Source of the DNA: Candidatus Azobacteroides sp.
GTDB lineage: Bacteria > Bacteroidota > Bacteroidia > Bacteroidales > Azobacteroidaceae
NCBI GenBank assembly: GCA_009778655.1
Contig: WRFZ01000174.1
Location: 1 to 47,913 of the forward strand
Direction: 5' to 3'
DNA length: 47,913 nucleotides
The position numbers were made by a program, and so were the translations under genes. Below are positions 1 through 47,913 of this stretch, piece by piece. Below the pieces are notes generated by a model. The model saw nothing but the letters and a program-made list of their open reading frames with translations. It did not search any database and had not been told where the DNA came from. Every line of letters starts with the position of its first letter. The first letter of the stretch is position 1.

Positions 1-1
1 T

Positions 2-262
2 GTGTTAAATGAATTACACCAAAATTGGGTAAATAATTCATGGGTAAATTCCGATCAGACCACTCGCACCTACGATTCCGATAATAATGTGTTAAATAAA
101 TTACGCCAAAATTGGGTAAATAATTCATGGGAAAATTCCGATCAAACTGCTCGCACCTACGATTCCGATAATAATGTGTTAAATGAATTACGTCAAAATT
201 GGATAAATAATCAATGGGTAAATTCCGGCCAAACTGCTCTTACCTACGATTCCAATAATAAT
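2..262 (+). repeat. 87-bp tandem repeat, three near-identical coding units
   Basis: Units begin at GTG codons at 2, 89 and 176, an exact 87-base period (29 codons). They differ by only a few substitutions and share long identical runs with the repeats in the downstream paralogue. Two more diverged units follow to about 436. Confidence 0.85.
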
Positions 263-871
263 TGGCTGACCCTACTGGTACAAAATTGGGAAAATAGTTC
301 ATGGGTAAACTCCGACCAAACCACTCGTACCTATGATTCCGACCAAAATTTGCAAACCGAACTGCTCCAAAATTGGGAAAATAATTCATGGGTAAATTTT
401 AGACAACGCCGGATGATTTATGATGAAAACGGGAACGGCACATCTGCAGAATGGTGGGAATGGAAAAATGAAAGTTGGCAACCCTCAAATTTTGGCGCTG
501 TGCTCAGCTACATAAATTTATATTTATACTACAATAATATGCAAAGTTCTTTTGGCGGACAAGGCTGTGATAGAATGACGGCATCTTATATAAAAGTGTC
601 CGACCTCCGGACCGGTATGGAGCCGGTTGCAACGCCGGAACTAAATGCGGTCTCCATTTATCCCAACCCGACCACGGGAGAATTACGAATCAAAAATTAC
701 GAATCGGGAATTAAGGATATTCAAATTTTTGATGCGATAGGGAATAAGCTTCCGTTACGTATGGAAACGGCGAAAGATGCGGTTGATATTTCTCACCTGT
801 CGCCCGGAATGTATTTTGTACAGATAACAACCGAAAAAGGCGTTGTTACGAAAAAGATAGTAAAAATGTAG
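2..871 (+). CDS. T9SS-secreted YD-like repeat protein, 5'-truncated
   Basis: This is the C-terminal 289 residues of a surface or secreted protein; the reading frame is open to the left edge, so the first GTG is a repeat codon and not a real start. Five 29-residue units fill residues 1 to about 145, each with the pattern NELxQNWxNNSW, then VNSxQT, then TYDSDNN. The YDxxN signature recalls YD/RHS repeats, but I cannot show homology. A Trp/Asn-rich linker follows (SWQPS), then a type A T9SS sorting domain from about residue 215: YPNPTTGELRI, the PGMYFVQI motif and a basic KKIVKM tail. It would cross the inner membrane by Sec and the outer membrane by T9SS. The next gene is a close paralogue. The substrate or binding partner is unknown; adhesin or matrix protein is a guess. 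Confidence 0.85.
   Translation: MLNELHQNWVNNSWVNSDQTTRTYDSDNNVLNKLRQNWVNNSWENSDQTARTYDSDNNVLNELRQNWINNQWVNSGQTALTYDSNNNWLTLLVQNWENSSWVNSDQTTRTYDSDQNLQTELLQNWENNSWVNFRQRRMIYDENGNGTSAEWWEWKNESWQPSNFGAVLSYINLYLYYNNMQSSFGGQGCDRMTASYIKVSDLRTGMEPVATPELNAVSIYPNPTTGELRIKNYESGIKDIQIFDAIGNKLPLRMETAKDAVDISHLSPGMYFVQITTEKGVVTKKIVKM
680..714 (+). repeat. Heptanucleotide repeat inside sorting-domain codons
   Basis: Five seven-base units: GAATTAC, GAATCAA, AAATTAC, GAATCGG, GAATTAA. They encode the ELRIKNYESGIK part of the T9SS sorting domain. Because 7 is not a multiple of 3, the peptide repeat closes every 21 bases. Confidence 0.6.
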
Positions 872-874
872 GGG

Positions 875-900
875 GACCCCGCATCAAGCGTGGGATGACG
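875..900. repeat. Possible dispersed palindrome-like element
   Basis: The gap between the two repeat-protein genes holds a GC-rich segment reading CCCCGCATCAAGCGTGGGA followed by TGACGG. It looks like the dispersed elements of the form CCCGCATCAAGTGCGGGATGACG seen in many bacterial genomes. One copy only in this window, so the assignment is tentative. Confidence 0.3.
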
Positions 901-953
901 GATTGGTTTATACGAGGAAGTAACTATTATTAAACGAAACAAATTACTTTATC

Positions 954-2426
954 ATGAAAAAAATAGTATCATTAAGCATATCGCTCATTATGGCAGGATT
1001 TTTCACTGTCACCGCACAAAATAATCTTATGGTGCAAGAGAGATTGCAACGACCCAATGCAAGCTTTGAATATTCGAAATTTGAAAAATCGAAATTGCCG
1101 GCACCGAAAAAAACAAATTTCGGACAGGATTGGTGGGAGCCGGATACGGTATATGTCTTTTTTAATGATTCCGAAACAGAGAGGGGCGTGCGAAATATTT
1201 TCGAATACAACTCGCAAGGATTATTGGCGGTAAGCATCAGACAAATCCCGGAAAATAATTCATGGGTAAATTCTTCATCATGTATTTATACTTACGATTT
1301 AAACAATAATCTGCTTACCGAACTGGACCGGAGTTGGAGAGATAATTCATGGGTAAATAGCTATTTATATACCTATACTTATGATCCGGACAATAATTTG
1401 CTTACCGAATTAGAAGAATCCGAGGGAATAAACCGCTATTTATCTTCTTATACCTACGATTCCAACAATAATGCACTGACTTTTTCACGCCAAATATGGT
1501 ATAATAATTCATGGATGTATATTTTACGAGATACTTCTACTTATGATTCCGACAATAATTTGTTAACTGAATTACGTGAATTTATGATAAATGGCGTATT
1601 GAAAAATGACTATTTATATATTTATACCTATGATTCCGACAATAATGTGTTAAATGAATTACGCCAAAATTGGGAAGATGATTCATGGGTAAATTCCGAT
1701 CAAACTGCTCGCACCTACGATTCCAATAATAATGTGTTAAATGAATTACACCAAGGATGGGAAAATGATTCATGGGTAAATTCCGATCAAACGGCTCGCA
1801 TCTACGATTCCGACAATAATGTATTAAATGAATTACGCCAAAATTGGGAAAATGATTCATGGGTAAATTCCGGTCAAATTGCTCGTACCTACGATTCTGA
1901 CAATAATTTACTCGTTGAACTACAGCAAAATTGGAGAAATAATTCATGGGAAAATTCAATCCGATACTTGATGACTTATGATGAAAATGGGAATGGGACA
2001 TTGGCAGAATGTTGGTGGTGGGTAAATGATAGTTGGCAACCATCGTCAAATATTATATTCAGCTACCCAACTCTGTGGCTGTATTATAATAACATGCAAA
2101 GCGTTTTTGTGGGGTCGGGTTGTGATAGAATGACCGCATCCTACGTAAAAGTGTCCGACTTCAGTACCGGGGTGGAGCCGCTTGCAACACCGGAATCAAA
2201 CGCTATCTCCGTTTATCCCAACCCGACTACGGGAGAATTACGAATTAAGAATTACGAATCGGGAATTAAAGATATTCAAATTTTTGATCTGATTGGAAAT
2301 AAACTTCCGTTACGTATGGAAACCGGAAGAGATGCGGTTGATATTTCTCACCTGCCGCCCGGAATGTATTTTGTACAAATAATAACCGACAAAGGCGTTG
2401 TTACGAAAAAGATAGTTAAAATGTGA
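954..2426 (+). CDS. T9SS-secreted YD-like repeat protein, full length
   Basis: A 490-residue paralogue of the preceding truncated gene, complete. It starts with a Sec signal peptide (MKKIVSLSISLIMAGFFTVTAQ, cut expected after TAQ). Nine repeat units of about 25 to 30 residues run from about residue 80 to 345. The N-terminal units have diverged (YTYD, LLTELD), while the last four are near-identical 29-mers of the type in the neighbour. The last 75 residues are a type A T9SS sorting domain (YPNPTTGELRI, PGMYFVQI, KKIVKM) almost identical to the neighbour's. The region between repeats and sorting domain holds a conserved SGCDRMTASY segment. Tandem duplication with homogenisation of C-terminal units is the likely history. 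Function unknown; export by T9SS is well supported. Confidence 0.88.
   Translation: MKKIVSLSISLIMAGFFTVTAQNNLMVQERLQRPNASFEYSKFEKSKLPAPKKTNFGQDWWEPDTVYVFFNDSETERGVRNIFEYNSQGLLAVSIRQIPENNSWVNSSSCIYTYDLNNNLLTELDRSWRDNSWVNSYLYTYTYDPDNNLLTELEESEGINRYLSSYTYDSNNNALTFSRQIWYNNSWMYILRDTSTYDSDNNLLTELREFMINGVLKNDYLYIYTYDSDNNVLNELRQNWEDDSWVNSDQTARTYDSNNNVLNELHQGWENDSWVNSDQTARIYDSDNNVLNELRQNWENDSWVNSGQIARTYDSDNNLLVELQQNWRNNSWENSIRYLMTYDENGNGTLAECWWWVNDSWQPSSNIIFSYPTLWLYYNNMQSVFVGSGCDRMTASYVKVSDFSTGVEPLATPESNAISVYPNPTTGELRIKNYESGIKDIQIFDLIGNKLPLRMETGRDAVDISHLPPGMYFVQIITDKGVVTKKIVKM
1647..1907 (+). repeat. 87-bp tandem repeat, three near-identical coding units
   Basis: Units begin at 1647, 1734 and 1821 with an exact 87-base period. 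The same unit occurs in the upstream paralogue, which gives about 1.6 kb of separation for recombination between the two genes. Confidence 0.85.
2235..2269 (+). repeat. Heptanucleotide repeat inside sorting-domain codons
   Basis: Five seven-base units in a row: GAATTAC, GAATTAA, GAATTAC, GAATCGG, GAATTAA. This copy is more regular than the matching segment in the upstream paralogue (second and third units are intact). Confidence 0.65.
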
Positions 2427-2445
2427 GCTATTCGGTAAATGTTAT

Positions 2446-2485
2446 AAAAAAACTGTCAAAAGTTTCTCCTTTCGACAGTTTTTTT
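2446..2485. terminator. Bidirectional terminator between cargo gene and glgP
   Basis: ACTGTC (2452-2457) pairs with GACAGT (2474-2479). The stem is extended inward by AAAG/CTTT with one mismatch and outward by A6/T6. The T-run on each strand makes it a plausible intrinsic terminator for both convergent genes. Confidence 0.8.
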
Positions 2486-2500
2486 ATTGAAAGAGCGTCT

Positions 2501-5068
2501 TTATTTACTTAACCACCGCACGTAAGCAAAATCCATCCGATGAGGAAGGTTTTTGTTGTCGGGATAGATTCGCAATCCGAATTTGAATGTTCCGGCTTCG
2601 GTTGCGGTTAAATCAACGGCATAATATACTTTGGTTCCTTCGGTTTTAACTGCATACATCGGATGTATTTTGACCGTATCCCTGCCGGTGGCCGGATCGG
2701 TATAAAGCCGCACTATTTCTGCGCCGATATCGCCGGTCACTTCATGTTTGTCCAATACCAAAGTAGCTTTTACCTTGTCGCCGATTTCAATTCTCCGGTT
2801 AAACAATTTTTCGTCAAAATTAAATTCAAGCGCTTCAATCGAATCCCAATGAGCGGCCATATTTTCTTTCCATTGCGCTAATTCTTTTGCCAATGCAAAC
2901 GAATCCTTTTTCAAGTTCTGAGAACGGAGCGCTAATTTGTTGTAAAAGCGATCAATGTAATCGTCAAACATACGTTTGGTCGTATAATGAGGCGCAATTT
3001 GTGCAATGGAATTTTTGATGTACTGAATCCATTCGGGCGAATACCCTTTGCTGTTTTTGGCATAATACAAAGGGATGATTTCATTTTCCAACATGGAATA
3101 GATTGTAGCTGCATCCAATTGATCTTGAAACTCTTGATTATCATACGTGCGTTTTTCGGTCAACGCCCAGCCGGCGCCTTCGCGATAACCTTCGTACCAC
3201 CAACCGTCCAATACGGAAAAGTTCAAAACCCCGTTCATTTCCGCTTTTTCTCCGGAAGTTCCGGATGCTTCCAACGGGCGAGTCGGCGTGTTCAACCAAA
3301 CGTCCACTCCGGAAATCAATCGTTTCGCCAAGCGCATATCGTAGTTTTCGAGGAAAATGATTTTTCCCAGAAATTCCGGGCGACGGGAAATTTCAACAAT
3401 GTGTTTGATTAAACCTTGCCCGCCTCCGTCGGCAGGATGCGCTTTACCGGAATAAATGAATTGAACCGGATAATTGGGGTTATTTACAATTTTCGCCAAG
3501 CGGTCCAAGTTTGTAAACAACAGATGGGCGCGTTTGTAGGTTGCAAAACGGCGACCAAAGCCGATCAGTAGCGCATTCGGATTAATTTTTTCGAGGATGG
3601 ATATTACTTTTGACGGATCGCCTTGATTTTTCAGCCAATTGTCTTTGAATGATTCGCTGATGTGTTTTACCAAGCGTTTTTTCAGAATGATTCGGATGTT
3701 CCAAATTTCTTCATCCGGCGTTGCATAGATTTTTTTCCAGATTTCGGTATTGGATTGATCCCGATAGAAATTAGCTTCAAAATACTTTTCGTAAAAACGC
3801 CGCCATTCCGAAGCGGCCCAAGTAGGCATGTGTACACCGTTGGTTACATATCCGACATGCAATTCCGGAGCAAAATAACCTTTCCATATCGGGGCAAACA
3901 TCCGCTTGGAAACTTCGCCATGCAAGAAACTGACGCCGTTGGCTTCCTGACAGGTATTCAAAGCAAATACGCTCATACAGAATTTTTCGTTGCTTCCCGG
4001 ATGAGTACGTCCCATATCTATAAATTCCTGCCACGTAATTCCCAACTTAGAAGGATACTGACTCATGTATTTATTTAATAAGGGTTCTTCAAAATAATCG
4101 TGTCCCGCCGGAACAGGCGTATGGCAAGTATATAAAGCGGAAGCCCTTACTATTTCTATTGCTTCGTTGAAGCTCAATTGATCTTCTTGAATATAATCAA
4201 CCAAACGCTGTACATTGATAAATGCCGCATGACCTTCGTTGCAATGAAAAATCTGTTTCTTAATTCCCAATTTATTTAAGAGCATTATTCCGCCGATTCC
4301 CAGCAGGTATTCCTGTTTAAGACGGTTTTCATTATCTCCTCCGTACAGTTGGTGCGTAATGCCGCGATCCCAATCGCTATTTAAATCCACGTCAGTGTCT
4401 AAGAGATACAGCTTAACCCGTCCTACGTTTACCAACCACACATAAGCATGTACATGAAAATTATTGTAAGGAACCTCCAATATCATCGGCTTTTCGTCAG
4501 AATCCATCACTTGCTTGATAGGCAACTGATCAAAACGCTGAGATTCGTAGTTGGCAATTTGCTGACCGTCCATTGACAGGGTTTGAGTAAAATAGCCGTA
4601 ACGGTACAAGAATCCGACCGCTGTTAAATCTATATTCATATCGCTGGCTTCTTTGATGTAATCGCCGGCCAGAATGCCCAAACCGCCCGAATATATTTTT
4701 AAGATATTCGTTAATCCGTATTCCATACTGAAATAAGCAATGGAAGGTACATCTTTTCGAACCGGCTCTTCCATATAGGTTTTTAATTTCATATATACCT
4801 GTCGGACGGTATCCATCAATGTTTTATCTTCAGCGATAGCTTGCAAGCGGCTCTGAGAAAGTTGTTGCAGGAGTAATACCGGATTTCCTTCCGTTTTATT
4901 CCAGAGGTCTTTATCAATAGCTGAAAACAATTCCGTGGCTTCGTAATTCCATACCCACCATAAATTATAGGCGATTTCTTCCAAAATTTTCAATTCTTGG
5001 GGTACTTTTGAATGAATGTTGCTTTCGACCCATACCGGGTCATTCGCATAATTTGTTTTAATTTTCAT
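2501..5068 (-). CDS. glgP: Alpha-glucan (glycogen) phosphorylase, DUF3417 type
   Basis: Degrades glycogen or maltodextrin by phosphorolysis to glucose 1-phosphate in the cytoplasm, using pyridoxal phosphate. The 855-residue protein starts with the DUF3417 region typical of this short phosphorylase class ([14 protein letters not shown] near residue 30), followed by the GT35 catalytic part ([23 protein letters not shown]). The PLP lysine should be Lys608 in [12 protein letters not shown], aligned with the GNMK lysine of classical phosphorylases. The TAA stop of the upstream glycogen synthase overlaps its ATG by one base (TAATG), so the two are translationally coupled. Opposite-acting enzymes in one operon is the normal Bacteroidales arrangement; a GH57 enzyme often found with them is absent here. 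Confidence 0.95.
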
Positions 5069-6732
5069 TAGTTTATTCTTTTTTGTTTATTTTCAAATGC
5101 AATTGTATATGCTTTCAGATAATACTCGATAAAATGCGACCAATCAGCCTTCCGGGATAACGCTTGCGCCGCTTCCCGAGCGAGACCGATTTGTTTCGGA
5201 GATAATTTGGAATAGGAAATTATACTGTCTTTTATTTTCTCTGCTACTTCGAAATAGTTTGTATCGTTGCGCTCGACTATGATCACGCCGTGCTTCCAAT
5301 CGTCGCCGGTCGCTCCTTCCGTTTTTGCCCACAATCCGAATCCCGCCAAATTGGTGGTAACGGTTGGAATACCGAATGCGATACTCTCCAAAGGCGTATA
5401 TCCCCAAGGTTCGTAATAAGAAGGAAATACGGTCAAATCCAATCCGATGAGCAAATCATAATAGGACAGATTGAATATTCCGTCGTTTCCTTGTAAATAA
5501 GAAGGAACAAATACCAATTTTGTCGAATAGTAGTTTTTTTGATTGGTAAAATCCAGAAAATGCAGATACTGAAAGACTTTGTCTTCTTCCGGAAGATTCA
5601 AGTCGTGCGTATAATAAGGATTCGGTAAAGGCGATTGAGCCGGTTCTTTTTTTTGCAATCGGTTTTGTAAATCGGTTCGCGGACCTTTTATCCATGCCGG
5701 AACCAATATATATGCGACGATGGGCTTGGAAGGATTTGCCAAGCGAATGTGATTCATCGCTTCAATGAAAACGTCAATTCCTTTGTTTTTATATTCATAG
5801 CGTCCGGCGGTTGCGATCAGTAAAGCATCGTTGGAAACCCGTTCGCCCGTTAATTGGCTTACCACCCGAATCAAAGTTTCACGCGCTGTTTTCCGTTTGG
5901 CGGCAAATTCTTTTTCCGTCGGTACGAAATTAAATTCAAATCCGTTGGGGGTTACTATATCGGGACATTTTTCCAGCAGTTGGCAACATTCAACGGCAGT
6001 TAATTCGCTCACGGTTGTAAAACAATCCACATGCCGGGCAGTCTGCTTTTCAAGCGAATGTTTGGCTTCCATATTCAATTCCCGCGCCATTTCATCGCCG
6101 TTGTAATTCGTCAATTGATCGTATAGCGGCTTATTATTTCCGCAAATGGAACGACCGATGGAAGTCGCGTGCGTCGTGAAAACCGTCGCGATAGCCGGAA
6201 CCCGATCTTGTAAATAAAGGGCAGCCGGCCCCAACATCCATTCGTTGAGATGAGCAATTACGTTTTTATCGGATAATTGCAAATAGTGATAGAGACTTTC
6301 GATGACTACGCCGGCTGCATAAGCAAACATACACGACTCGTCGTAATCGCCGTAAGCGGCCATCGAATTAACGCCGAATTTATCCCACATTTCGAAATAA
6401 AAGGCATTTTTTATTTTGTAATAGGATTGAAAATCGGCCAAAATAACGATCGGTTTCCCCGGAATATTCCACCTTCCGACCCGTACATTCAAATTTTCCT
6501 TTTCACCGGCTTGTTTTTTCCAAGCCTTTAATAATGTGTTATCTTCAATGAAATCGGGATTAATTGATTCTTTTCGTAAATCCGGACCGACAAAAATAAT
6601 TCTATCCGGGAAAAGCGCTTGAAGTGTTTTTGCACGCGTGGATAATACCGTGTAGATTCCACCAACCTTATTACAAACTTCCCATCCGGATTCAAACACG
6701 TAATCCGGCATTATTCGTTTTGTTTCTGACAT
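5068..6732 (-). CDS. Glycogen synthase, GT3 (eukaryote-type) family
   Basis: Extends alpha-1,4-glucan chains from a nucleotide-sugar glucose donor. The protein is 554 residues and is a GT3 enzyme like animal and yeast glycogen synthases, not a GlgA (GT5). It has the N-terminal [21 protein letters not shown] motif region, which GT3 proteins use for the donor-binding lobe, and the retaining-GT-B signature EPWGYTPLE with Glu441 and Glu449 spaced as EX7E. GT3 enzymes in animals use UDP-glucose; the donor here is not shown by sequence. First gene of a two-gene operon with the phosphorylase. A TAnnTTTG promoter core lies 27 bases upstream of the ATG. Confidence 0.93.
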
Positions 6733-6758
6733 AGAGCTTCAAAATTCAAACCAAGCTG

Positions 6759-6766
6759 CAAAGATA
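6759..6766 (-). promoter_or_regulatory. Promoter core for glycogen synthase operon
   Basis: TATCTTTG on the minus strand matches the Bacteroidota -7 consensus TAnnTTTG, 27 bases before the synthase ATG. Confidence 0.6.
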
Positions 6767-6829
6767 GCATTTTTTTTCTTATACGGAAGCAGTATTTTTT
6801 TTCTTAACTTGGATTTAACTGAAAAAAAA

Positions 6830-6859
6830 TTGGAAGCATCCGGAAAATGACTATATTTG
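6830..6859 (+). promoter_or_regulatory. Promoter for acyltransferase-nitrilase pair
   Basis: TTG (6830-6832), 19 bases, then TATATTTG (6852-6859) matches the Bacteroidota TTTG/TAnnTTTG promoter. It leaves a leader of about 100 bases before the ATG at 6966. Confidence 0.6.
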
Positions 6860-6938
6860 CAAAAAAAATACAGTTTTTACAGGCTGCATTTCAATCGTTA
6901 TTGCGAGGACGGTGAAGTTCGAACAATTGATAACTTTC

Positions 6939-6959
6939 AGTTTTTTGTTTTTAGTTTTT
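6939..6959 (+). repeat. T-rich heptamer triplet in acyltransferase leader
   Basis: AGTTTTT, TGTTTTT, AGTTTTT directly before the start codon at 6966. The period is seven, but the low complexity makes chance quite possible. Confidence 0.3.
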
Positions 6960-6965
6960 TAACGA

Positions 6966-7508
6966 ATGCATAAATTATATATCTTTATTTTTAAACTTGT
7001 CGGGTGGAAGTATGAGTTATCGGTGGAAATTCCAACAAAATGCGTACTTTGCGCGGCGCCGCATACCAGCAATTGGGATTATATCATCGGAATGCTTTTC
7101 TATAAGTCAATTGGCGGAAAACCGCATGTTTTAATGAAAAAAGAATGGTTTTTCTTTCCTTTGGGCTATCTTTTAAAATTAGTAGGCGCTCTCCCGGTTG
7201 ATCGCAAGAAAAAAACTTCGGTTTCCGATCAAATGGTAGCATTGTTTCGGTCAAGAAATCATTTCCAATTGGCTATTGCTCCGGAAGGTACGCGAGGCAG
7301 AAATGCCCAATGGAAAACCGGTTTTTACTATATTGCTCTGAATGCCGGCGTTCCGATTACGTTGGCTTATATTGATTATTCAAAAAAAGAAATCGGAATT
7401 AAAAAAGTTTTTTATCCGACGGGAGATGTCCAATGCGATATTGAAGAAATAAAGGATTACTATAAAGATGTGCAGGCAAAACATCCCGAAAGATTTGCAA
7501 TTAAATAA
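6966..7508 (+). CDS. Lysophospholipid acyltransferase (PlsC-like) family protein
   Basis: Predicted 1-acyl-glycerol-3-phosphate acyltransferase-superfamily enzyme that transfers an acyl chain at the membrane. The catalytic HX4D motif is HTSNWD at residues 33-38 and the acceptor-binding block is PEGTRG at 105-110. At 180 residues it is short compared with about 240 for PlsC, and it lacks clear N-terminal membrane spans. It belongs to the small Bacteroidota subgroup whose real acceptor is not known. The stop codon abuts the ATG of the nitrilase gene (7508/7509), so the two are co-transcribed. Confidence 0.8.
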   Translation: MHKLYIFIFKLVGWKYELSVEIPTKCVLCAAPHTSNWDYIIGMLFYKSIGGKPHVLMKKEWFFFPLGYLLKLVGALPVDRKKKTSVSDQMVALFRSRNHFQLAIAPEGTRGRNAQWKTGFYYIALNAGVPITLAYIDYSKKEIGIKKVFYPTGDVQCDIEEIKDYYKDVQAKHPERFAIK

Positions 7509-8291
7509 ATGAATGAATTAAGAATCAGCCTTGTCCAAGCCGATATTTTCTGGGAAGATAAAGATAGGAATATCGAACGATACGGAAATCTTTTGAAGAA
7601 ACTTTCCGGTAAGAGTGATTTAGCCGTTTTACCGGAAATGTTTTCCACCGGATTTTCAATGCAAGCTTTTCACTTAGCGGAAACCAACGAAGGAACAACC
7701 ATTCAAGCCGTTCGCTCTTGGGCGAAAGAATATGACTTGGCTGTATGCGGAAGTTTTCTGGCAAAAGACGATTCTGAACGGATTTTTAATCGGGGTTTTT
7801 TCATTGACCCTGACGGGAAGCAATCATTCTACGATAAACGTCATCTTTTTCGGATGGGTTTGGAGCAGAAACGATTCACAGCCGGCGACCGGAAAGTGAT
7901 TATTCCTTATAAAGGATGGAACATTCGGCTTATCGTTTGTTACGACCTGCGATTTCCGGTCTGGGTTCGAAACCGAAAGAACGAGTATGATGTATTGATT
8001 TGTCCGGCGAATTGGCCGATTCCCCGCGCAAACGTATGGCAAATCTTATTGCCCGCCCGCGCTTTGGAAAATCAATGTTATGTTTGCGGAGTCAATCGAA
8101 TCGGGAGAGACGGAAATTCAATAGAACATCGGGGAGATTCGGTTTTGCTTGACTTCAAAGGCAATCGGATAGCGGAAACCGTTCCCGATGAAGAATCGGT
8201 AGTTACCGTCCTTCTCAGGAAAGACCTTTTGGATGATTTTCGGGAGCGCTTTCCGGCATGGATGGATGCCGATGATTTTGAGATTTTATAA
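7509..8291 (+). CDS. Nitrilase-superfamily amidase, omega-amidase (YafV) type
   Basis: Predicted cytoplasmic C-N hydrolase. Omega-amidases of this type hydrolyse alpha-ketoglutaramate or ketosuccinamate and so act in metabolite repair after glutamine transamination. The Glu-Lys-Cys triad is visible: Glu43 in LPEMFSTGF, Lys110 in YDKRHLFRMG and Cys144 in VCYDLRFP. Length (260 residues) fits the YafV/Nit2 branch. The start directly follows the acyltransferase stop. The 3' end overlaps by 77 bases the convergent small Cys-rich gene on the other strand. Exact substrate is inferred from family resemblance only. Confidence 0.87.
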   Translation: MNELRISLVQADIFWEDKDRNIERYGNLLKKLSGKSDLAVLPEMFSTGFSMQAFHLAETNEGTTIQAVRSWAKEYDLAVCGSFLAKDDSERIFNRGFFIDPDGKQSFYDKRHLFRMGLEQKRFTAGDRKVIIPYKGWNIRLIVCYDLRFPVWVRNRKNEYDVLICPANWPIPRANVWQILLPARALENQCYVCGVNRIGRDGNSIEHRGDSVLLDFKGNRIAETVPDEESVVTVLLRKDLLDDFRERFPAWMDADDFEIL

Positions 8292-8418
8292 TACAACCCG
8301 GACATCCGTCGCACCGGTTGACCCCTTTTTTCCTGTTGCAAAAAAAGCGATATATTTTAATGCAAAGATAAATCGCAACAAGAATACCAATACCGTATGT
8401 GATAATTTCCTGTCCCAT
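8215..8418 (-). CDS. Small Cys-rich membrane protein, FeoB-associated type
   Basis: A 67-residue protein with one N-terminal membrane helix (residues about 5-25, ITYGIGILVAIYLCIKIYRFF), then RKKG and a CDGCPGC cysteine cluster. This layout fits the FeoB-associated Cys-rich membrane proteins that usually sit just after feoB in Bacteroidales. Here feoB lies 11 kb away and this gene follows queF by 7 bases. The last 25 or so residues are read from the antisense of the nitrilase 3' end and look unlike the family, so the C-terminus may be a recent extension. Iron-related function is inferred by resemblance. Confidence 0.65.
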   Translation of the reverse strand: MGQEIITYGIGILVAIYLCIKIYRFFCNRKKGVNRCDGCPGCIIKSQNHRHPSMPESAPENHPKGLS

Positions 8419-8425
8419 ACTTAAC

Positions 8426-8908
8426 TTATTTATCTTGAAATTCCGATTGCATATAACGGGAAAACAAGCGTTTTTTAGCCAAAGCCTCGTATTCGGTTCC
8501 CGGCTTTCCGTAATTGCAATACGGGTGGATGCTGATTCCGCCTCGCGGTGTGAAAATACCGGTTATCTCGATGTATTTAGGATCCATCAATCGGATTAAA
8601 TCGTTTCGAATAATATTGACGCAATCTTCGTGAAAAGCGCCGTGATTGCGGAAACTGAAAAGATAGAGTTTCAAGCTTTTGCTTTCAACCATCCGTACAT
8701 CGGGAATGTAGTCAATCGAGATCGTCGCAAAATCCGGTTGTCCGGTAATGGGGCAAAGAGCGGTAAATTCCGGGCAACGGAATCGTACCCAATAATCATT
8801 TTCCGGATGTTTGTTGGTAAAAGTTTCCAGAACTTCCGGTGCGTATTCCTGCTTGTATTCGGTCTTATTTCCGAGCAAAGACAGATGGTTATGTTCTTCG
8901 ATATTCAT
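8426..8908 (-). CDS. queF: NADPH-dependent preQ0 reductase
   Basis: Reduces 7-cyano-7-deazaguanine (preQ0) to 7-aminomethyl-7-deazaguanine in queuosine tRNA modification. From the ATG at 8908 the protein has 160 residues. The thioimide-forming cysteine is Cys52 in [12 protein letters not shown], with the proton-relay Asp at 59, and [10 protein letters not shown] gives the QueF substrate-binding His-Glu pair. A longer reading frame begins with TTG at 8932, but that codon lies inside the TAnnTTTG promoter core, so the ATG at 8908 is preferred. queC lies just upstream on the same strand. Length and motifs fit the short (unimodular) QueF class. Confidence 0.93.
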
Positions 8909-8929
8909 ATGTACATAATCATTGCGATA

Positions 8930-8937
8930 CAAAGGTA
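8930..8937 (-). promoter_or_regulatory. Promoter core for queF
   Basis: TACCTTTG on the minus strand, 21 bases before the ATG at 8908. The heptamer array at 8960-8987 begins where the -33 element would be expected. Confidence 0.55.
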
Positions 8938-8959
8938 AGGAGAATTATCGAAATAGAAA

Positions 8960-8987
8960 GAATTATAAATTATAAATTATGAATTAT
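8960..8987. repeat. Heptanucleotide array downstream of queC
   Basis: Four units in a row: GAATTAT, AAATTAT, AAATTAT, GAATTAT. It lies between the queC stop and the queF promoter core. The same heptamer type fills the gap on the other side of queC. Confidence 0.8.
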
Positions 8988-9021
8988 GATGTCGCTGCGG
9001 GCTTGACTCGCAATCCGCTGT

Positions 9022-9693
9022 TTATCGTTCACCCGATTGTATAGATTTTTCGTATTCCTTCAATCCTTCGTTCCGCAGTTTGCAGGAAGGGCAGTGTCCG
9101 CAACCGTCGGCAAGGATTCCGTTATAGCAGGTCAAGGTTTTATTTTTGACGATTTCGAAAACGCCCAATTCGTCGGATAAAGCCCAGATTTCCGCTTTAT
9201 TCAACCACATGAGCGGAGTATGAATAATAAATTGTTCATCCATCGCGAGGTTCAAAGTCGTATTCGCCGAGCGGATAAAGGTGTCGCGACAATCGGGATA
9301 GCCGCTGTAATCGGCTTGAGAAACGCCGGTAACCAGATTTTGAATCCCATGCGTTCGGGCGATTACCGCACCGAAAGTGAGGAAAAACAAGTTGCGACCC
9401 GGAACGAAGGTGTTGGGATAGGAATTTTCCGGTTTCTCGCAATCCATTGTCATCGCAAGATTGGTTAATGAGTTGTCGGCTAATTGGCTGATTATTGATG
9501 CATCGAGTACTTGAAACGGGACATTTGCTTCCGCTGCAAGCCCGCGAGCGACTTCAACTTCGTTCGAATGTCGTTGCCCGTAAGTAAAACACAGGGTTCG
9601 AACTTCGTTGAAACGACGGAGGGCCCAATACAGACAAGTCGTTGAATCTTGTCCTCCCGAAAAAAGTACGAGCGCCGATGAATTGTTTGTCAT
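9022..9693 (-). CDS. queC: 7-cyano-7-deazaguanine synthase
   Basis: ATP-dependent conversion of 7-carboxy-7-deazaguanine plus ammonia to preQ0, the substrate of QueF next door. The 223-residue protein carries the PP-loop SGGQDS at residues 12-17 and the zinc site with Cys189, Cys198, Cys201 and Cys204 (GCGHCPSC). It lies 44 bases after the EnvC-like gene; that entire gap is an array of seven-base repeats, so its ribosome-binding region is made of repeat. queD and queE are not in the window. Confidence 0.95.
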
Positions 9694-9696
9694 AAT

Positions 9697-9738
9697 GAAT
9701 TATGAATTATGAATTATAAATTATGAATTATGAATTAT
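9697..9738. repeat. Heptanucleotide array filling envC-queC gap
   Basis: Exactly six units (42 bases): GAATTAT three times, AAATTAT, GAATTAT twice. The array starts three bases from the queC start codon and its last base is the first base of the EnvC-like stop codon (9738-9740). It therefore is the whole intergenic region. Confidence 0.9.
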
Positions 9739-10970
9739 TATTTTATCCAAGATAAAGGATCCAATTTGGTTTGCTCTTTCCAGATTTCGAAATGCAATAA
9801 AGTGGAGTTTCCTTTTTCCCCGTCTGTATAAATCTTTCCGAGCGCTTGCCCGGTGTTTACTTTATCTCCTTGTTTGACATATACTTGATCTATATTGGAA
9901 TACAACGTCAAATAATTACCGTGCCGGACGATAATGGAATTATTGTATCCCGGAAGAATAAATATACGGGAAACGACTCCGTTGAAAACGGCCGTTGCCT
10001 CATTGCCGGAAGTGGTTTCAATATCAATACCGTTATTATTGGTCACAATTTTCGATAATTCTTTGTGTTGATGTACGCCGAAATATCCCACGATTTTATA
10101 ATTTCCTTTCAACGGGAAAGGAAGTTTGCCTTTATTCCCGGCGAAGGTGGAAGATAACGTTCGCTCGCTTTCGGTCATCGCATAACCGCCTTTTACTTCC
10201 GCCGTTCGATTTTCTCCGCTTTCTGATTTAGCCGCCTTTTCGGATTTCAGAACTTCTTCCGCAATGATTTTTTCGATTTGTCGGTTTAAGGCATTCGCTT
10301 GTTTTTCTTTTTTTGCTAAATCCTCTTGAAGCGCTTTTTTGTTTTTTTCAAGCGTTTTTATTTCGCCTTTTTTACTTTCTTCTTCTTCGCTTAATTGTTT
10401 TTCTTCCGATTGCCGCGTACCTAAAAGTTTCAGTTTATCGCTTCGGTTTGCTAACAGTTGAGCCTTTTCCAAGTTGATTGTATTTTGTTTTTCGGTAATT
10501 TCTTCCGCCTGTTTTTTCTGCCATCCGGAATATGCTTTTAAATACATGATTCGGTGAAACGATTGAGTAAAATTTTGAGAAGACAGAATGAATAACAGAT
10601 AATCCGAACTGTTTTTGTGTAAGTACATTTTCCGTATCGAAGCGGCATAATGCTGCTTTTTCGCATCTAAGTTTTCTTCTAATGTTTTGACTTGCATTTC
10701 TTTAAAACCGATTTCTTCATCCAATGAGATGATTTCTTGGTTCAACAGTTGAATGATTTTCTTTCTCGAATTGATTTGTTGAACCAATAAGTTCAAGCGA
10801 TTCAGCGCATTACTCGTAGTCAGCTTATTTTCCTTTAGTAACCGGTTGGTTTCTTCGATTTCCGCTAAAGTCGCCAATCGTTCTTTTTCTAATTCCCGAA
10901 CTTGTACGGACTGCTGAGCCGACAACGAAAAAACACAGAACAGCAAATACACAAGCAGCTTGACTTTCAT
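9738..10970 (-). CDS. EnvC-like murein hydrolase activator, coiled coil plus degenerate LytM
   Basis: Predicted periplasmic regulator of cell-wall amidases in cell separation. A signal peptide (MKVKLLVYLLFCVFSLSAQ) precedes a long Lys/Glu-rich coiled coil (about residues 20-240) and a C-terminal M23/LytM domain (about 285-410). The domain lacks key zinc-site residues: the HxGxD motif reads NNGID and the HLHFE motif reads LLHFE. It should therefore be a non-catalytic activator like E. coli EnvC. Its ATG overlaps the TGA of the upstream DUF4292 gene by one base (TGATG), so the two are coupled. Confidence 0.88.
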   Translation of the reverse strand: MKVKLLVYLLFCVFSLSAQQSVQVRELEKERLATLAEIEETNRLLKENKLTTSNALNRLNLLVQQINSRKKIIQLLNQEIISLDEEIGFKEMQVKTLEENLDAKKQHYAASIRKMYLHKNSSDYLLFILSSQNFTQSFHRIMYLKAYSGWQKKQAEEITEKQNTINLEKAQLLANRSDKLKLLGTRQSEEKQLSEEEESKKGEIKTLEKNKKALQEDLAKKEKQANALNRQIEKIIAEEVLKSEKAAKSESGENRTAEVKGGYAMTESERTLSSTFAGNKGKLPFPLKGNYKIVGYFGVHQHKELSKIVTNNNGIDIETTSGNEATAVFNGVVSRIFILPGYNNSIIVRHGNYLTLYSNIDQVYVKQGDKVNTGQALGKIYTDGEKGNSTLLHFEIWKEQTKLDPLSWIK

Positions 10971-11815
10971 CAGAACGATTGGATCAGTTTGATTATTTGT
11001 TCAATTTCGATGGGTTGATAACCGTTTGGAATCGTAGTATCCGGTTCAAAGTAGGTATCAATATCCACGGTATTAAATGTCAGATTCAAAGTAATCAAAT
11101 CATTCGGAACGGTTAATTCCATCGTCATCTTCATCGGAAATAACCGGTTGTTGGATGCTAATCCGAAATCTTTGTACAACCAGTTCATGTTGGTTTCTTT
11201 TTTATCCTTATACATTTCCGTTTGAATAATCCGATTACTGTAATCGCTGATAAAATCGTAATTAATCCCTTGATTATCAGAATTATTCAATCGAACGAAA
11301 AATTTATCTTCATTCCAACGGAAAGTATTGTAATCATTTGAAGATATGGACGATTTCCCGGCTATAAATAATTGATTCGTAATCAAAGCTTGCAGGTTGT
11401 AAAAATCGAAATCGAAGGTTGCTTTGCTTTTAATGGTTTGCATGGATTCCGAAACATATCGTTTGTTATGTCGGTCTATAATCGTGATTTGTTCCGGCGT
11501 GATGTTTATTCGAGCCACTTCGGTTCCCAAAATCGGAATCCGCAAAGAAAGTTGGATAATTTTGTCTTTGATGATTCGCAATTGGGCATTGGCGGAAACG
11601 GTACTTTTTTTCATTCCGGGCTTGATGGAAAAACGCAACGACGAAGATAAGGTGTTGAATGGAATAGCTTGATATTGAATAGATTTTATTCGTTCTTCTT
11701 TTCCCATTTCGGATAAAGCGACAGTGGCGACCGGATGCGTCGTTTTACAACCGCCGAATAAAATGATCATTCCCGTTAAAAGAAGCGCACAGTTGTATTT
11801 CCTATTTCGATTCAT
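10970..11815 (-). CDS. DUF4292 family lipoprotein
   Basis: A 281-residue lipoprotein with a lipobox ending in Gly-Gly-Cys near residue 23 (LLLTGMIILFGGC). The rest is a beta-rich LolB/LolA-like outer-membrane fold as expected for DUF4292 (SIKPGMKKSTVSAN, then LRIPILGTEVARI). The family has no proved biochemical role; a part in handling lipoproteins or LPS at the periplasmic face is only a structural guess. It overlaps the 3' end of the TPR gene by 14 bases and the EnvC-like gene by one, so the three form one operon, an order conserved in Bacteroidota as far as I recall. Confidence 0.85.
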   Translation of the reverse strand: MNRNRKYNCALLLTGMIILFGGCKTTHPVATVALSEMGKEERIKSIQYQAIPFNTLSSSLRFSIKPGMKKSTVSANAQLRIIKDKIIQLSLRIPILGTEVARINITPEQITIIDRHNKRYVSESMQTIKSKATFDFDFYNLQALITNQLFIAGKSSISSNDYNTFRWNEDKFFVRLNNSDNQGINYDFISDYSNRIIQTEMYKDKKETNMNWLYKDFGLASNNRLFPMKMTMELTVPNDLITLNLTFNTVDIDTYFEPDTTIPNGYQPIEIEQIIKLIQSF

Positions 11816-13532
11816 AATACATTTTGTTTTCTATTTTCTTTTCCAACAGACTTGTATCTTCTCCCATTTCTTTGATTTCCAACGCTTTTTCCCATTGTTC
11901 AACGGCTTTATCCGTATTTCCCGTTTTGTAAAGAATATCGCCGTAATGCTCCAGAATATCGGAACTTTGTCCTCCGTTTGAGATCGCGCTTTCAATATAA
12001 AATTTGGCCAAGGTATAATTCCCTTTTTGGAAGAACACCCAAGCATAAGTGTCTATGTAAGTGGGTTCGTTGGGTTGCAATTTTATACATTTGGAGATCA
12101 TTCGCTCCGCTTTATCCAAATCTTCCTTGTCTAAACTTAAAAAATAAGCGTAATTGTTAAGAACCACGATGTTATTTTCATTATATTCCAACGATTTATC
12201 GTAAGCTTGATAGGATTCTTTCTTTTGATTCATTTGGTGATACAAATCGCCGATTATACCGTAGAACCTCGAAAGGGATGGTTTGTCATCCTCCGGAATA
12301 ACGGGGATTCCTTCTTGGAAAACAGCCAGCGCTTCCGGGTAGTTTTTTAACTGATAATAGGCGGAACCTTTATAATAATAAAATTCGAAATCATCGGGAA
12401 AAACAGCTAAAGCCGAATTACAAATCCGGATAATTTCATCCGCATTCTCCTCTCGGATAGCAATATTCATTAGTAGGCGCCAAGCAAGCGAGTTTTCCGG
12501 ATTGGCTTCCGTAACCAATTGGAATTGAACCCGGGCCTCTTCCCATTTACCTTGGGATACCAGAAATTGACCATACATCATATTGAGTTCTTTTTCTTGG
12601 GAATATTGTTCCATCAGCGTTTTAAACAAAGAATCGGCCGCTTCGACCTCTTTTTGGTTCGACAACCGGTCTCCGAGGTATTTTCCGAGAATGGAAATTT
12701 TGGTATCCACATCCAATACGGGATTTTTCAATGCGGATTCAATTTCTTGTACCGCCGCTTCCGTATCGCCTTTTTTCTCGTAATAACCGGCCATGGAAGC
12801 AACGTAGTAAGGACTTTGCGGATCAATTTTATGCGCTTTCTCATAATAGGTCAACGCTTTGTCTGAATCGCCGTTTTCTAAATAAAAATCGCCGATTAGG
12901 ATTTGATATTTTGTTTCCGACGGATTTTTAGCGGCTAATTTCTCAAGTTCGTTGATTGCGTTTTCCTTTTGTTCCACTGCGAGATACAGCTTGTATTTTT
13001 GCATAGAAAGCGCTTCGCTCATTCCGATGCTATTCTCTAAAGCGTCGAGCGATTGAATGGCTTTGTCTATTCGGTTTTGTTTCAAATACAAATCACTGAG
13101 ATAAAAATGCAATTCCGATTTTTCCGGATGTTCGGCCGCCAATTGTTCATAAAGCTCGGTGGCTCCGGAAAGGTCTCCTGTTTCCCGGTAAATTTCCGCC
13201 AAAGAAACTTTGTATTCAAAATTTTCAGAATCATAGATCACCGCTTTTTTAAGCGCTTCGATGGCTAAAGAATCTTCTTGCAAAAACAGATAATAGTTCG
13301 CCATCAAAGCCAATGCCGACGAAGATGTCGAATCAATTTTCAACGCGTATTGCAACGCGGCGTAAGCTTCGCCGTGTTTGTCGCTCTGTTTAAGGCGCAA
13401 GGCCTCTAAGTAAAAATAATCGAATTTTTTCTTGGTTCGATATACGGAATCTTCCACCGTCGTGCGACTGTCTTCTGCCGATACCGCTAAGCAAAAACAA
13501 GTGAAAAACAATAAAATGATTGTCTGTTTCAT
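11802..13532 (-). CDS. Exported TPR-repeat protein
   Basis: A 576-residue protein with a signal peptide (MKQTIILLFFTCFCLAVSA) and at least ten tetratricopeptide repeats, for example ALTYYEKAHKIDPQSPYY, AWRLLMNIAIREENADE and SYQAYDKSLEYNENN. TPR arrays bind peptides and act as scaffolds. There is no lipobox and no second domain. It lies 18 bases after dut and overlaps the DUF4292 lipoprotein gene. Its place before two envelope genes suggests an envelope-assembly scaffold, which is inference from context. Confidence 0.85.
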   Translation of the reverse strand: MKQTIILLFFTCFCLAVSAEDSRTTVEDSVYRTKKKFDYFYLEALRLKQSDKHGEAYAALQYALKIDSTSSSALALMANYYLFLQEDSLAIEALKKAVIYDSENFEYKVSLAEIYRETGDLSGATELYEQLAAEHPEKSELHFYLSDLYLKQNRIDKAIQSLDALENSIGMSEALSMQKYKLYLAVEQKENAINELEKLAAKNPSETKYQILIGDFYLENGDSDKALTYYEKAHKIDPQSPYYVASMAGYYEKKGDTEAAVQEIESALKNPVLDVDTKISILGKYLGDRLSNQKEVEAADSLFKTLMEQYSQEKELNMMYGQFLVSQGKWEEARVQFQLVTEANPENSLAWRLLMNIAIREENADEIIRICNSALAVFPDDFEFYYYKGSAYYQLKNYPEALAVFQEGIPVIPEDDKPSLSRFYGIIGDLYHQMNQKKESYQAYDKSLEYNENNIVVLNNYAYFLSLDKEDLDKAERMISKCIKLQPNEPTYIDTYAWVFFQKGNYTLAKFYIESAISNGGQSSDILEHYGDILYKTGNTDKAVEQWEKALEIKEMGEDTSLLEKKIENKMYYESK

Positions 13533-13550
13533 ATTATTTCTATTTGCTTT

Positions 13551-13985
13551 TTATTCGGCTCCGGTATGGCCGAATCCGCCCGCGCCGCGAACGGTTTCCG
13601 TTAAATACTCGGCAGGTATCCATTCTACGCGCTCGTGACGGGCGACCACCATTTGGCAAATTCGTTCCCCGTCATTAATAACAAACGGCGCATTGGAAAG
13701 ATTGACTACAATCGCTTTTATTTCTCCGCGATAATCCGAGTCAATGGTTCCCGGCGCATTTACCAACGATATTCCGTGTTTGATTGCCAAACCGCTTCTC
13801 GGACGAATTTGCGCTTCATACCCGCTCGGTAATTCGATAAAAAGCCCCGTCGGAATTAAAGCTCGTTCCAGCGGTTCCAGCGTGACGGGAGCATCCATAT
13901 TCGCACGCAAATCCATTCCTGCGGAGTGGAGCGTTTCGTATTCCGGCAAAGCGTGTTTTGAATGATTAATGATTTTTACTTGCAT
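13551..13985 (-). CDS. dut: dUTP diphosphatase
   Basis: Hydrolyses dUTP to dUMP and pyrophosphate, keeping uracil out of DNA and feeding dTMP synthesis; trimeric in this family. From the ATG at 13985 it has 144 residues with all five dUTPase motifs: [37 protein letters not shown] and the C-terminal P-loop-like [11 protein letters not shown] longer frame from 14006 would begin inside the TAnnTTTG core at 14004-14011, so 13985 is preferred. First gene of the leftward dut-TPR-DUF4292-EnvC series. Confidence 0.95.
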
Positions 13986-14003
13986 ATTGAATGTAATTCG
14001 ATG

Positions 14004-14033
14004 CAAAAATACAATTTATTTTGCAGAGAACAA
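14004..14033 (-). promoter_or_regulatory. Promoter of dut operon
   Basis: TATTTTTG core (14004-14011, minus strand) with a TTG 19 bases upstream on that strand. It matches the Bacteroidota TTTG/TAnnTTTG promoter and fixes the dut start at 13985. Confidence 0.6.
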
Positions 14034-14118
14034 GATTATTTCACATCAAAAACGAATTGTATGATACGAGTAATATCATTTTTTTCATGCCGATTCAATT
14101 TTTTCTTAAGCTTTCTTG

Positions 14119-14136
14119 TAATATCGTAGGATATTA
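14119..14136. promoter_or_regulatory. Perfect 7-bp palindrome, possible operator
   Basis: TAATATC, spacer GTAG, GATATTA: a perfect inverted repeat. It covers the place where the -33 element of the recJ promoter should be (core at 14150), between divergent dut and recJ. Confidence 0.4.
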
Positions 14137-14149
14137 TATACTTTTTTTT

Positions 14150-14157
14150 TATCTTTG
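14150..14157 (+). promoter_or_regulatory. Promoter core for recJ operon
   Basis: TATCTTTG matches TAnnTTTG. It leaves a 5' leader of about 115 bases before the recJ ATG at 14276. Confidence 0.55.
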
Positions 14158-14275
14158 CAAAGTAATTATTTAAAGCGATCCGACAAAGTTCGTAAGTAAC
14201 TAATCTGTTAATTCACTTGTTGGTAGATAGCCTTAGAAATAATTTTTCCGCGAAAAAAGAAAAAAAACAATATAA

Positions 14276-16024
14276 ATGACTGACAAATGGAATTATCAAC
14301 TCCCCACAAAAGAACAAAAACTTAAAAAAGACGAACTCTCGAAAAGATTCGGACTAAGTCCTGCGGTCTGTCTTCTGATGGTACAAAGAGGTATTACCAC
14401 AGAGCAAGAGGTACGGCAGTTCCTCAATCCGAATTTGAGAGATTTGCACGATCCTTTCTTGTATCCCGATATGCGGAAAGCCGTTGATCGCTTGAATCAA
14501 GCTTTGGGAAACAAAGAAAGAATCATGATTTATGGGGATTATGATGTGGACGGCACAACTGCCGTTGCACTGGTTTACAAATTTTTAGAACAAAACACTT
14601 GGTCGTCCCATTTGGATTATTATATTCCGGATCGCTACGACGAAGGGTACGGTATTTCGGACAAGGGGATCGAGTATGCTCATGAAACCGGCGTATCGCT
14701 GATCATTTCTTTGGATTGCGGAATCAAAGCGATTAAGAAAATAGCTTACGCCAAATCGTTGGGAATTGATTTCATTATCTGCGATCATCACATGCCGGAC
14801 GACGTATTACCCGATGCCGTAGCTATCTTGGACGCCAAACGCTCGGATTCTTCTTATCCTTATGAACATCTTTCCGGCTGTGGCGTAGGTTTCAAATTCA
14901 TGCATGCATTTGCCATCAGTAACGGAATTGATTTTTCGAGCTTGAGATCTTTACTTGATTTGGTTGTGGTCAGCATTGCGTCGGATATTGTTCCGATTAC
15001 CGGCGAAAATCGTATCATGGCGGCATACGGATTGAGACAATTAAGCCATAATCCGAGTAAAGGACTCAAAGGAATTATTGACATTTGCGGACTGTCGGGA
15101 AAAGAAATCACGCCCAGTGACATCGTTTTTAAAATCGGACCTCGAATCAATGCTTCCGGAAGAATGATGAACGGAAAGGAAGCCGTGGATTTGCTTTTGG
15201 CGAAGGATTTTAAATCAGCTCAAGAGATGAGTGAAAGTATTGACCAATATAACGATGATCGCCGCGAATTGGATAAAAAAATAACCGATGAGGCCTATTC
15301 GATTATTGACGAGGACCCTCAAATGGCAACCCGGAAAATTTTGGTGGTCTTTAATCGGGAATGGCACAAAGGCGTGATTGGAATCGTAGCGTCACGATTG
15401 ACCGAAAGATATTACAAACCAGTTATTGTTTTGACCGAATCAACCGGCTATGTTTCCGGTTCGGCTCGTTCGGTAACCGGCTTTGATATTTACAAAGCCA
15501 TTGAATCTTGCCGGGATCTTTTGCTTAATTTCGGCGGACATACGTTCGCAGCCGGCGTTACTTTGTTGGAGGAAAATTTGGAGTTATTCCGCTCCCGCCT
15601 CGAAGCTTTTGCCGATGAATACATGGAAGAGGAACAAATGATCCATACTTTGGATATTGATATGGCTTTGAAATTCAGTGAAATTGATAATAAGCTTTTA
15701 TATGATCTGAAACGAATGAGTCCTTTCGGTCCCGAAAACCAAAAACCGGTTTTTTGTTCGTTCGACGTGCGGGATTTCGGAAGCAGTAAATTGGTCGGTA
15801 AAGAATTGGAGCATATTAAATTGGAATTGATTGACGATTCTACTGGAGATATTATCTCGGCAATCGCTTTCGGAATGCATCCGTACAACGACTATATCAA
15901 AAGCGGAAAACCGTTCGATATTTGTTATACAATCGAAGAAAACGTATATAACAATAAAGCAAGTATTCAACTGCTAATCAAAGATATTCGAATGAACGAT
16001 AACCATGTTTCTCGAAATTCTTAA
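14276..16024 (+). CDS. recJ: Single-stranded-DNA-specific exonuclease RecJ
   Basis: 5'-3' exonuclease on single-stranded DNA in recombination and mismatch repair. The 582-residue protein has the DHH-family motifs DYDVDG (88-93) and DHH (170-172), SLDCG, a DHHA1 domain with NASGRM and GSARS/GGHTFAAG, and a C-terminal OB-fold. Length matches bacterial RecJ. Its last 20 bases overlap the recQ start, so the two are coupled. RecJ and RecQ cooperate at stalled forks, and the overlap fits that partnership. Confidence 0.95.
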   Translation: MTDKWNYQLPTKEQKLKKDELSKRFGLSPAVCLLMVQRGITTEQEVRQFLNPNLRDLHDPFLYPDMRKAVDRLNQALGNKERIMIYGDYDVDGTTAVALVYKFLEQNTWSSHLDYYIPDRYDEGYGISDKGIEYAHETGVSLIISLDCGIKAIKKIAYAKSLGIDFIICDHHMPDDVLPDAVAILDAKRSDSSYPYEHLSGCGVGFKFMHAFAISNGIDFSSLRSLLDLVVVSIASDIVPITGENRIMAAYGLRQLSHNPSKGLKGIIDICGLSGKEITPSDIVFKIGPRINASGRMMNGKEAVDLLLAKDFKSAQEMSESIDQYNDDRRELDKKITDEAYSIIDEDPQMATRKILVVFNREWHKGVIGIVASRLTERYYKPVIVLTESTGYVSGSARSVTGFDIYKAIESCRDLLLNFGGHTFAAGVTLLEENLELFRSRLEAFADEYMEEEQMIHTLDIDMALKFSEIDNKLLYDLKRMSPFGPENQKPVFCSFDVRDFGSSKLVGKELEHIKLELIDDSTGDIISAIAFGMHPYNDYIKSGKPFDICYTIEENVYNNKASIQLLIKDIRMNDNHVSRNS

Positions 16025-17906
16025 ACAATATTGGGGGTATGACTCGTTTCGTTCGCTTCAGGAAGAAATCATAACTTCCGTTTACGAAGGAAAAGACACC
16101 TTGGGACTTATGCCGACGGGAGGCGGAAAGTCGTTGACCTTCCAAGTTCCGACTATGTTGATGGAGGGTCTCTGTCTCGTTGTGACCCCTTTAATTGCTT
16201 TGATGAAAGATCAGGTGGATAATTTGAGAAAACTCGGAATCAAAGCCGCTTGCGTACATTCCGGAATGAGTCATTTCGAAATCATGGTTGCATTAGATAA
16301 CTGTATTTTCGGCAATTACAAATTCTTGTATGTATCGCCCGAACGCTTGACTACCGAGCTTTTCTTAGCCAAACTTTCGCATTTCAATATCTGTTTACTG
16401 GTTGTTGACGAATCCCATTGTATCTCGCAGTGGGGATATGATTTCCGTCCCTCTTATTTGCGTATTGTTGATATTCGGGAATATCTTCCCGACGTTCCCG
16501 TTCTTGCGCTGACGGCAACCGCTACTCCCGATGTTATTGACGATATTCAAGAAAAATTGCATTTCAAACAAAAAAACGTTTTTTGTAAAAGTTTCGAACG
16601 GGAAAACATCGCTTACGTAATCCGCGAAACCGATGATAAAATCTTTGAAATGGTACATATTCTGTCGAGAGTGCAGGGATGTTCCATTGTTTATGTACGA
16701 AGTCGTAAACTGACGAAAGAAATTGCCGTCGAACTGCAACGTCACGGCATTCAAGCGGATTATTTTCATGCCGGATTGAATCCGGACGAAAAGATACAAA
16801 AGCAAAACGATTGGAAAAACGACCGATGTCGGGTAATTGTTTGCACAAACGCTTTCGGCATGGGAATTGACAAACCGGATGTTCGTTTGGTTATCCACTA
16901 CGAATTGCCCGGCTCTCTGGAAGAATATTTCCAAGAAGCCGGTCGAGCCGGTCGGGACGAGAAAAAAGCATACGCAGTTGCGCTTTTCTCTCCGAGGGAT
17001 GTCGTTCAATTGAAAAAACGAGTGAAAGAGGAATTTCCGGGACGGGAGTTTGTCAAAGAAGTATATGAAAAATTAGCTTATTTTTTTCAGATTCCCATAA
17101 ATACGGGAATGGATACCGGTCATAATTTCTCGATCGAAAAATTTTGTTCGATTTACAAATACAATATCACACAGGTACATAACGCATTGAAAATTTTGGA
17201 TTTATCGGAATATATCACTTATATCGAAGATACGGACAAGCAATCGAAATTAATGTTTACCATTCAACGCGATGAACTGTATAAATTTTCCGAATTCAGC
17301 GAAACGATTGAAAATCTGATTCAAGTACTTTTGCGATCTTATACCGGTTTGTTTACCGATTATGTCCGTATTAGTGAAGATTTATTGGCGCAACGAACGG
17401 GAATATCCGAACATGCGGCTTACGAATCGCTAAAACTTCTGTCGAAAAAAAATATTATTCATTATATCCCCGCTCAAAAAGTACCGACTATTTATTACAA
17501 TAAAAATCGGGAAGAAATGAAATACCTGTTTATTCCGCAATCGGTATATGAAGAGCGAAGAGATAGATTGATCCGACGGATCAAAAACGTCATTGATTAC
17601 GGAAGTTCCAAAACGCAATGCCGGAGCAGAATGCTGCTGGAATATTTCGGAGAAAAAAATGCGAAAGATTGCGGAAAGTGTGATGTCTGCACCGATAAAA
17701 AGCGACAAAACATGAACTCCTCCGATATGGAGCGATTGATTCAAACGGTTTTGAATCAATTGGACGGAAAAGAGATGACGATGGATGAAATTTCTGCGGC
17801 AACGGATTATCCCGAAACTCGTCTGACAGAAGCCCTCCGTTTTCTTTCCGATAATAATCAAATCGTGATAGAGGAAAATAAAATACGAAAAAAAACAGTT
17901 CAATAA
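16005..17906 (+). CDS. recQ: ATP-dependent DNA helicase RecQ
   Basis: 3'-5' superfamily 2 helicase that opens ends for RecJ and resolves fork structures. The 633-residue protein has Walker A TGGGKS at 38-43, the DESH form of motif II at 135-138 (VVDESHCISQWG), TATAT, motif VI QEAGRAGRD, and the RecQ zinc cluster CRSRM, then CGKCDVC near the end of the RecQ-Ct part. It lacks an obvious HRDC domain and is of the shorter Bacteroidota type. The start overlaps recJ by 20 bases. Confidence 0.95.
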   Translation: MFLEILKQYWGYDSFRSLQEEIITSVYEGKDTLGLMPTGGGKSLTFQVPTMLMEGLCLVVTPLIALMKDQVDNLRKLGIKAACVHSGMSHFEIMVALDNCIFGNYKFLYVSPERLTTELFLAKLSHFNICLLVVDESHCISQWGYDFRPSYLRIVDIREYLPDVPVLALTATATPDVIDDIQEKLHFKQKNVFCKSFERENIAYVIRETDDKIFEMVHILSRVQGCSIVYVRSRKLTKEIAVELQRHGIQADYFHAGLNPDEKIQKQNDWKNDRCRVIVCTNAFGMGIDKPDVRLVIHYELPGSLEEYFQEAGRAGRDEKKAYAVALFSPRDVVQLKKRVKEEFPGREFVKEVYEKLAYFFQIPINTGMDTGHNFSIEKFCSIYKYNITQVHNALKILDLSEYITYIEDTDKQSKLMFTIQRDELYKFSEFSETIENLIQVLLRSYTGLFTDYVRISEDLLAQRTGISEHAAYESLKLLSKKNIIHYIPAQKVPTIYYNKNREEMKYLFIPQSVYEERRDRLIRRIKNVIDYGSSKTQCRSRMLLEYFGEKNAKDCGKCDVCTDKKRQNMNSSDMERLIQTVLNQLDGKEMTMDEISAATDYPETRLTEALRFLSDNNQIVIEENKIRKKTVQ

Positions 17907-17934
17907 AAACAACCGGTTACCGGCGCTTATTCGC

Positions 17935-18972
17935 ATGAAGCTATCAATCATCATTGTTAATTATAACGTTAAGTATTTTCTGGAGCAATGCTTAGATTCT
18001 GTTTTTCTTGCCGGGAAAAACCTGCCGATTGAAGTTTTTGTTGTAGATAATTGCTCTTCCGACGGTTCGACGGAATACGTGAAACCGATGTTTCCGGATG
18101 TAATATATATTGAAAATCAAGAAAATGTCGGTTTTTCGAAAGCAAACAATCAAGCGATTGCACAAGCTCGAGGCGAATACATTCTGCTTTTGAATCCCGA
18201 TACGGTCATCGGTGAAAATTCGTTAACCGACGTCTGCCGATTCATGGACGAAAATCCGCAAGCCGGTGCGGTAGGCGTAAAAATGCTGGACGGATACGGT
18301 CAATTTCTCCCGGAATCCAAACGAGGATTCCCTTCTCCGTGGAATTCGTTTTGTAAAATGTCGGGCTTATCCAAACTGTTTCCCTATTCGAAACGGTTCG
18401 GAGGATACCACTTGAAATATTTGGACAAAAACCGGATTCATCCGGTGGACATACTGGCTGGCGCTTTTATGATGGTTCGAAAAGAAGCGATTGAAAAATC
18501 CGGATACTTGGACGAACGTTTTTTTATGTATGGCGAAGACATTGATTGGTCTTATCGAATCGCCCGTTCCGGTTATACGAATTATTATTTTCCGGAGCCC
18601 ATCATTCATTACAAAGGGGAAAGTACGAAAAAAGACATCAAGTATGTGAAACGCTTTTACGAAGCGATGCTTCTTTTTTTTAACAAACACTATCCGCATT
18701 CCAATCGTTTTTTCAAATCTGTGATTCGATTGGCGATTGTTGCTTGCGGAACAATTTCCGGACTTCAAAAAGCAACCAAGCCTTTCAAAGCTTTTTTCCC
18801 CGCGCGAAAAGCGATTAAAGAATTTACATTTGATAAGTCGGTAATTTCTTACGAGCAAATTATTCGGACGATGGATCAATATTCCGGAGAAAAAACGCGA
18901 TTCGGAATCCGGCATCCGGAAAAGGGAATTACGATAACTTCGAATGAAATAATTATTGATAATACAATATAA
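17935..18972 (+). CDS. Family 2 glycosyltransferase, rhamnosyltransferase-like
   Basis: Predicted cytoplasmic or membrane-associated inverting glycosyltransferase for surface polysaccharide. The GT-A fold opens with LSIIIVNYNVKYFLEQCLDSV and shows VVDNCSSDGS, the metal-binding LLNPDTVIG (DXD-like) and the GEDIDWSYR motif at about residues 198-206, as in WbbL-like rhamnosyltransferases. The C-terminal 100 residues are basic and may bind the membrane; a hydrophobic stretch (IRLAIVACGTISGL) lies near 265. It follows recQ by 28 bases. Acceptor and donor are not shown by sequence. Confidence 0.85.
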   Translation: MKLSIIIVNYNVKYFLEQCLDSVFLAGKNLPIEVFVVDNCSSDGSTEYVKPMFPDVIYIENQENVGFSKANNQAIAQARGEYILLLNPDTVIGENSLTDVCRFMDENPQAGAVGVKMLDGYGQFLPESKRGFPSPWNSFCKMSGLSKLFPYSKRFGGYHLKYLDKNRIHPVDILAGAFMMVRKEAIEKSGYLDERFFMYGEDIDWSYRIARSGYTNYYFPEPIIHYKGESTKKDIKYVKRFYEAMLLFFNKHYPHSNRFFKSVIRLAIVACGTISGLQKATKPFKAFFPARKAIKEFTFDKSVISYEQIIRTMDQYSGEKTRFGIRHPEKGITITSNEIIIDNTI

Positions 18973-18974
18973 AT

Positions 18975-19508
18975 ATGGCTTTTTTAGAAAATGAAAATCT
19001 TTTGTTGAGAGCATTGGAACCGGAGGATTTGGATATTCTCTATAAATGGGAAAACAATGCGGAATTATGGAAATTCGGTTCTACTTTGACGCCTTATTCC
19101 AAGTTTGCTTTACGCGATTACTTGACCGATTCATTGCAAGGGATTGTTTATACGCGTCAATTGAGACTGATGGCCGTTGAAAAAAAGTCCCGCGCGACGA
19201 TCGGAACGGTTGACTTGTTCGATTATGACCCGATTCATCAACGGGCGGGGATCGGCATTTTAGTAGATACTCCCTACCGACACAACGGCTTGGGAACGGA
19301 AATACTGCGATTGACTGCCGAATACGCTTTTAATGTTCTGCATCTGAATCAATTGTATGCCTATATACCTTTAAGTAATACGATCAGTTTCAATTTGTTA
19401 TGCAAATGCGGATATGAACAGGCCGGCTTACTGAAATCATGGTTGAAAACCTCCGCCGGTTTCGAAGACGTTCATTTGATGCAATTGATGAAAGATAGTG
19501 ACAAATAA
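18975..19508 (+). CDS. GNAT-family N-acetyltransferase
   Basis: A 177-residue acetyl-CoA-dependent acyltransferase of the RimJ/RimL/SpeG-like branch: NLLLRALEPEDLDILYKWEN at the N-terminus, then GTVDLFDYDP and the acetyl-CoA loop HNGLGTEIL. It starts two bases after the glycosyltransferase stop, so it is the last gene of the recJ operon. Substrate unknown; acetylation of a sugar amine, a polyamine or a protein N-terminus are all possible. Confidence 0.82.
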   Translation: MAFLENENLLLRALEPEDLDILYKWENNAELWKFGSTLTPYSKFALRDYLTDSLQGIVYTRQLRLMAVEKKSRATIGTVDLFDYDPIHQRAGIGILVDTPYRHNGLGTEILRLTAEYAFNVLHLNQLYAYIPLSNTISFNLLCKCGYEQAGLLKSWLKTSAGFEDVHLMQLMKDSDK

Positions 19509-19859
19509 CTACTAACGAATAAAATGTCACTTGTTACCGGTTTAAAATGAAAAGGTTGCCGAATCACTTCGTCAACCCTTCTAATTGAATTACTAACCCT
19601 TAACTATAACTAATGAAATAACACTCTTTACATATAAAACACTTGATCTTAAAAAAGGTTCACGAAATGTTCGATTTTTTATAAATATTTTTTAATTTTA
19701 TTTGTAAGTGTTTATTAATTAGATAAATAAAATTTCTATTTTAATTCTTATTTAAACAAATTCAAAATAATTTTTTGAGAGTGATTGAAAATTCAAAGGA
19801 ATTTACGACCTTTGCAGCGGCTTAGCAAAAAGCGATATTGAAAACAAGCGATGTAACAG
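19509..19859. other. Gene-free AT-rich region before feoAB
   Basis: 351 bases with no coding signal. It contains a short imperfect hairpin after the GNAT gene (GGTTG 19554-19558 with CAACC 19573-19577, no T-run), a very AT-rich middle, and the feoAB promoter at the right end. I could not identify a convincing Fur or DtxR box, riboswitch or RNA gene. Confidence 0.7.
19785..19814 (+). promoter_or_regulatory. Probable feoAB promoter
   Basis: TTG (19785-19787), 19 bases, GACCTTTG (19807-19814). The core has one mismatch to TAnnTTTG. It leaves a leader of about 40 bases. Confidence 0.45.
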
Positions 19860-22316
19860 ATGAAACTTTCGGAGTTAAAACGGGGAGAAAAAGGAATTAT
19901 TACCAAAGTATTGGGACGCGGCGCTTTTCGCAGGCGGATTATTGAAATGGGATTTATCAAGGGGAAAGAAGTGGAAGTAATAACCGAGGCTCCGCTGAAA
20001 GATCCGACCGAATACAAGCTCATGGATTATGAAGTTTCTCTACGGAAAAGCGAAGCCGAGCTGATCGAAATCATTACTTTGGAAGAAGCGAATCTGCAAC
20101 TTCCGGAAACCGAAAATCGGCCGTTGGTACTGAATGAAGAGGCGCTTCAATCGTTGGCTGACGAGCAAAGTAAAATCATTCGGGTGGCTTTGGTGGGAAA
20201 TCCCAACTCCGGCAAGACTTCTTTATTTAATGCGGCCTCCGGTACGCACGAAAGGGTAGGGAATTACAGCGGAGTAACCGTTGACGCTAAAAAAATGAAA
20301 TTCAAATACAAAGGATACGCTTTTCATTTGATGGATTTACCCGGTACCTATTCGCTGTCGGCTTATTCGCCCGAAGAACTGTATGTGCGGAAACAAATCG
20401 TAGAAGGAACTCCCGATGTAATCATCAACGTAATGCCGGCGTCCAATTTGGAAAGAAATCTGTATCTGACGACTCAATTGATTGATATGGATGCGATTAC
20501 TGTAATTGCATTAAATATGTACGATGAATTGGAAAAATCGGGCGCCACATTCGACCATCAACGTTTTGCCGAAATGATCGGCTATCCGATTGTACCTACC
20601 GTTGCCAAATCGGGACGAGGGATTCCCGAACTGTTCGACCAAGTGATTGAAGTATATGAACGGCGCAGTCCGGTTGCTCGTCATATTCACATTAATTACG
20701 GCGAAGAAATTGAAACCGGAATTGACCATGTGAAAAAACAGTTGAGGGAGGAAAAGCAAATCGGTCTGGACACTTCTTTGCGTTATTTGAGCATATTGCT
20801 TCTCGAAGGCGATCCGGTGGCCGAAAAAACGGTTGCCAAGTTTCCGAGCGCAAAAAAAATACTTAACGAGAGAGACATCCATGCGCAATACATACGGGAC
20901 GATTTCAGGGAAGATGTTGAAACGGCTTTTGCCGACGCTCGTTACGGTTTTATTGACGGAGCTTTGAAGCAAACCTACAAAGAAGGGAAAAGAGATACGT
21001 TGAAAATCACGCATTGGATTGATCGCGTGGTTACCGACCGGTTTTGGGGTTATCCGATTTTTTTTCTGTTCATGTTCTTGATGTTTGAATGTACCTTTAT
21101 GCTGGGGAAATATCCTACGCAATGGATCGAAAGTTTGGTGCGTTTTTGCAGCCGTTTGTTGGATGTTCATTTAAATTCGGGACCGTTCAGAGATTTATTG
21201 ATTGACGGAATCATCGGCGGCGTCGGCTCGGTGATTGTTTTTTTGCCGAACATTGTGATTCTGTATCTTTTCATATCGTTTATGGAAGATACGGGATACA
21301 TGGCGCGAGCGGCTTTTATCATGGATAAATTCATGCAAAAAATGGGCTTACACGGTAAATCATTTATTCCTCTGATTATGGGATTCGGTTGCAATGTCCC
21401 GGCAATCATGAGTACGCGGATTATCGAAAGCCGAAACACCCGCATAATCACCATCTTGGTTAATTCTTTGATGTCCTGTTCGGCCCGTCTGCCGGTTTAC
21501 ATTCTCTTTGTAGGAACTTTTTTTCCGAAACAGGAAGGATTGGTTTTGTTCGGTTTGTATTTGACGGGAATCGGTTTAGCCGTCGGAATGTCGCGACTTT
21601 TCAAGAAATTTTTGGTGCGCGGCGAAGACTTGCCTTTTGTTATGGAATTGCCGCCTTATCGTCTTCCGACGTGGAAGGCAATGAGTCGTCATATTTGGGA
21701 TCGCTCTTCCCAATACTTGAAAAAAATGGGAGGAATTATTTTGATTGCGTCCATTGTTGTTTGGTTTCTTGAATATTATCCGCAAAATGCCGAACGCAAT
21801 CAATATTACGAAAATCAAATAACGGCGGTTATGAACGACAGCCGGTTGATGCCGGAAGAAAGTCACCGGTTAATTTCCGATTTAAATAAACAACACAAAG
21901 AAGAGCAAAAAGAAAATTCGTATATCGGGAAAATCGGGCAAACCATTGAACCGTTGATGCGACCCTTGGGTTTTGATTGGAAACTTGGGGCAAGCTTGGT
22001 ATCCGGAATGGCGGCGAAAGAAATTATTGTCAGCACATTAGGTATTTTATATACGGGTGATGACGAAGATACCGGTTCGTTGAAACAACATCTTCAAAAC
22101 GAACGCTATCTCGATGGGAGCGTGGTATATTCGCCTTGGGTAGCCGGCAGTTTTCTGCTTTTTGTACTGATTTACTTTCCCTGTCTTGCAACGGTTGCCG
22201 CCATAAAAAATGAAACCCGGTCTTGGAAATGGGCGCTTTTTTCCGTTTTATATACGACCGCATTGGCTTGGTTAGTCGCTTTCGGGGTTTACCGAATCGG
22301 AACGACATTATTATAA
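19860..22316 (+). CDS. feoB: Ferrous iron transporter, FeoA-FeoB fusion
   Basis: GTP-driven inner-membrane Fe2+ uptake protein. The 818 residues start with a FeoA SH3-like domain (about 1-75, LKRGEKGIITKVLG), then the FeoB G domain: G1 GNPNSGKTS at 113-121, G3 DLPGTYS at 159-165, ALNMYDELEK as the G4 region. The membrane part follows with two Gate repeats (GFGCNVPAIMSTR and MAAKEIIVSTLGILYTG). FeoA-FeoB fusion is usual in Bacteroidales such as Porphyromonas and Bacteroides. It is monocistronic here: the small Cys-rich partner normally following feoB is missing and a similar protein sits at 8215-8418. Confidence 0.95.
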   Translation: MKLSELKRGEKGIITKVLGRGAFRRRIIEMGFIKGKEVEVITEAPLKDPTEYKLMDYEVSLRKSEAELIEIITLEEANLQLPETENRPLVLNEEALQSLADEQSKIIRVALVGNPNSGKTSLFNAASGTHERVGNYSGVTVDAKKMKFKYKGYAFHLMDLPGTYSLSAYSPEELYVRKQIVEGTPDVIINVMPASNLERNLYLTTQLIDMDAITVIALNMYDELEKSGATFDHQRFAEMIGYPIVPTVAKSGRGIPELFDQVIEVYERRSPVARHIHINYGEEIETGIDHVKKQLREEKQIGLDTSLRYLSILLLEGDPVAEKTVAKFPSAKKILNERDIHAQYIRDDFREDVETAFADARYGFIDGALKQTYKEGKRDTLKITHWIDRVVTDRFWGYPIFFLFMFLMFECTFMLGKYPTQWIESLVRFCSRLLDVHLNSGPFRDLLIDGIIGGVGSVIVFLPNIVILYLFISFMEDTGYMARAAFIMDKFMQKMGLHGKSFIPLIMGFGCNVPAIMSTRIIESRNTRIITILVNSLMSCSARLPVYILFVGTFFPKQEGLVLFGLYLTGIGLAVGMSRLFKKFLVRGEDLPFVMELPPYRLPTWKAMSRHIWDRSSQYLKKMGGIILIASIVVWFLEYYPQNAERNQYYENQITAVMNDSRLMPEESHRLISDLNKQHKEEQKENSYIGKIGQTIEPLMRPLGFDWKLGASLVSGMAAKEIIVSTLGILYTGDDEDTGSLKQHLQNERYLDGSVVYSPWVAGSFLLFVLIYFPCLATVAAIKNETRSWKWALFSVLYTTALAWLVAFGVYRIGTTLL

Positions 22317-22346
22317 AGGTAACCGAATGTTTGATAACGAAAATTC

Positions 22347-23006
22347 CTACTCAAACAATTCGTTCAAATCAATTTCCAGCCCTTCAAAAATATGTACGGG
22401 CGCTTTTTGATTGCATTCATACACAGTTCCCAAATCATATTTGCCGTCCGGCTGCAATAAAAAGACAATAACCGTTTTCGATTTGGGATCTGCAATCCAA
22501 TATTCCCTTACTCCGGCAGCTTCATACAGGTTGAATTTATAATTCCAATCATATTTCAATGTCGAAGGCGACAATATTTCCACAATTAAATCCGGAGCGC
22601 CGATACATCCTTTATCATCTAACTTGGATAAATCGCAAATCACGCAAATATCCGGTTGAACCACGTTGTATATCTTATCATCCGAAGTTTCGTTATTTAA
22701 AGGCAAGCGAACATCGAATGGAGCATAGTAAATATGGCATTTCCCTTTTTTCTTTTCAATAAACCGATCAATCGGTTTAAATAATTTTTGCGAGACTTGT
22801 GCATGAGCGCGCATGGGCGCCGACATCAAATGGATAAAACCGTTAATCAGCTCCCTCCGTTTATCGTCTAACCAAGTCAAATAATCGGCATACGTGTAAC
22901 GTTTGGATTCATCCAAATTTAATGTTCCATACATAACAAACGGCTCTTCCACAATGTTTGGTTGGGTTGAAGGCAGCTCATACGATTTTGTTTTTTCCTT
23001 TTTCAT
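22347..23006 (-). CDS. Uma2-family (DUF820) putative endonuclease
   Basis: A 219-residue member of the Uma2 family, which has a PD-(D/E)xK restriction-endonuclease-like fold. Candidate catalytic residues are kept: ELINGFIHLM near residue 50, the Asp in VQPDICVICD, the Glu in APDLIVEILSPST and the Lys in YKFNLYEAAGVREYWIADP. The family is abundant in cyanobacteria and Chloroflexi, scattered in Bacteroidota, and has no settled function. The gene stands alone with its own TAnnTTTG promoter, convergent with feoAB. Confidence 0.85.
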   Translation of the reverse strand: MKKEKTKSYELPSTQPNIVEEPFVMYGTLNLDESKRYTYADYLTWLDDKRRELINGFIHLMSAPMRAHAQVSQKLFKPIDRFIEKKKGKCHIYYAPFDVRLPLNNETSDDKIYNVVQPDICVICDLSKLDDKGCIGAPDLIVEILSPSTLKYDWNYKFNLYEAAGVREYWIADPKSKTVIVFLLQPDGKYDLGTVYECNQKAPVHIFEGLEIDLNELFE

Positions 23007-23025
23007 AGATATATCATGTTGTTTG

Positions 23026-23033
23026 CAAAAGTA
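23026..23033 (-). promoter_or_regulatory. Promoter core for Uma2 gene
   Basis: TACTTTTG on the minus strand, 20 bases before the start at 23006; matches TAnnTTTG. Confidence 0.55.
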
Positions 23034-23251
23034 TAAAAAAAATCGTTTTGAAATACTTTACCGTTAATTTATCTTGAATCGTTCAATTATTTTATTTTGT
23101 AAGTTGGTCTTGTGAACCGGTTTTATATTAAAAACTCATTTAAACTTTTAGTCCATTTAAACAATTAGGCTGTTTATTGGGTATGAAAATATAGCAATTA
23201 TTTTTATTGTTCACAAATCCGGATTACTATCGTTTTTTTGAAAATTATTGT

Positions 23252-23259
23252 TACTTTTG
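23252..23259 (+). promoter_or_regulatory. Promoter core for MutS-like gene
   Basis: TACTTTTG on the plus strand, 24 bases before the ATG at 23284; matches TAnnTTTG. Confidence 0.55.
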
Positions 23260-23283
23260 ACATCGCAAATGTGAATTGAGCCT

Positions 23284-25083
23284 ATGCAGGAAAAAATAAA
23301 ACAATACTTTCTTTCACGATTACAGAATACGCAGCAATCCGCTGAAAAGGTTCGTCGGAATATTTATTATTTGGGAACCGTTCGCTTGTTGATTGTTGTC
23401 GGGACGATTGCTTTATCTTGGTTTTTTCGTACCCAAGGAACTTTTATTGTCGCAGGTATTCTTTTTCTCGGCGTAGTTCTTTTTCTGCCGGTTTTACAAC
23501 AATGGAACCGATTGCAAAAACGGAAACAATATTTGGAAACTTCCGCCGAGTGCGATAAAAATGAATCGGATGCCTTGGATTATCGCTTTGATGCTTTTGA
23601 TGGCGCTTCGGAACGGATTCAAACGCTTCATCCGTTCGGTTTTGACTTGGATATTTTCGGAAATCATTCTTTATTTCAAGCGATCAATCGTACGGTTACG
23701 GTCTATGGAAAGCAAATCTTAGCTCATTGGTTTGAAAAGCCGGAGCTTTCGATAGAACTGATAGAAGACCAACAGCAAGCGGTCAAAGAATTAAGCAATA
23801 AACCGGATTTTATGCATCACTTTCAAGTGATCGGTCGAATGAACCGGGAAAATGATTCCGACATGCAGGAGATAGAGGAATTTGTTGCTCAACCGGCTTG
23901 TATTCGGCGTTCCCGATGGTGGCAAATGCTGCATTTTGCTTTTCCTCTGCTTTGGATCATCGTTGTTTTTTTATATATCTACAAGATAATTTCACCTTTT
24001 CAGCTGATAATCATTTATATTCTTGCGCTGATTATCAGCGAAAGCCGAGCCAAAAGAATTAATCAATTGCATGCTCGAATCGGAAAGAAAGTAGCGATAC
24101 TTACTTCTTATTCCCGATTAATCCGAGCGATTGAACAGGAATCTTTCGAATCGGAAACGTTATTAAAGCTTCAGTCGCATTACCGAAAAGAAGAAAAACC
24201 CGTTTCGGCAATTATCAGTCAATTGGCTCGATTAGCCGGCGAGCTGGAACAACGGTCGAATCTGATGGTTCATGTGATATTCAATCCGTTGTGTTTGTGG
24301 GATATTCATAAAACAATACAAATTGATCGTTGGAGAGAATGTTACGGCGGTCAAGCGATTGACCGGATAAAAACATTGGGTGAATGGGATGCGTTTATTT
24401 CGTTAGCCACATTTGCGTTTACTCATCCGGATTATGCTTTTCCGGAACTTACTTCCGATTATTTTACTTTAGAAGGGAAGAATCTGGGACATCCGTTGAT
24501 GAAACGGGAGACTTGTGTTCGGAATGATATTGATATGGTAAAGCAGCCTTATTTTTTGATTATTACGGGGGCAAACATGTCCGGGAAAAGTACGTATCTT
24601 CGTACCATCGGAGTCAATTTCGTTTTAGCCTGTTTGGGCGCTCCGGTTTGTGCCGACGCTTTACGTTTGAGTCCCGCCGGGTTGGTTACTGGCTTGCGGA
24701 CTTCCGATTCGCTTAACGACAATGAATCGTATTTTTTCGCCGAACTCAAACGATTGAAAATGATTATTGACCGCTTGGAAGCCGGAGAAAAACTTTTCAT
24801 CATTTTGGATGAAATCCTCAAAGGCACCAATTCGGTTGATAAACAAAAAGGCTCCATTGCTCTGATACAACAATTCATTCGCTTACAAGCCAGTGGAATT
24901 ATTGCAACCCATGACTTACTTTTGGGAAATCTCGAAGCGGAATTTCCCGACCGGGTTAAAAATTATCATTTCGAAGCCGATATCATCAATGATGAACTTT
25001 CTTTTTCCTACCGTTTACAAGAAGGAATCGTTCAAAACATGAATGCTTCTTTTCTGATGAAAAAAATGGGAATCACCCTGTGA
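23284..25083 (+). CDS. Membrane-anchored MutS-family ATPase
   Basis: A 599-residue protein with the MutS ATPase domain at the C-terminus: Walker A GANMSGKST at 429-437, the SYFFAELKRLK segment, Walker B FIILDEILKGTNS and ATHDL. The N-terminal half has no mismatch-recognition domain; instead it has hydrophobic helices at about residues 35-72 and a second pair at about 220-255, so it should sit in the inner membrane. Such MutS-like proteins are common in Bacteroidota and are not the true mismatch-repair MutS. Role unknown. Its TGA directly abuts the stop of the convergent M48 gene. Confidence 0.85.
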   Translation: MQEKIKQYFLSRLQNTQQSAEKVRRNIYYLGTVRLLIVVGTIALSWFFRTQGTFIVAGILFLGVVLFLPVLQQWNRLQKRKQYLETSAECDKNESDALDYRFDAFDGASERIQTLHPFGFDLDIFGNHSLFQAINRTVTVYGKQILAHWFEKPELSIELIEDQQQAVKELSNKPDFMHHFQVIGRMNRENDSDMQEIEEFVAQPACIRRSRWWQMLHFAFPLLWIIVVFLYIYKIISPFQLIIIYILALIISESRAKRINQLHARIGKKVAILTSYSRLIRAIEQESFESETLLKLQSHYRKEEKPVSAIISQLARLAGELEQRSNLMVHVIFNPLCLWDIHKTIQIDRWRECYGGQAIDRIKTLGEWDAFISLATFAFTHPDYAFPELTSDYFTLEGKNLGHPLMKRETCVRNDIDMVKQPYFLIITGANMSGKSTYLRTIGVNFVLACLGAPVCADALRLSPAGLVTGLRTSDSLNDNESYFFAELKRLKMIIDRLEAGEKLFIILDEILKGTNSVDKQKGSIALIQQFIRLQASGIIATHDLLLGNLEAEFPDRVKNYHFEADIINDELSFSYRLQEGIVQNMNASFLMKKMGITL

Positions 25084-25953
25084 TTAAAAATGCCATTGAT
25101 TGTTTGTATTCGTGTTTTTAGCCGGAGTTGTCGTATTCTTATTGCTTCCCCAAATAGAATTATAATACTCCATTGCTTCCGGTAATTCTTTTTGAATATC
25201 CGCTATCCGGGTATTATCCGAAGGGTGAGTACTCATAAATTCCGGAACGGATCCTCCTTGTTGCGACATTCTTTCCCAAAAGGGAACGGCAACTTCGGGC
25301 GAATATCCGGCAATCGCCATAAAAATAAGTCCCAAATGGTCGGCTTCCGATTCTTGTTTGCGGTTGAAAGGCAACATAACTCCGTATTGAGCGCCTAAAC
25401 CGTACACCGTTTGTCCGACTGTTTGAGCGGCGGAACCGGATTTACTCAACACTGCGTCCAATCCGGCAGCGCCGTATTGAGCAAGCATTTGTTGCGACAT
25501 CCGTTCGTTAGCATGTTTGGCTACCGCATGCGCCACTTCGTGTCCTAATACGACCGCCAAGCCGGCTTCATTTTGAGTCAGCGGCAAAATACCGGTATAA
25601 ACCACGATTTTTCCTCCCGGCATACAAAATGCATTCACTTGCGGATCATCAATCAGATTAAATTCCCAAGAATAACCGGATAATAAAGATTCCATACCGA
25701 CATATTTATAATATGTTTCTACGGCATCGGCAATTTTACGACCCACGCTCGTTACCATTGCGGTCGCTGTTTTATCGGTTGATTTTTTTGCGGTTTTGAT
25801 GTAATCGTTGTATTCTTGCAAACTCAACGATAATACTTCATCATCAGAAACTAAGTTCAATTGTCGGCGTCCGGTAATAGGCACGCTGCTGCAACCGGAA
25901 ATACCGGAAAGAATCAGAATAAGGATCAGGTTTAGTAGTGCTAATTTTTTCAT
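25084..25953 (-). CDS. M48-family metalloprotease lipoprotein
   Basis: Periplasmic zinc protease related to LoiP/BepA, likely for envelope protein quality control. The 289-residue protein has a lipobox with Cys21 (LSGISGC), the zinc motif HEVAH at 138-142 and the third-ligand Glu in ESEADHLGL. A low-complexity Asn/Thr tail (NKNTTTPAKNTNTNNQ) ends it. The promoter core is TATTTTTG at 25999-26006 on the minus strand. Membrane location outer or inner cannot be decided from the sequence; the residue after Cys is Ser, compatible with outer membrane sorting. Confidence 0.9.
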   Translation of the reverse strand: MKKLALLNLILILILSGISGCSSVPITGRRQLNLVSDDEVLSLSLQEYNDYIKTAKKSTDKTATAMVTSVGRKIADAVETYYKYVGMESLLSGYSWEFNLIDDPQVNAFCMPGGKIVVYTGILPLTQNEAGLAVVLGHEVAHAVAKHANERMSQQMLAQYGAAGLDAVLSKSGSAAQTVGQTVYGLGAQYGVMLPFNRKQESEADHLGLIFMAIAGYSPEVAVPFWERMSQQGGSVPEFMSTHPSDNTRIADIQKELPEAMEYYNSIWGSNKNTTTPAKNTNTNNQWHF

Positions 25954-25998
25954 GTCTTAATCATTTGTTTTTTGTTAATTTTATGTTCTAATACGCTG

Positions 25999-26006
25999 CA
26001 AAAATA
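25999..26006 (-). promoter_or_regulatory. Promoter core for M48 protease
   Basis: TATTTTTG on the minus strand, 46 bases before the ATG; matches TAnnTTTG. Confidence 0.5.
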
Positions 26007-26089
26007 ATAAAAAGCGGTAAATCTTTTGCATATATCCGAATTTTATTTGTTGAAAAAGAAATTAAGGCTGTAGGAAAATTAATTTTATG

Positions 26090-26097
26090 TAATTTTG
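26090..26097 (+). promoter_or_regulatory. Promoter core for mutarotase-like gene
   Basis: TAATTTTG matches TAnnTTTG. It supports the ATG at 26142 as start; the alternative TTG at 26111-26113 would leave almost no leader. Confidence 0.5.
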
Positions 26098-26141
26098 CGA
26101 ATATAATATTGAAAAATTTTCAGCGAAGTAACACAATAATT

Positions 26142-26513
26142 ATGACACCTAAAGACGGTTATGTAGAACCTGCGAGGATAGGAACTAAACGGTATTGCCA
26201 ATATTTAACGTTGAATCCGAATACATTGGAAGAATACAAATTTTGGCATAATAAAGAAAATATCTGGAAAGAGATTCCCGAAGGTATCCGGAAAGCCGGA
26301 ATTTTGAATATGGAAATATATCTTATTTGCAATCACGCTTTTATGATTATTGAAACGCCTTTGGATTTTGATTGGGAGGAAGCGTTTGGTCGTTTAGCAA
26401 CGTATGAGCGGCAAGCCGAATGGGAAGATTTCGTTGCCCGGTTTCAAGAATCGGATGCCGGTAAACGTTCAGACGAGAAATGGCAATTAATGGAACGGAT
26501 TTTTTCGCTTTAA
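26142..26513 (+). CDS. rhaM: L-rhamnose mutarotase-like protein
   Basis: A 123-residue member of the RhaM family, which interconverts the alpha and beta anomers of L-rhamnose. The ferredoxin-like fold signature is visible as RYCQYLTLNP, EEYKFWHNKENIWKEIPEGIRKAGI and the C-terminal WEDFVARFQ. It is about 20 residues longer than the 104-residue E. coli protein. No rhamnose catabolism genes are near, so another sugar may be the substrate, as the family also includes fucose-active forms. Start chosen at the ATG after the promoter core. Confidence 0.78.
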   Translation: MTPKDGYVEPARIGTKRYCQYLTLNPNTLEEYKFWHNKENIWKEIPEGIRKAGILNMEIYLICNHAFMIIETPLDFDWEEAFGRLATYERQAEWEDFVARFQESDAGKRSDEKWQLMERIFSL

Positions 26514-26530
26514 ATAAATCGGATGCAAGT

Positions 26531-26603
26531 TGTTCAAAAAGTTTTTTCAAGAAGCGCATCGGTAATTTTAATGCTTTCTTTCTTGAAAAAAACTTTATGA
26601 ACA
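26531..26603. terminator. Long inverted repeat between convergent genes
   Basis: The arm TGTTCAAAAAGTTTTTTCAAG plus AA (26531-26553) is the reverse complement of 26580-26603 apart from one added base and one substitution, about 23 base pairs. The 26-base loop has a further GAAGC/GCTTTC stem. It can serve as a bidirectional terminator; its length is unusual and a small mobile element remnant is an alternative. Confidence 0.65.
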
Positions 26604-26626
26604 GCCTTTTTGCAAAATAAACCTTA

Positions 26627-26800
26627 TTATTTTGCCGTTTCGATAGATACTTTCCGAAATTCTTTCAACGCTTTTTCGATAGCCAATGAAGTTTTGCGAG
26701 CGCGGGCTCCGGCCGCTTTGTTTCCGTTTTCTACCTGCGCTTCTGCGTCTTTTTGAAATTCAGCAAAAAGCTGATTTAAGTTTGCTACTAAATTTTTCAT
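26627..26800 (-). CDS. Histone H1-like small protein
   Basis: A 57-residue Ala/Lys-rich helical protein (AAGARARKTSLAIEKALKEFRK) matching the histone H1-like family found throughout Bacteroidales. It is presumed to bind DNA, but evidence in these bacteria is thin. A longer frame starts at 26827, which lies inside the TAnnTTTG core at 26827-26834, so the ATG at 26800 is the start. The convergent inverted repeat at 26531-26603 ends the transcript. Confidence 0.85.
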   Translation of the reverse strand: MKNLVANLNQLFAEFQKDAEAQVENGNKAAGARARKTSLAIEKALKEFRKVSIETAK

Positions 26801-26826
26801 AACGTTATATTTATTAAAAGTTCGCA

Positions 26827-26834
26827 CAAAGGTA
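26827..26834 (-). promoter_or_regulatory. Promoter core for histone H1-like gene
   Basis: TACCTTTG on the minus strand, 26 bases before the ATG at 26800. Confidence 0.6.
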
Positions 26835-26904
26835 ACAGATTTTCAGAAAAAAAAGCTTTGAATACAAAAATAAATTATTTATCCGTTCTTTTTTATTTAT
26901 ATCT

Positions 26905-28314
26905 TTACTTTTTTTCCAATAGTACAACATTTTCGACGTGATGGGTGTGCGGAAACATATCAACCGGCTGAACTTTTTTTACTTTGTACCGATTGTCTAA
27001 GGCATTCAAATCACGGGCTTGCGTAGCCGGATTACAACTGACATACACGATTCGTTGCGGTTCGGCGAAAAGTATGGTTTTTATTACGTCGTCGTGCATT
27101 CCTACACGAGGCGGATCGGTCAAGATAACATCCGGGCGACCGTATTTTTCGATAAAAGCTTCATTCAACAGATCTTTCATATCCCCGTGAAAAAACAGAG
27201 TATTGGTTATCCCGTTAAGTTCGGAGTTTGTTCGAGCGTCTTCAACGGCTTCCGGAACCTGTTCGATACCGATTACCTGCAAAGCGTCTTTTGCCACAAA
27301 ATTAGCGATGGTCCCCGTTCCCGTATAAAGGTCATACACGAGTTCCTTTCCGGTCAATCCGGCAAAATTGCGAACGATTCGGTAAAGATTGTATGCTTGT
27401 TCGCTGTTGGTTTGATAAAAAGACTTGGGACCGATTTTGAATTTAAGTCCTTCCATTACTTCAAAAATAAAGTCGTTCCCCTTGAACCGGAATACTTCAA
27501 GATCGGTAATGGTGTCATTGGCTTTTTTGTTGATAATATATAACAGCGATGTAATTTCCGGAAATCGGTCGGACAAGTGATTTAATAACTGTTCTATTCG
27601 AATCGGATCATCTTCGAAAAATACTACGATAAGCATGATTTCGCCGGTGGTTGAGGTTCGAATAATTATATTTCGGAGGAAACCGCTTTGATTTCGTAAA
27701 TCGAAAAAAGAAAAATCGTTTTTCAGAGCAAATGATTTAATTTCGTTTCGAATACGATCGGATATCGGATCTTGCAACCAACACGACTTGATGTCTAATA
27801 CTTTGTCGAACATTCCGGGAATATGGAATCCCAAAGCGTTTCGGTTATCGAATGTGTTTCCCGACCGGATTTCTTCTTCTGTCATCCATCGTTTATCGGA
27901 AAACGTGAACTCCAATTTATTCCGGTAAAATTCAGTTTTGGCAGAACCGACGATTGTTGAAATTTCGGGTAATTCGACTTTGCCGATGCGAGTCAGCAGG
28001 TCTCGGACTTGCTGCTGTTTATAGCGCAGTTGTTCGGAATACGGAAGAATTTGCCACTGACATCCTCCGCAAACGCCGTAATGTTCACAAAAAGCTTCCC
28101 TTCTTTGCGGCGAATAAGTATGGAAGAAAACGGCTTTACCTTCCGCATAACTATTTCTCTTTCGAGTCAATTGAATATCAATAATATCGCCCGGAACGAC
28201 ATACGGAACAAAAATGACTAAATCGTTGTGTCGAACAATCGCTTTTCCTTCGGAAGCAATTCCCGAAACCAACGCTTTTTCAATAAGCGGTAAGTTTTTT
28301 CCTTTTTTACTCAA
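26905..28314 (-). CDS. rlmD: 23S rRNA (uracil-5)-methyltransferase, RlmD/RumA type
   Basis: S-adenosylmethionine-dependent methyltransferase of 23S rRNA uracil (U1939 in E. coli for RlmD). It has an N-terminal TRAM domain (IASEGKAIVRHNDLVIFVPYVVPGD), the Fe-S cysteine cluster CEHYGVCGGC, the SAM motif LYTGTGTIANFV, ILTDPPRVGMH and the catalytic Cys in YVSCNPATQARD. The frame is open further upstream to 28401, but that part lies inside pssA and has no family resemblance. I place the start at the TTG at 28314, four bases after the pssA stop, giving 469 residues beginning SKKGKNLPLIEKA. The target base could differ. Confidence 0.9.
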   Translation of the reverse strand: MSKKGKNLPLIEKALVSGIASEGKAIVRHNDLVIFVPYVVPGDIIDIQLTRKRNSYAEGKAVFFHTYSPQRREAFCEHYGVCGGCQWQILPYSEQLRYKQQQVRDLLTRIGKVELPEISTIVGSAKTEFYRNKLEFTFSDKRWMTEEEIRSGNTFDNRNALGFHIPGMFDKVLDIKSCWLQDPISDRIRNEIKSFALKNDFSFFDLRNQSGFLRNIIIRTSTTGEIMLIVVFFEDDPIRIEQLLNHLSDRFPEITSLLYIINKKANDTITDLEVFRFKGNDFIFEVMEGLKFKIGPKSFYQTNSEQAYNLYRIVRNFAGLTGKELVYDLYTGTGTIANFVAKDALQVIGIEQVPEAVEDARTNSELNGITNTLFFHGDMKDLLNEAFIEKYGRPDVILTDPPRVGMHDDVIKTILFAEPQRIVYVSCNPATQARDLNALDNRYKVKKVQPVDMFPHTHHVENVVLLEKK

Positions 28315-28318
28315 AGCA

Positions 28319-29035
28319 TTATGTTTTTTTACCGAAAACGCGAACGTATCTGATGAACGAAAGGATAATGTAACAAACGATAGCCAAGCATATTCCGGCA
28401 AGATGAAAAAAAGCGGTCAAGAACAAAGCAGTCAGAATCATAATGTAAGGATATTGATTCCCGATCCACTTGTAGTGAGTGAATTTGAGTGAAAACATCG
28501 GCAATTCGGAAACCATCAACAGGCAGAAAACAATAATAAGCGCTATGATAAAGAATGTACAGAATACGTGATTGCTTTCCGAAACCGGAAAGGAAGGAAT
28601 CAACGCTCCCCAAAACAAACCGTTTGCCGGGACAGGTAATCCCAGAAACGAAGAAGTTTGCCGGTTATCAACATTAAATTTAGCTAATCGCAAGGCTGCA
28701 AAAATCGGAATTAAAAGAGCAATGAGCGGTATATTTCCACCGTAAGGAACTCCTTCGGAAGCATTTAAAAGGAAAGAATAAACCATAAATCCGGGCGCCA
28801 TGCCGAAACTGATTACATCGGCTAATGAATCCAATTGTGCGCCGATCGGAGAATACGCTTTTATCAAACGGGCAACGAATCCGTCCATAAAATCAAAGCA
28901 GGCCGCCAACAGAATAAAGATAAATGCACCGATGTAATTACCATATACCAGCGACATTACACAAGATAAACATCCGGCGTAAAGATTCAAACAAGTAACG
29001 ATGTTCGGCAGATTTTTCATTCGGAGAAACATCAT
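28319..29035 (-). CDS. pssA: CDP-diacylglycerol-serine O-phosphatidyltransferase
   Basis: Integral-membrane enzyme that makes phosphatidylserine from CDP-diacylglycerol and serine. The CDP-alcohol phosphatidyltransferase signature DGxxAR(x8)GxxxDxxxD is present as DGFVARLIKAYSPIGAQLDS followed by LAD. Six or so membrane helices fill the 238 residues. Its ATG overlaps the psd stop by one base (TAATG), and Psd acts on its product, so the two-step route to phosphatidylethanolamine is encoded as a coupled pair. A second ATG five codons in (MKNLPNIVTC) is an equally good family start. Confidence 0.93.
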   Translation of the reverse strand: MMFLRMKNLPNIVTCLNLYAGCLSCVMSLVYGNYIGAFIFILLAACFDFMDGFVARLIKAYSPIGAQLDSLADVISFGMAPGFMVYSFLLNASEGVPYGGNIPLIALLIPIFAALRLAKFNVDNRQTSSFLGLPVPANGLFWGALIPSFPVSESNHVFCTFFIIALIIVFCLLMVSELPMFSLKFTHYKWIGNQYPYIMILTALFLTAFFHLAGICLAIVCYIILSFIRYVRVFGKKT

Positions 29036-29694
29036 TATAATTGAGCGATTTTCGTTTGATTTCCTTTTACGTAAGCTCCCATTTCCACTTCGACTTTTGC
29101 ATGCAAAGGTAAGAATAAATCCACTCTTGAACCGAATTTAATAAAGCCCAATTGTTGATTAATGTGACATTTTTGTTCCGGTTTTACATAGGTTGCAATC
29201 CGTTTAGCCATAGCTCCGGCAATTTGCCGAACCAGAATTTGTTCGCCGTCGGGTCGTTCGATTACGATGGTCGAACGCTCGTTTTCCGTACTTGATTTCG
29301 GCAGATACGCTGCCCAAAATCGTCCGTTTTGATGCGTCAAATGAATGACTTTCCCATCACAAGGGACCCAATTGACATGTGCATTGAACAGACTCATAAA
29401 TATGGAGACTTGCAGTCGTTTCTCGTGTAAATATTCATTTTCCATCACTTCTTCGATGACGACAATCGTTCCGTCGGCGGGAGCTACAATTGCTTCTTCC
29501 CGGTGATGATCGTTAAATATTCTTATCGGACATCGGAAAAAATTAATAAGCAGGGAAAAAATACCGATTGACAGTAACAGAACAAAATAAAACAATAATG
29601 AATGATTGGTTACTTGGTAGAGTATCCAATTTAATAACAGTAGGGTGATGAATGTGTAAATAATTACTTTATTTCCTTCTTTATGAATTTTCAT
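29035..29694 (-). CDS. psd: Phosphatidylserine decarboxylase
   Basis: Pyruvoyl enzyme converting phosphatidylserine to phosphatidylethanolamine. The short (219-residue) archaeal/Bacteroidota-type Psd has two N-terminal membrane helices (about 12-48) and the self-cleavage site Gly-Ser in LGFIKFGSRVDLFLP near the C-terminus; Ser becomes the pyruvoyl group. An ATG four codons upstream (29706) would lie only about five bases past the likely transcription start given the TACCTTTG at 29717-29724, so the ATG at 29694 is preferred. First gene of the psd-pssA-rlmD operon. Confidence 0.92.
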   Translation of the reverse strand: MKIHKEGNKVIIYTFITLLLLNWILYQVTNHSLLFYFVLLLSIGIFSLLINFFRCPIRIFNDHHREEAIVAPADGTIVVIEEVMENEYLHEKRLQVSIFMSLFNAHVNWVPCDGKVIHLTHQNGRFWAAYLPKSSTENERSTIVIERPDGEQILVRQIAGAMAKRIATYVKPEQKCHINQQLGFIKFGSRVDLFLPLHAKVEVEMGAYVKGNQTKIAQL

Positions 29695-29716
29695 GCTCGA
29701 TTGCATTTTCGAAAGA

Positions 29717-29724
29717 CAAAGGTA
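29717..29724 (-). promoter_or_regulatory. Promoter core for psd operon
   Basis: TACCTTTG on the minus strand, 23 bases before the ATG at 29694. Confidence 0.6.
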
Positions 29725-29751
29725 TGAAAATTATTTTTGTTCCCCAACAAA

Positions 29752-30099
29752 TCAACCGATGATTCTTGCTTTAATGTATCCTTCCCCGTGGAGAATCTCC
29801 AAAAGCCGGTTACGGAAATCGCCTTGAATAAGGATTTCACCTTCTTTAGCGGAGCCTCCGACTCCGCATTTTGTTTTTAACAATTTTCCCAATTCTTGCA
29901 AATCTTCTTCATTTCCGGCAAAACCGGTGATTAATGTAACTTTTTTTCCTCCCCGGTTTCGTTTATCCAATGCAATTCGAAGCAATTGTTTTTCTTTCGG
30001 CAGCGTAAACGCTTCTTCTTCCTTCGTATAACTGTATTGAAAATCCGGGTCGGTCGAATAGACAACATCTGAACGCTCTTTCCAATTATTGTTTTTCAT
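29752..30099 (-). CDS. SUI1/YciH-family translation initiation factor
   Basis: A 115-residue member of the eIF1/SUI1 fold, which in bacteria (YciH) influences start-codon and initiator-tRNA selection fidelity. The core is [21 protein letters not shown] and the [20 protein letters not shown] loop that is the family signature. It has its own promoter core (TAACTTTG, 30125-30132) and is divergent from the FAH-porU run. Physiological role in Bacteroidota is untested. Confidence 0.92.
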
Positions 30100-30124
30100 A
30101 AATTAAATCGTTGTTTTGATTGTA

Positions 30125-30132
30125 CAAAGTTA
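30125..30132 (-). promoter_or_regulatory. Promoter core for SUI1 gene
   Basis: TAACTTTG on the minus strand, 26 bases before the ATG at 30099. Confidence 0.55.
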
Positions 30133-30165
30133 CGGCTTATTATTGAAAAAATGAGTTAAAATATA

Positions 30166-30173
30166 TACCTTTG
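30166..30173 (+). promoter_or_regulatory. Promoter core for FAH-porU operon
   Basis: TACCTTTG on the plus strand, 33 bases from the divergent SUI1 core. It leaves a leader of about 100 bases before the ATG at 30279, which holds the structure at 30194-30253. Confidence 0.6.
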
Positions 30174-30193
30174 TATAAATTAAAAAAAATTCG

Positions 30194-30253
30194 ATGAAAC
30201 CCGCATGCAAAAGTTGCATCCGAGAGAATGAATCTGTTGTGGGTTTCTTATGA
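30194..30253 (+). promoter_or_regulatory. Structured leader with 19-codon ORF before FAH-porU
   Basis: GAAACCC (30196-30202) pairs perfectly with GGGTTTC (30241-30247), enclosing a hairpin ATGCAA/TTGCAT (30205-30219, loop AAG). The same span is an ATG-to-TGA frame encoding MKPACKSCIRENESVVGFL, with a CxxC. Either an RNA regulatory structure or a leader peptide is possible; no known riboswitch class is recognised. Confidence 0.4.
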
Positions 30254-30278
30254 CCTTTAAAAAATAAATTATGTACGT

Positions 30279-30896
30279 ATGAAAATTATATGTGTAGGAA
30301 TGAACTATGCAGCTCACAATAAAGAGATGCAACGTGCGTTATTAATGAGTGAACCCACTATTTTTATGAAGTCGGATACTTCATTGTTAAAAGACGGTAA
30401 ACCGTTTTACATCCCCGATTTTTCGTCGGATGTGCAATACGAAGCGGAAATAGTAGTAAAAATCAGTCGGTTAGGTAAGTGTATTGACCGGAAGTTTGCT
30501 TCCCGGTACTACGAAGAGGTCACCATAGGGATTGACATGACAGCGAGAGATTTACAGCAGAAACTCAAGAAAGACGGTTTACCATGGGAAATCAGTAAAG
30601 CGTTTGACAATTCGGCTGTAATCGGTAAATTTGTTTCATTGAAAGAAGAAGGTTTGGATATGAATGCCATTCCGTTCAAGTTGGATATTGACGGGAAAGC
30701 CGTTCAACAAGGCAATACAGCCGATATGATTTTTAAAACCGACGAAATAATCGAATATGTAAGCCGGTTTATTACCTTAAAAATGGGAGATTTGATTTTT
30801 ACCGGAACCCCGGCCGGAGTCGGACGAGTAGAAATAAACAATCTTTTGCAAGGATATATTAACGATAGGAAATTGCTTGATTTTCAAATAAAATGA
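30279..30896 (+). CDS. Fumarylacetoacetate hydrolase (FAH) family protein
   Basis: A 205-residue FAH-fold enzyme, metal-dependent, of the class that includes acylpyruvases and oxaloacetate decarboxylase/tautomerase. Metal ligands are expected in YEAEIVVKIS (Glu) and IGIDMTARDLQ (Asp); the C-terminal FTGTPAGVGRV is the family signature. The substrate cannot be told from sequence. Its TGA overlaps the porU ATG (ATGA), and the FAH-porU-porV-ispF order is, as I recall, also that of Porphyromonas gingivalis. Confidence 0.88.
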   Translation: MKIICVGMNYAAHNKEMQRALLMSEPTIFMKSDTSLLKDGKPFYIPDFSSDVQYEAEIVVKISRLGKCIDRKFASRYYEEVTIGIDMTARDLQQKLKKDGLPWEISKAFDNSAVIGKFVSLKEEGLDMNAIPFKLDIDGKAVQQGNTADMIFKTDEIIEYVSRFITLKMGDLIFTGTPAGVGRVEINNLLQGYINDRKLLDFQIK

Positions 30897-33800
30897 GAAA
30901 TCAAAAAACAAAGCGAATGATAAAATACGAAAAACAGAGAAGGGTAGGAGTAATCATTCTTTATCTGCTGGGATTTATTTCGTTTCTTTCGGCTCAAACC
31001 GTGAATGACGGGAGCCGATACAGGGAAAATTCCGTTTTGTCTTCCGGAAAATGGATTCGATTGAAAGTAAACGAAAACGGCATTTATAAATTAACTTACG
31101 ACGATATAAAAAAACAAGGAATAAGCGATCCGGCCAAAGTGAAAATTTACGGTTACGGCGGTTGGATTTTGGCTGAAGACTTTACCCAACCTTATGTGGA
31201 TGACCTTCCGGAAGTTGCCGTATATGTGGATAAAGGAAGCGACGGCGTTTTTGGTCCGGGCGATTATTTGCTTTTTTACGGACGCGGAACCGTTCGATGG
31301 ACGTATAATTCGACCAGAGGCGTATATGAACACGAAAACAATCCTTATGCTACGTATGGTTCTTATTTCATGACGGAGAGCGATACCGGCCCGAAAGAAA
31401 TGGAAACGCTCAAACTTTCCGACGCTTCTTCCGGTACGGTTCGTTTAACCGTTTTTGACGATTACGCTGTGTACGAAAAAGATTCCGTTTCGATACTCAA
31501 CAGCGGTCGGGAACTGTTCGGTGAGAATTTTGTCAAAAATTCCGGCACTCAATCGTTTACCTTTACGATTCCGGGAATAACATCCGATACGGGGAGAATG
31601 CGCTTGTCTTTTGCCGCAGCTCCCAAGGAAGCGACGCCGGTCAGGTTGTCAATCGGGGATCAGGATAATTTAAGTATTTCCATTTATGCTCCGGCTCCGA
31701 GCGATTATTATCGGAAAGCTTATTTGGGAGACAGTTGGGGAAATTGGAACGGAGAAAAATCGGAAAAAGTTACGGCGACGGTCACTTATAATTCTTCCGG
31801 TCAAGCGGTTGCATATCTGAATTTTATCGCTTTAAACATGAAGCGCTCTCTGCAATTCTATCCCGTTGCTTATACCTTTTTTCGCAACAGGGAAAGCCTT
31901 TCCGGTCAAAATTCGGTAACGTATTCCATCGGAAATCCGACCGCTTCCTGCCAAGTGTGGGAAGTAACTCAAAACCAAGATACTCGACTGATGGAAACAG
32001 AATTAAGCGACGGCCGGTTACAATTTACCGTTGCTCCTTCCGGAAATACTTTACGGGAATTTGTAATGGTTGATTTAAGTAAATCATTTCCGGTACCCGA
32101 ATTTGTCGAAGAAATTCAAAATCAGAATTTACATGCGCTTCCTCCGACCGATATGGTCATTTTAGCTCCGACTGTTTATATGGGACAAGCGGAGCAATTG
32201 GCTGAAGCGCATCGGCAATCCGGGCTGAGAGTTGCGGTAGCAGAAGAGCGATCGGTTTTCAACGAATTTTCGTCCGGCACTCCGGATGCGACTGCTTATC
32301 GGCGTTTCATGAAAATGTTTTATGATCGTGCAACCAACGATTCGGATAAGCCAAAATATCTGCTTTTATTCGGCGACGGACTTTTTGATAACCGTCATCT
32401 TACGAGCGACGGATCAAAAAGAGATCCGAAATATTATTTACTGACTTATCAAGTGAAAGAATCCACAACAGAAAGCACTTCCTACGGTACGGATGATTAT
32501 TTCGGATTTTTGGACGATAGTGAAGGGAGAAACATCTCTTCCGACCGATTGGATATCGGCATCGGTCGTTTTCCGGTCAATACTGTTGAGCAAGCAGAAA
32601 ACGCCGTAAACAAAGTAATTGCTTACATGGGAAATACGCAATACGGAAACTGGAAAAGTAAATTGGTTTTTTCCGCTGATAATACGGATTCTTATGATCC
32701 AAATAATTATGCCGTACATGCTACTCAAGCCGAACAGTTAGCGAAATATATGGAAGAAAATTATCCGGAATACATGCTGTATAAGTACTATGTAGATGCT
32801 TACAAATTGGTTAATATCAATGGAAAGCCTTCTGCTCCGGATGCAAAAAAAGGAATACTCGATCATTTGAAAGAAGGTTGTTTCCTTTTGAATTATACCG
32901 GACACGGGAGTACTACCGGTTGGTCCGGCGAAGATTTGATGAACATAACCGATGTCAGGCAAATGACTTTTGAAAATTTACCGCTTTGGATTACGGCAAC
33001 TTGTGATTTCGGATGGTTTGACGGTTTTAATGCTTCGGGTGGAGAAGAGGCTTTTCTGAATAAAAAAAGCGGAGCGATTGCTTTATATACGACCAGCCGA
33101 GTTGTTGATTCAAGGCCTAACTATAATATTAACAGTCAATTGATTCGTTATCTGTTTATGAAAGAAAACGGAAAACATTTTTCTTTGGGAGATATTTTTC
33201 GATTGGGTAAGAATCAATTGGGTTCCGATGCGAACAAATTAAATTTTGTTCTTTTAGGAGATCCGGCATTGGTGTTGAATTATCCCGAATGGAATATTCA
33301 ATTGGAATCAATTAACGGAAATTCGATCCCGGAAAATGAAACAATTACCTTAAGAGCATTGGATAAAGTATCTGTATCCGGAGTAATTACCGATGAAACC
33401 GGAAATCTTGCGGACCAATTTACGGGAACATTGAATGCAACCGTTTTCGATAGCAAACAAACCATAGAATCCGTAAATTCAAATAGCGACGGCGTCCGTT
33501 TTTCTTTCACGGATTATCCCGGTATGATTTATTCGGGAAATACAGAAGTAAAAAACGGCGCTTTCAACTTTACATTCAATGTTCCGTTGGATATAATGTA
33601 TGCGGATTCAAACGGGAAAATGGGCTTGTATGCTTATGATCAATCCTCCGGAAAAGATGCTGTCGGCAGTTTCCTGCAATACAAATTGGGAGGAACGGGA
33701 GATAATTGGGAAAATTCCGGAGACGGTCCTGAAATTGTCGCTATGTTTCTTAATTCCGAAGATTTCAAAAACGGAGATCCGGTGAACGAAACGCCTTTCT

Positions 33801-34369
33801 TTTATGCGAAAGTAAAGGATGAGAACGGTATCAATCTGTCGGGTAGCGGTATAGGTCATGGCTTAGAACTGCAAATAGACAATAATACTTATCCTTTGAA
33901 CAGTTATTATGAAGCGGTTGATATTACGGGGGGAACTGTCGGATTTTCTATTCCGGAACTGCCGGCAGGCAATCATACCTTGATATTCCGGGTGTGGAAT
34001 ATTTATAATATTCCGACTGTTGATTCCTTGAATTTTACGGTAGTTAACGGGTATAGACCGACCATTGTGGATTTGCAAGCGAATGAAAATCCGGCTCGTA
34101 CCCATACATTTTTCACATTGATTTATAACCTCCCGGAAACCGTATTGGATGTGGAAATCGGAGTTTACGATTTATCCGGTCGAACCGTTTGGGTTTATTC
34201 CGAAAAAGGCTCTTCCGGTTTCTCGCAACAGTATCAGATCGAATGGCCTTTGGTTAACGGCGCCGGAACCCGGATTCGACCCGGAATCTATATTTATCGG
34301 GCGACTATACGGACGGCAAACAGTAAAGAAACGACCAAAGCAAAAAAAATTATAGTTTTAGGACAATAA
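30893..34369 (+). CDS. porU: Type IX secretion system sortase PorU
   Basis: Outer-membrane-attached C25 (gingipain-family) cysteine protease that cuts the sorting domain off T9SS cargo and transfers the new C-terminus to a lipopolysaccharide or linker sugar. The 1158-residue protein has an N-terminal hydrophobic signal (RRVGVIILYLLGFISFLSAQ), an N-terminal beta region, the C25 domain at about 410-800 with His671 in YTGHGSTTGW and Cys704 in ITATCDFGWFDGF, and a C-terminal sorting-type domain that ends TTKAKKIIVLGQ. A second ATG at codon 9 is an alternative start. Four-base overlap with the FAH gene. Length agrees with P. gingivalis PorU. Confidence 0.95.
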   Translation: MRNQKTKRMIKYEKQRRVGVIILYLLGFISFLSAQTVNDGSRYRENSVLSSGKWIRLKVNENGIYKLTYDDIKKQGISDPAKVKIYGYGGWILAEDFTQPYVDDLPEVAVYVDKGSDGVFGPGDYLLFYGRGTVRWTYNSTRGVYEHENNPYATYGSYFMTESDTGPKEMETLKLSDASSGTVRLTVFDDYAVYEKDSVSILNSGRELFGENFVKNSGTQSFTFTIPGITSDTGRMRLSFAAAPKEATPVRLSIGDQDNLSISIYAPAPSDYYRKAYLGDSWGNWNGEKSEKVTATVTYNSSGQAVAYLNFIALNMKRSLQFYPVAYTFFRNRESLSGQNSVTYSIGNPTASCQVWEVTQNQDTRLMETELSDGRLQFTVAPSGNTLREFVMVDLSKSFPVPEFVEEIQNQNLHALPPTDMVILAPTVYMGQAEQLAEAHRQSGLRVAVAEERSVFNEFSSGTPDATAYRRFMKMFYDRATNDSDKPKYLLLFGDGLFDNRHLTSDGSKRDPKYYLLTYQVKESTTESTSYGTDDYFGFLDDSEGRNISSDRLDIGIGRFPVNTVEQAENAVNKVIAYMGNTQYGNWKSKLVFSADNTDSYDPNNYAVHATQAEQLAKYMEENYPEYMLYKYYVDAYKLVNINGKPSAPDAKKGILDHLKEGCFLLNYTGHGSTTGWSGEDLMNITDVRQMTFENLPLWITATCDFGWFDGFNASGGEEAFLNKKSGAIALYTTSRVVDSRPNYNINSQLIRYLFMKENGKHFSLGDIFRLGKNQLGSDANKLNFVLLGDPALVLNYPEWNIQLESINGNSIPENETITLRALDKVSVSGVITDETGNLADQFTGTLNATVFDSKQTIESVNSNSDGVRFSFTDYPGMIYSGNTEVKNGAFNFTFNVPLDIMYADSNGKMGLYAYDQSSGKDAVGSFLQYKLGGTGDNWENSGDGPEIVAMFLNSEDFKNGDPVNETPFFYAKVKDENGINLSGSGIGHGLELQIDNNTYPLNSYYEAVDITGGTVGFSIPELPAGNHTLIFRVWNIYNIPTVDSLNFTVVNGYRPTIVDLQANENPARTHTFFTLIYNLPETVLDVEIGVYDLSGRTVWVYSEKGSSGFSQQYQIEWPLVNGAGTRIRPGIYIYRATIRTANSKETTKAKKIIVLGQ

Positions 34370-34457
34370 AACACGGGTAGAGATAGTTTTTTATTACAGT
34401 AAATTATTGAAGAAAAATAAAAGAAAATAACAAGCTCTAACCGTAAAAAAATAATCA

Positions 34458-35618
34458 ATGAACAAATTAAAAATTTTATCGGTACTTTTTTTATTCACGG
34501 GTGTAATACTTACCGTTCAAGCACAGAAGAACGAGTTTAACCCTTTAATTGTCGGAGTTCCTTCTTTAACTATCGCTCCGGATGCAAGAGGAGGAGGTAT
34601 GGGAGATGTCGGAGCGGCTACCGAACCGGATATTTTTTCGCAATATTGGAACCCGGCTAAATATGCATTCGCATACAGCAAAGCCGGAATCGGCTTAACC
34701 TACACGCCTTGGCTGAAACGTTTGATTAGTGATATTGATTTGGTTTACCTTTCCGGGTATTATAAATTGGGCGAGGCCGACCGGCAGGCGGTCAGCGCTT
34801 CTTTGCGCTATTTTTCTTTAGGTCAGATTGTAATGACGGATTGGTACGGAGCCACAATTCAGTCTGTCAATCCTTATGAAATGGCAGTGGATGTCGGTTA
34901 TTCGCTTAAAACTTCAGAATCATTCTCTCTCGGCGCGTGTTTACGTTATATTTATTCCGATTTGGGAAGCGGAGCAGAAGACCTGTATCCCGGATCTGCT
35001 TGGGCGGTTGATATTGCCGGCTATTACAATAAATACATAATGATTGGAAGCAGTGAATGTCTGCTGGGTCTGGGGATAAGCGCTTCCAATATCGGTACTA
35101 AGATTTCATACGATGATGGAAATACCAGTAATTTTTTGCCGACCAAATTAAAATTGGGAGCTTCCTTGCTTTTCCCGTTGGATAATTACAACAAAATTTC
35201 ACTTACCCTGGATGCAAATAAATACATGATACCTACTCCTCCCAACACGGAAGGCATGAGTACGGAAGATATGCAAAAGGCTTTGAGCGACTATTTTGCA
35301 ATTTCTCCGATTTCCGGAATTTTCAAATCTTTCACCGAAGCGCCGGGCGGAGCGAGTGAAAAATTCAAGGAAATCATGTGGTCGGCAGGAGGAGAATATT
35401 CCTATCAAGATCAATTTTTTGTACGTGGCGGTTATTTTTATGAAAATCCGAGTAAAGGAAATCGGCAATATTTCTCGGTAGGCGCCGGCTTTAAACTGAC
35501 TGCTTTCCAATTGGATGTTGCCTACTTGATTTCCACGGTTCCGTCTAACCCCTTGGATCAGACGCTTCGTTTTTCACTCAGTTTCGATATGGAAGGATTA
35601 AGAAATCTGATGAGATAA
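34458..35618 (+). CDS. porV: Type IX secretion system outer-membrane protein PorV
   Basis: FadL-like beta-barrel that collects cargo from the T9SS translocon and delivers it to PorU. The 386-residue protein has a signal peptide (MNKLKILSVLFLFTGVILTVQAQ) and the PorV family opening PSLTIAPDARGGGMGDVGAAT, followed by WNPAKYAF. The C-terminal residues (LRFSLSFDMEGLRNLMR) form the last strands. It lies 88 bases after porU with no recognisable promoter between, so one transcript is likely. Confidence 0.95.
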   Translation: MNKLKILSVLFLFTGVILTVQAQKNEFNPLIVGVPSLTIAPDARGGGMGDVGAATEPDIFSQYWNPAKYAFAYSKAGIGLTYTPWLKRLISDIDLVYLSGYYKLGEADRQAVSASLRYFSLGQIVMTDWYGATIQSVNPYEMAVDVGYSLKTSESFSLGACLRYIYSDLGSGAEDLYPGSAWAVDIAGYYNKYIMIGSSECLLGLGISASNIGTKISYDDGNTSNFLPTKLKLGASLLFPLDNYNKISLTLDANKYMIPTPPNTEGMSTEDMQKALSDYFAISPISGIFKSFTEAPGGASEKFKEIMWSAGGEYSYQDQFFVRGGYFYENPSKGNRQYFSVGAGFKLTAFQLDVAYLISTVPSNPLDQTLRFSLSFDMEGLRNLMR

Positions 35619-35622
35619 ATTT

Positions 35623-36114
35623 ATGCAAACGATTCGGGTCGGTATGGGTTTTGACGTGCATCGTTTGGTTGCCGGGCGAGCGTTTTGGCTGGGCGGGATT
35701 CAAATTCAACACGAAAAAGGATTACAGGGACATTCCGATGCCGATGCGTTAATTCATGCACTTTGCGATGCCTTATTGGGAGCCGCCGGCTTACGGGACA
35801 TCGGTTTTCACTTTCCCGATACGGATGAAACCTACAAAAATATAGACAGTAAGATTTTATTGAAAAAAACAATGGAACTGCTACGTTCCGAGTCGTATGA
35901 ATTGGGAAACGCAGATGTAACCGTTTGCGCCGAAGCGCCGCGACTGAATCCGCACATTCCTTCGATGAAAGTTTGTTTGTCTGAAACGATGCAAGTTGCT
36001 CCCGACGCTATCTCCATTAAGGCGACGACTTCCGAGAAAATGGGTTATGTCGGTCGAGAAGAAGGAATTGCTGTTTATGCTACCGTTCTGATTTATAAAA
36101 ACGAAATCCTATAA
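35623..36114 (+). CDS. ispF: 2-C-methyl-D-erythritol 2,4-cyclodiphosphate synthase
   Basis: Fifth step of the non-mevalonate isoprenoid pathway, cytoplasmic trimer with zinc. The 163-residue protein has the metal ligands Asp11 and His13 in GFDVHRL and His37 in QGHSDADAL, plus DIGFHFPDTD and SIKATTSEKMGYVGREEG at the C-terminus. It starts four bases after the porV stop. The porV-ispF neighbourhood is conserved in Bacteroidales and has no clear functional reason. Confidence 0.95.
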   Translation: MQTIRVGMGFDVHRLVAGRAFWLGGIQIQHEKGLQGHSDADALIHALCDALLGAAGLRDIGFHFPDTDETYKNIDSKILLKKTMELLRSESYELGNADVTVCAEAPRLNPHIPSMKVCLSETMQVAPDAISIKATTSEKMGYVGREEGIAVYATVLIYKNEIL

Positions 36115-36121
36115 TAGTATT

Positions 36122-37066
36122 ATGAAACCCGCATTAAAAAGTATGAAAGCCATGATGATACTCGCTGCATCCGTGTTATTTGTAACTGCTTTTGCTCAAC
36201 AAAGCATTCCGGGACAACAGAGAATAACGAGCGTATTGGAAATATTGGATGTAACAACCGGCAAACGAACCGTAGTAAAAGAATTTCCGTATCTTATCGA
36301 AGCGCCTAATTGGACGCCTGATGGAAATTGGTTGGTTTACAATAGCGGAGGAAAACTCTACAAGATAACGCCCGATAATCCGGAAGAACCCCTGCAAATC
36401 AATACGGGTTTTGCAACCCGTTGTAACAATGATCACGTAATAAGCGCCGACGGTAAGTACATCGCTATAAGTAACAGTCCGGTGGAAGACGGAAGTTCTC
36501 GAATCTATACTTTGCCTTTTGCCGGAGGAACGCCGCAACTTGTTACTCCTGTCGGGCCGAGTTACCTTCATGGGATTAGTCCCGATAATAAATACTTAAC
36601 CTATTGTGCGGAAAGAAAAGGGAATTATGATATTTATGTTATTCCTTTTGAAGGCGGAGAAGAAGTGCGATTGACGACTGCCGAAGATTTGGACGATGGT
36701 CCCGAATATTCACCCGATGGCAAGTATATATGGTTTAATTCGGTACGGACGGGACTGATGCAGGTATGGCGAATGAAAGCCGACGGTTCGGAACAAACGC
36801 AAATGACCTTTGACGAGAACCGCAATTCGTGGTTTCCGCACGTATCTCCGGACGGAAAACAAATAATTTTCATTACTTATTATAAAGGAGATTTAAAGCC
36901 GAATGAACATTTGGCCGATAAAAATGTGGAACTTCGTATCATGCCTGCCGAAGGAGGCGAACCGGAAACTTTGGTCAAATTATTCGGCGGACAAGGAACT
37001 ATCAATGTAAATTCATGGGCTCCCGACAGCAAACGCTTGGCTTTTGTCAGCTACCGACTTGAATAA
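36122..37066 (+). CDS. Exported TolB-like beta-propeller protein (PD40 repeats)
   Basis: A 314-residue protein with a signal peptide (about residues 1-26, ending VTAFAQ) and repeated PD40 blades: APNWTPDGNWLVYNSGG, HVISADGKYIAISNS, GPEYSPDGKYIWFNS, FPHVSPDGKQIIFIT and SWAPDSKRLAFVSY. Five to six blades form a TolB-C-type propeller. It should be periplasmic. It may sense or bind a ligand; there is no enzymatic motif. Seven bases after ispF and 18 before the glycosyltransferase, so it is part of the porUV run. Confidence 0.85.
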   Translation: MKPALKSMKAMMILAASVLFVTAFAQQSIPGQQRITSVLEILDVTTGKRTVVKEFPYLIEAPNWTPDGNWLVYNSGGKLYKITPDNPEEPLQINTGFATRCNNDHVISADGKYIAISNSPVEDGSSRIYTLPFAGGTPQLVTPVGPSYLHGISPDNKYLTYCAERKGNYDIYVIPFEGGEEVRLTTAEDLDDGPEYSPDGKYIWFNSVRTGLMQVWRMKADGSEQTQMTFDENRNSWFPHVSPDGKQIIFITYYKGDLKPNEHLADKNVELRIMPAEGGEPETLVKLFGGQGTINVNSWAPDSKRLAFVSYRLE

Positions 37067-37084
37067 ATCGGCTATTCATACTAA

Positions 37085-38185
37085 ATGAAGATAGCCTTTG
37101 CCTTGGTTGCACACTACCCGACGGATGACCGGGTTTATTTCCAGCTTGCCGAGACTCTGAAGCAAGCGGGTCATAAGGTTTTTATAATCTCGACTTTAAC
37201 CGATAATTGCGATTTACCGGATATACAATGTTTCGACTCGAAAGGATGGTCGAAAAAATTACTTATAGATAAATTGCAGGATTGTTTTTCTAACTGTAAT
37301 CCAAGTATAATTATTTGTGATAATCCGATAGCGATTTTAGCTGCCGGGAAATACAAAAAACTCCATAAAGAAATACGCATTGTATATGATGTTACCGAGT
37401 GGTATCCGTCGAAAAAGAATTTGAAAGAACTTCCTTTTTTCAAGAAAATCATGAAAATAATTCTACTTTCTTGCCTTTCGGTGTATGCGGGTTGTCTGAC
37501 CGATGCGTTTGTTTTCGGGGAGCATTACAAAGCAAAACCGTTTCGCTTTCTCTTTTCATGGAAAAAATATATATACCTTTCATATTATGCAAGCATTGAT
37601 CAGATCAATATTTATCCTCAAAAAAATATTCATGAAAAATGTAATTTGTTTTATTCCGGGCCGTTGACGATTGAAAAAGGTTTTGACAAAGTGTTGGATG
37701 TATCAAACCATACGGCAAAAAATCATCCCGAAACAAAATTCATATTAACGATTATTACCGGAACAAACGATTATCCGATTTCGACTGATTTGCCTGAAAA
37801 CTTGCTGATACAAAGGAAAGGACTGTTGCCTTTTTCGGATTTCTGTAAAGAAATCGGGAAATACGATTTGTTTTTTGATCTTCGGACGAATGATGTTGAA
37901 AATACGCGCAGTTTACCCATTAAGTTATTCTATTATATGGCTTGCGGACGCCCCATGATTTACGCGAATTTAAAAGCAATACGTCAAGGGGTGCCGGAAA
38001 TGGAGCAAATGGGTTATTTAGTGAATCCGATGGATTTGAATGAAATTTGTGAATGTATTTCAAATTATTTATCGGATGATGAACTTTACAAAAGTCATTG
38101 TGAGACGGCAAGAAAGTCAGCGCTTGAAAAATATAATTGGGATATTATCAAAGACGGCTTTATTCAACTGATTTCCGAGTTATGA
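37085..38185 (+). CDS. Glycosyltransferase, GT4-like (GT-B)
   Basis: A 366-residue predicted retaining glycosyltransferase. The N-terminal lobe reads FALVAHYPTDDRVYFQLAETL with a following Rossmann-like part, and the C-terminal lobe shows YSGPLTIEKGFDKVLD and the donor-site segment RSLPIKLFYYMACGRPMI, where the usual EX7E glutamates are not evident. Its stop overlaps the flippase start (ATGA at 38182-38185), which supports joint work on one surface glycan. Donor sugar unknown. It begins 18 bases after the propeller gene. Confidence 0.8.
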   Translation: MKIAFALVAHYPTDDRVYFQLAETLKQAGHKVFIISTLTDNCDLPDIQCFDSKGWSKKLLIDKLQDCFSNCNPSIIICDNPIAILAAGKYKKLHKEIRIVYDVTEWYPSKKNLKELPFFKKIMKIILLSCLSVYAGCLTDAFVFGEHYKAKPFRFLFSWKKYIYLSYYASIDQINIYPQKNIHEKCNLFYSGPLTIEKGFDKVLDVSNHTAKNHPETKFILTIITGTNDYPISTDLPENLLIQRKGLLPFSDFCKEIGKYDLFFDLRTNDVENTRSLPIKLFYYMACGRPMIYANLKAIRQGVPEMEQMGYLVNPMDLNEICECISNYLSDDELYKSHCETARKSALEKYNWDIIKDGFIQLISEL

Positions 38186-39381
38186 GCGTTATCAATCTTA
38201 AAAAAAATATTATACAAACCATTGCCGGCAAGTTGATCATTTTGCTGCTGAACTTTGCTGTTGTGATACTCTCGACACGCCTGTGGGGAACGGAAGGACG
38301 CGGCGCTATTGCTTTGTTTATGGCAAACTTGAGCTTAATATCAAGTGTTACTAATATTTTTACGGGCAGTAGCGTTTCTTATTTTTTGTCGAAATCCGGT
38401 CTTTCAAAATTGGTATTACAAGCTTATTTATGGGTTTTTACAGCGGCTGCGATTTTAGGAATTGTATTTCATCTGTATGATTATTCCACTCCGTCGCTGC
38501 TTTTATTCATAGTCGCTGTTTTGGTTGGCTTTACGGCGTTTCATTCTTCCGTATTTATCGGAGATCAACGAATCGGATATTATAATTTGATTACGGTTAT
38601 TCAGCCGGTTTTTCAAATAGGGGCCATGTTGTTTTTCTATTATCGGGTTGAAAAATCATATTTTGCATACTTTTATGGAATGATGACGTCGTATGCTTTC
38701 GTTTTTATTATTTGCAAAATATTAACCGAAAAAATACATGGAAAAGTTTTCTATCATTTGGATAAACCGACTGTAAAAAATACTTTTTTGTTTGGTTGGC
38801 AGGTTGAATTGAGTAATTTTTTGCAATTCTTTAACTATCGGTTGAGTTTTTATTTCTTGAATTATTTTGTGGGAACTGCATCATTAGGTGTATTTTCGGT
38901 TGGCGTAACATTATCGGAAGCCATTTGGATTGTGAGCCGCAGTATTTCGTTGGTGCAATATTCGAATGTTGTAAAACAAGGCGATACGGAAGACTCGCGA
39001 AATGAAACCAAGATTACCGCAAAATACAGTCTTTTCATTTCTTTGTTTTGCTTGGTATTTGTTTTATGTTTACCCGAACAAGTTTTTTCATTTGTTTTCG
39101 GAAACGGATTTGAAGGCGTAAAACAAGTGATTGTTTTGCTTTCGCCGGGTATATTGGCTATGGCGGTATCGAATGTATATGGGAATTATTTTTCAGCCAT
39201 CGGCCGGGTTAAGATTTTGATTTTGAAATCGGCCATCGGGGTAGCAGCTACTGTGGGATTGTCGGTTTGGTTAATTCCGACTTTGCAAGTACAGGGAGCT
39301 TGTGTTGTAAATGCAGGTTCGTATATTATTTCGTCAATAATTTTGTTTTGGTTTTTTTATCGAAAGACCGACCGGAATTAA
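38182..39381 (+). CDS. Wzx-like polysaccharide flippase
   Basis: A 399-residue integral-membrane protein with about 12 hydrophobic helices, of the MOP superfamily that flips lipid-linked oligosaccharides across the inner membrane. The opening IQTIAGKLIILLLNFAVVILS, followed by TRLWGTEGRGAIALF, is the Wzx/RfbX signature, and PGILAMAVSNVYGNYFSAIGR is the conserved segment before the last helices. The start is the ATG at 38182, overlapping the glycosyltransferase stop by four bases. No Wzy polymerase is in the window. Confidence 0.85.
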   Translation: MSVINLKKNIIQTIAGKLIILLLNFAVVILSTRLWGTEGRGAIALFMANLSLISSVTNIFTGSSVSYFLSKSGLSKLVLQAYLWVFTAAAILGIVFHLYDYSTPSLLLFIVAVLVGFTAFHSSVFIGDQRIGYYNLITVIQPVFQIGAMLFFYYRVEKSYFAYFYGMMTSYAFVFIICKILTEKIHGKVFYHLDKPTVKNTFLFGWQVELSNFLQFFNYRLSFYFLNYFVGTASLGVFSVGVTLSEAIWIVSRSISLVQYSNVVKQGDTEDSRNETKITAKYSLFISLFCLVFVLCLPEQVFSFVFGNGFEGVKQVIVLLSPGILAMAVSNVYGNYFSAIGRVKILILKSAIGVAATVGLSVWLIPTLQVQGACVVNAGSYIISSIILFWFFYRKTDRN

Positions 39382-39399
39382 TGATTCGCACGGACAAAT

Positions 39400-40605
39400 T
39401 CATTTCTTTTTTATGATATTATCCGATATATTAGGAAGAAAGACCGCCAAGATTCCCAGTAAAGGCAAAAATGAACAAATGGCATATACGGTATCAATAC
39501 CCCATCGGTCGGCAAATTTTCCTAAAATTGCAGCGCCGAGTCCCCCCATTCCAAAGGAAAATCCGTAAAAAAGTCCCGATATCATTCCGAATTTTCGAGG
39601 CATTAATTCTTGGGCAAAGACTAAAATGGCAGGAAAAGCCGACGCTAAAATTAATCCGATAATAACGGTTAATACTCCTGTCCAAAGCAAATTGGCATAA
39701 GGCAGCATCAAGGTAAACGGAGCTACTCCCAAAATAGAAAACCAGATTACCCGTTTACGCCCGATACGGTCGCCGATAGGACCTCCTATCAATGTCCCGA
39801 CAGCTACGGAAAACAGAAAAAGAAAAAGCATATATTGGGCATGATGCATGTTTATTTGGAACTTATGGATCAAGTAGAACATATAATAGCTGTTTAAACT
39901 GCTTAAATAGAAGTTTTTTGAAAAAACGAGCAGCAACAAAATAATGATAGTCAATATAATTTTGCGATGAGAAAATTGACTTTCGGGTTGAATATTCCGT
40001 TGCACCTTTTGGAAAGAAGAGACATGCTCTCGATACCAAAAACCGACTTGCAGCAATACAATCATTGCCAAAAATGCAACCGGTGAAAACCAACTGACAG
40101 CAGTTTTACTGTGTGGAATAACAATCCATGCGGCTAATAAAGGTCCCATAGCTGCTCCGGCATTACCTCCTACTTGAAAAATGGATTGAGCTAATCCGAA
40201 CCGACCTTCTGAAGCGATCCGAGAAATTCGTGACGCCTCCGGATGAAAAATGGATGACCCCATTCCCACCATCATTGCCGCCATCAGCAGGTAAGGATAA
40301 CTTCCGGCAAAAGCAAGCATTATGATACCGACCAATGTACATGCCATACCGATTACCAATGAAAACGGTTTGGGGTGTTTATCGGTATAAATACCTACAA
40401 TCGGTTGGAGCAGTGAGGCCGTGATTTGATACGAAAGGGTTATAAGTCCTATCTGACCGAAACTGAGATTAAAATCAGCTTTTAACATGGGATATACAGC
40501 CAGAATAAGCGATTGCATCGTATCATTCAGAAAATGAGAGAAACTGATTGAAGCTAATACTTTATATTGCGGGTGAATAGCAGAGGGTTCTTTTTTATTT
40601 TGCAT
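39400..40605 (-). CDS. MFS transporter, fosmidomycin-resistance (Fsr) like
   Basis: A 401-residue major facilitator with 12 predicted helices. The Fsr branch is suggested by SHFLNDTMQSLILAVYPML, the SIFHPEASRISRIAS segment and the QSIFQVGGNAGAAMGPLLAA motif. Efflux of a drug or metabolite is expected; the substrate is not shown. The frame is open to 40632, but that codon lies inside the promoter core 40630-40637, so the ATG at 40605 (MQNKKEPS) is the start. Convergent with the flippase, 18 bases apart. Confidence 0.88.
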   Translation of the reverse strand: MQNKKEPSAIHPQYKVLASISFSHFLNDTMQSLILAVYPMLKADFNLSFGQIGLITLSYQITASLLQPIVGIYTDKHPKPFSLVIGMACTLVGIIMLAFAGSYPYLLMAAMMVGMGSSIFHPEASRISRIASEGRFGLAQSIFQVGGNAGAAMGPLLAAWIVIPHSKTAVSWFSPVAFLAMIVLLQVGFWYREHVSSFQKVQRNIQPESQFSHRKIILTIIILLLLVFSKNFYLSSLNSYYMFYLIHKFQINMHHAQYMLFLFLFSVAVGTLIGGPIGDRIGRKRVIWFSILGVAPFTLMLPYANLLWTGVLTVIIGLILASAFPAILVFAQELMPRKFGMISGLFYGFSFGMGGLGAAILGKFADRWGIDTVYAICSFLPLLGILAVFLPNISDNIIKKK

Positions 40606-40629
40606 ATAACTACAACTGATTTTGACCGA

Positions 40630-40637
40630 CAAAGGTA
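40630..40637 (-). promoter_or_regulatory. Promoter core for MFS transporter
   Basis: TACCTTTG on the minus strand, 25 bases before the ATG at 40605. Confidence 0.6.
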
Positions 40638-40696
40638 CAAGAAAAAGTCGGATATAAGAAAATTTATTGCTGGTCGGATAAATTTATTGCGGTATC

Positions 40697-40729
40697 TTTG
40701 AAATGTTTCTACTTTATTTTCTACCTTTG
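40697..40729 (+). promoter_or_regulatory. Promoter for DUF1573 gene and meaB
   Basis: TTTG (40697-40700), 21 bases, TACCTTTG (40722-40729): a full match to the Bacteroidota promoter. It lies downstream of the longest possible start (40698), which is therefore excluded. Confidence 0.7.
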
Positions 40730-40757
40730 TACTCAAAATGAATTTTCTAAAAAAATT

Positions 40758-41825
40758 ATGAATATGAAACGCATTTATTTATTATTAACAAGTTTTGTCT
40801 TATTTTGCGGTGGAGTGGGCGCGCAAAATGAAAAAATAAGTATTAACGAAACCGACCACAATTTCGGAGTAATCGGTGAAAAAGACGGAAATGCCGCTTT
40901 TGATTTTATTCTGACGAATAATTCGAATGAATCGTTTGTAATAACCAAAGCAACGGCTTCATGCGGATGTACAACTCCTATTTGGACGAAAGAACCGATC
41001 GAACCCCGAAAAACCGGAAAAATTTTCGTCAGCTATAATCCGGTGAATCGGCCCGGCTCTTTTACCAAATCCATTACGGTCTATACCAGCCAGTCGCCGA
41101 CGCCCATTCGTTTGACAATACGAGGAGAAGTAGTCCAAGGTAAAATTAAAATAAATCCGGAAGAAGCATATCCGGTTGCGATGGGTAATTATCTTTTGAA
41201 ATCGAAAGAATTGAATTTCGGACGAGTCACGTGGAAAGAAGCAAAAACCATTCGGTTGGAAGTGTTTAATAATTCCGATCAGCCGATTACCCAAAGGATA
41301 TTGAAATTACCGAAGTACTTATCGGTCACTTTTAATCCGGCAGTTATACCTGCAAAAAAGGCAGGCGTTATTGATGTGAATTTCAATGCGCAGGATGGCG
41401 ATTCTTATGGAAATTTATCCGGCGATATTACTCTTCTGATTAACGAAACTCGTCAGTCTTTTCCTTATTCGGCAACCGTTTTGGAAGATTTTTCTCAATG
41501 GACATCCGCAAAAAAAGCCGATGCGGGAAAAATTAACGTGAGTACTTCCGAAATCAATTTCGGTAATTTCAGTTCGGGAACCGGTCGAACATTAAAAATA
41601 TCCAATTCGGGAAAATCAGTGTTGAACATACGCGCCATTCAATCGTCCGATCCGTCAATTACCGTATCTAAAACCCGGTTCAGCATCAATCCGGGAGAGA
41701 TAACCGAGATTAAAGTAAATGCGGATAATAAGAAAATCCCGTCGAAACTTTCATCAACCTTGTCTATTATGACGGATGATCCCGACATGCCGATTTATGA
41801 AATATCCGTCTTAGCAAATAAATAA
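40758..41825 (+). CDS. Exported DUF1573 (ASH-like) domain protein
   Basis: A 355-residue secreted or periplasmic protein with a signal peptide (MKRIYLLLTSFVLFCGGVGAQ; ATG at 40758 or 40764) and immunoglobulin-like beta domains. DUF1573 is seen at residues about 25-125 (NETDHNFGVIGEKDG, ATASCGCTTPIW, FVSYNP), and a second domain of the same type starts near 250 (SEINFGNFSSGTGR). The CGC motif is a family hallmark. Function unknown. It is followed 12 bases later by the meaB-like gene. Confidence 0.85.
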   Translation: MNMKRIYLLLTSFVLFCGGVGAQNEKISINETDHNFGVIGEKDGNAAFDFILTNNSNESFVITKATASCGCTTPIWTKEPIEPRKTGKIFVSYNPVNRPGSFTKSITVYTSQSPTPIRLTIRGEVVQGKIKINPEEAYPVAMGNYLLKSKELNFGRVTWKEAKTIRLEVFNNSDQPITQRILKLPKYLSVTFNPAVIPAKKAGVIDVNFNAQDGDSYGNLSGDITLLINETRQSFPYSATVLEDFSQWTSAKKADAGKINVSTSEINFGNFSSGTGRTLKISNSGKSVLNIRAIQSSDPSITVSKTRFSINPGEITEIKVNADNKKIPSKLSSTLSIMTDDPDMPIYEISVLANK

Positions 41826-41837
41826 ACTCGATACGGC

Positions 41838-42935
41838 GTGGAACATCCGGAAAATGACCCCAAGTATGTAGGATTGAACGTGAATAAAGGTATTTCGCGG
41901 CCTCCGGTTATTAATCCTTATTTGAAGAGTGCGAGAAAAAAACGAGGGAATTATTCTCCGGGCGAATATATCGAACAAATCCTAAAAGGAAATATTATTT
42001 TCTTAAGTCAAGCGGTAACGCTTTTGGAAAGTCGGAAAAACGAACATCAATCCATAGCGCGGGAAATCATCGAAAAATGTTTACCTTTTTCCGGGAAATC
42101 GGTGCGAATCGGGATAACGGGAGTTCCCGGCGCCGGCAAAAGTACTTCCATTGACGCATTCGGAACCTATGTGATTGATCAACGTCATCGAAAATTAGCT
42201 GTTCTGGCTATTGATCCGAGCAGCGAACGCTCCAAAGGAAGTATATTGGGAGACAAAACCCGGATGGAAGAACTTTCTCGCAATCCTCATGCTTTTATAC
42301 GACCCTCTCCTACCGCCGGTTCGTTGGGAGGGGTAGCCCGTAAAACGCGGGAAACTATTATTTTATGTGAAGCCGCCGGATTCGATACCGTTTTTGTGGA
42401 AACAGTCGGCGTGGGGCAGTCGGAAACGGCTGTTCATTCCATGGTGGATTTTTTTCTTTTAATCCAAATATCCGGCGCCGGCGATGAATTGCAAGGAATT
42501 AAGCGCGGAATCATGGAAATGGCCGATGGGATTATCGTGAATAAAGCCGATGGGAGTAATATAGAAAAAGCGAATTTAGCGGCGGCGCAATATCGGAATG
42601 CCTTGCAACTTTTTCCGCCGCCTGCATCTGGTTGGACTCCGCGAGTATTAACCTATTCCGGATATTATCAAATCGGAATATCCCAAATATGGGATATGAT
42701 TGATGAATATATCTCATTCGTTAAAACCAACGGTTATTTTGACTTTCGAAGAAATTCGCAAGCTAAATATTGGATGTATGAAAGCATCAATGAACAACTG
42801 AAAAATCATTTTTATCAATCGCCTAAAATAAAGAAGGAATTGGCAATTAAAGAATCCAAGGTAATTCATTCGGAAATAAGCTCATTTCAAGCCGCCCGAC
42901 AAATGCTTGAAATGTATTTTAAAGAACGCGATTGA
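41838..42935 (+). CDS. meaB: MeaB/ArgK-type GTPase, methylmalonyl-CoA mutase chaperone
   Basis: G3E-family GTPase that loads and protects the B12 cofactor of methylmalonyl-CoA mutase. The 365-residue protein shows Walker A GVPGAGKS at 95-102, DPSSERSKGSILGDKTRM, the switch region FVETVGVGQSE and the NKAD base motif. It starts with GTG at 41838. Usually the gene sits beside the mutase; the mutase is not in this window. The pairing with a DUF1573 exported protein has no obvious metabolic reason. Confidence 0.92.
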   Translation: MEHPENDPKYVGLNVNKGISRPPVINPYLKSARKKRGNYSPGEYIEQILKGNIIFLSQAVTLLESRKNEHQSIAREIIEKCLPFSGKSVRIGITGVPGAGKSTSIDAFGTYVIDQRHRKLAVLAIDPSSERSKGSILGDKTRMEELSRNPHAFIRPSPTAGSLGGVARKTRETIILCEAAGFDTVFVETVGVGQSETAVHSMVDFFLLIQISGAGDELQGIKRGIMEMADGIIVNKADGSNIEKANLAAAQYRNALQLFPPPASGWTPRVLTYSGYYQIGISQIWDMIDEYISFVKTNGYFDFRRNSQAKYWMYESINEQLKNHFYQSPKIKKELAIKESKVIHSEISSFQAARQMLEMYFKERD

Positions 42936-42958
42936 TTTTTTGATGAATCGTAATCAAT
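42931..42958. terminator. Short inverted repeat over two convergent stop codons
   Basis: ATTGATT (42931-42937) pairs with AATCAAT (42952-42958), 14-base loop. The stem overlaps the stop codons of meaB (+) and the dehydrogenase (-). Weak AT stem, so only a possible terminator. Confidence 0.35.
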
Positions 42959-44090
42959 GTATGTGAGCCTTACGCAACCGATAAATCCGTTCGATAATAT
43001 CAATCACTTTGTAACCTTCGCTTGCGTTGGTCGTGATTTCTTTTTCTTTGTTATTCAGCACTTTTACGACATTATCAATGACTAAATGGTGATTTTGCGC
43101 AGAGCCTTTGTAAGCTCCGTAATCGTTTCCCGGATTGGTTGGAGGCAGGACCGGTAAGGTATAATCTTTGACGTGGCAATAAGTGATTTCATTCATATAT
43201 TGTCCGCCGATTTTAATTGTTCCGTTTTCCGCAAGAATCGTAACCGAACTTTCAAAATTCGTGTCGTAAACGGATGTTGAATAATTAAAAATACCCGATC
43301 CGCCGTTCACAAAATCAAATGTGACCACTCCCGAATCTTCAAAATCCGTCAAGGTTTGATGATTAAAATCCATGAAACGGGCGCTAATGTTTTGAATATC
43401 ACCGAATAACCAATACATCAAATCTATGAAATGCGAAAATTGAGTAAACAAAGTTCCTCCGTCAAGCGCTTTATCTCCGTGCCAAGAGCCGGGTTGATAG
43501 TAACGGGCATCGCGATTCCAGAAGCAGTTAATTTGTATCCAAAACAATTTTCCCAACCGTCCGGAGTCAATCGTTTCCTTAATCCAAACAGAGGGCGGAG
43601 AATAGCGGTTTTGCATTACGCAAAAAACTTTTTTGTCGAATTTTTCCGATGCGGAAAGAATTTTTTCGGCGTCTTCCGTATTTAGCGCCATCGGTTTTTC
43701 AATGACTGTGTGATGACCGGTTTCCATTCCCCGTATAGCCATTTCCGCATGTAAACCGTTCGGAACGCAAATATTCAGAACATCAAAAGGAATGTCGGAT
43801 GATAGCAAAGATTCGAGGTCAGAGAAATAAGGGGTACACGGTCGCTCGGTGCACGGTGCGGGGTACACGGTACACGAATCAAGACCTAAACAGTTTGGAG
43901 ATAAAATGTCGCAAACAGCAACCAATTCCGCTTCCGGATTTCGTTGAATCATTTCTATATGACGTTTCCCGATGTGTCCGCAGCCCACTACCGCAAACTT
44001 AATTTTACGGCGACCGGCGACCGGGAACCGGGAACCGGAAGCCTGTTGCCTGTTGCCTGCTGCCTGTTGCCCTATATTATCTGTTTCCAT
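42954..44090 (-). CDS. Gfo/Idh/MocA dehydrogenase, WlbA/WbpB-like, with repeat-derived insertions
   Basis: NAD(P)-dependent sugar oxidoreductase. The Rossmann motif VVGCGHIGKRH starts at residue 34, EKPMALNTEDAE gives the catalytic-lysine motif, and NRYSPPSVWIKETIDSGRLG plus FWNRDARYYQPGSWHGDKALDGG resemble WlbA/WbpB, which oxidise UDP-GlcNAcA at C3 on the way to diacetamido-uronic acids. Residues 8-28 and 72-86 are encoded by seven-base tandem repeats and look foreign: homologues normally begin a few residues before the Rossmann motif. The ATG overlaps rmlB by 14 bases. Activity could be affected, but the frame is intact. A different UDP or dTDP sugar substrate is possible. Confidence 0.85.
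   Translation of the reverse strand: METDNIGQQAAGNRQQASGSRFPVAGRRKIKFAVVGCGHIGKRHIEMIQRNPEAELVAVCDILSPNCLGLDSCTVYPAPCTERPCTPYFSDLESLLSSDIPFDVLNICVPNGLHAEMAIRGMETGHHTVIEKPMALNTEDAEKILSASEKFDKKVFCVMQNRYSPPSVWIKETIDSGRLGKLFWIQINCFWNRDARYYQPGSWHGDKALDGGTLFTQFSHFIDLMYWLFGDIQNISARFMDFNHQTLTDFEDSGVVTFDFVNGGSGIFNYSTSVYDTNFESSVTILAENGTIKIGGQYMNEITYCHVKDYTLPVLPPTNPGNDYGAYKGSAQNHHLVIDNVVKVLNNKEKEITTNASEGYKVIDIIERIYRLRKAHIH
43833..43875. repeat. Heptanucleotide array inside dehydrogenase (codons 72-86)
   Basis: Plus-strand units: GGTACAC, GGTCGCTC (8 bases), GGTGCAC, GGTGCGG, GGTACAC, GGTACAC. The array encodes SCTVYPAPCTERPCT on the minus strand, in the loop between the second Rossmann strand and the conserved YFSDLESLL. 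Confidence 0.8.
44008..44069. repeat. Two abutting heptanucleotide arrays at dehydrogenase N-terminus
   Basis: Plus-strand units: CGGCGAC twice and CGGGAAC twice (44008-44035), a six-base CGGAAG, then CCTGTTG twice, CCTGCTG and CCTGTTG (44042-44069). They encode residues 8-28 of the dehydrogenase (QQAAGNRQQASGSRFPVAGRR), immediately before the Rossmann fold. Confidence 0.9.
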
Positions 44091-45213
44091 ACATCTGACG
44101 ATAGTATTTCCGATAATTGCCGGAAGTCACTTTTTCCACCCAGTCTTGATTTTCAAGATACCATCGGATGGTTTTTACGATTCCGTCTTCGAATTTGGTT
44201 TCCGGATACCAACCCAATTCATTGGTAATTTTTGTAGGATCAATGGCATAACGGTGATCATGTCCCAAACGATCTTTGACGAAAGTAATCAAATAATCGT
44301 CGGTAATCCATTCCAAATTGTCCTGTTGCGAATCATTATTTTCTTTCAAGGCGCTTTTGTAACCCGGATTTTCCTCCATCAATCGTTTAATGGTTGTAAT
44401 GATTATCTTGACAATATCAATATTCTTCTTTTCATTATGTCCTCCGATATTATATACTTCACCGGTGCGTCCGTGAAGTAACACACTGTCAATCGCTTTG
44501 CAATGATCTTCTACGTACAGCCAGTCGCGCACATTGGAGCCGTCGCCATACACCGGAAGCTTTTTCTTTTCAAGGATATTCTTAATAATCAGCGGAATTA
44601 ATTTTTCCGGGAAATGATACGGCCCGTAATTATTGGAACAACGAGTGATATTAACCGGCATTTTATACGTTTCAGCATAAGCCGTTACAATCATATCGGC
44701 TGCGGCTTTGGATGCCGAGTAAGGACTTCGCGGGTCCAACGGCGTCGTTTCGGTAAAATAGCCGGTTTCTCCCAGACTTCCGTAAACTTCATCGGTTGAT
44801 ACTTGAAGAAATTTTACTCCTTTCCTGTATATCGGATAACCGGATTCATCTTTTCCGGTTGTCCATGATTTTTTTGCGGTATCCAATAAATTCTGAGTTC
44901 CCAAGATATTCGTTTTCAAGAATAATTGCGGATTTTCGATGCTTCGATCCACATGACTTTCGGCGGCAAAATTAACGACGAAATCAATCGGATGTTTTTC
45001 AAAAATTTCTTTGACGACTCTCGGATTACTGATATTTCCCTTGATAAACGTCACTTTCGGATTGGTCAAATCGTCTTTGATTGTCCCGAGATTTCCCGCG
45101 TATGTCAAGTTATCCAATATTACCAAATGCGTATTCGGATGTTTTTTCAATACGTATTTTACAAAATTGGAACCGATAAATCCGGCGCCCCCGGTTACTA
45201 AATAAGTATTCAT
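44077..45213 (-). CDS. rmlB: dTDP-glucose 4,6-dehydratase
   Basis: Second step of dTDP-L-rhamnose synthesis, making dTDP-4-keto-6-deoxyglucose. The 378-residue short-chain dehydrogenase-type protein has the NAD motif TGGAGFIGSN at 7-16, NFAAESHVDRSIENP, the catalytic STDEVYG and YSASKAA, and GDGSNVRDWLYVEDH. It is slightly longer than the usual 350-360 because of an insertion around SALKENNDSQQDN. It lies downstream of the methyltransferase and overlaps the dehydrogenase start by 14 bases. Confidence 0.95.
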   Translation of the reverse strand: MNTYLVTGGAGFIGSNFVKYVLKKHPNTHLVILDNLTYAGNLGTIKDDLTNPKVTFIKGNISNPRVVKEIFEKHPIDFVVNFAAESHVDRSIENPQLFLKTNILGTQNLLDTAKKSWTTGKDESGYPIYRKGVKFLQVSTDEVYGSLGETGYFTETTPLDPRSPYSASKAAADMIVTAYAETYKMPVNITRCSNNYGPYHFPEKLIPLIIKNILEKKKLPVYGDGSNVRDWLYVEDHCKAIDSVLLHGRTGEVYNIGGHNEKKNIDIVKIIITTIKRLMEENPGYKSALKENNDSQQDNLEWITDDYLITFVKDRLGHDHRYAIDPTKITNELGWYPETKFEDGIVKTIRWYLENQDWVEKVTSGNYRKYYRQMYGNR

Positions 45214-45224
45214 TTGATGTTATT

Positions 45225-46007
45225 TTACGCTTTCAATAAATAAAACGCACAAGTTGTAAAAAAATTACGAACGTAAGGAATAGAACCGATAAAAGCCGAT
45301 TGTTTCCGCCCTTTCATTTTAAATTTGTGCTTATAAATCGGATTAATAAAGTATAATTCCTTATTTACAATGGTATAGTTCGTTTTCTTTGCTAATTTTT
45401 CTAATTGTTCGATGGAAATTCCTGTTTCTTGAAGTTCGCACAAATGGTCCGGGCCTTCTTTAAATGCTTTCAAGATGCTTCTATACGCCGGCGTCGGCAA
45501 CAAATGGAAATAAGGAAGATGAGATAAGAATTTACTTCGGCATATTTGCTGATGTCCTCCGAAAGGCATTTGCCAAGGCGGAAATCCGATAAAAATTACT
45601 CCTGAAGGATTCAGAAACGATTGCATTCTTTTCAATAATTTTTCATGACCGTGTATATGCTCGATGACATCTTTTAAAATAATAATATCAAATTTCAGTT
45701 GATATTCTTTTTCGAAATCAATCGAATATATATCATTATTTATAAGCGTCAATTGTTCCGATTCGATAAAACCGGATAATTTTTCACGCGCATAATCCAG
45801 CGACCCCGTATCCAAATCTACCCCGAATCCTTTATGTCCTCTTTCTAAAAAAGCGCTTAACACGCCGGCCGTACCGCAACCGATTTCCAACACCTTTGCA
45901 TCGCCGGTAAAAGGATAAACTTTTTCAATAAAAGGAATAATGTCTTCTTCGCAAACCATTTTCTGCATCAAAAAATAACGGTTGCGATCGGAATGAAATT
46001 CATACAT
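45225..46007 (-). CDS. Class I SAM-dependent methyltransferase
   Basis: A 260-residue methyltransferase with motif I VLEIGCGTAGVLSAF (about residues 39-53), the acidic residue in GFGVDLD, and IILKDVIEHIHGHEK as motif IV/V. It sits inside the rml cluster between rmlA and rmlB, suggesting methylation of a surface sugar; protein or lipid substrates cannot be ruled out. It is 28 bases from rmlA and 11 from rmlB, so clearly co-transcribed. Confidence 0.85.
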   Translation of the reverse strand: MYEFHSDRNRYFLMQKMVCEEDIIPFIEKVYPFTGDAKVLEIGCGTAGVLSAFLERGHKGFGVDLDTGSLDYAREKLSGFIESEQLTLINNDIYSIDFEKEYQLKFDIIILKDVIEHIHGHEKLLKRMQSFLNPSGVIFIGFPPWQMPFGGHQQICRSKFLSHLPYFHLLPTPAYRSILKAFKEGPDHLCELQETGISIEQLEKLAKKTNYTIVNKELYFINPIYKHKFKMKGRKQSAFIGSIPYVRNFFTTCAFYLLKA

Positions 46008-46035
46008 TTGCTATTAGCATTTGAGTTATTGAATG

Positions 46036-46899
46036 TTAAGAAACTAAAGAAAGAAGATATTGTCCGTATTCGGTTTTATCGAGCGCCTTTCCCAATCTTC
46101 TCAATTGCAGGTTATCAATCCAGCCGTTTCGCCATGCAATTTCTTCGATACAAGAAACATAAAATCCTTGTCGTTTTTGTATGGTTGCCACGAAATTGGA
46201 AGCGTCTAAAAGGCTGTCGCAATTCCCGGTATCTAACCATGCAAAACCCCGGCCGAAAAGTTGTACGTTTAATTGATTTTCTTCTAAATAAGTTCGGTTG
46301 AGATCGGTAATTTCATATTCGCCTCGCGCCGAAGGTTTCAAAACTTTGGCGCGTGAAACGACCGAATTGTCGTAAAAATACAAACCCGGAACCGCATAAT
46401 TGGATTTGGGATGTTCGGGCTTTTCTTCAATGGAAATCACTTTTCCCGTTTCATCGAAATCCACTACTCCGTAGGCTCTCGGATCTTTCACATAATAACC
46501 GAAAATGCAAGCGCCAGATTCAATTGCTTTTGCTTGCCGAAGCATTTTACTGAAACCTTGTCCGTAGAAAATGTTATCGCCCAGAATCAAGCAAGCGGAA
46601 TCGTTTCCGATAAATTCTTCTCCCAAAACAAATGCTTGAGCCAAACCGTTGGGCGTCTGCTGAATAATGTATTCAAACTTCATTCCCAGATTTTCTCCCG
46701 TTCCGAGCAATTGTTGAAACATCGGTAAATCACGAGGCGTGGATATAATCAAAACTTCTCGGATTTCGGCCAGCATTAATGACGATAAAGGATAATAAAC
46801 CATTGGTTTATCATATACCGGCATCATTTGTTTGGAAATAGATTTTGATAACGGGAAAAGTCGAGTAGCGCTTCCTCCGGCCAATATAATACCTTTCAT
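46036..46899 (-). CDS. rmlA: Glucose-1-phosphate thymidylyltransferase
   Basis: Joins dTTP and glucose 1-phosphate to dTDP-glucose, first step of dTDP-rhamnose synthesis. The 287-residue protein has the nucleotidyltransferase signature [10 protein letters not shown] (8-17), [28 protein letters not shown] and LGDNIFYG. The second Gly of the usual GSGTRL is Ala, as in a number of Bacteroidota homologues I recall. It follows rmlC by four bases. Confidence 0.95.
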
Positions 46900-46903
46900 A
46901 TCA

Positions 46904-47440
46904 TTAAATATCTTTCAATAATTTTCCTTTCCGATCTTTTTCCGATAAGCGTATTTGCGATTGGTCTAACGGCCATTGAATGGCTATATCGGAATCCGTG
47001 CAATTAATCGTTCTTTCATGAACGGGAGAATAAATATTGTCCACTTTATAGGTAAAAACGGCGGTTTCGCTTAACGCCAGAAAACCGTGCGCAAATCCGC
47101 GCGGGATAAAAAATTGGCGTTTGTTTTCTTCTGATAATTCAACGGCGACGTATTTTCCGAAAGTGGAAGACGTTTTGCGGATGTCAACGGCAATGTCCCA
47201 TACTTTTCCTTGAATCACCTTGACTAATTTGGCTTGAGCCGCGTCTCCTTCTTGAAAATGCAATCCTCTGAAAATGCCGAATGAAGATTTTGATTCATTG
47301 TCTTGAATAAAATCCGTTTTGCCGATTTTTTGTTCAAACTCCGATTTTTTATAACTTTCCATGAAATAACCGCGTTCATCCTTGATAATCAGAGGTTCAA
47401 TAATCCATAAGCCCTCGATTTCAGTTTTGAGATATTCCAT
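46904..47440 (-). CDS. rmlC: dTDP-4-dehydrorhamnose 3,5-epimerase
   Basis: Epimerises dTDP-4-keto-6-deoxyglucose at C3 and C5. The 178-residue cupin has FRGLHFQ with the catalytic His, the [11 protein letters not shown] motif, and the Tyr in KVDNIYSP near residue 138. First gene of the rml operon, behind a TACCTTTG promoter core. rmlD, which would finish the pathway, does not occur in the window. Confidence 0.95.
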
Positions 47441-47460
47441 ATACTATTCATATTTCGTTA

Positions 47461-47468
47461 CAAAGGTA
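47461..47468 (-). promoter_or_regulatory. Promoter core for rml cluster
   Basis: TACCTTTG on the minus strand, 20 bases before the rmlC ATG at 47440. Confidence 0.6.
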
Positions 47469-47529
47469 ATATTTTTCGTTAACTTTTAATGAAAATGAGG
47501 GAAAAATTTTTTTTCATGATTTTTCCTAT

Positions 47530-47537
47530 TAACTTTG
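47530..47537 (+). promoter_or_regulatory. Promoter core for response regulator
   Basis: TAACTTTG on the plus strand, 48 bases before the ATG at 47586; divergent from the rml promoter. Confidence 0.5.
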
Positions 47538-47585
47538 TAGTGCTTTTGGTTAAGAGATAATTTTTGTAAAATTTCAACTCTATAA

Positions 47586-47913
47586 ATGAAAGATGTATTA
47601 ATCATAGACGACGTTGTTACGTTAGGTTTGATGTTGAAAACATGGTTTTTGAAGAAAGGTTTTCAGGCAAGAACTGCTATAAGTATAAGCGATGCCAAGA
47701 AAAATATTCAAGAACAGAAACCCGACTTAATAATTTCCGATTTACGATTACCCGATGGCAGCGGCTTAGACTTGATAAAATGGGTCAAAGAACATTACAA
47801 CGATATTGTTATTATCGTGATGACAAGCTACGCCGATATTCAAACAGCCGTTGAATGTATTCGCGCGGGCGCTTATGATTATGTGGCCAAACCCTTGAAT
47901 CCGGAAGAAGTAT
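47586..47913 (+). CDS. Response regulator, NtrC-like, 3'-truncated
   Basis: The first 109 residues of a receiver-domain protein that runs off the window. It has the acidic pair in LIIDDV, the phospho-acceptor Asp in IISDLRLPDGSG, the Thr-Ser in VMTSYADIQTAVE and the Lys in DYVAKPLNPEEV. The ADIQTAVECIRAGAYDYVAKP stretch is typical of NtrC/AtoC-type regulators with a sigma-54 AAA domain, but that part lies outside, so the output domain is inferred. A possible partner kinase is not visible. It is divergent from the rml cluster. Confidence 0.85.
   Translation, partial: MKDVLIIDDVVTLGLMLKTWFLKKGFQARTAISISDAKKNIQEQKPDLIISDLRLPDGSGLDLIKWVKEHYNDIVIIVMTSYADIQTAVECIRAGAYDYVAKPLNPEEV

Follow-up and report, generated by a model that had tools for sequence, protein, structure and literature searches.

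Seven-base tandem arrays in and around a Candidatus Azobacteroides contig: a period-7 excess with facing polarity of neighbouring arrays

Introduction

Most of the repeat-rich genomes surveyed have heptanucleotides as their most frequent repeat class, according to excerpts of PMC4679880, and polymerase slippage of about 7 nt was proposed as their cause (Mrazek 2007, as quoted in excerpts of PMC4679880 and PMC4692102). TAACTGA arrays were described from Beggiatoaceae, cyanobacteria and five Bacteroidetes (MacGregor 2015, excerpts of PMC4679880). The Xanthomonas unit GGGAATC forms 70 and 75 convergent pairs in two genomes, and few paired repeats were reported for the Nostoc unit GGGGA(C/T)T (Rehm 2015, PMC4692102). 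Moreover, the bacterial enzyme DRT10 resets its template to produce short tandem-repeat DNA (Tang 2025, PMC12632851).

The window analysed here is the 47,913-nucleotide stretch at positions 1 to 47,913 of contig WRFZ01000174.1 of Candidatus Azobacteroides sp. (assembly GCA_009778655.1). Its arrays, together with those of the host genome, belong to an array class that is already known from other bacteria. They resemble the heptanucleotide long simple-sequence repeats of Mrazek (2007), as excerpted, in the dominant unit of 7 and the scatter over phyla; the host arrays add in-register word change and a facing polarity that recurs with several units and in several genomes. The likeness to the TAACTGA arrays, as far as the excerpts of PMC4679880 describe them, includes the heptamer unit, the mostly intergenic position near gene ends, the 7-nt indels between strains, the occurrence of some arrays in ORFs, and the splitting of sets by related 7-mers. 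However, the MacGregor genome has one unit with related heptamers rarely repeated (same excerpts), whereas in the host GAATTAT dominates beside other units. The AACTGAT array was found once in 1.245 Mb of host sequence, and the TAACTGA unit in none of the six window arrays. The Xanthomonas and Nostoc repeats are also heptamers that vary in length between relatives, and the Xanthomonas convergent pairs have the geometry of the host facing pairs; but their units form G-quadruplexes (PMC4692102), whereas the main unit of the window has a single G. The cyanobacterial STRR heptanucleotides (Calothrix), named in the initial annotation, comprise three tandem heptanucleotides in one genome, and are likened here by description, not by sequence. 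DRT10 differs in its 9-nt and variable units and in making cDNA by a reverse transcriptase (PMC12632851); the array-rich host assembly, G000, gave no match to the reverse transcriptase profile RVT_1.

Results

The six arrays of the window

The initial annotation listed six arrays with a seven-base unit, all of which could be read in the sequence with coordinates right within a few bases. The arrays and their neighbouring features are as follows.

680..714, + strand: degenerate heptamer array (AATTACG AATCAAA AATTACG AATCGGG AATTAAG), in frame in the T9SS type A sorting domain of ORF 2-871
2235..2269, + strand: degenerate heptamer array, homologue of 680..714, in the T9SS sorting domain of the paralogous ORF 954-2426
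8960..8987, + strand (G-bearing strand): intergenic array GAATTATAAATTATAAATTATGAATTAT, abutting a REP-like palindrome
8991..9019, no strand: REP-like palindromic sequence with core TGCGGGCTTGACTCGCA (motif scan; boundaries by eye)
9022..9693, - strand: queC-like gene (PF06508), flanked by both intergenic arrays
9695..9738, + strand: intergenic array, ATGAATT x 6.3, filling the gap between the queC start and the M23 peptidase stop
9738..10970, - strand: M23 peptidase gene (PF01551), adjoining the 9695..9738 array
42954..44090, - strand: Gfo/Idh/MocA oxidoreductase gene with two in-frame heptamer strings
43833..43875, - strand: degenerate GGTACAC array (73% matches), encoding CTVYPAPCTERPC in the loop after CDIL of the Gfo gene
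44008..44075, - strand: compound array near the Gfo gene start, GC-rich words in one seven-base register

The array at 680..714 encodes ELRIKNYESGIK, and Por_Secre_tail (the T9SS C-terminal signal) was matched in both ORFs 2-871 and 954-2426. Since the first two arrays are the same T9SS C-terminal signal stretch in two paralogous ORFs, they are not independent. TRF reported 680-714 solely as a 14-base unit, and 2235-2269 scored highest as a 14-base unit. The G strand of the 8960..8987 array is directed at the REP-like palindrome. The arrays starting at 680, 2235, 8960 and 9697 (9695 above) form a single unit family (GAATTAC / GAATTAT / AATTATA), and the remaining two (43833-43875 and 44008-44075) share one Gfo/Idh/MocA gene. 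On the gene strand the compound array reads ATAGGGC AACAGGC AGCAGGC AACAGGC AACAGGC TTCCGGT TCCCGGT TCCCGGT CGCCGGT CGCCG, i.e. nine whole words, six of them distinct. The description of the arrays as unrelated was therefore overstated, because four of the six belong to the GAATTAY family and two of these lie at homologous places in paralogues; whereas a common length of 7 with different unit sequences holds genome-wide in the host sample.

Period-7 excess in the host genome

Within the window itself, five exact-match runs of 11 or more were counted at period 7 and four at its double, period 14, with none at any remaining period between 4 and 15; the mean at period 7 was 0.03 runs over 30 dinucleotide shuffles of the window. 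The excess check proposed with the arrays was run on 1,244,913 of the 2,913,889 bases of the host genome (1.245 Mb), and period 7 dominated: it gave 139 exact runs, whereas period 12 gave 23 and each of the periods 4-6 and 8-11 gave 2-14. Period 7 was also on top in smaller host samples of 447,913 bases (with Markov-3 controls) and 844,913 bases, and up to period 30 (447,913 bases) a strong excess appeared at 7 and its multiples only. In two 50 kb stretches of E. coli MG1655 no run was found at any period from 4 to 12. Among 44 genus loci chosen by gene and not by repeat, period 7 gave 12 runs vs 0-5 at other periods. These directly observed counts place period 7 far above chance in both the window and the host genome.

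Confinement to intergenic DNA was likewise observed: 89 of 98 merged arrays were mostly non-coding, though ORFs make up 91.4% of the sample. Four of the six window arrays are genic, against this trend. The host arrays thus share with the heptanucleotide long simple-sequence repeats the excess of 5-11 nt tandem units over random, 7 as the commonest unit length and the mostly intergenic position.

That such arrays had no description in Bacteroidales was also suggested by the initial annotation. Paludibacter propionicigenes is a member of this order. It is among the five Bacteroidetes with reported TAACTGA heptamer arrays (MacGregor 2015, excerpts of PMC4679880), so the claim of novelty does not stand.

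Orthologous sites in the genus

A comparison of relatives was run for arrays that might be fixed and equally long, and at the QueC loci the arrays were not fixed. Thirty genus loci were searched, 21 of them with a readable QueC including that of the window, where (GAATTAT)-type arrays flank the gene on both sides. In the 250 bases before QueC, no exact array was seen at any of the other 20 loci. At the QueC end or beyond it, AAAAACT arrays were found in three of the 20 (L092-L094), an AAAAAAG run in L095 and two GC-rich arrays in L100; in L096 a GTAATTC array of the GAATTAY family lies 226 bases away from QueC. Two genus genomes of about 91% DNA identity carry AAAAGGT-type vs AAAAGTT/AAAAACT-type units at one site.

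The heptamer-string sites of the Gfo gene also differ among relatives. At the N-terminus, G031 has no insert, G015 has GGAGAAC AGAGAAT GGAGAAT AAAGAAC and G004 has CGCCGGG TACGAGG CAAAAGG TGCAAGG CGAAAGG (words cut by eye), and after CDIL the loop of some orthologs is shorter or carries other heptamers. The strings thus differ at orthologous sites. The further idea of a mobile repeat system is unsupported, as no element was shown moving.

Unit-step length change in Microcystis

Whole-unit steps in copy number between close relatives were seen in Microcystis; the own genus of the window gave few comparable sites. One Microcystis site was readable in 11 of 12 genomes searched, with 12 variants of lengths 23 (four), 30 (two), 32, 45, 47, 52, 63 and 71. 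Differences within a family were observed to be 7 (23/30, 45/52) or multiples of 8 (47/63/71), and the two copies of the site in G074 differ by two 8-mers. The 23-base variants hold 0-3 copies of each unit, i.e. seeds. The exceptions to a single-family step are the length of 32 and a changed prefix in the 45 and 52 variants. Indels in 7-nt increments were reported between two cyanobacteria (excerpts of PMC4679880). That the stepwise length series comes from Microcystis was counted against the slippage reading for the lineage of the window.

Facing polarity and in-register word change

Neighbouring arrays on opposite strands within 200 bp were convergent, with the G-bearing strand first, in 32 of 32 pairs from genus, Microcystis and Sphingobacterium stretches. 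In a wider global set of 80 loci the order held in 22 of 30 pairs and is not absolute. By gene context the 32 pairs were codirectional (21), convergent (6), divergent (4) or within an ORF (1), and in many of them both outer edges lie no more than 30 bases from a gene end. Among GAATTAY pairs in inverted order up to 300 bp apart, facing to opposed stood at 20:1, the sole opposed pair coming from the global set. Arm lengths correlated among 16 facing pairs (r=0.52), and in one case (G061) the junction of facing arrays is a direct AATTATGAATTCATAATT palindrome. Single arrays pointed outward vs inward relative to the gene end at 51:26 in the host's own set, 15:4 in other relatives, 54:37 globally and 9:12 in G010; a gene-end rule for single arrays was therefore rejected as a law and is a tendency only.

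Inverted repeats outside arrays are skewed in the same sense (own 51:34, Microcystis 14:7), which is too weak a background to cause 32:0. Selection that removes stray start codons or favours terminators was also rejected as sufficient, because the facing order persists in convergent and divergent contexts. Plain slippage has no strand sense, yet all 32 pairs converge; the polarity therefore goes beyond it. The same applies to in-register word change: chains that keep a three-base anchor and the register while other bases vary numbered 52 at period 7 and 0-3 at other periods, whereas slippage gives identical units.

Candidate elements, enzymes and shared units

Of 78 own arrays, 14 had a REP-like motif no more than 120 bp away, vs 119 of 3660 random intergenic points, and in 13 of the 14 cases the array was directed at the palindrome. 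Four Y1_Tnp matches were found in G000; G018 gave none though facing arrays are present. Across 38 genus genomes PF00078 (RVT_1) was matched in 21, including array-rich G010 with five matches, and gave no match in G000, G017 and 15 others; the assemblies of G000 and G017 are about 90% and 86% complete, and divergent reverse transcriptases could be missed. With no PF00078 match in array-rich G000 and G017, a resident reverse transcriptase becomes less probable as the generator.

Genus/order loci (43 unit classes) and Microcystis (25) have three classes in common vs 1.28 expected (P=0.14), including AATTATG, the top class of the genus/order set, and AACTGAT, the top class of Microcystis. The overlap is not significant, so the idea that a cross-phylum repertoire proves a sequence-specific source was rejected. 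Viral contigs gave 38 stretches for (GAATTAY)4 and 30 for (TAACTGA)4, with 0 and 0 for two permuted controls; because the reversed control (YATTAAG)4 reached 21, GAATTAY is not uniquely privileged there.

Discussion

Slippage of whole units probably generates the arrays, chiefly in non-coding DNA, starting from short local seeds and with a favoured 7-base step. Local seeds of one or two copies would lengthen or shorten by whole units through slipped-strand mispairing when DNA is replicated or repaired, and the machinery of the lineage might strongly prefer a 7-base step. Selection would restrict arrays chiefly to short intergenic gaps, and genic arrays would persist if stop-free and in frame in a tolerant loop or terminus (the T9SS signal, the Gfo loop and the Gfo N-terminus). 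The period-7 excess, the intergenic confinement, the differing strings at orthologous sites and the unit steps in Microcystis were observed; we infer that slippage is the generator in the window's own lineage, that selection confines the arrays, and that the unit length reflects the replication machinery. Slippage alone leaves the facing polarity and the in-register word change unexplained; the polarity may originate from seeding next to hairpin-type elements, such as REP-like palindromes.

AT-rich low-complexity gaps might yield repeats unaided, and the intergenic DNA is AT-rich, mostly with a slight skew that runs the same way as the array polarity; but dinucleotide shuffles and Markov-3 controls gave almost none, the strong signal up to period 30 lies at 7 and its multiples only, and inverted repeats outside arrays are biased merely 51 to 34, so a chance origin was already refuted by these controls and is extremely improbable. 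A selected function, as binding or RNA-structure signals (translation control, terminators, G4 or hairpin), would agree with the many arrays that adjoin starts or stops, with the translational control suggested for TAACTGA (MacGregor, excerpts of PMC4679880) and with facing pairs that are foldable in principle. It is nevertheless improbable: units and copy number differ between genomes with about 91-98% identical flanks, the facing order is kept in convergent pairs with no start codon nearby while a hairpin needs no such order, and in-frame strings in enzyme-gene loops are not regulatory. The arrays could instead be expanded arms of REP/MITE-like hairpin elements spread by a Y1 (RAYT-like) transposase, with slippage lengthening the arms. 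The facing polarity would follow from the fixed arm orientation, and the REP-like enrichment with its 13 of 14 orientation, the four Y1_Tnp matches in G000 and the arm-length correlation agree with this. However, 64 of the 78 arrays have no nearby REP-like motif and one palindrome is common to some of the 14, the spacers of facing arrays vary by site (by eye), facing arrays occur in G018 without a Y1_Tnp match, and there is one F-REP-F case; this origin is therefore rather unlikely.

The initial suggestion of a template-directed process with a 7-base step is left room by the in-phase word changes and the strand polarity, although array-rich G000 and G017 gave no match to a PF00078 reverse transcriptase, the enzyme that would most obviously carry it out. 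In one such form, a template-directed or iterative-priming polymerase would extend 3' ends of the G-bearing strand by 7-base steps at breaks or hairpins in intergenic DNA, and two joined ends would give facing arrays, as in fused telomeres. It is unlikely, though it would account for 32 of 32 facing pairs outside the global set in all gene contexts, the outer edges near gene ends, the varied words in a constant register, the G061 junction and the arrays directed at REP-like palindromes. Against it stand the missing RVT_1 matches in the G000 and G017 assemblies (about 90% and 86% complete), the Microcystis variants with seeds of 0-3 copies, the 22 of 30 in the 80-locus set and the weak outward tendency of single arrays (absent in G010). 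More broadly, and with a distinctly low probability, a polar synthesis or repair process with a built-in seven-base step might act in intergenic DNA of several phyla and lay down non-identical in-register words, with slippage merely adjusting lengths. If true, the G-bearing strand would lead away from the gene and into the centre of the gap, and a gap with two arrays would have them face each other.

The literature has long remarked, as an open question, on why many bacteria favour a repeat length of seven. Any correct mechanism must reproduce two measurable marks, the polarity and the in-register word changes. Moreover, in-frame arrays alter the loops and ends of proteins and so provide new peptide segments cheaply; and annotation of such genomes should expect repeat-derived stretches, for example ELRIKNYE and GNRQQASG.

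Seven-base arrays in the window and the host genome

The initial annotation described six tandem arrays with a seven-base unit in the window, and all six were found by direct reading and TRF. It called them unrelated; four of the six, however, belong to one family, GAATTAY (GAATTAC, GAATTAT and AATTATA units). The arrays and the genes near them are:

680-714: array in an ORF with a T9SS sorting domain
2235-2269: array at the homologous place in a paralogous ORF, also with a T9SS sorting domain
8960-8987: intergenic array
9022-9693 (-): queC-like gene
9695/9697-9738: intergenic array
42954-44090: Gfo/Idh/MocA (Gfo) gene, its start overlapping the end of the upstream gene
43833-43875: array within the Gfo gene
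44008-44069/44075: array within the Gfo gene

Among periods 4-15, exact-match runs of at least 11 were seen in the window only at periods 7 (five) and 14 (four), with zero at all others; the period-7 mean in dinucleotide shuffles of the window (n=30) was 0.03. The window also contains 87-base tandem repeats at 1-398 (4.6 copies) and 1545-1957 (3.8 copies); in two adjacent paralogs, both with T9SS sorting domains, these encode a recurring YDSDNNVLNELRQNW-type segment.

G000, the host assembly, comprises 2,913,889 bases in 182 contigs, and contains GAATTAYGAATTAYGAATTA 172 times (overlapping matches included); the reversed control occurs 0 times. A sample of 1,244,913 bases, composed of the window and 60 stretches mainly from the longer contigs, gave 139 exact runs (at least 10 matched bases) at period 7, versus 4, 2 and 14 at periods 4, 5 and 6, and 7, 6, 7, 7 and 23 at periods 8 to 12. 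The feature had been correctly noticed, and the period-7 excess is genome-wide. AATTATG dominates the units: among 125 runs of 11 or more matched bases, which fall into 18 classes, it accounts for 85. Merged arrays lie mostly outside ORFs (at least 90 aa) in 89 of 98 cases, although such ORFs cover 91.4% of the sample according to simple ORF calls rather than a trained gene finder.

Distribution in relatives and other phyla

Besides the host, 8 of 33 genus genomes and 2 of 24 further order members carry the exact string GAATTATGAATTATGAATTA, which makes 11 of 58 with the host counted. The host carries 168 copies, the genus genomes 0-29, and the two order members 37 and 9; the reversed control matched once among the 58 genomes, in G017. 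(GAATTAY)3 was present in 34 of 395 Bacteroidota genomes, the host included, and its reversed control matched one in the table (G451). The GTDB-species collection has (GAATTAY)5 in at least 111 stretches; titles among the 80 loci listed include Bacteroidetes, Cyanobacteria, Lentisphaerae, Akkermansia, Treponema, Chitinispirillaceae, Chloroflexi, Gammaproteobacteria, Ignavibacteria, Cloacimonetes and a Shapirobacterium, many of these loci being MAGs, so that contamination is possible. In 44 genus loci chosen by gene and not by repeat, 12 runs were found at period 7 versus 0-5 elsewhere; 100 kb of E. coli had no runs. The relatives' runs numbered 61 at period 7 versus 9 at period 8, such as the octamer GTAGACRA in locus L096. 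IMG/VR viral contigs (L374-L462) also hold heptamer arrays of several units (38, 30 and 21 stretches); a reversed control is among the heptamer units present there.

Variation at orthologous sites

Comparison of orthologous sites showed that the arrays differ among relatives. The Gfo gene was matched in 36 of the 38 genomes; of 12 loci fetched, 10 were readable at the N-terminus and 9 could be loop-aligned. At the N-terminus the host carries nine heptamer words in one register, of which six are distinct; the insert is absent in G031, and G015 and G004 have different heptamer strings. Length and wording also differ in the loop after CDIL, with exact heptamer runs in G000, G015 and G004 in the 9-locus alignment.

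QueC was readable in 21 of 30 loci, the host included, and the other 20 had no exact array within 250 bases before it. At or after the QueC end, there were AAAAACT arrays in L092-L094, an AAAAAAG run in L095, and two GC-rich arrays in L100; L096 has a GTAATTC array 226 bases beyond the end, together with facing octamers, and L110 has heptamer-like words before QueC without exact repetition. The remaining 13 loci had no arrays at the QueC flanks. In L100 (G058), the gene downstream of queC has TGCACCC heptamers at its start (about 759-779); read by eye, they would encode an N-terminal CTVHPAPC segment.

Between the genus relatives G018 and G061 (about 91% identical DNA), the unit differs at one site and the array is common at another. 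A gene-bearing difference of 830 bases (L080 of G018, 11070-11900) has a heptamer array at its edge; two nearby differences, 321 and 628 bases long, lack one.

One Microcystis intergenic site, readable in 11 of the 12 genomes searched, gave 12 variants with fixed flanks and lengths of 23 (four), 30 (two), 32, 45, 47, 52, 63 and 71. The 7-mer variants differ by 7 (23/30, 45/52), and the 8-mer variants by 8 or 16 (47/63/71); in G074 (L309) the stretch is duplicated, and the array copies differ by 16, exactly two octamers. The 32-base variant arithmetically equals a 23-base one plus two octamers minus one heptamer. The prefix is altered in the 45 and 52 variants, so some differences are not pure unit steps. 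Where G062 has (GAATTAT)n at a neighbouring site, G074 has (GGGGTGT)n together with octamers. Slippage starting from seeds thus explains the array lengths at this site, and two adjacent seeds can account for the apparent unit switching.

Facing polarity and register

The G strand was defined as the strand on which the unit has more G than C; neighbouring arrays of opposite polarity at most 200 bp apart were scored, and units with G = C were excluded (30/156 own, 47/106 Microcystis and 127/299 global runs). The G strand came first in 12/12 host pairs, 10/10 in G010, 5/5 in other relatives, 3/3 in Microcystis, 2/2 in Sphingobacterium and 22/30 in the global set, which was separated post hoc with the result already seen. 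The pooled value is 54/62, with one Sphingobacterium locus also counted in the global set, and with many relatives' stretches and all global ones fetched for containing a GAATTAY array. Planktothrix had no such pair within 200 bp. The gene context of the 32 pairs outside the global set, all of them facing, was codirectional (21), convergent (6), divergent (4) or within an ORF (1), and background inverted repeats in the host sample were G-first in 51, C-first in 34 and neutral in 57. The GTAGACRA octamers of L096 (G019, about 600-790) face their own complement in the same geometry, showing that seven is not a strict step. The geometry has already been observed: according to Rehm 2015 (PMC4692102), two Xanthomonas genomes contain 70 and 75 convergent pairs of one heptamer, and the arrays here likewise form convergent pairs. 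No statement of facing polarity as a rule across units and phyla was found in literature searches not aimed at polarity.

Anchored chains were defined, over all DNA, as five or more copies of one trinucleotide, exactly spaced, with other bases agreeing by less than 75% between neighbours. At period 7 there were 52 in the host sample (0-3 at periods 5, 6 and 8-12), 43 in G010 (versus 0-2), 22 in Microcystis (versus 0-2), 52 in the global set (versus 0-4), and 4 in the 44 gene-chosen genus loci (versus 0-2). Markov-3 controls gave 0-1, with 2 at period 12 for Microcystis. Many chains are ordinary arrays bearing few substitutions; some alter several bases together, such as CTATACT CTATACT CTAATAA CTACACT.

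REP-like motifs and enzymes

A REP-like motif lay within 120 bp of 14/78 GAATTAY-family arrays versus 119/3660 random intergenic points, an exploratory enrichment, as the motif list was drawn up after examples were seen. The array points toward the motif in 13 of the 14 cases, which are partly dependent because some arrays have one palindrome in common. The host sample (1.245 Mb) has 42 motif clusters, 24 of them intergenic; palindromes of this family, of the TCATTGCGGGCTTGACCCGCAAT and GATCCCGCGTCAAGCGCGGGATGA types, occur in L036, L069, L123, L125 and others. Y1_Tnp had four matches in the host and was matched in 17 of 38 genus genomes. The reverse transcriptase RVT_1 (PF00078) had no match in 17 of 38, including G000 and G017, and five matches in the array-rich G010.

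The facing polarity and the register-keeping word changes, which slippage alone does not explain, are the interesting part. As a genome-wide feature the seven-base arrays are both real and strong, and they belong to a known class; their generation through whole-unit slippage is best supported.
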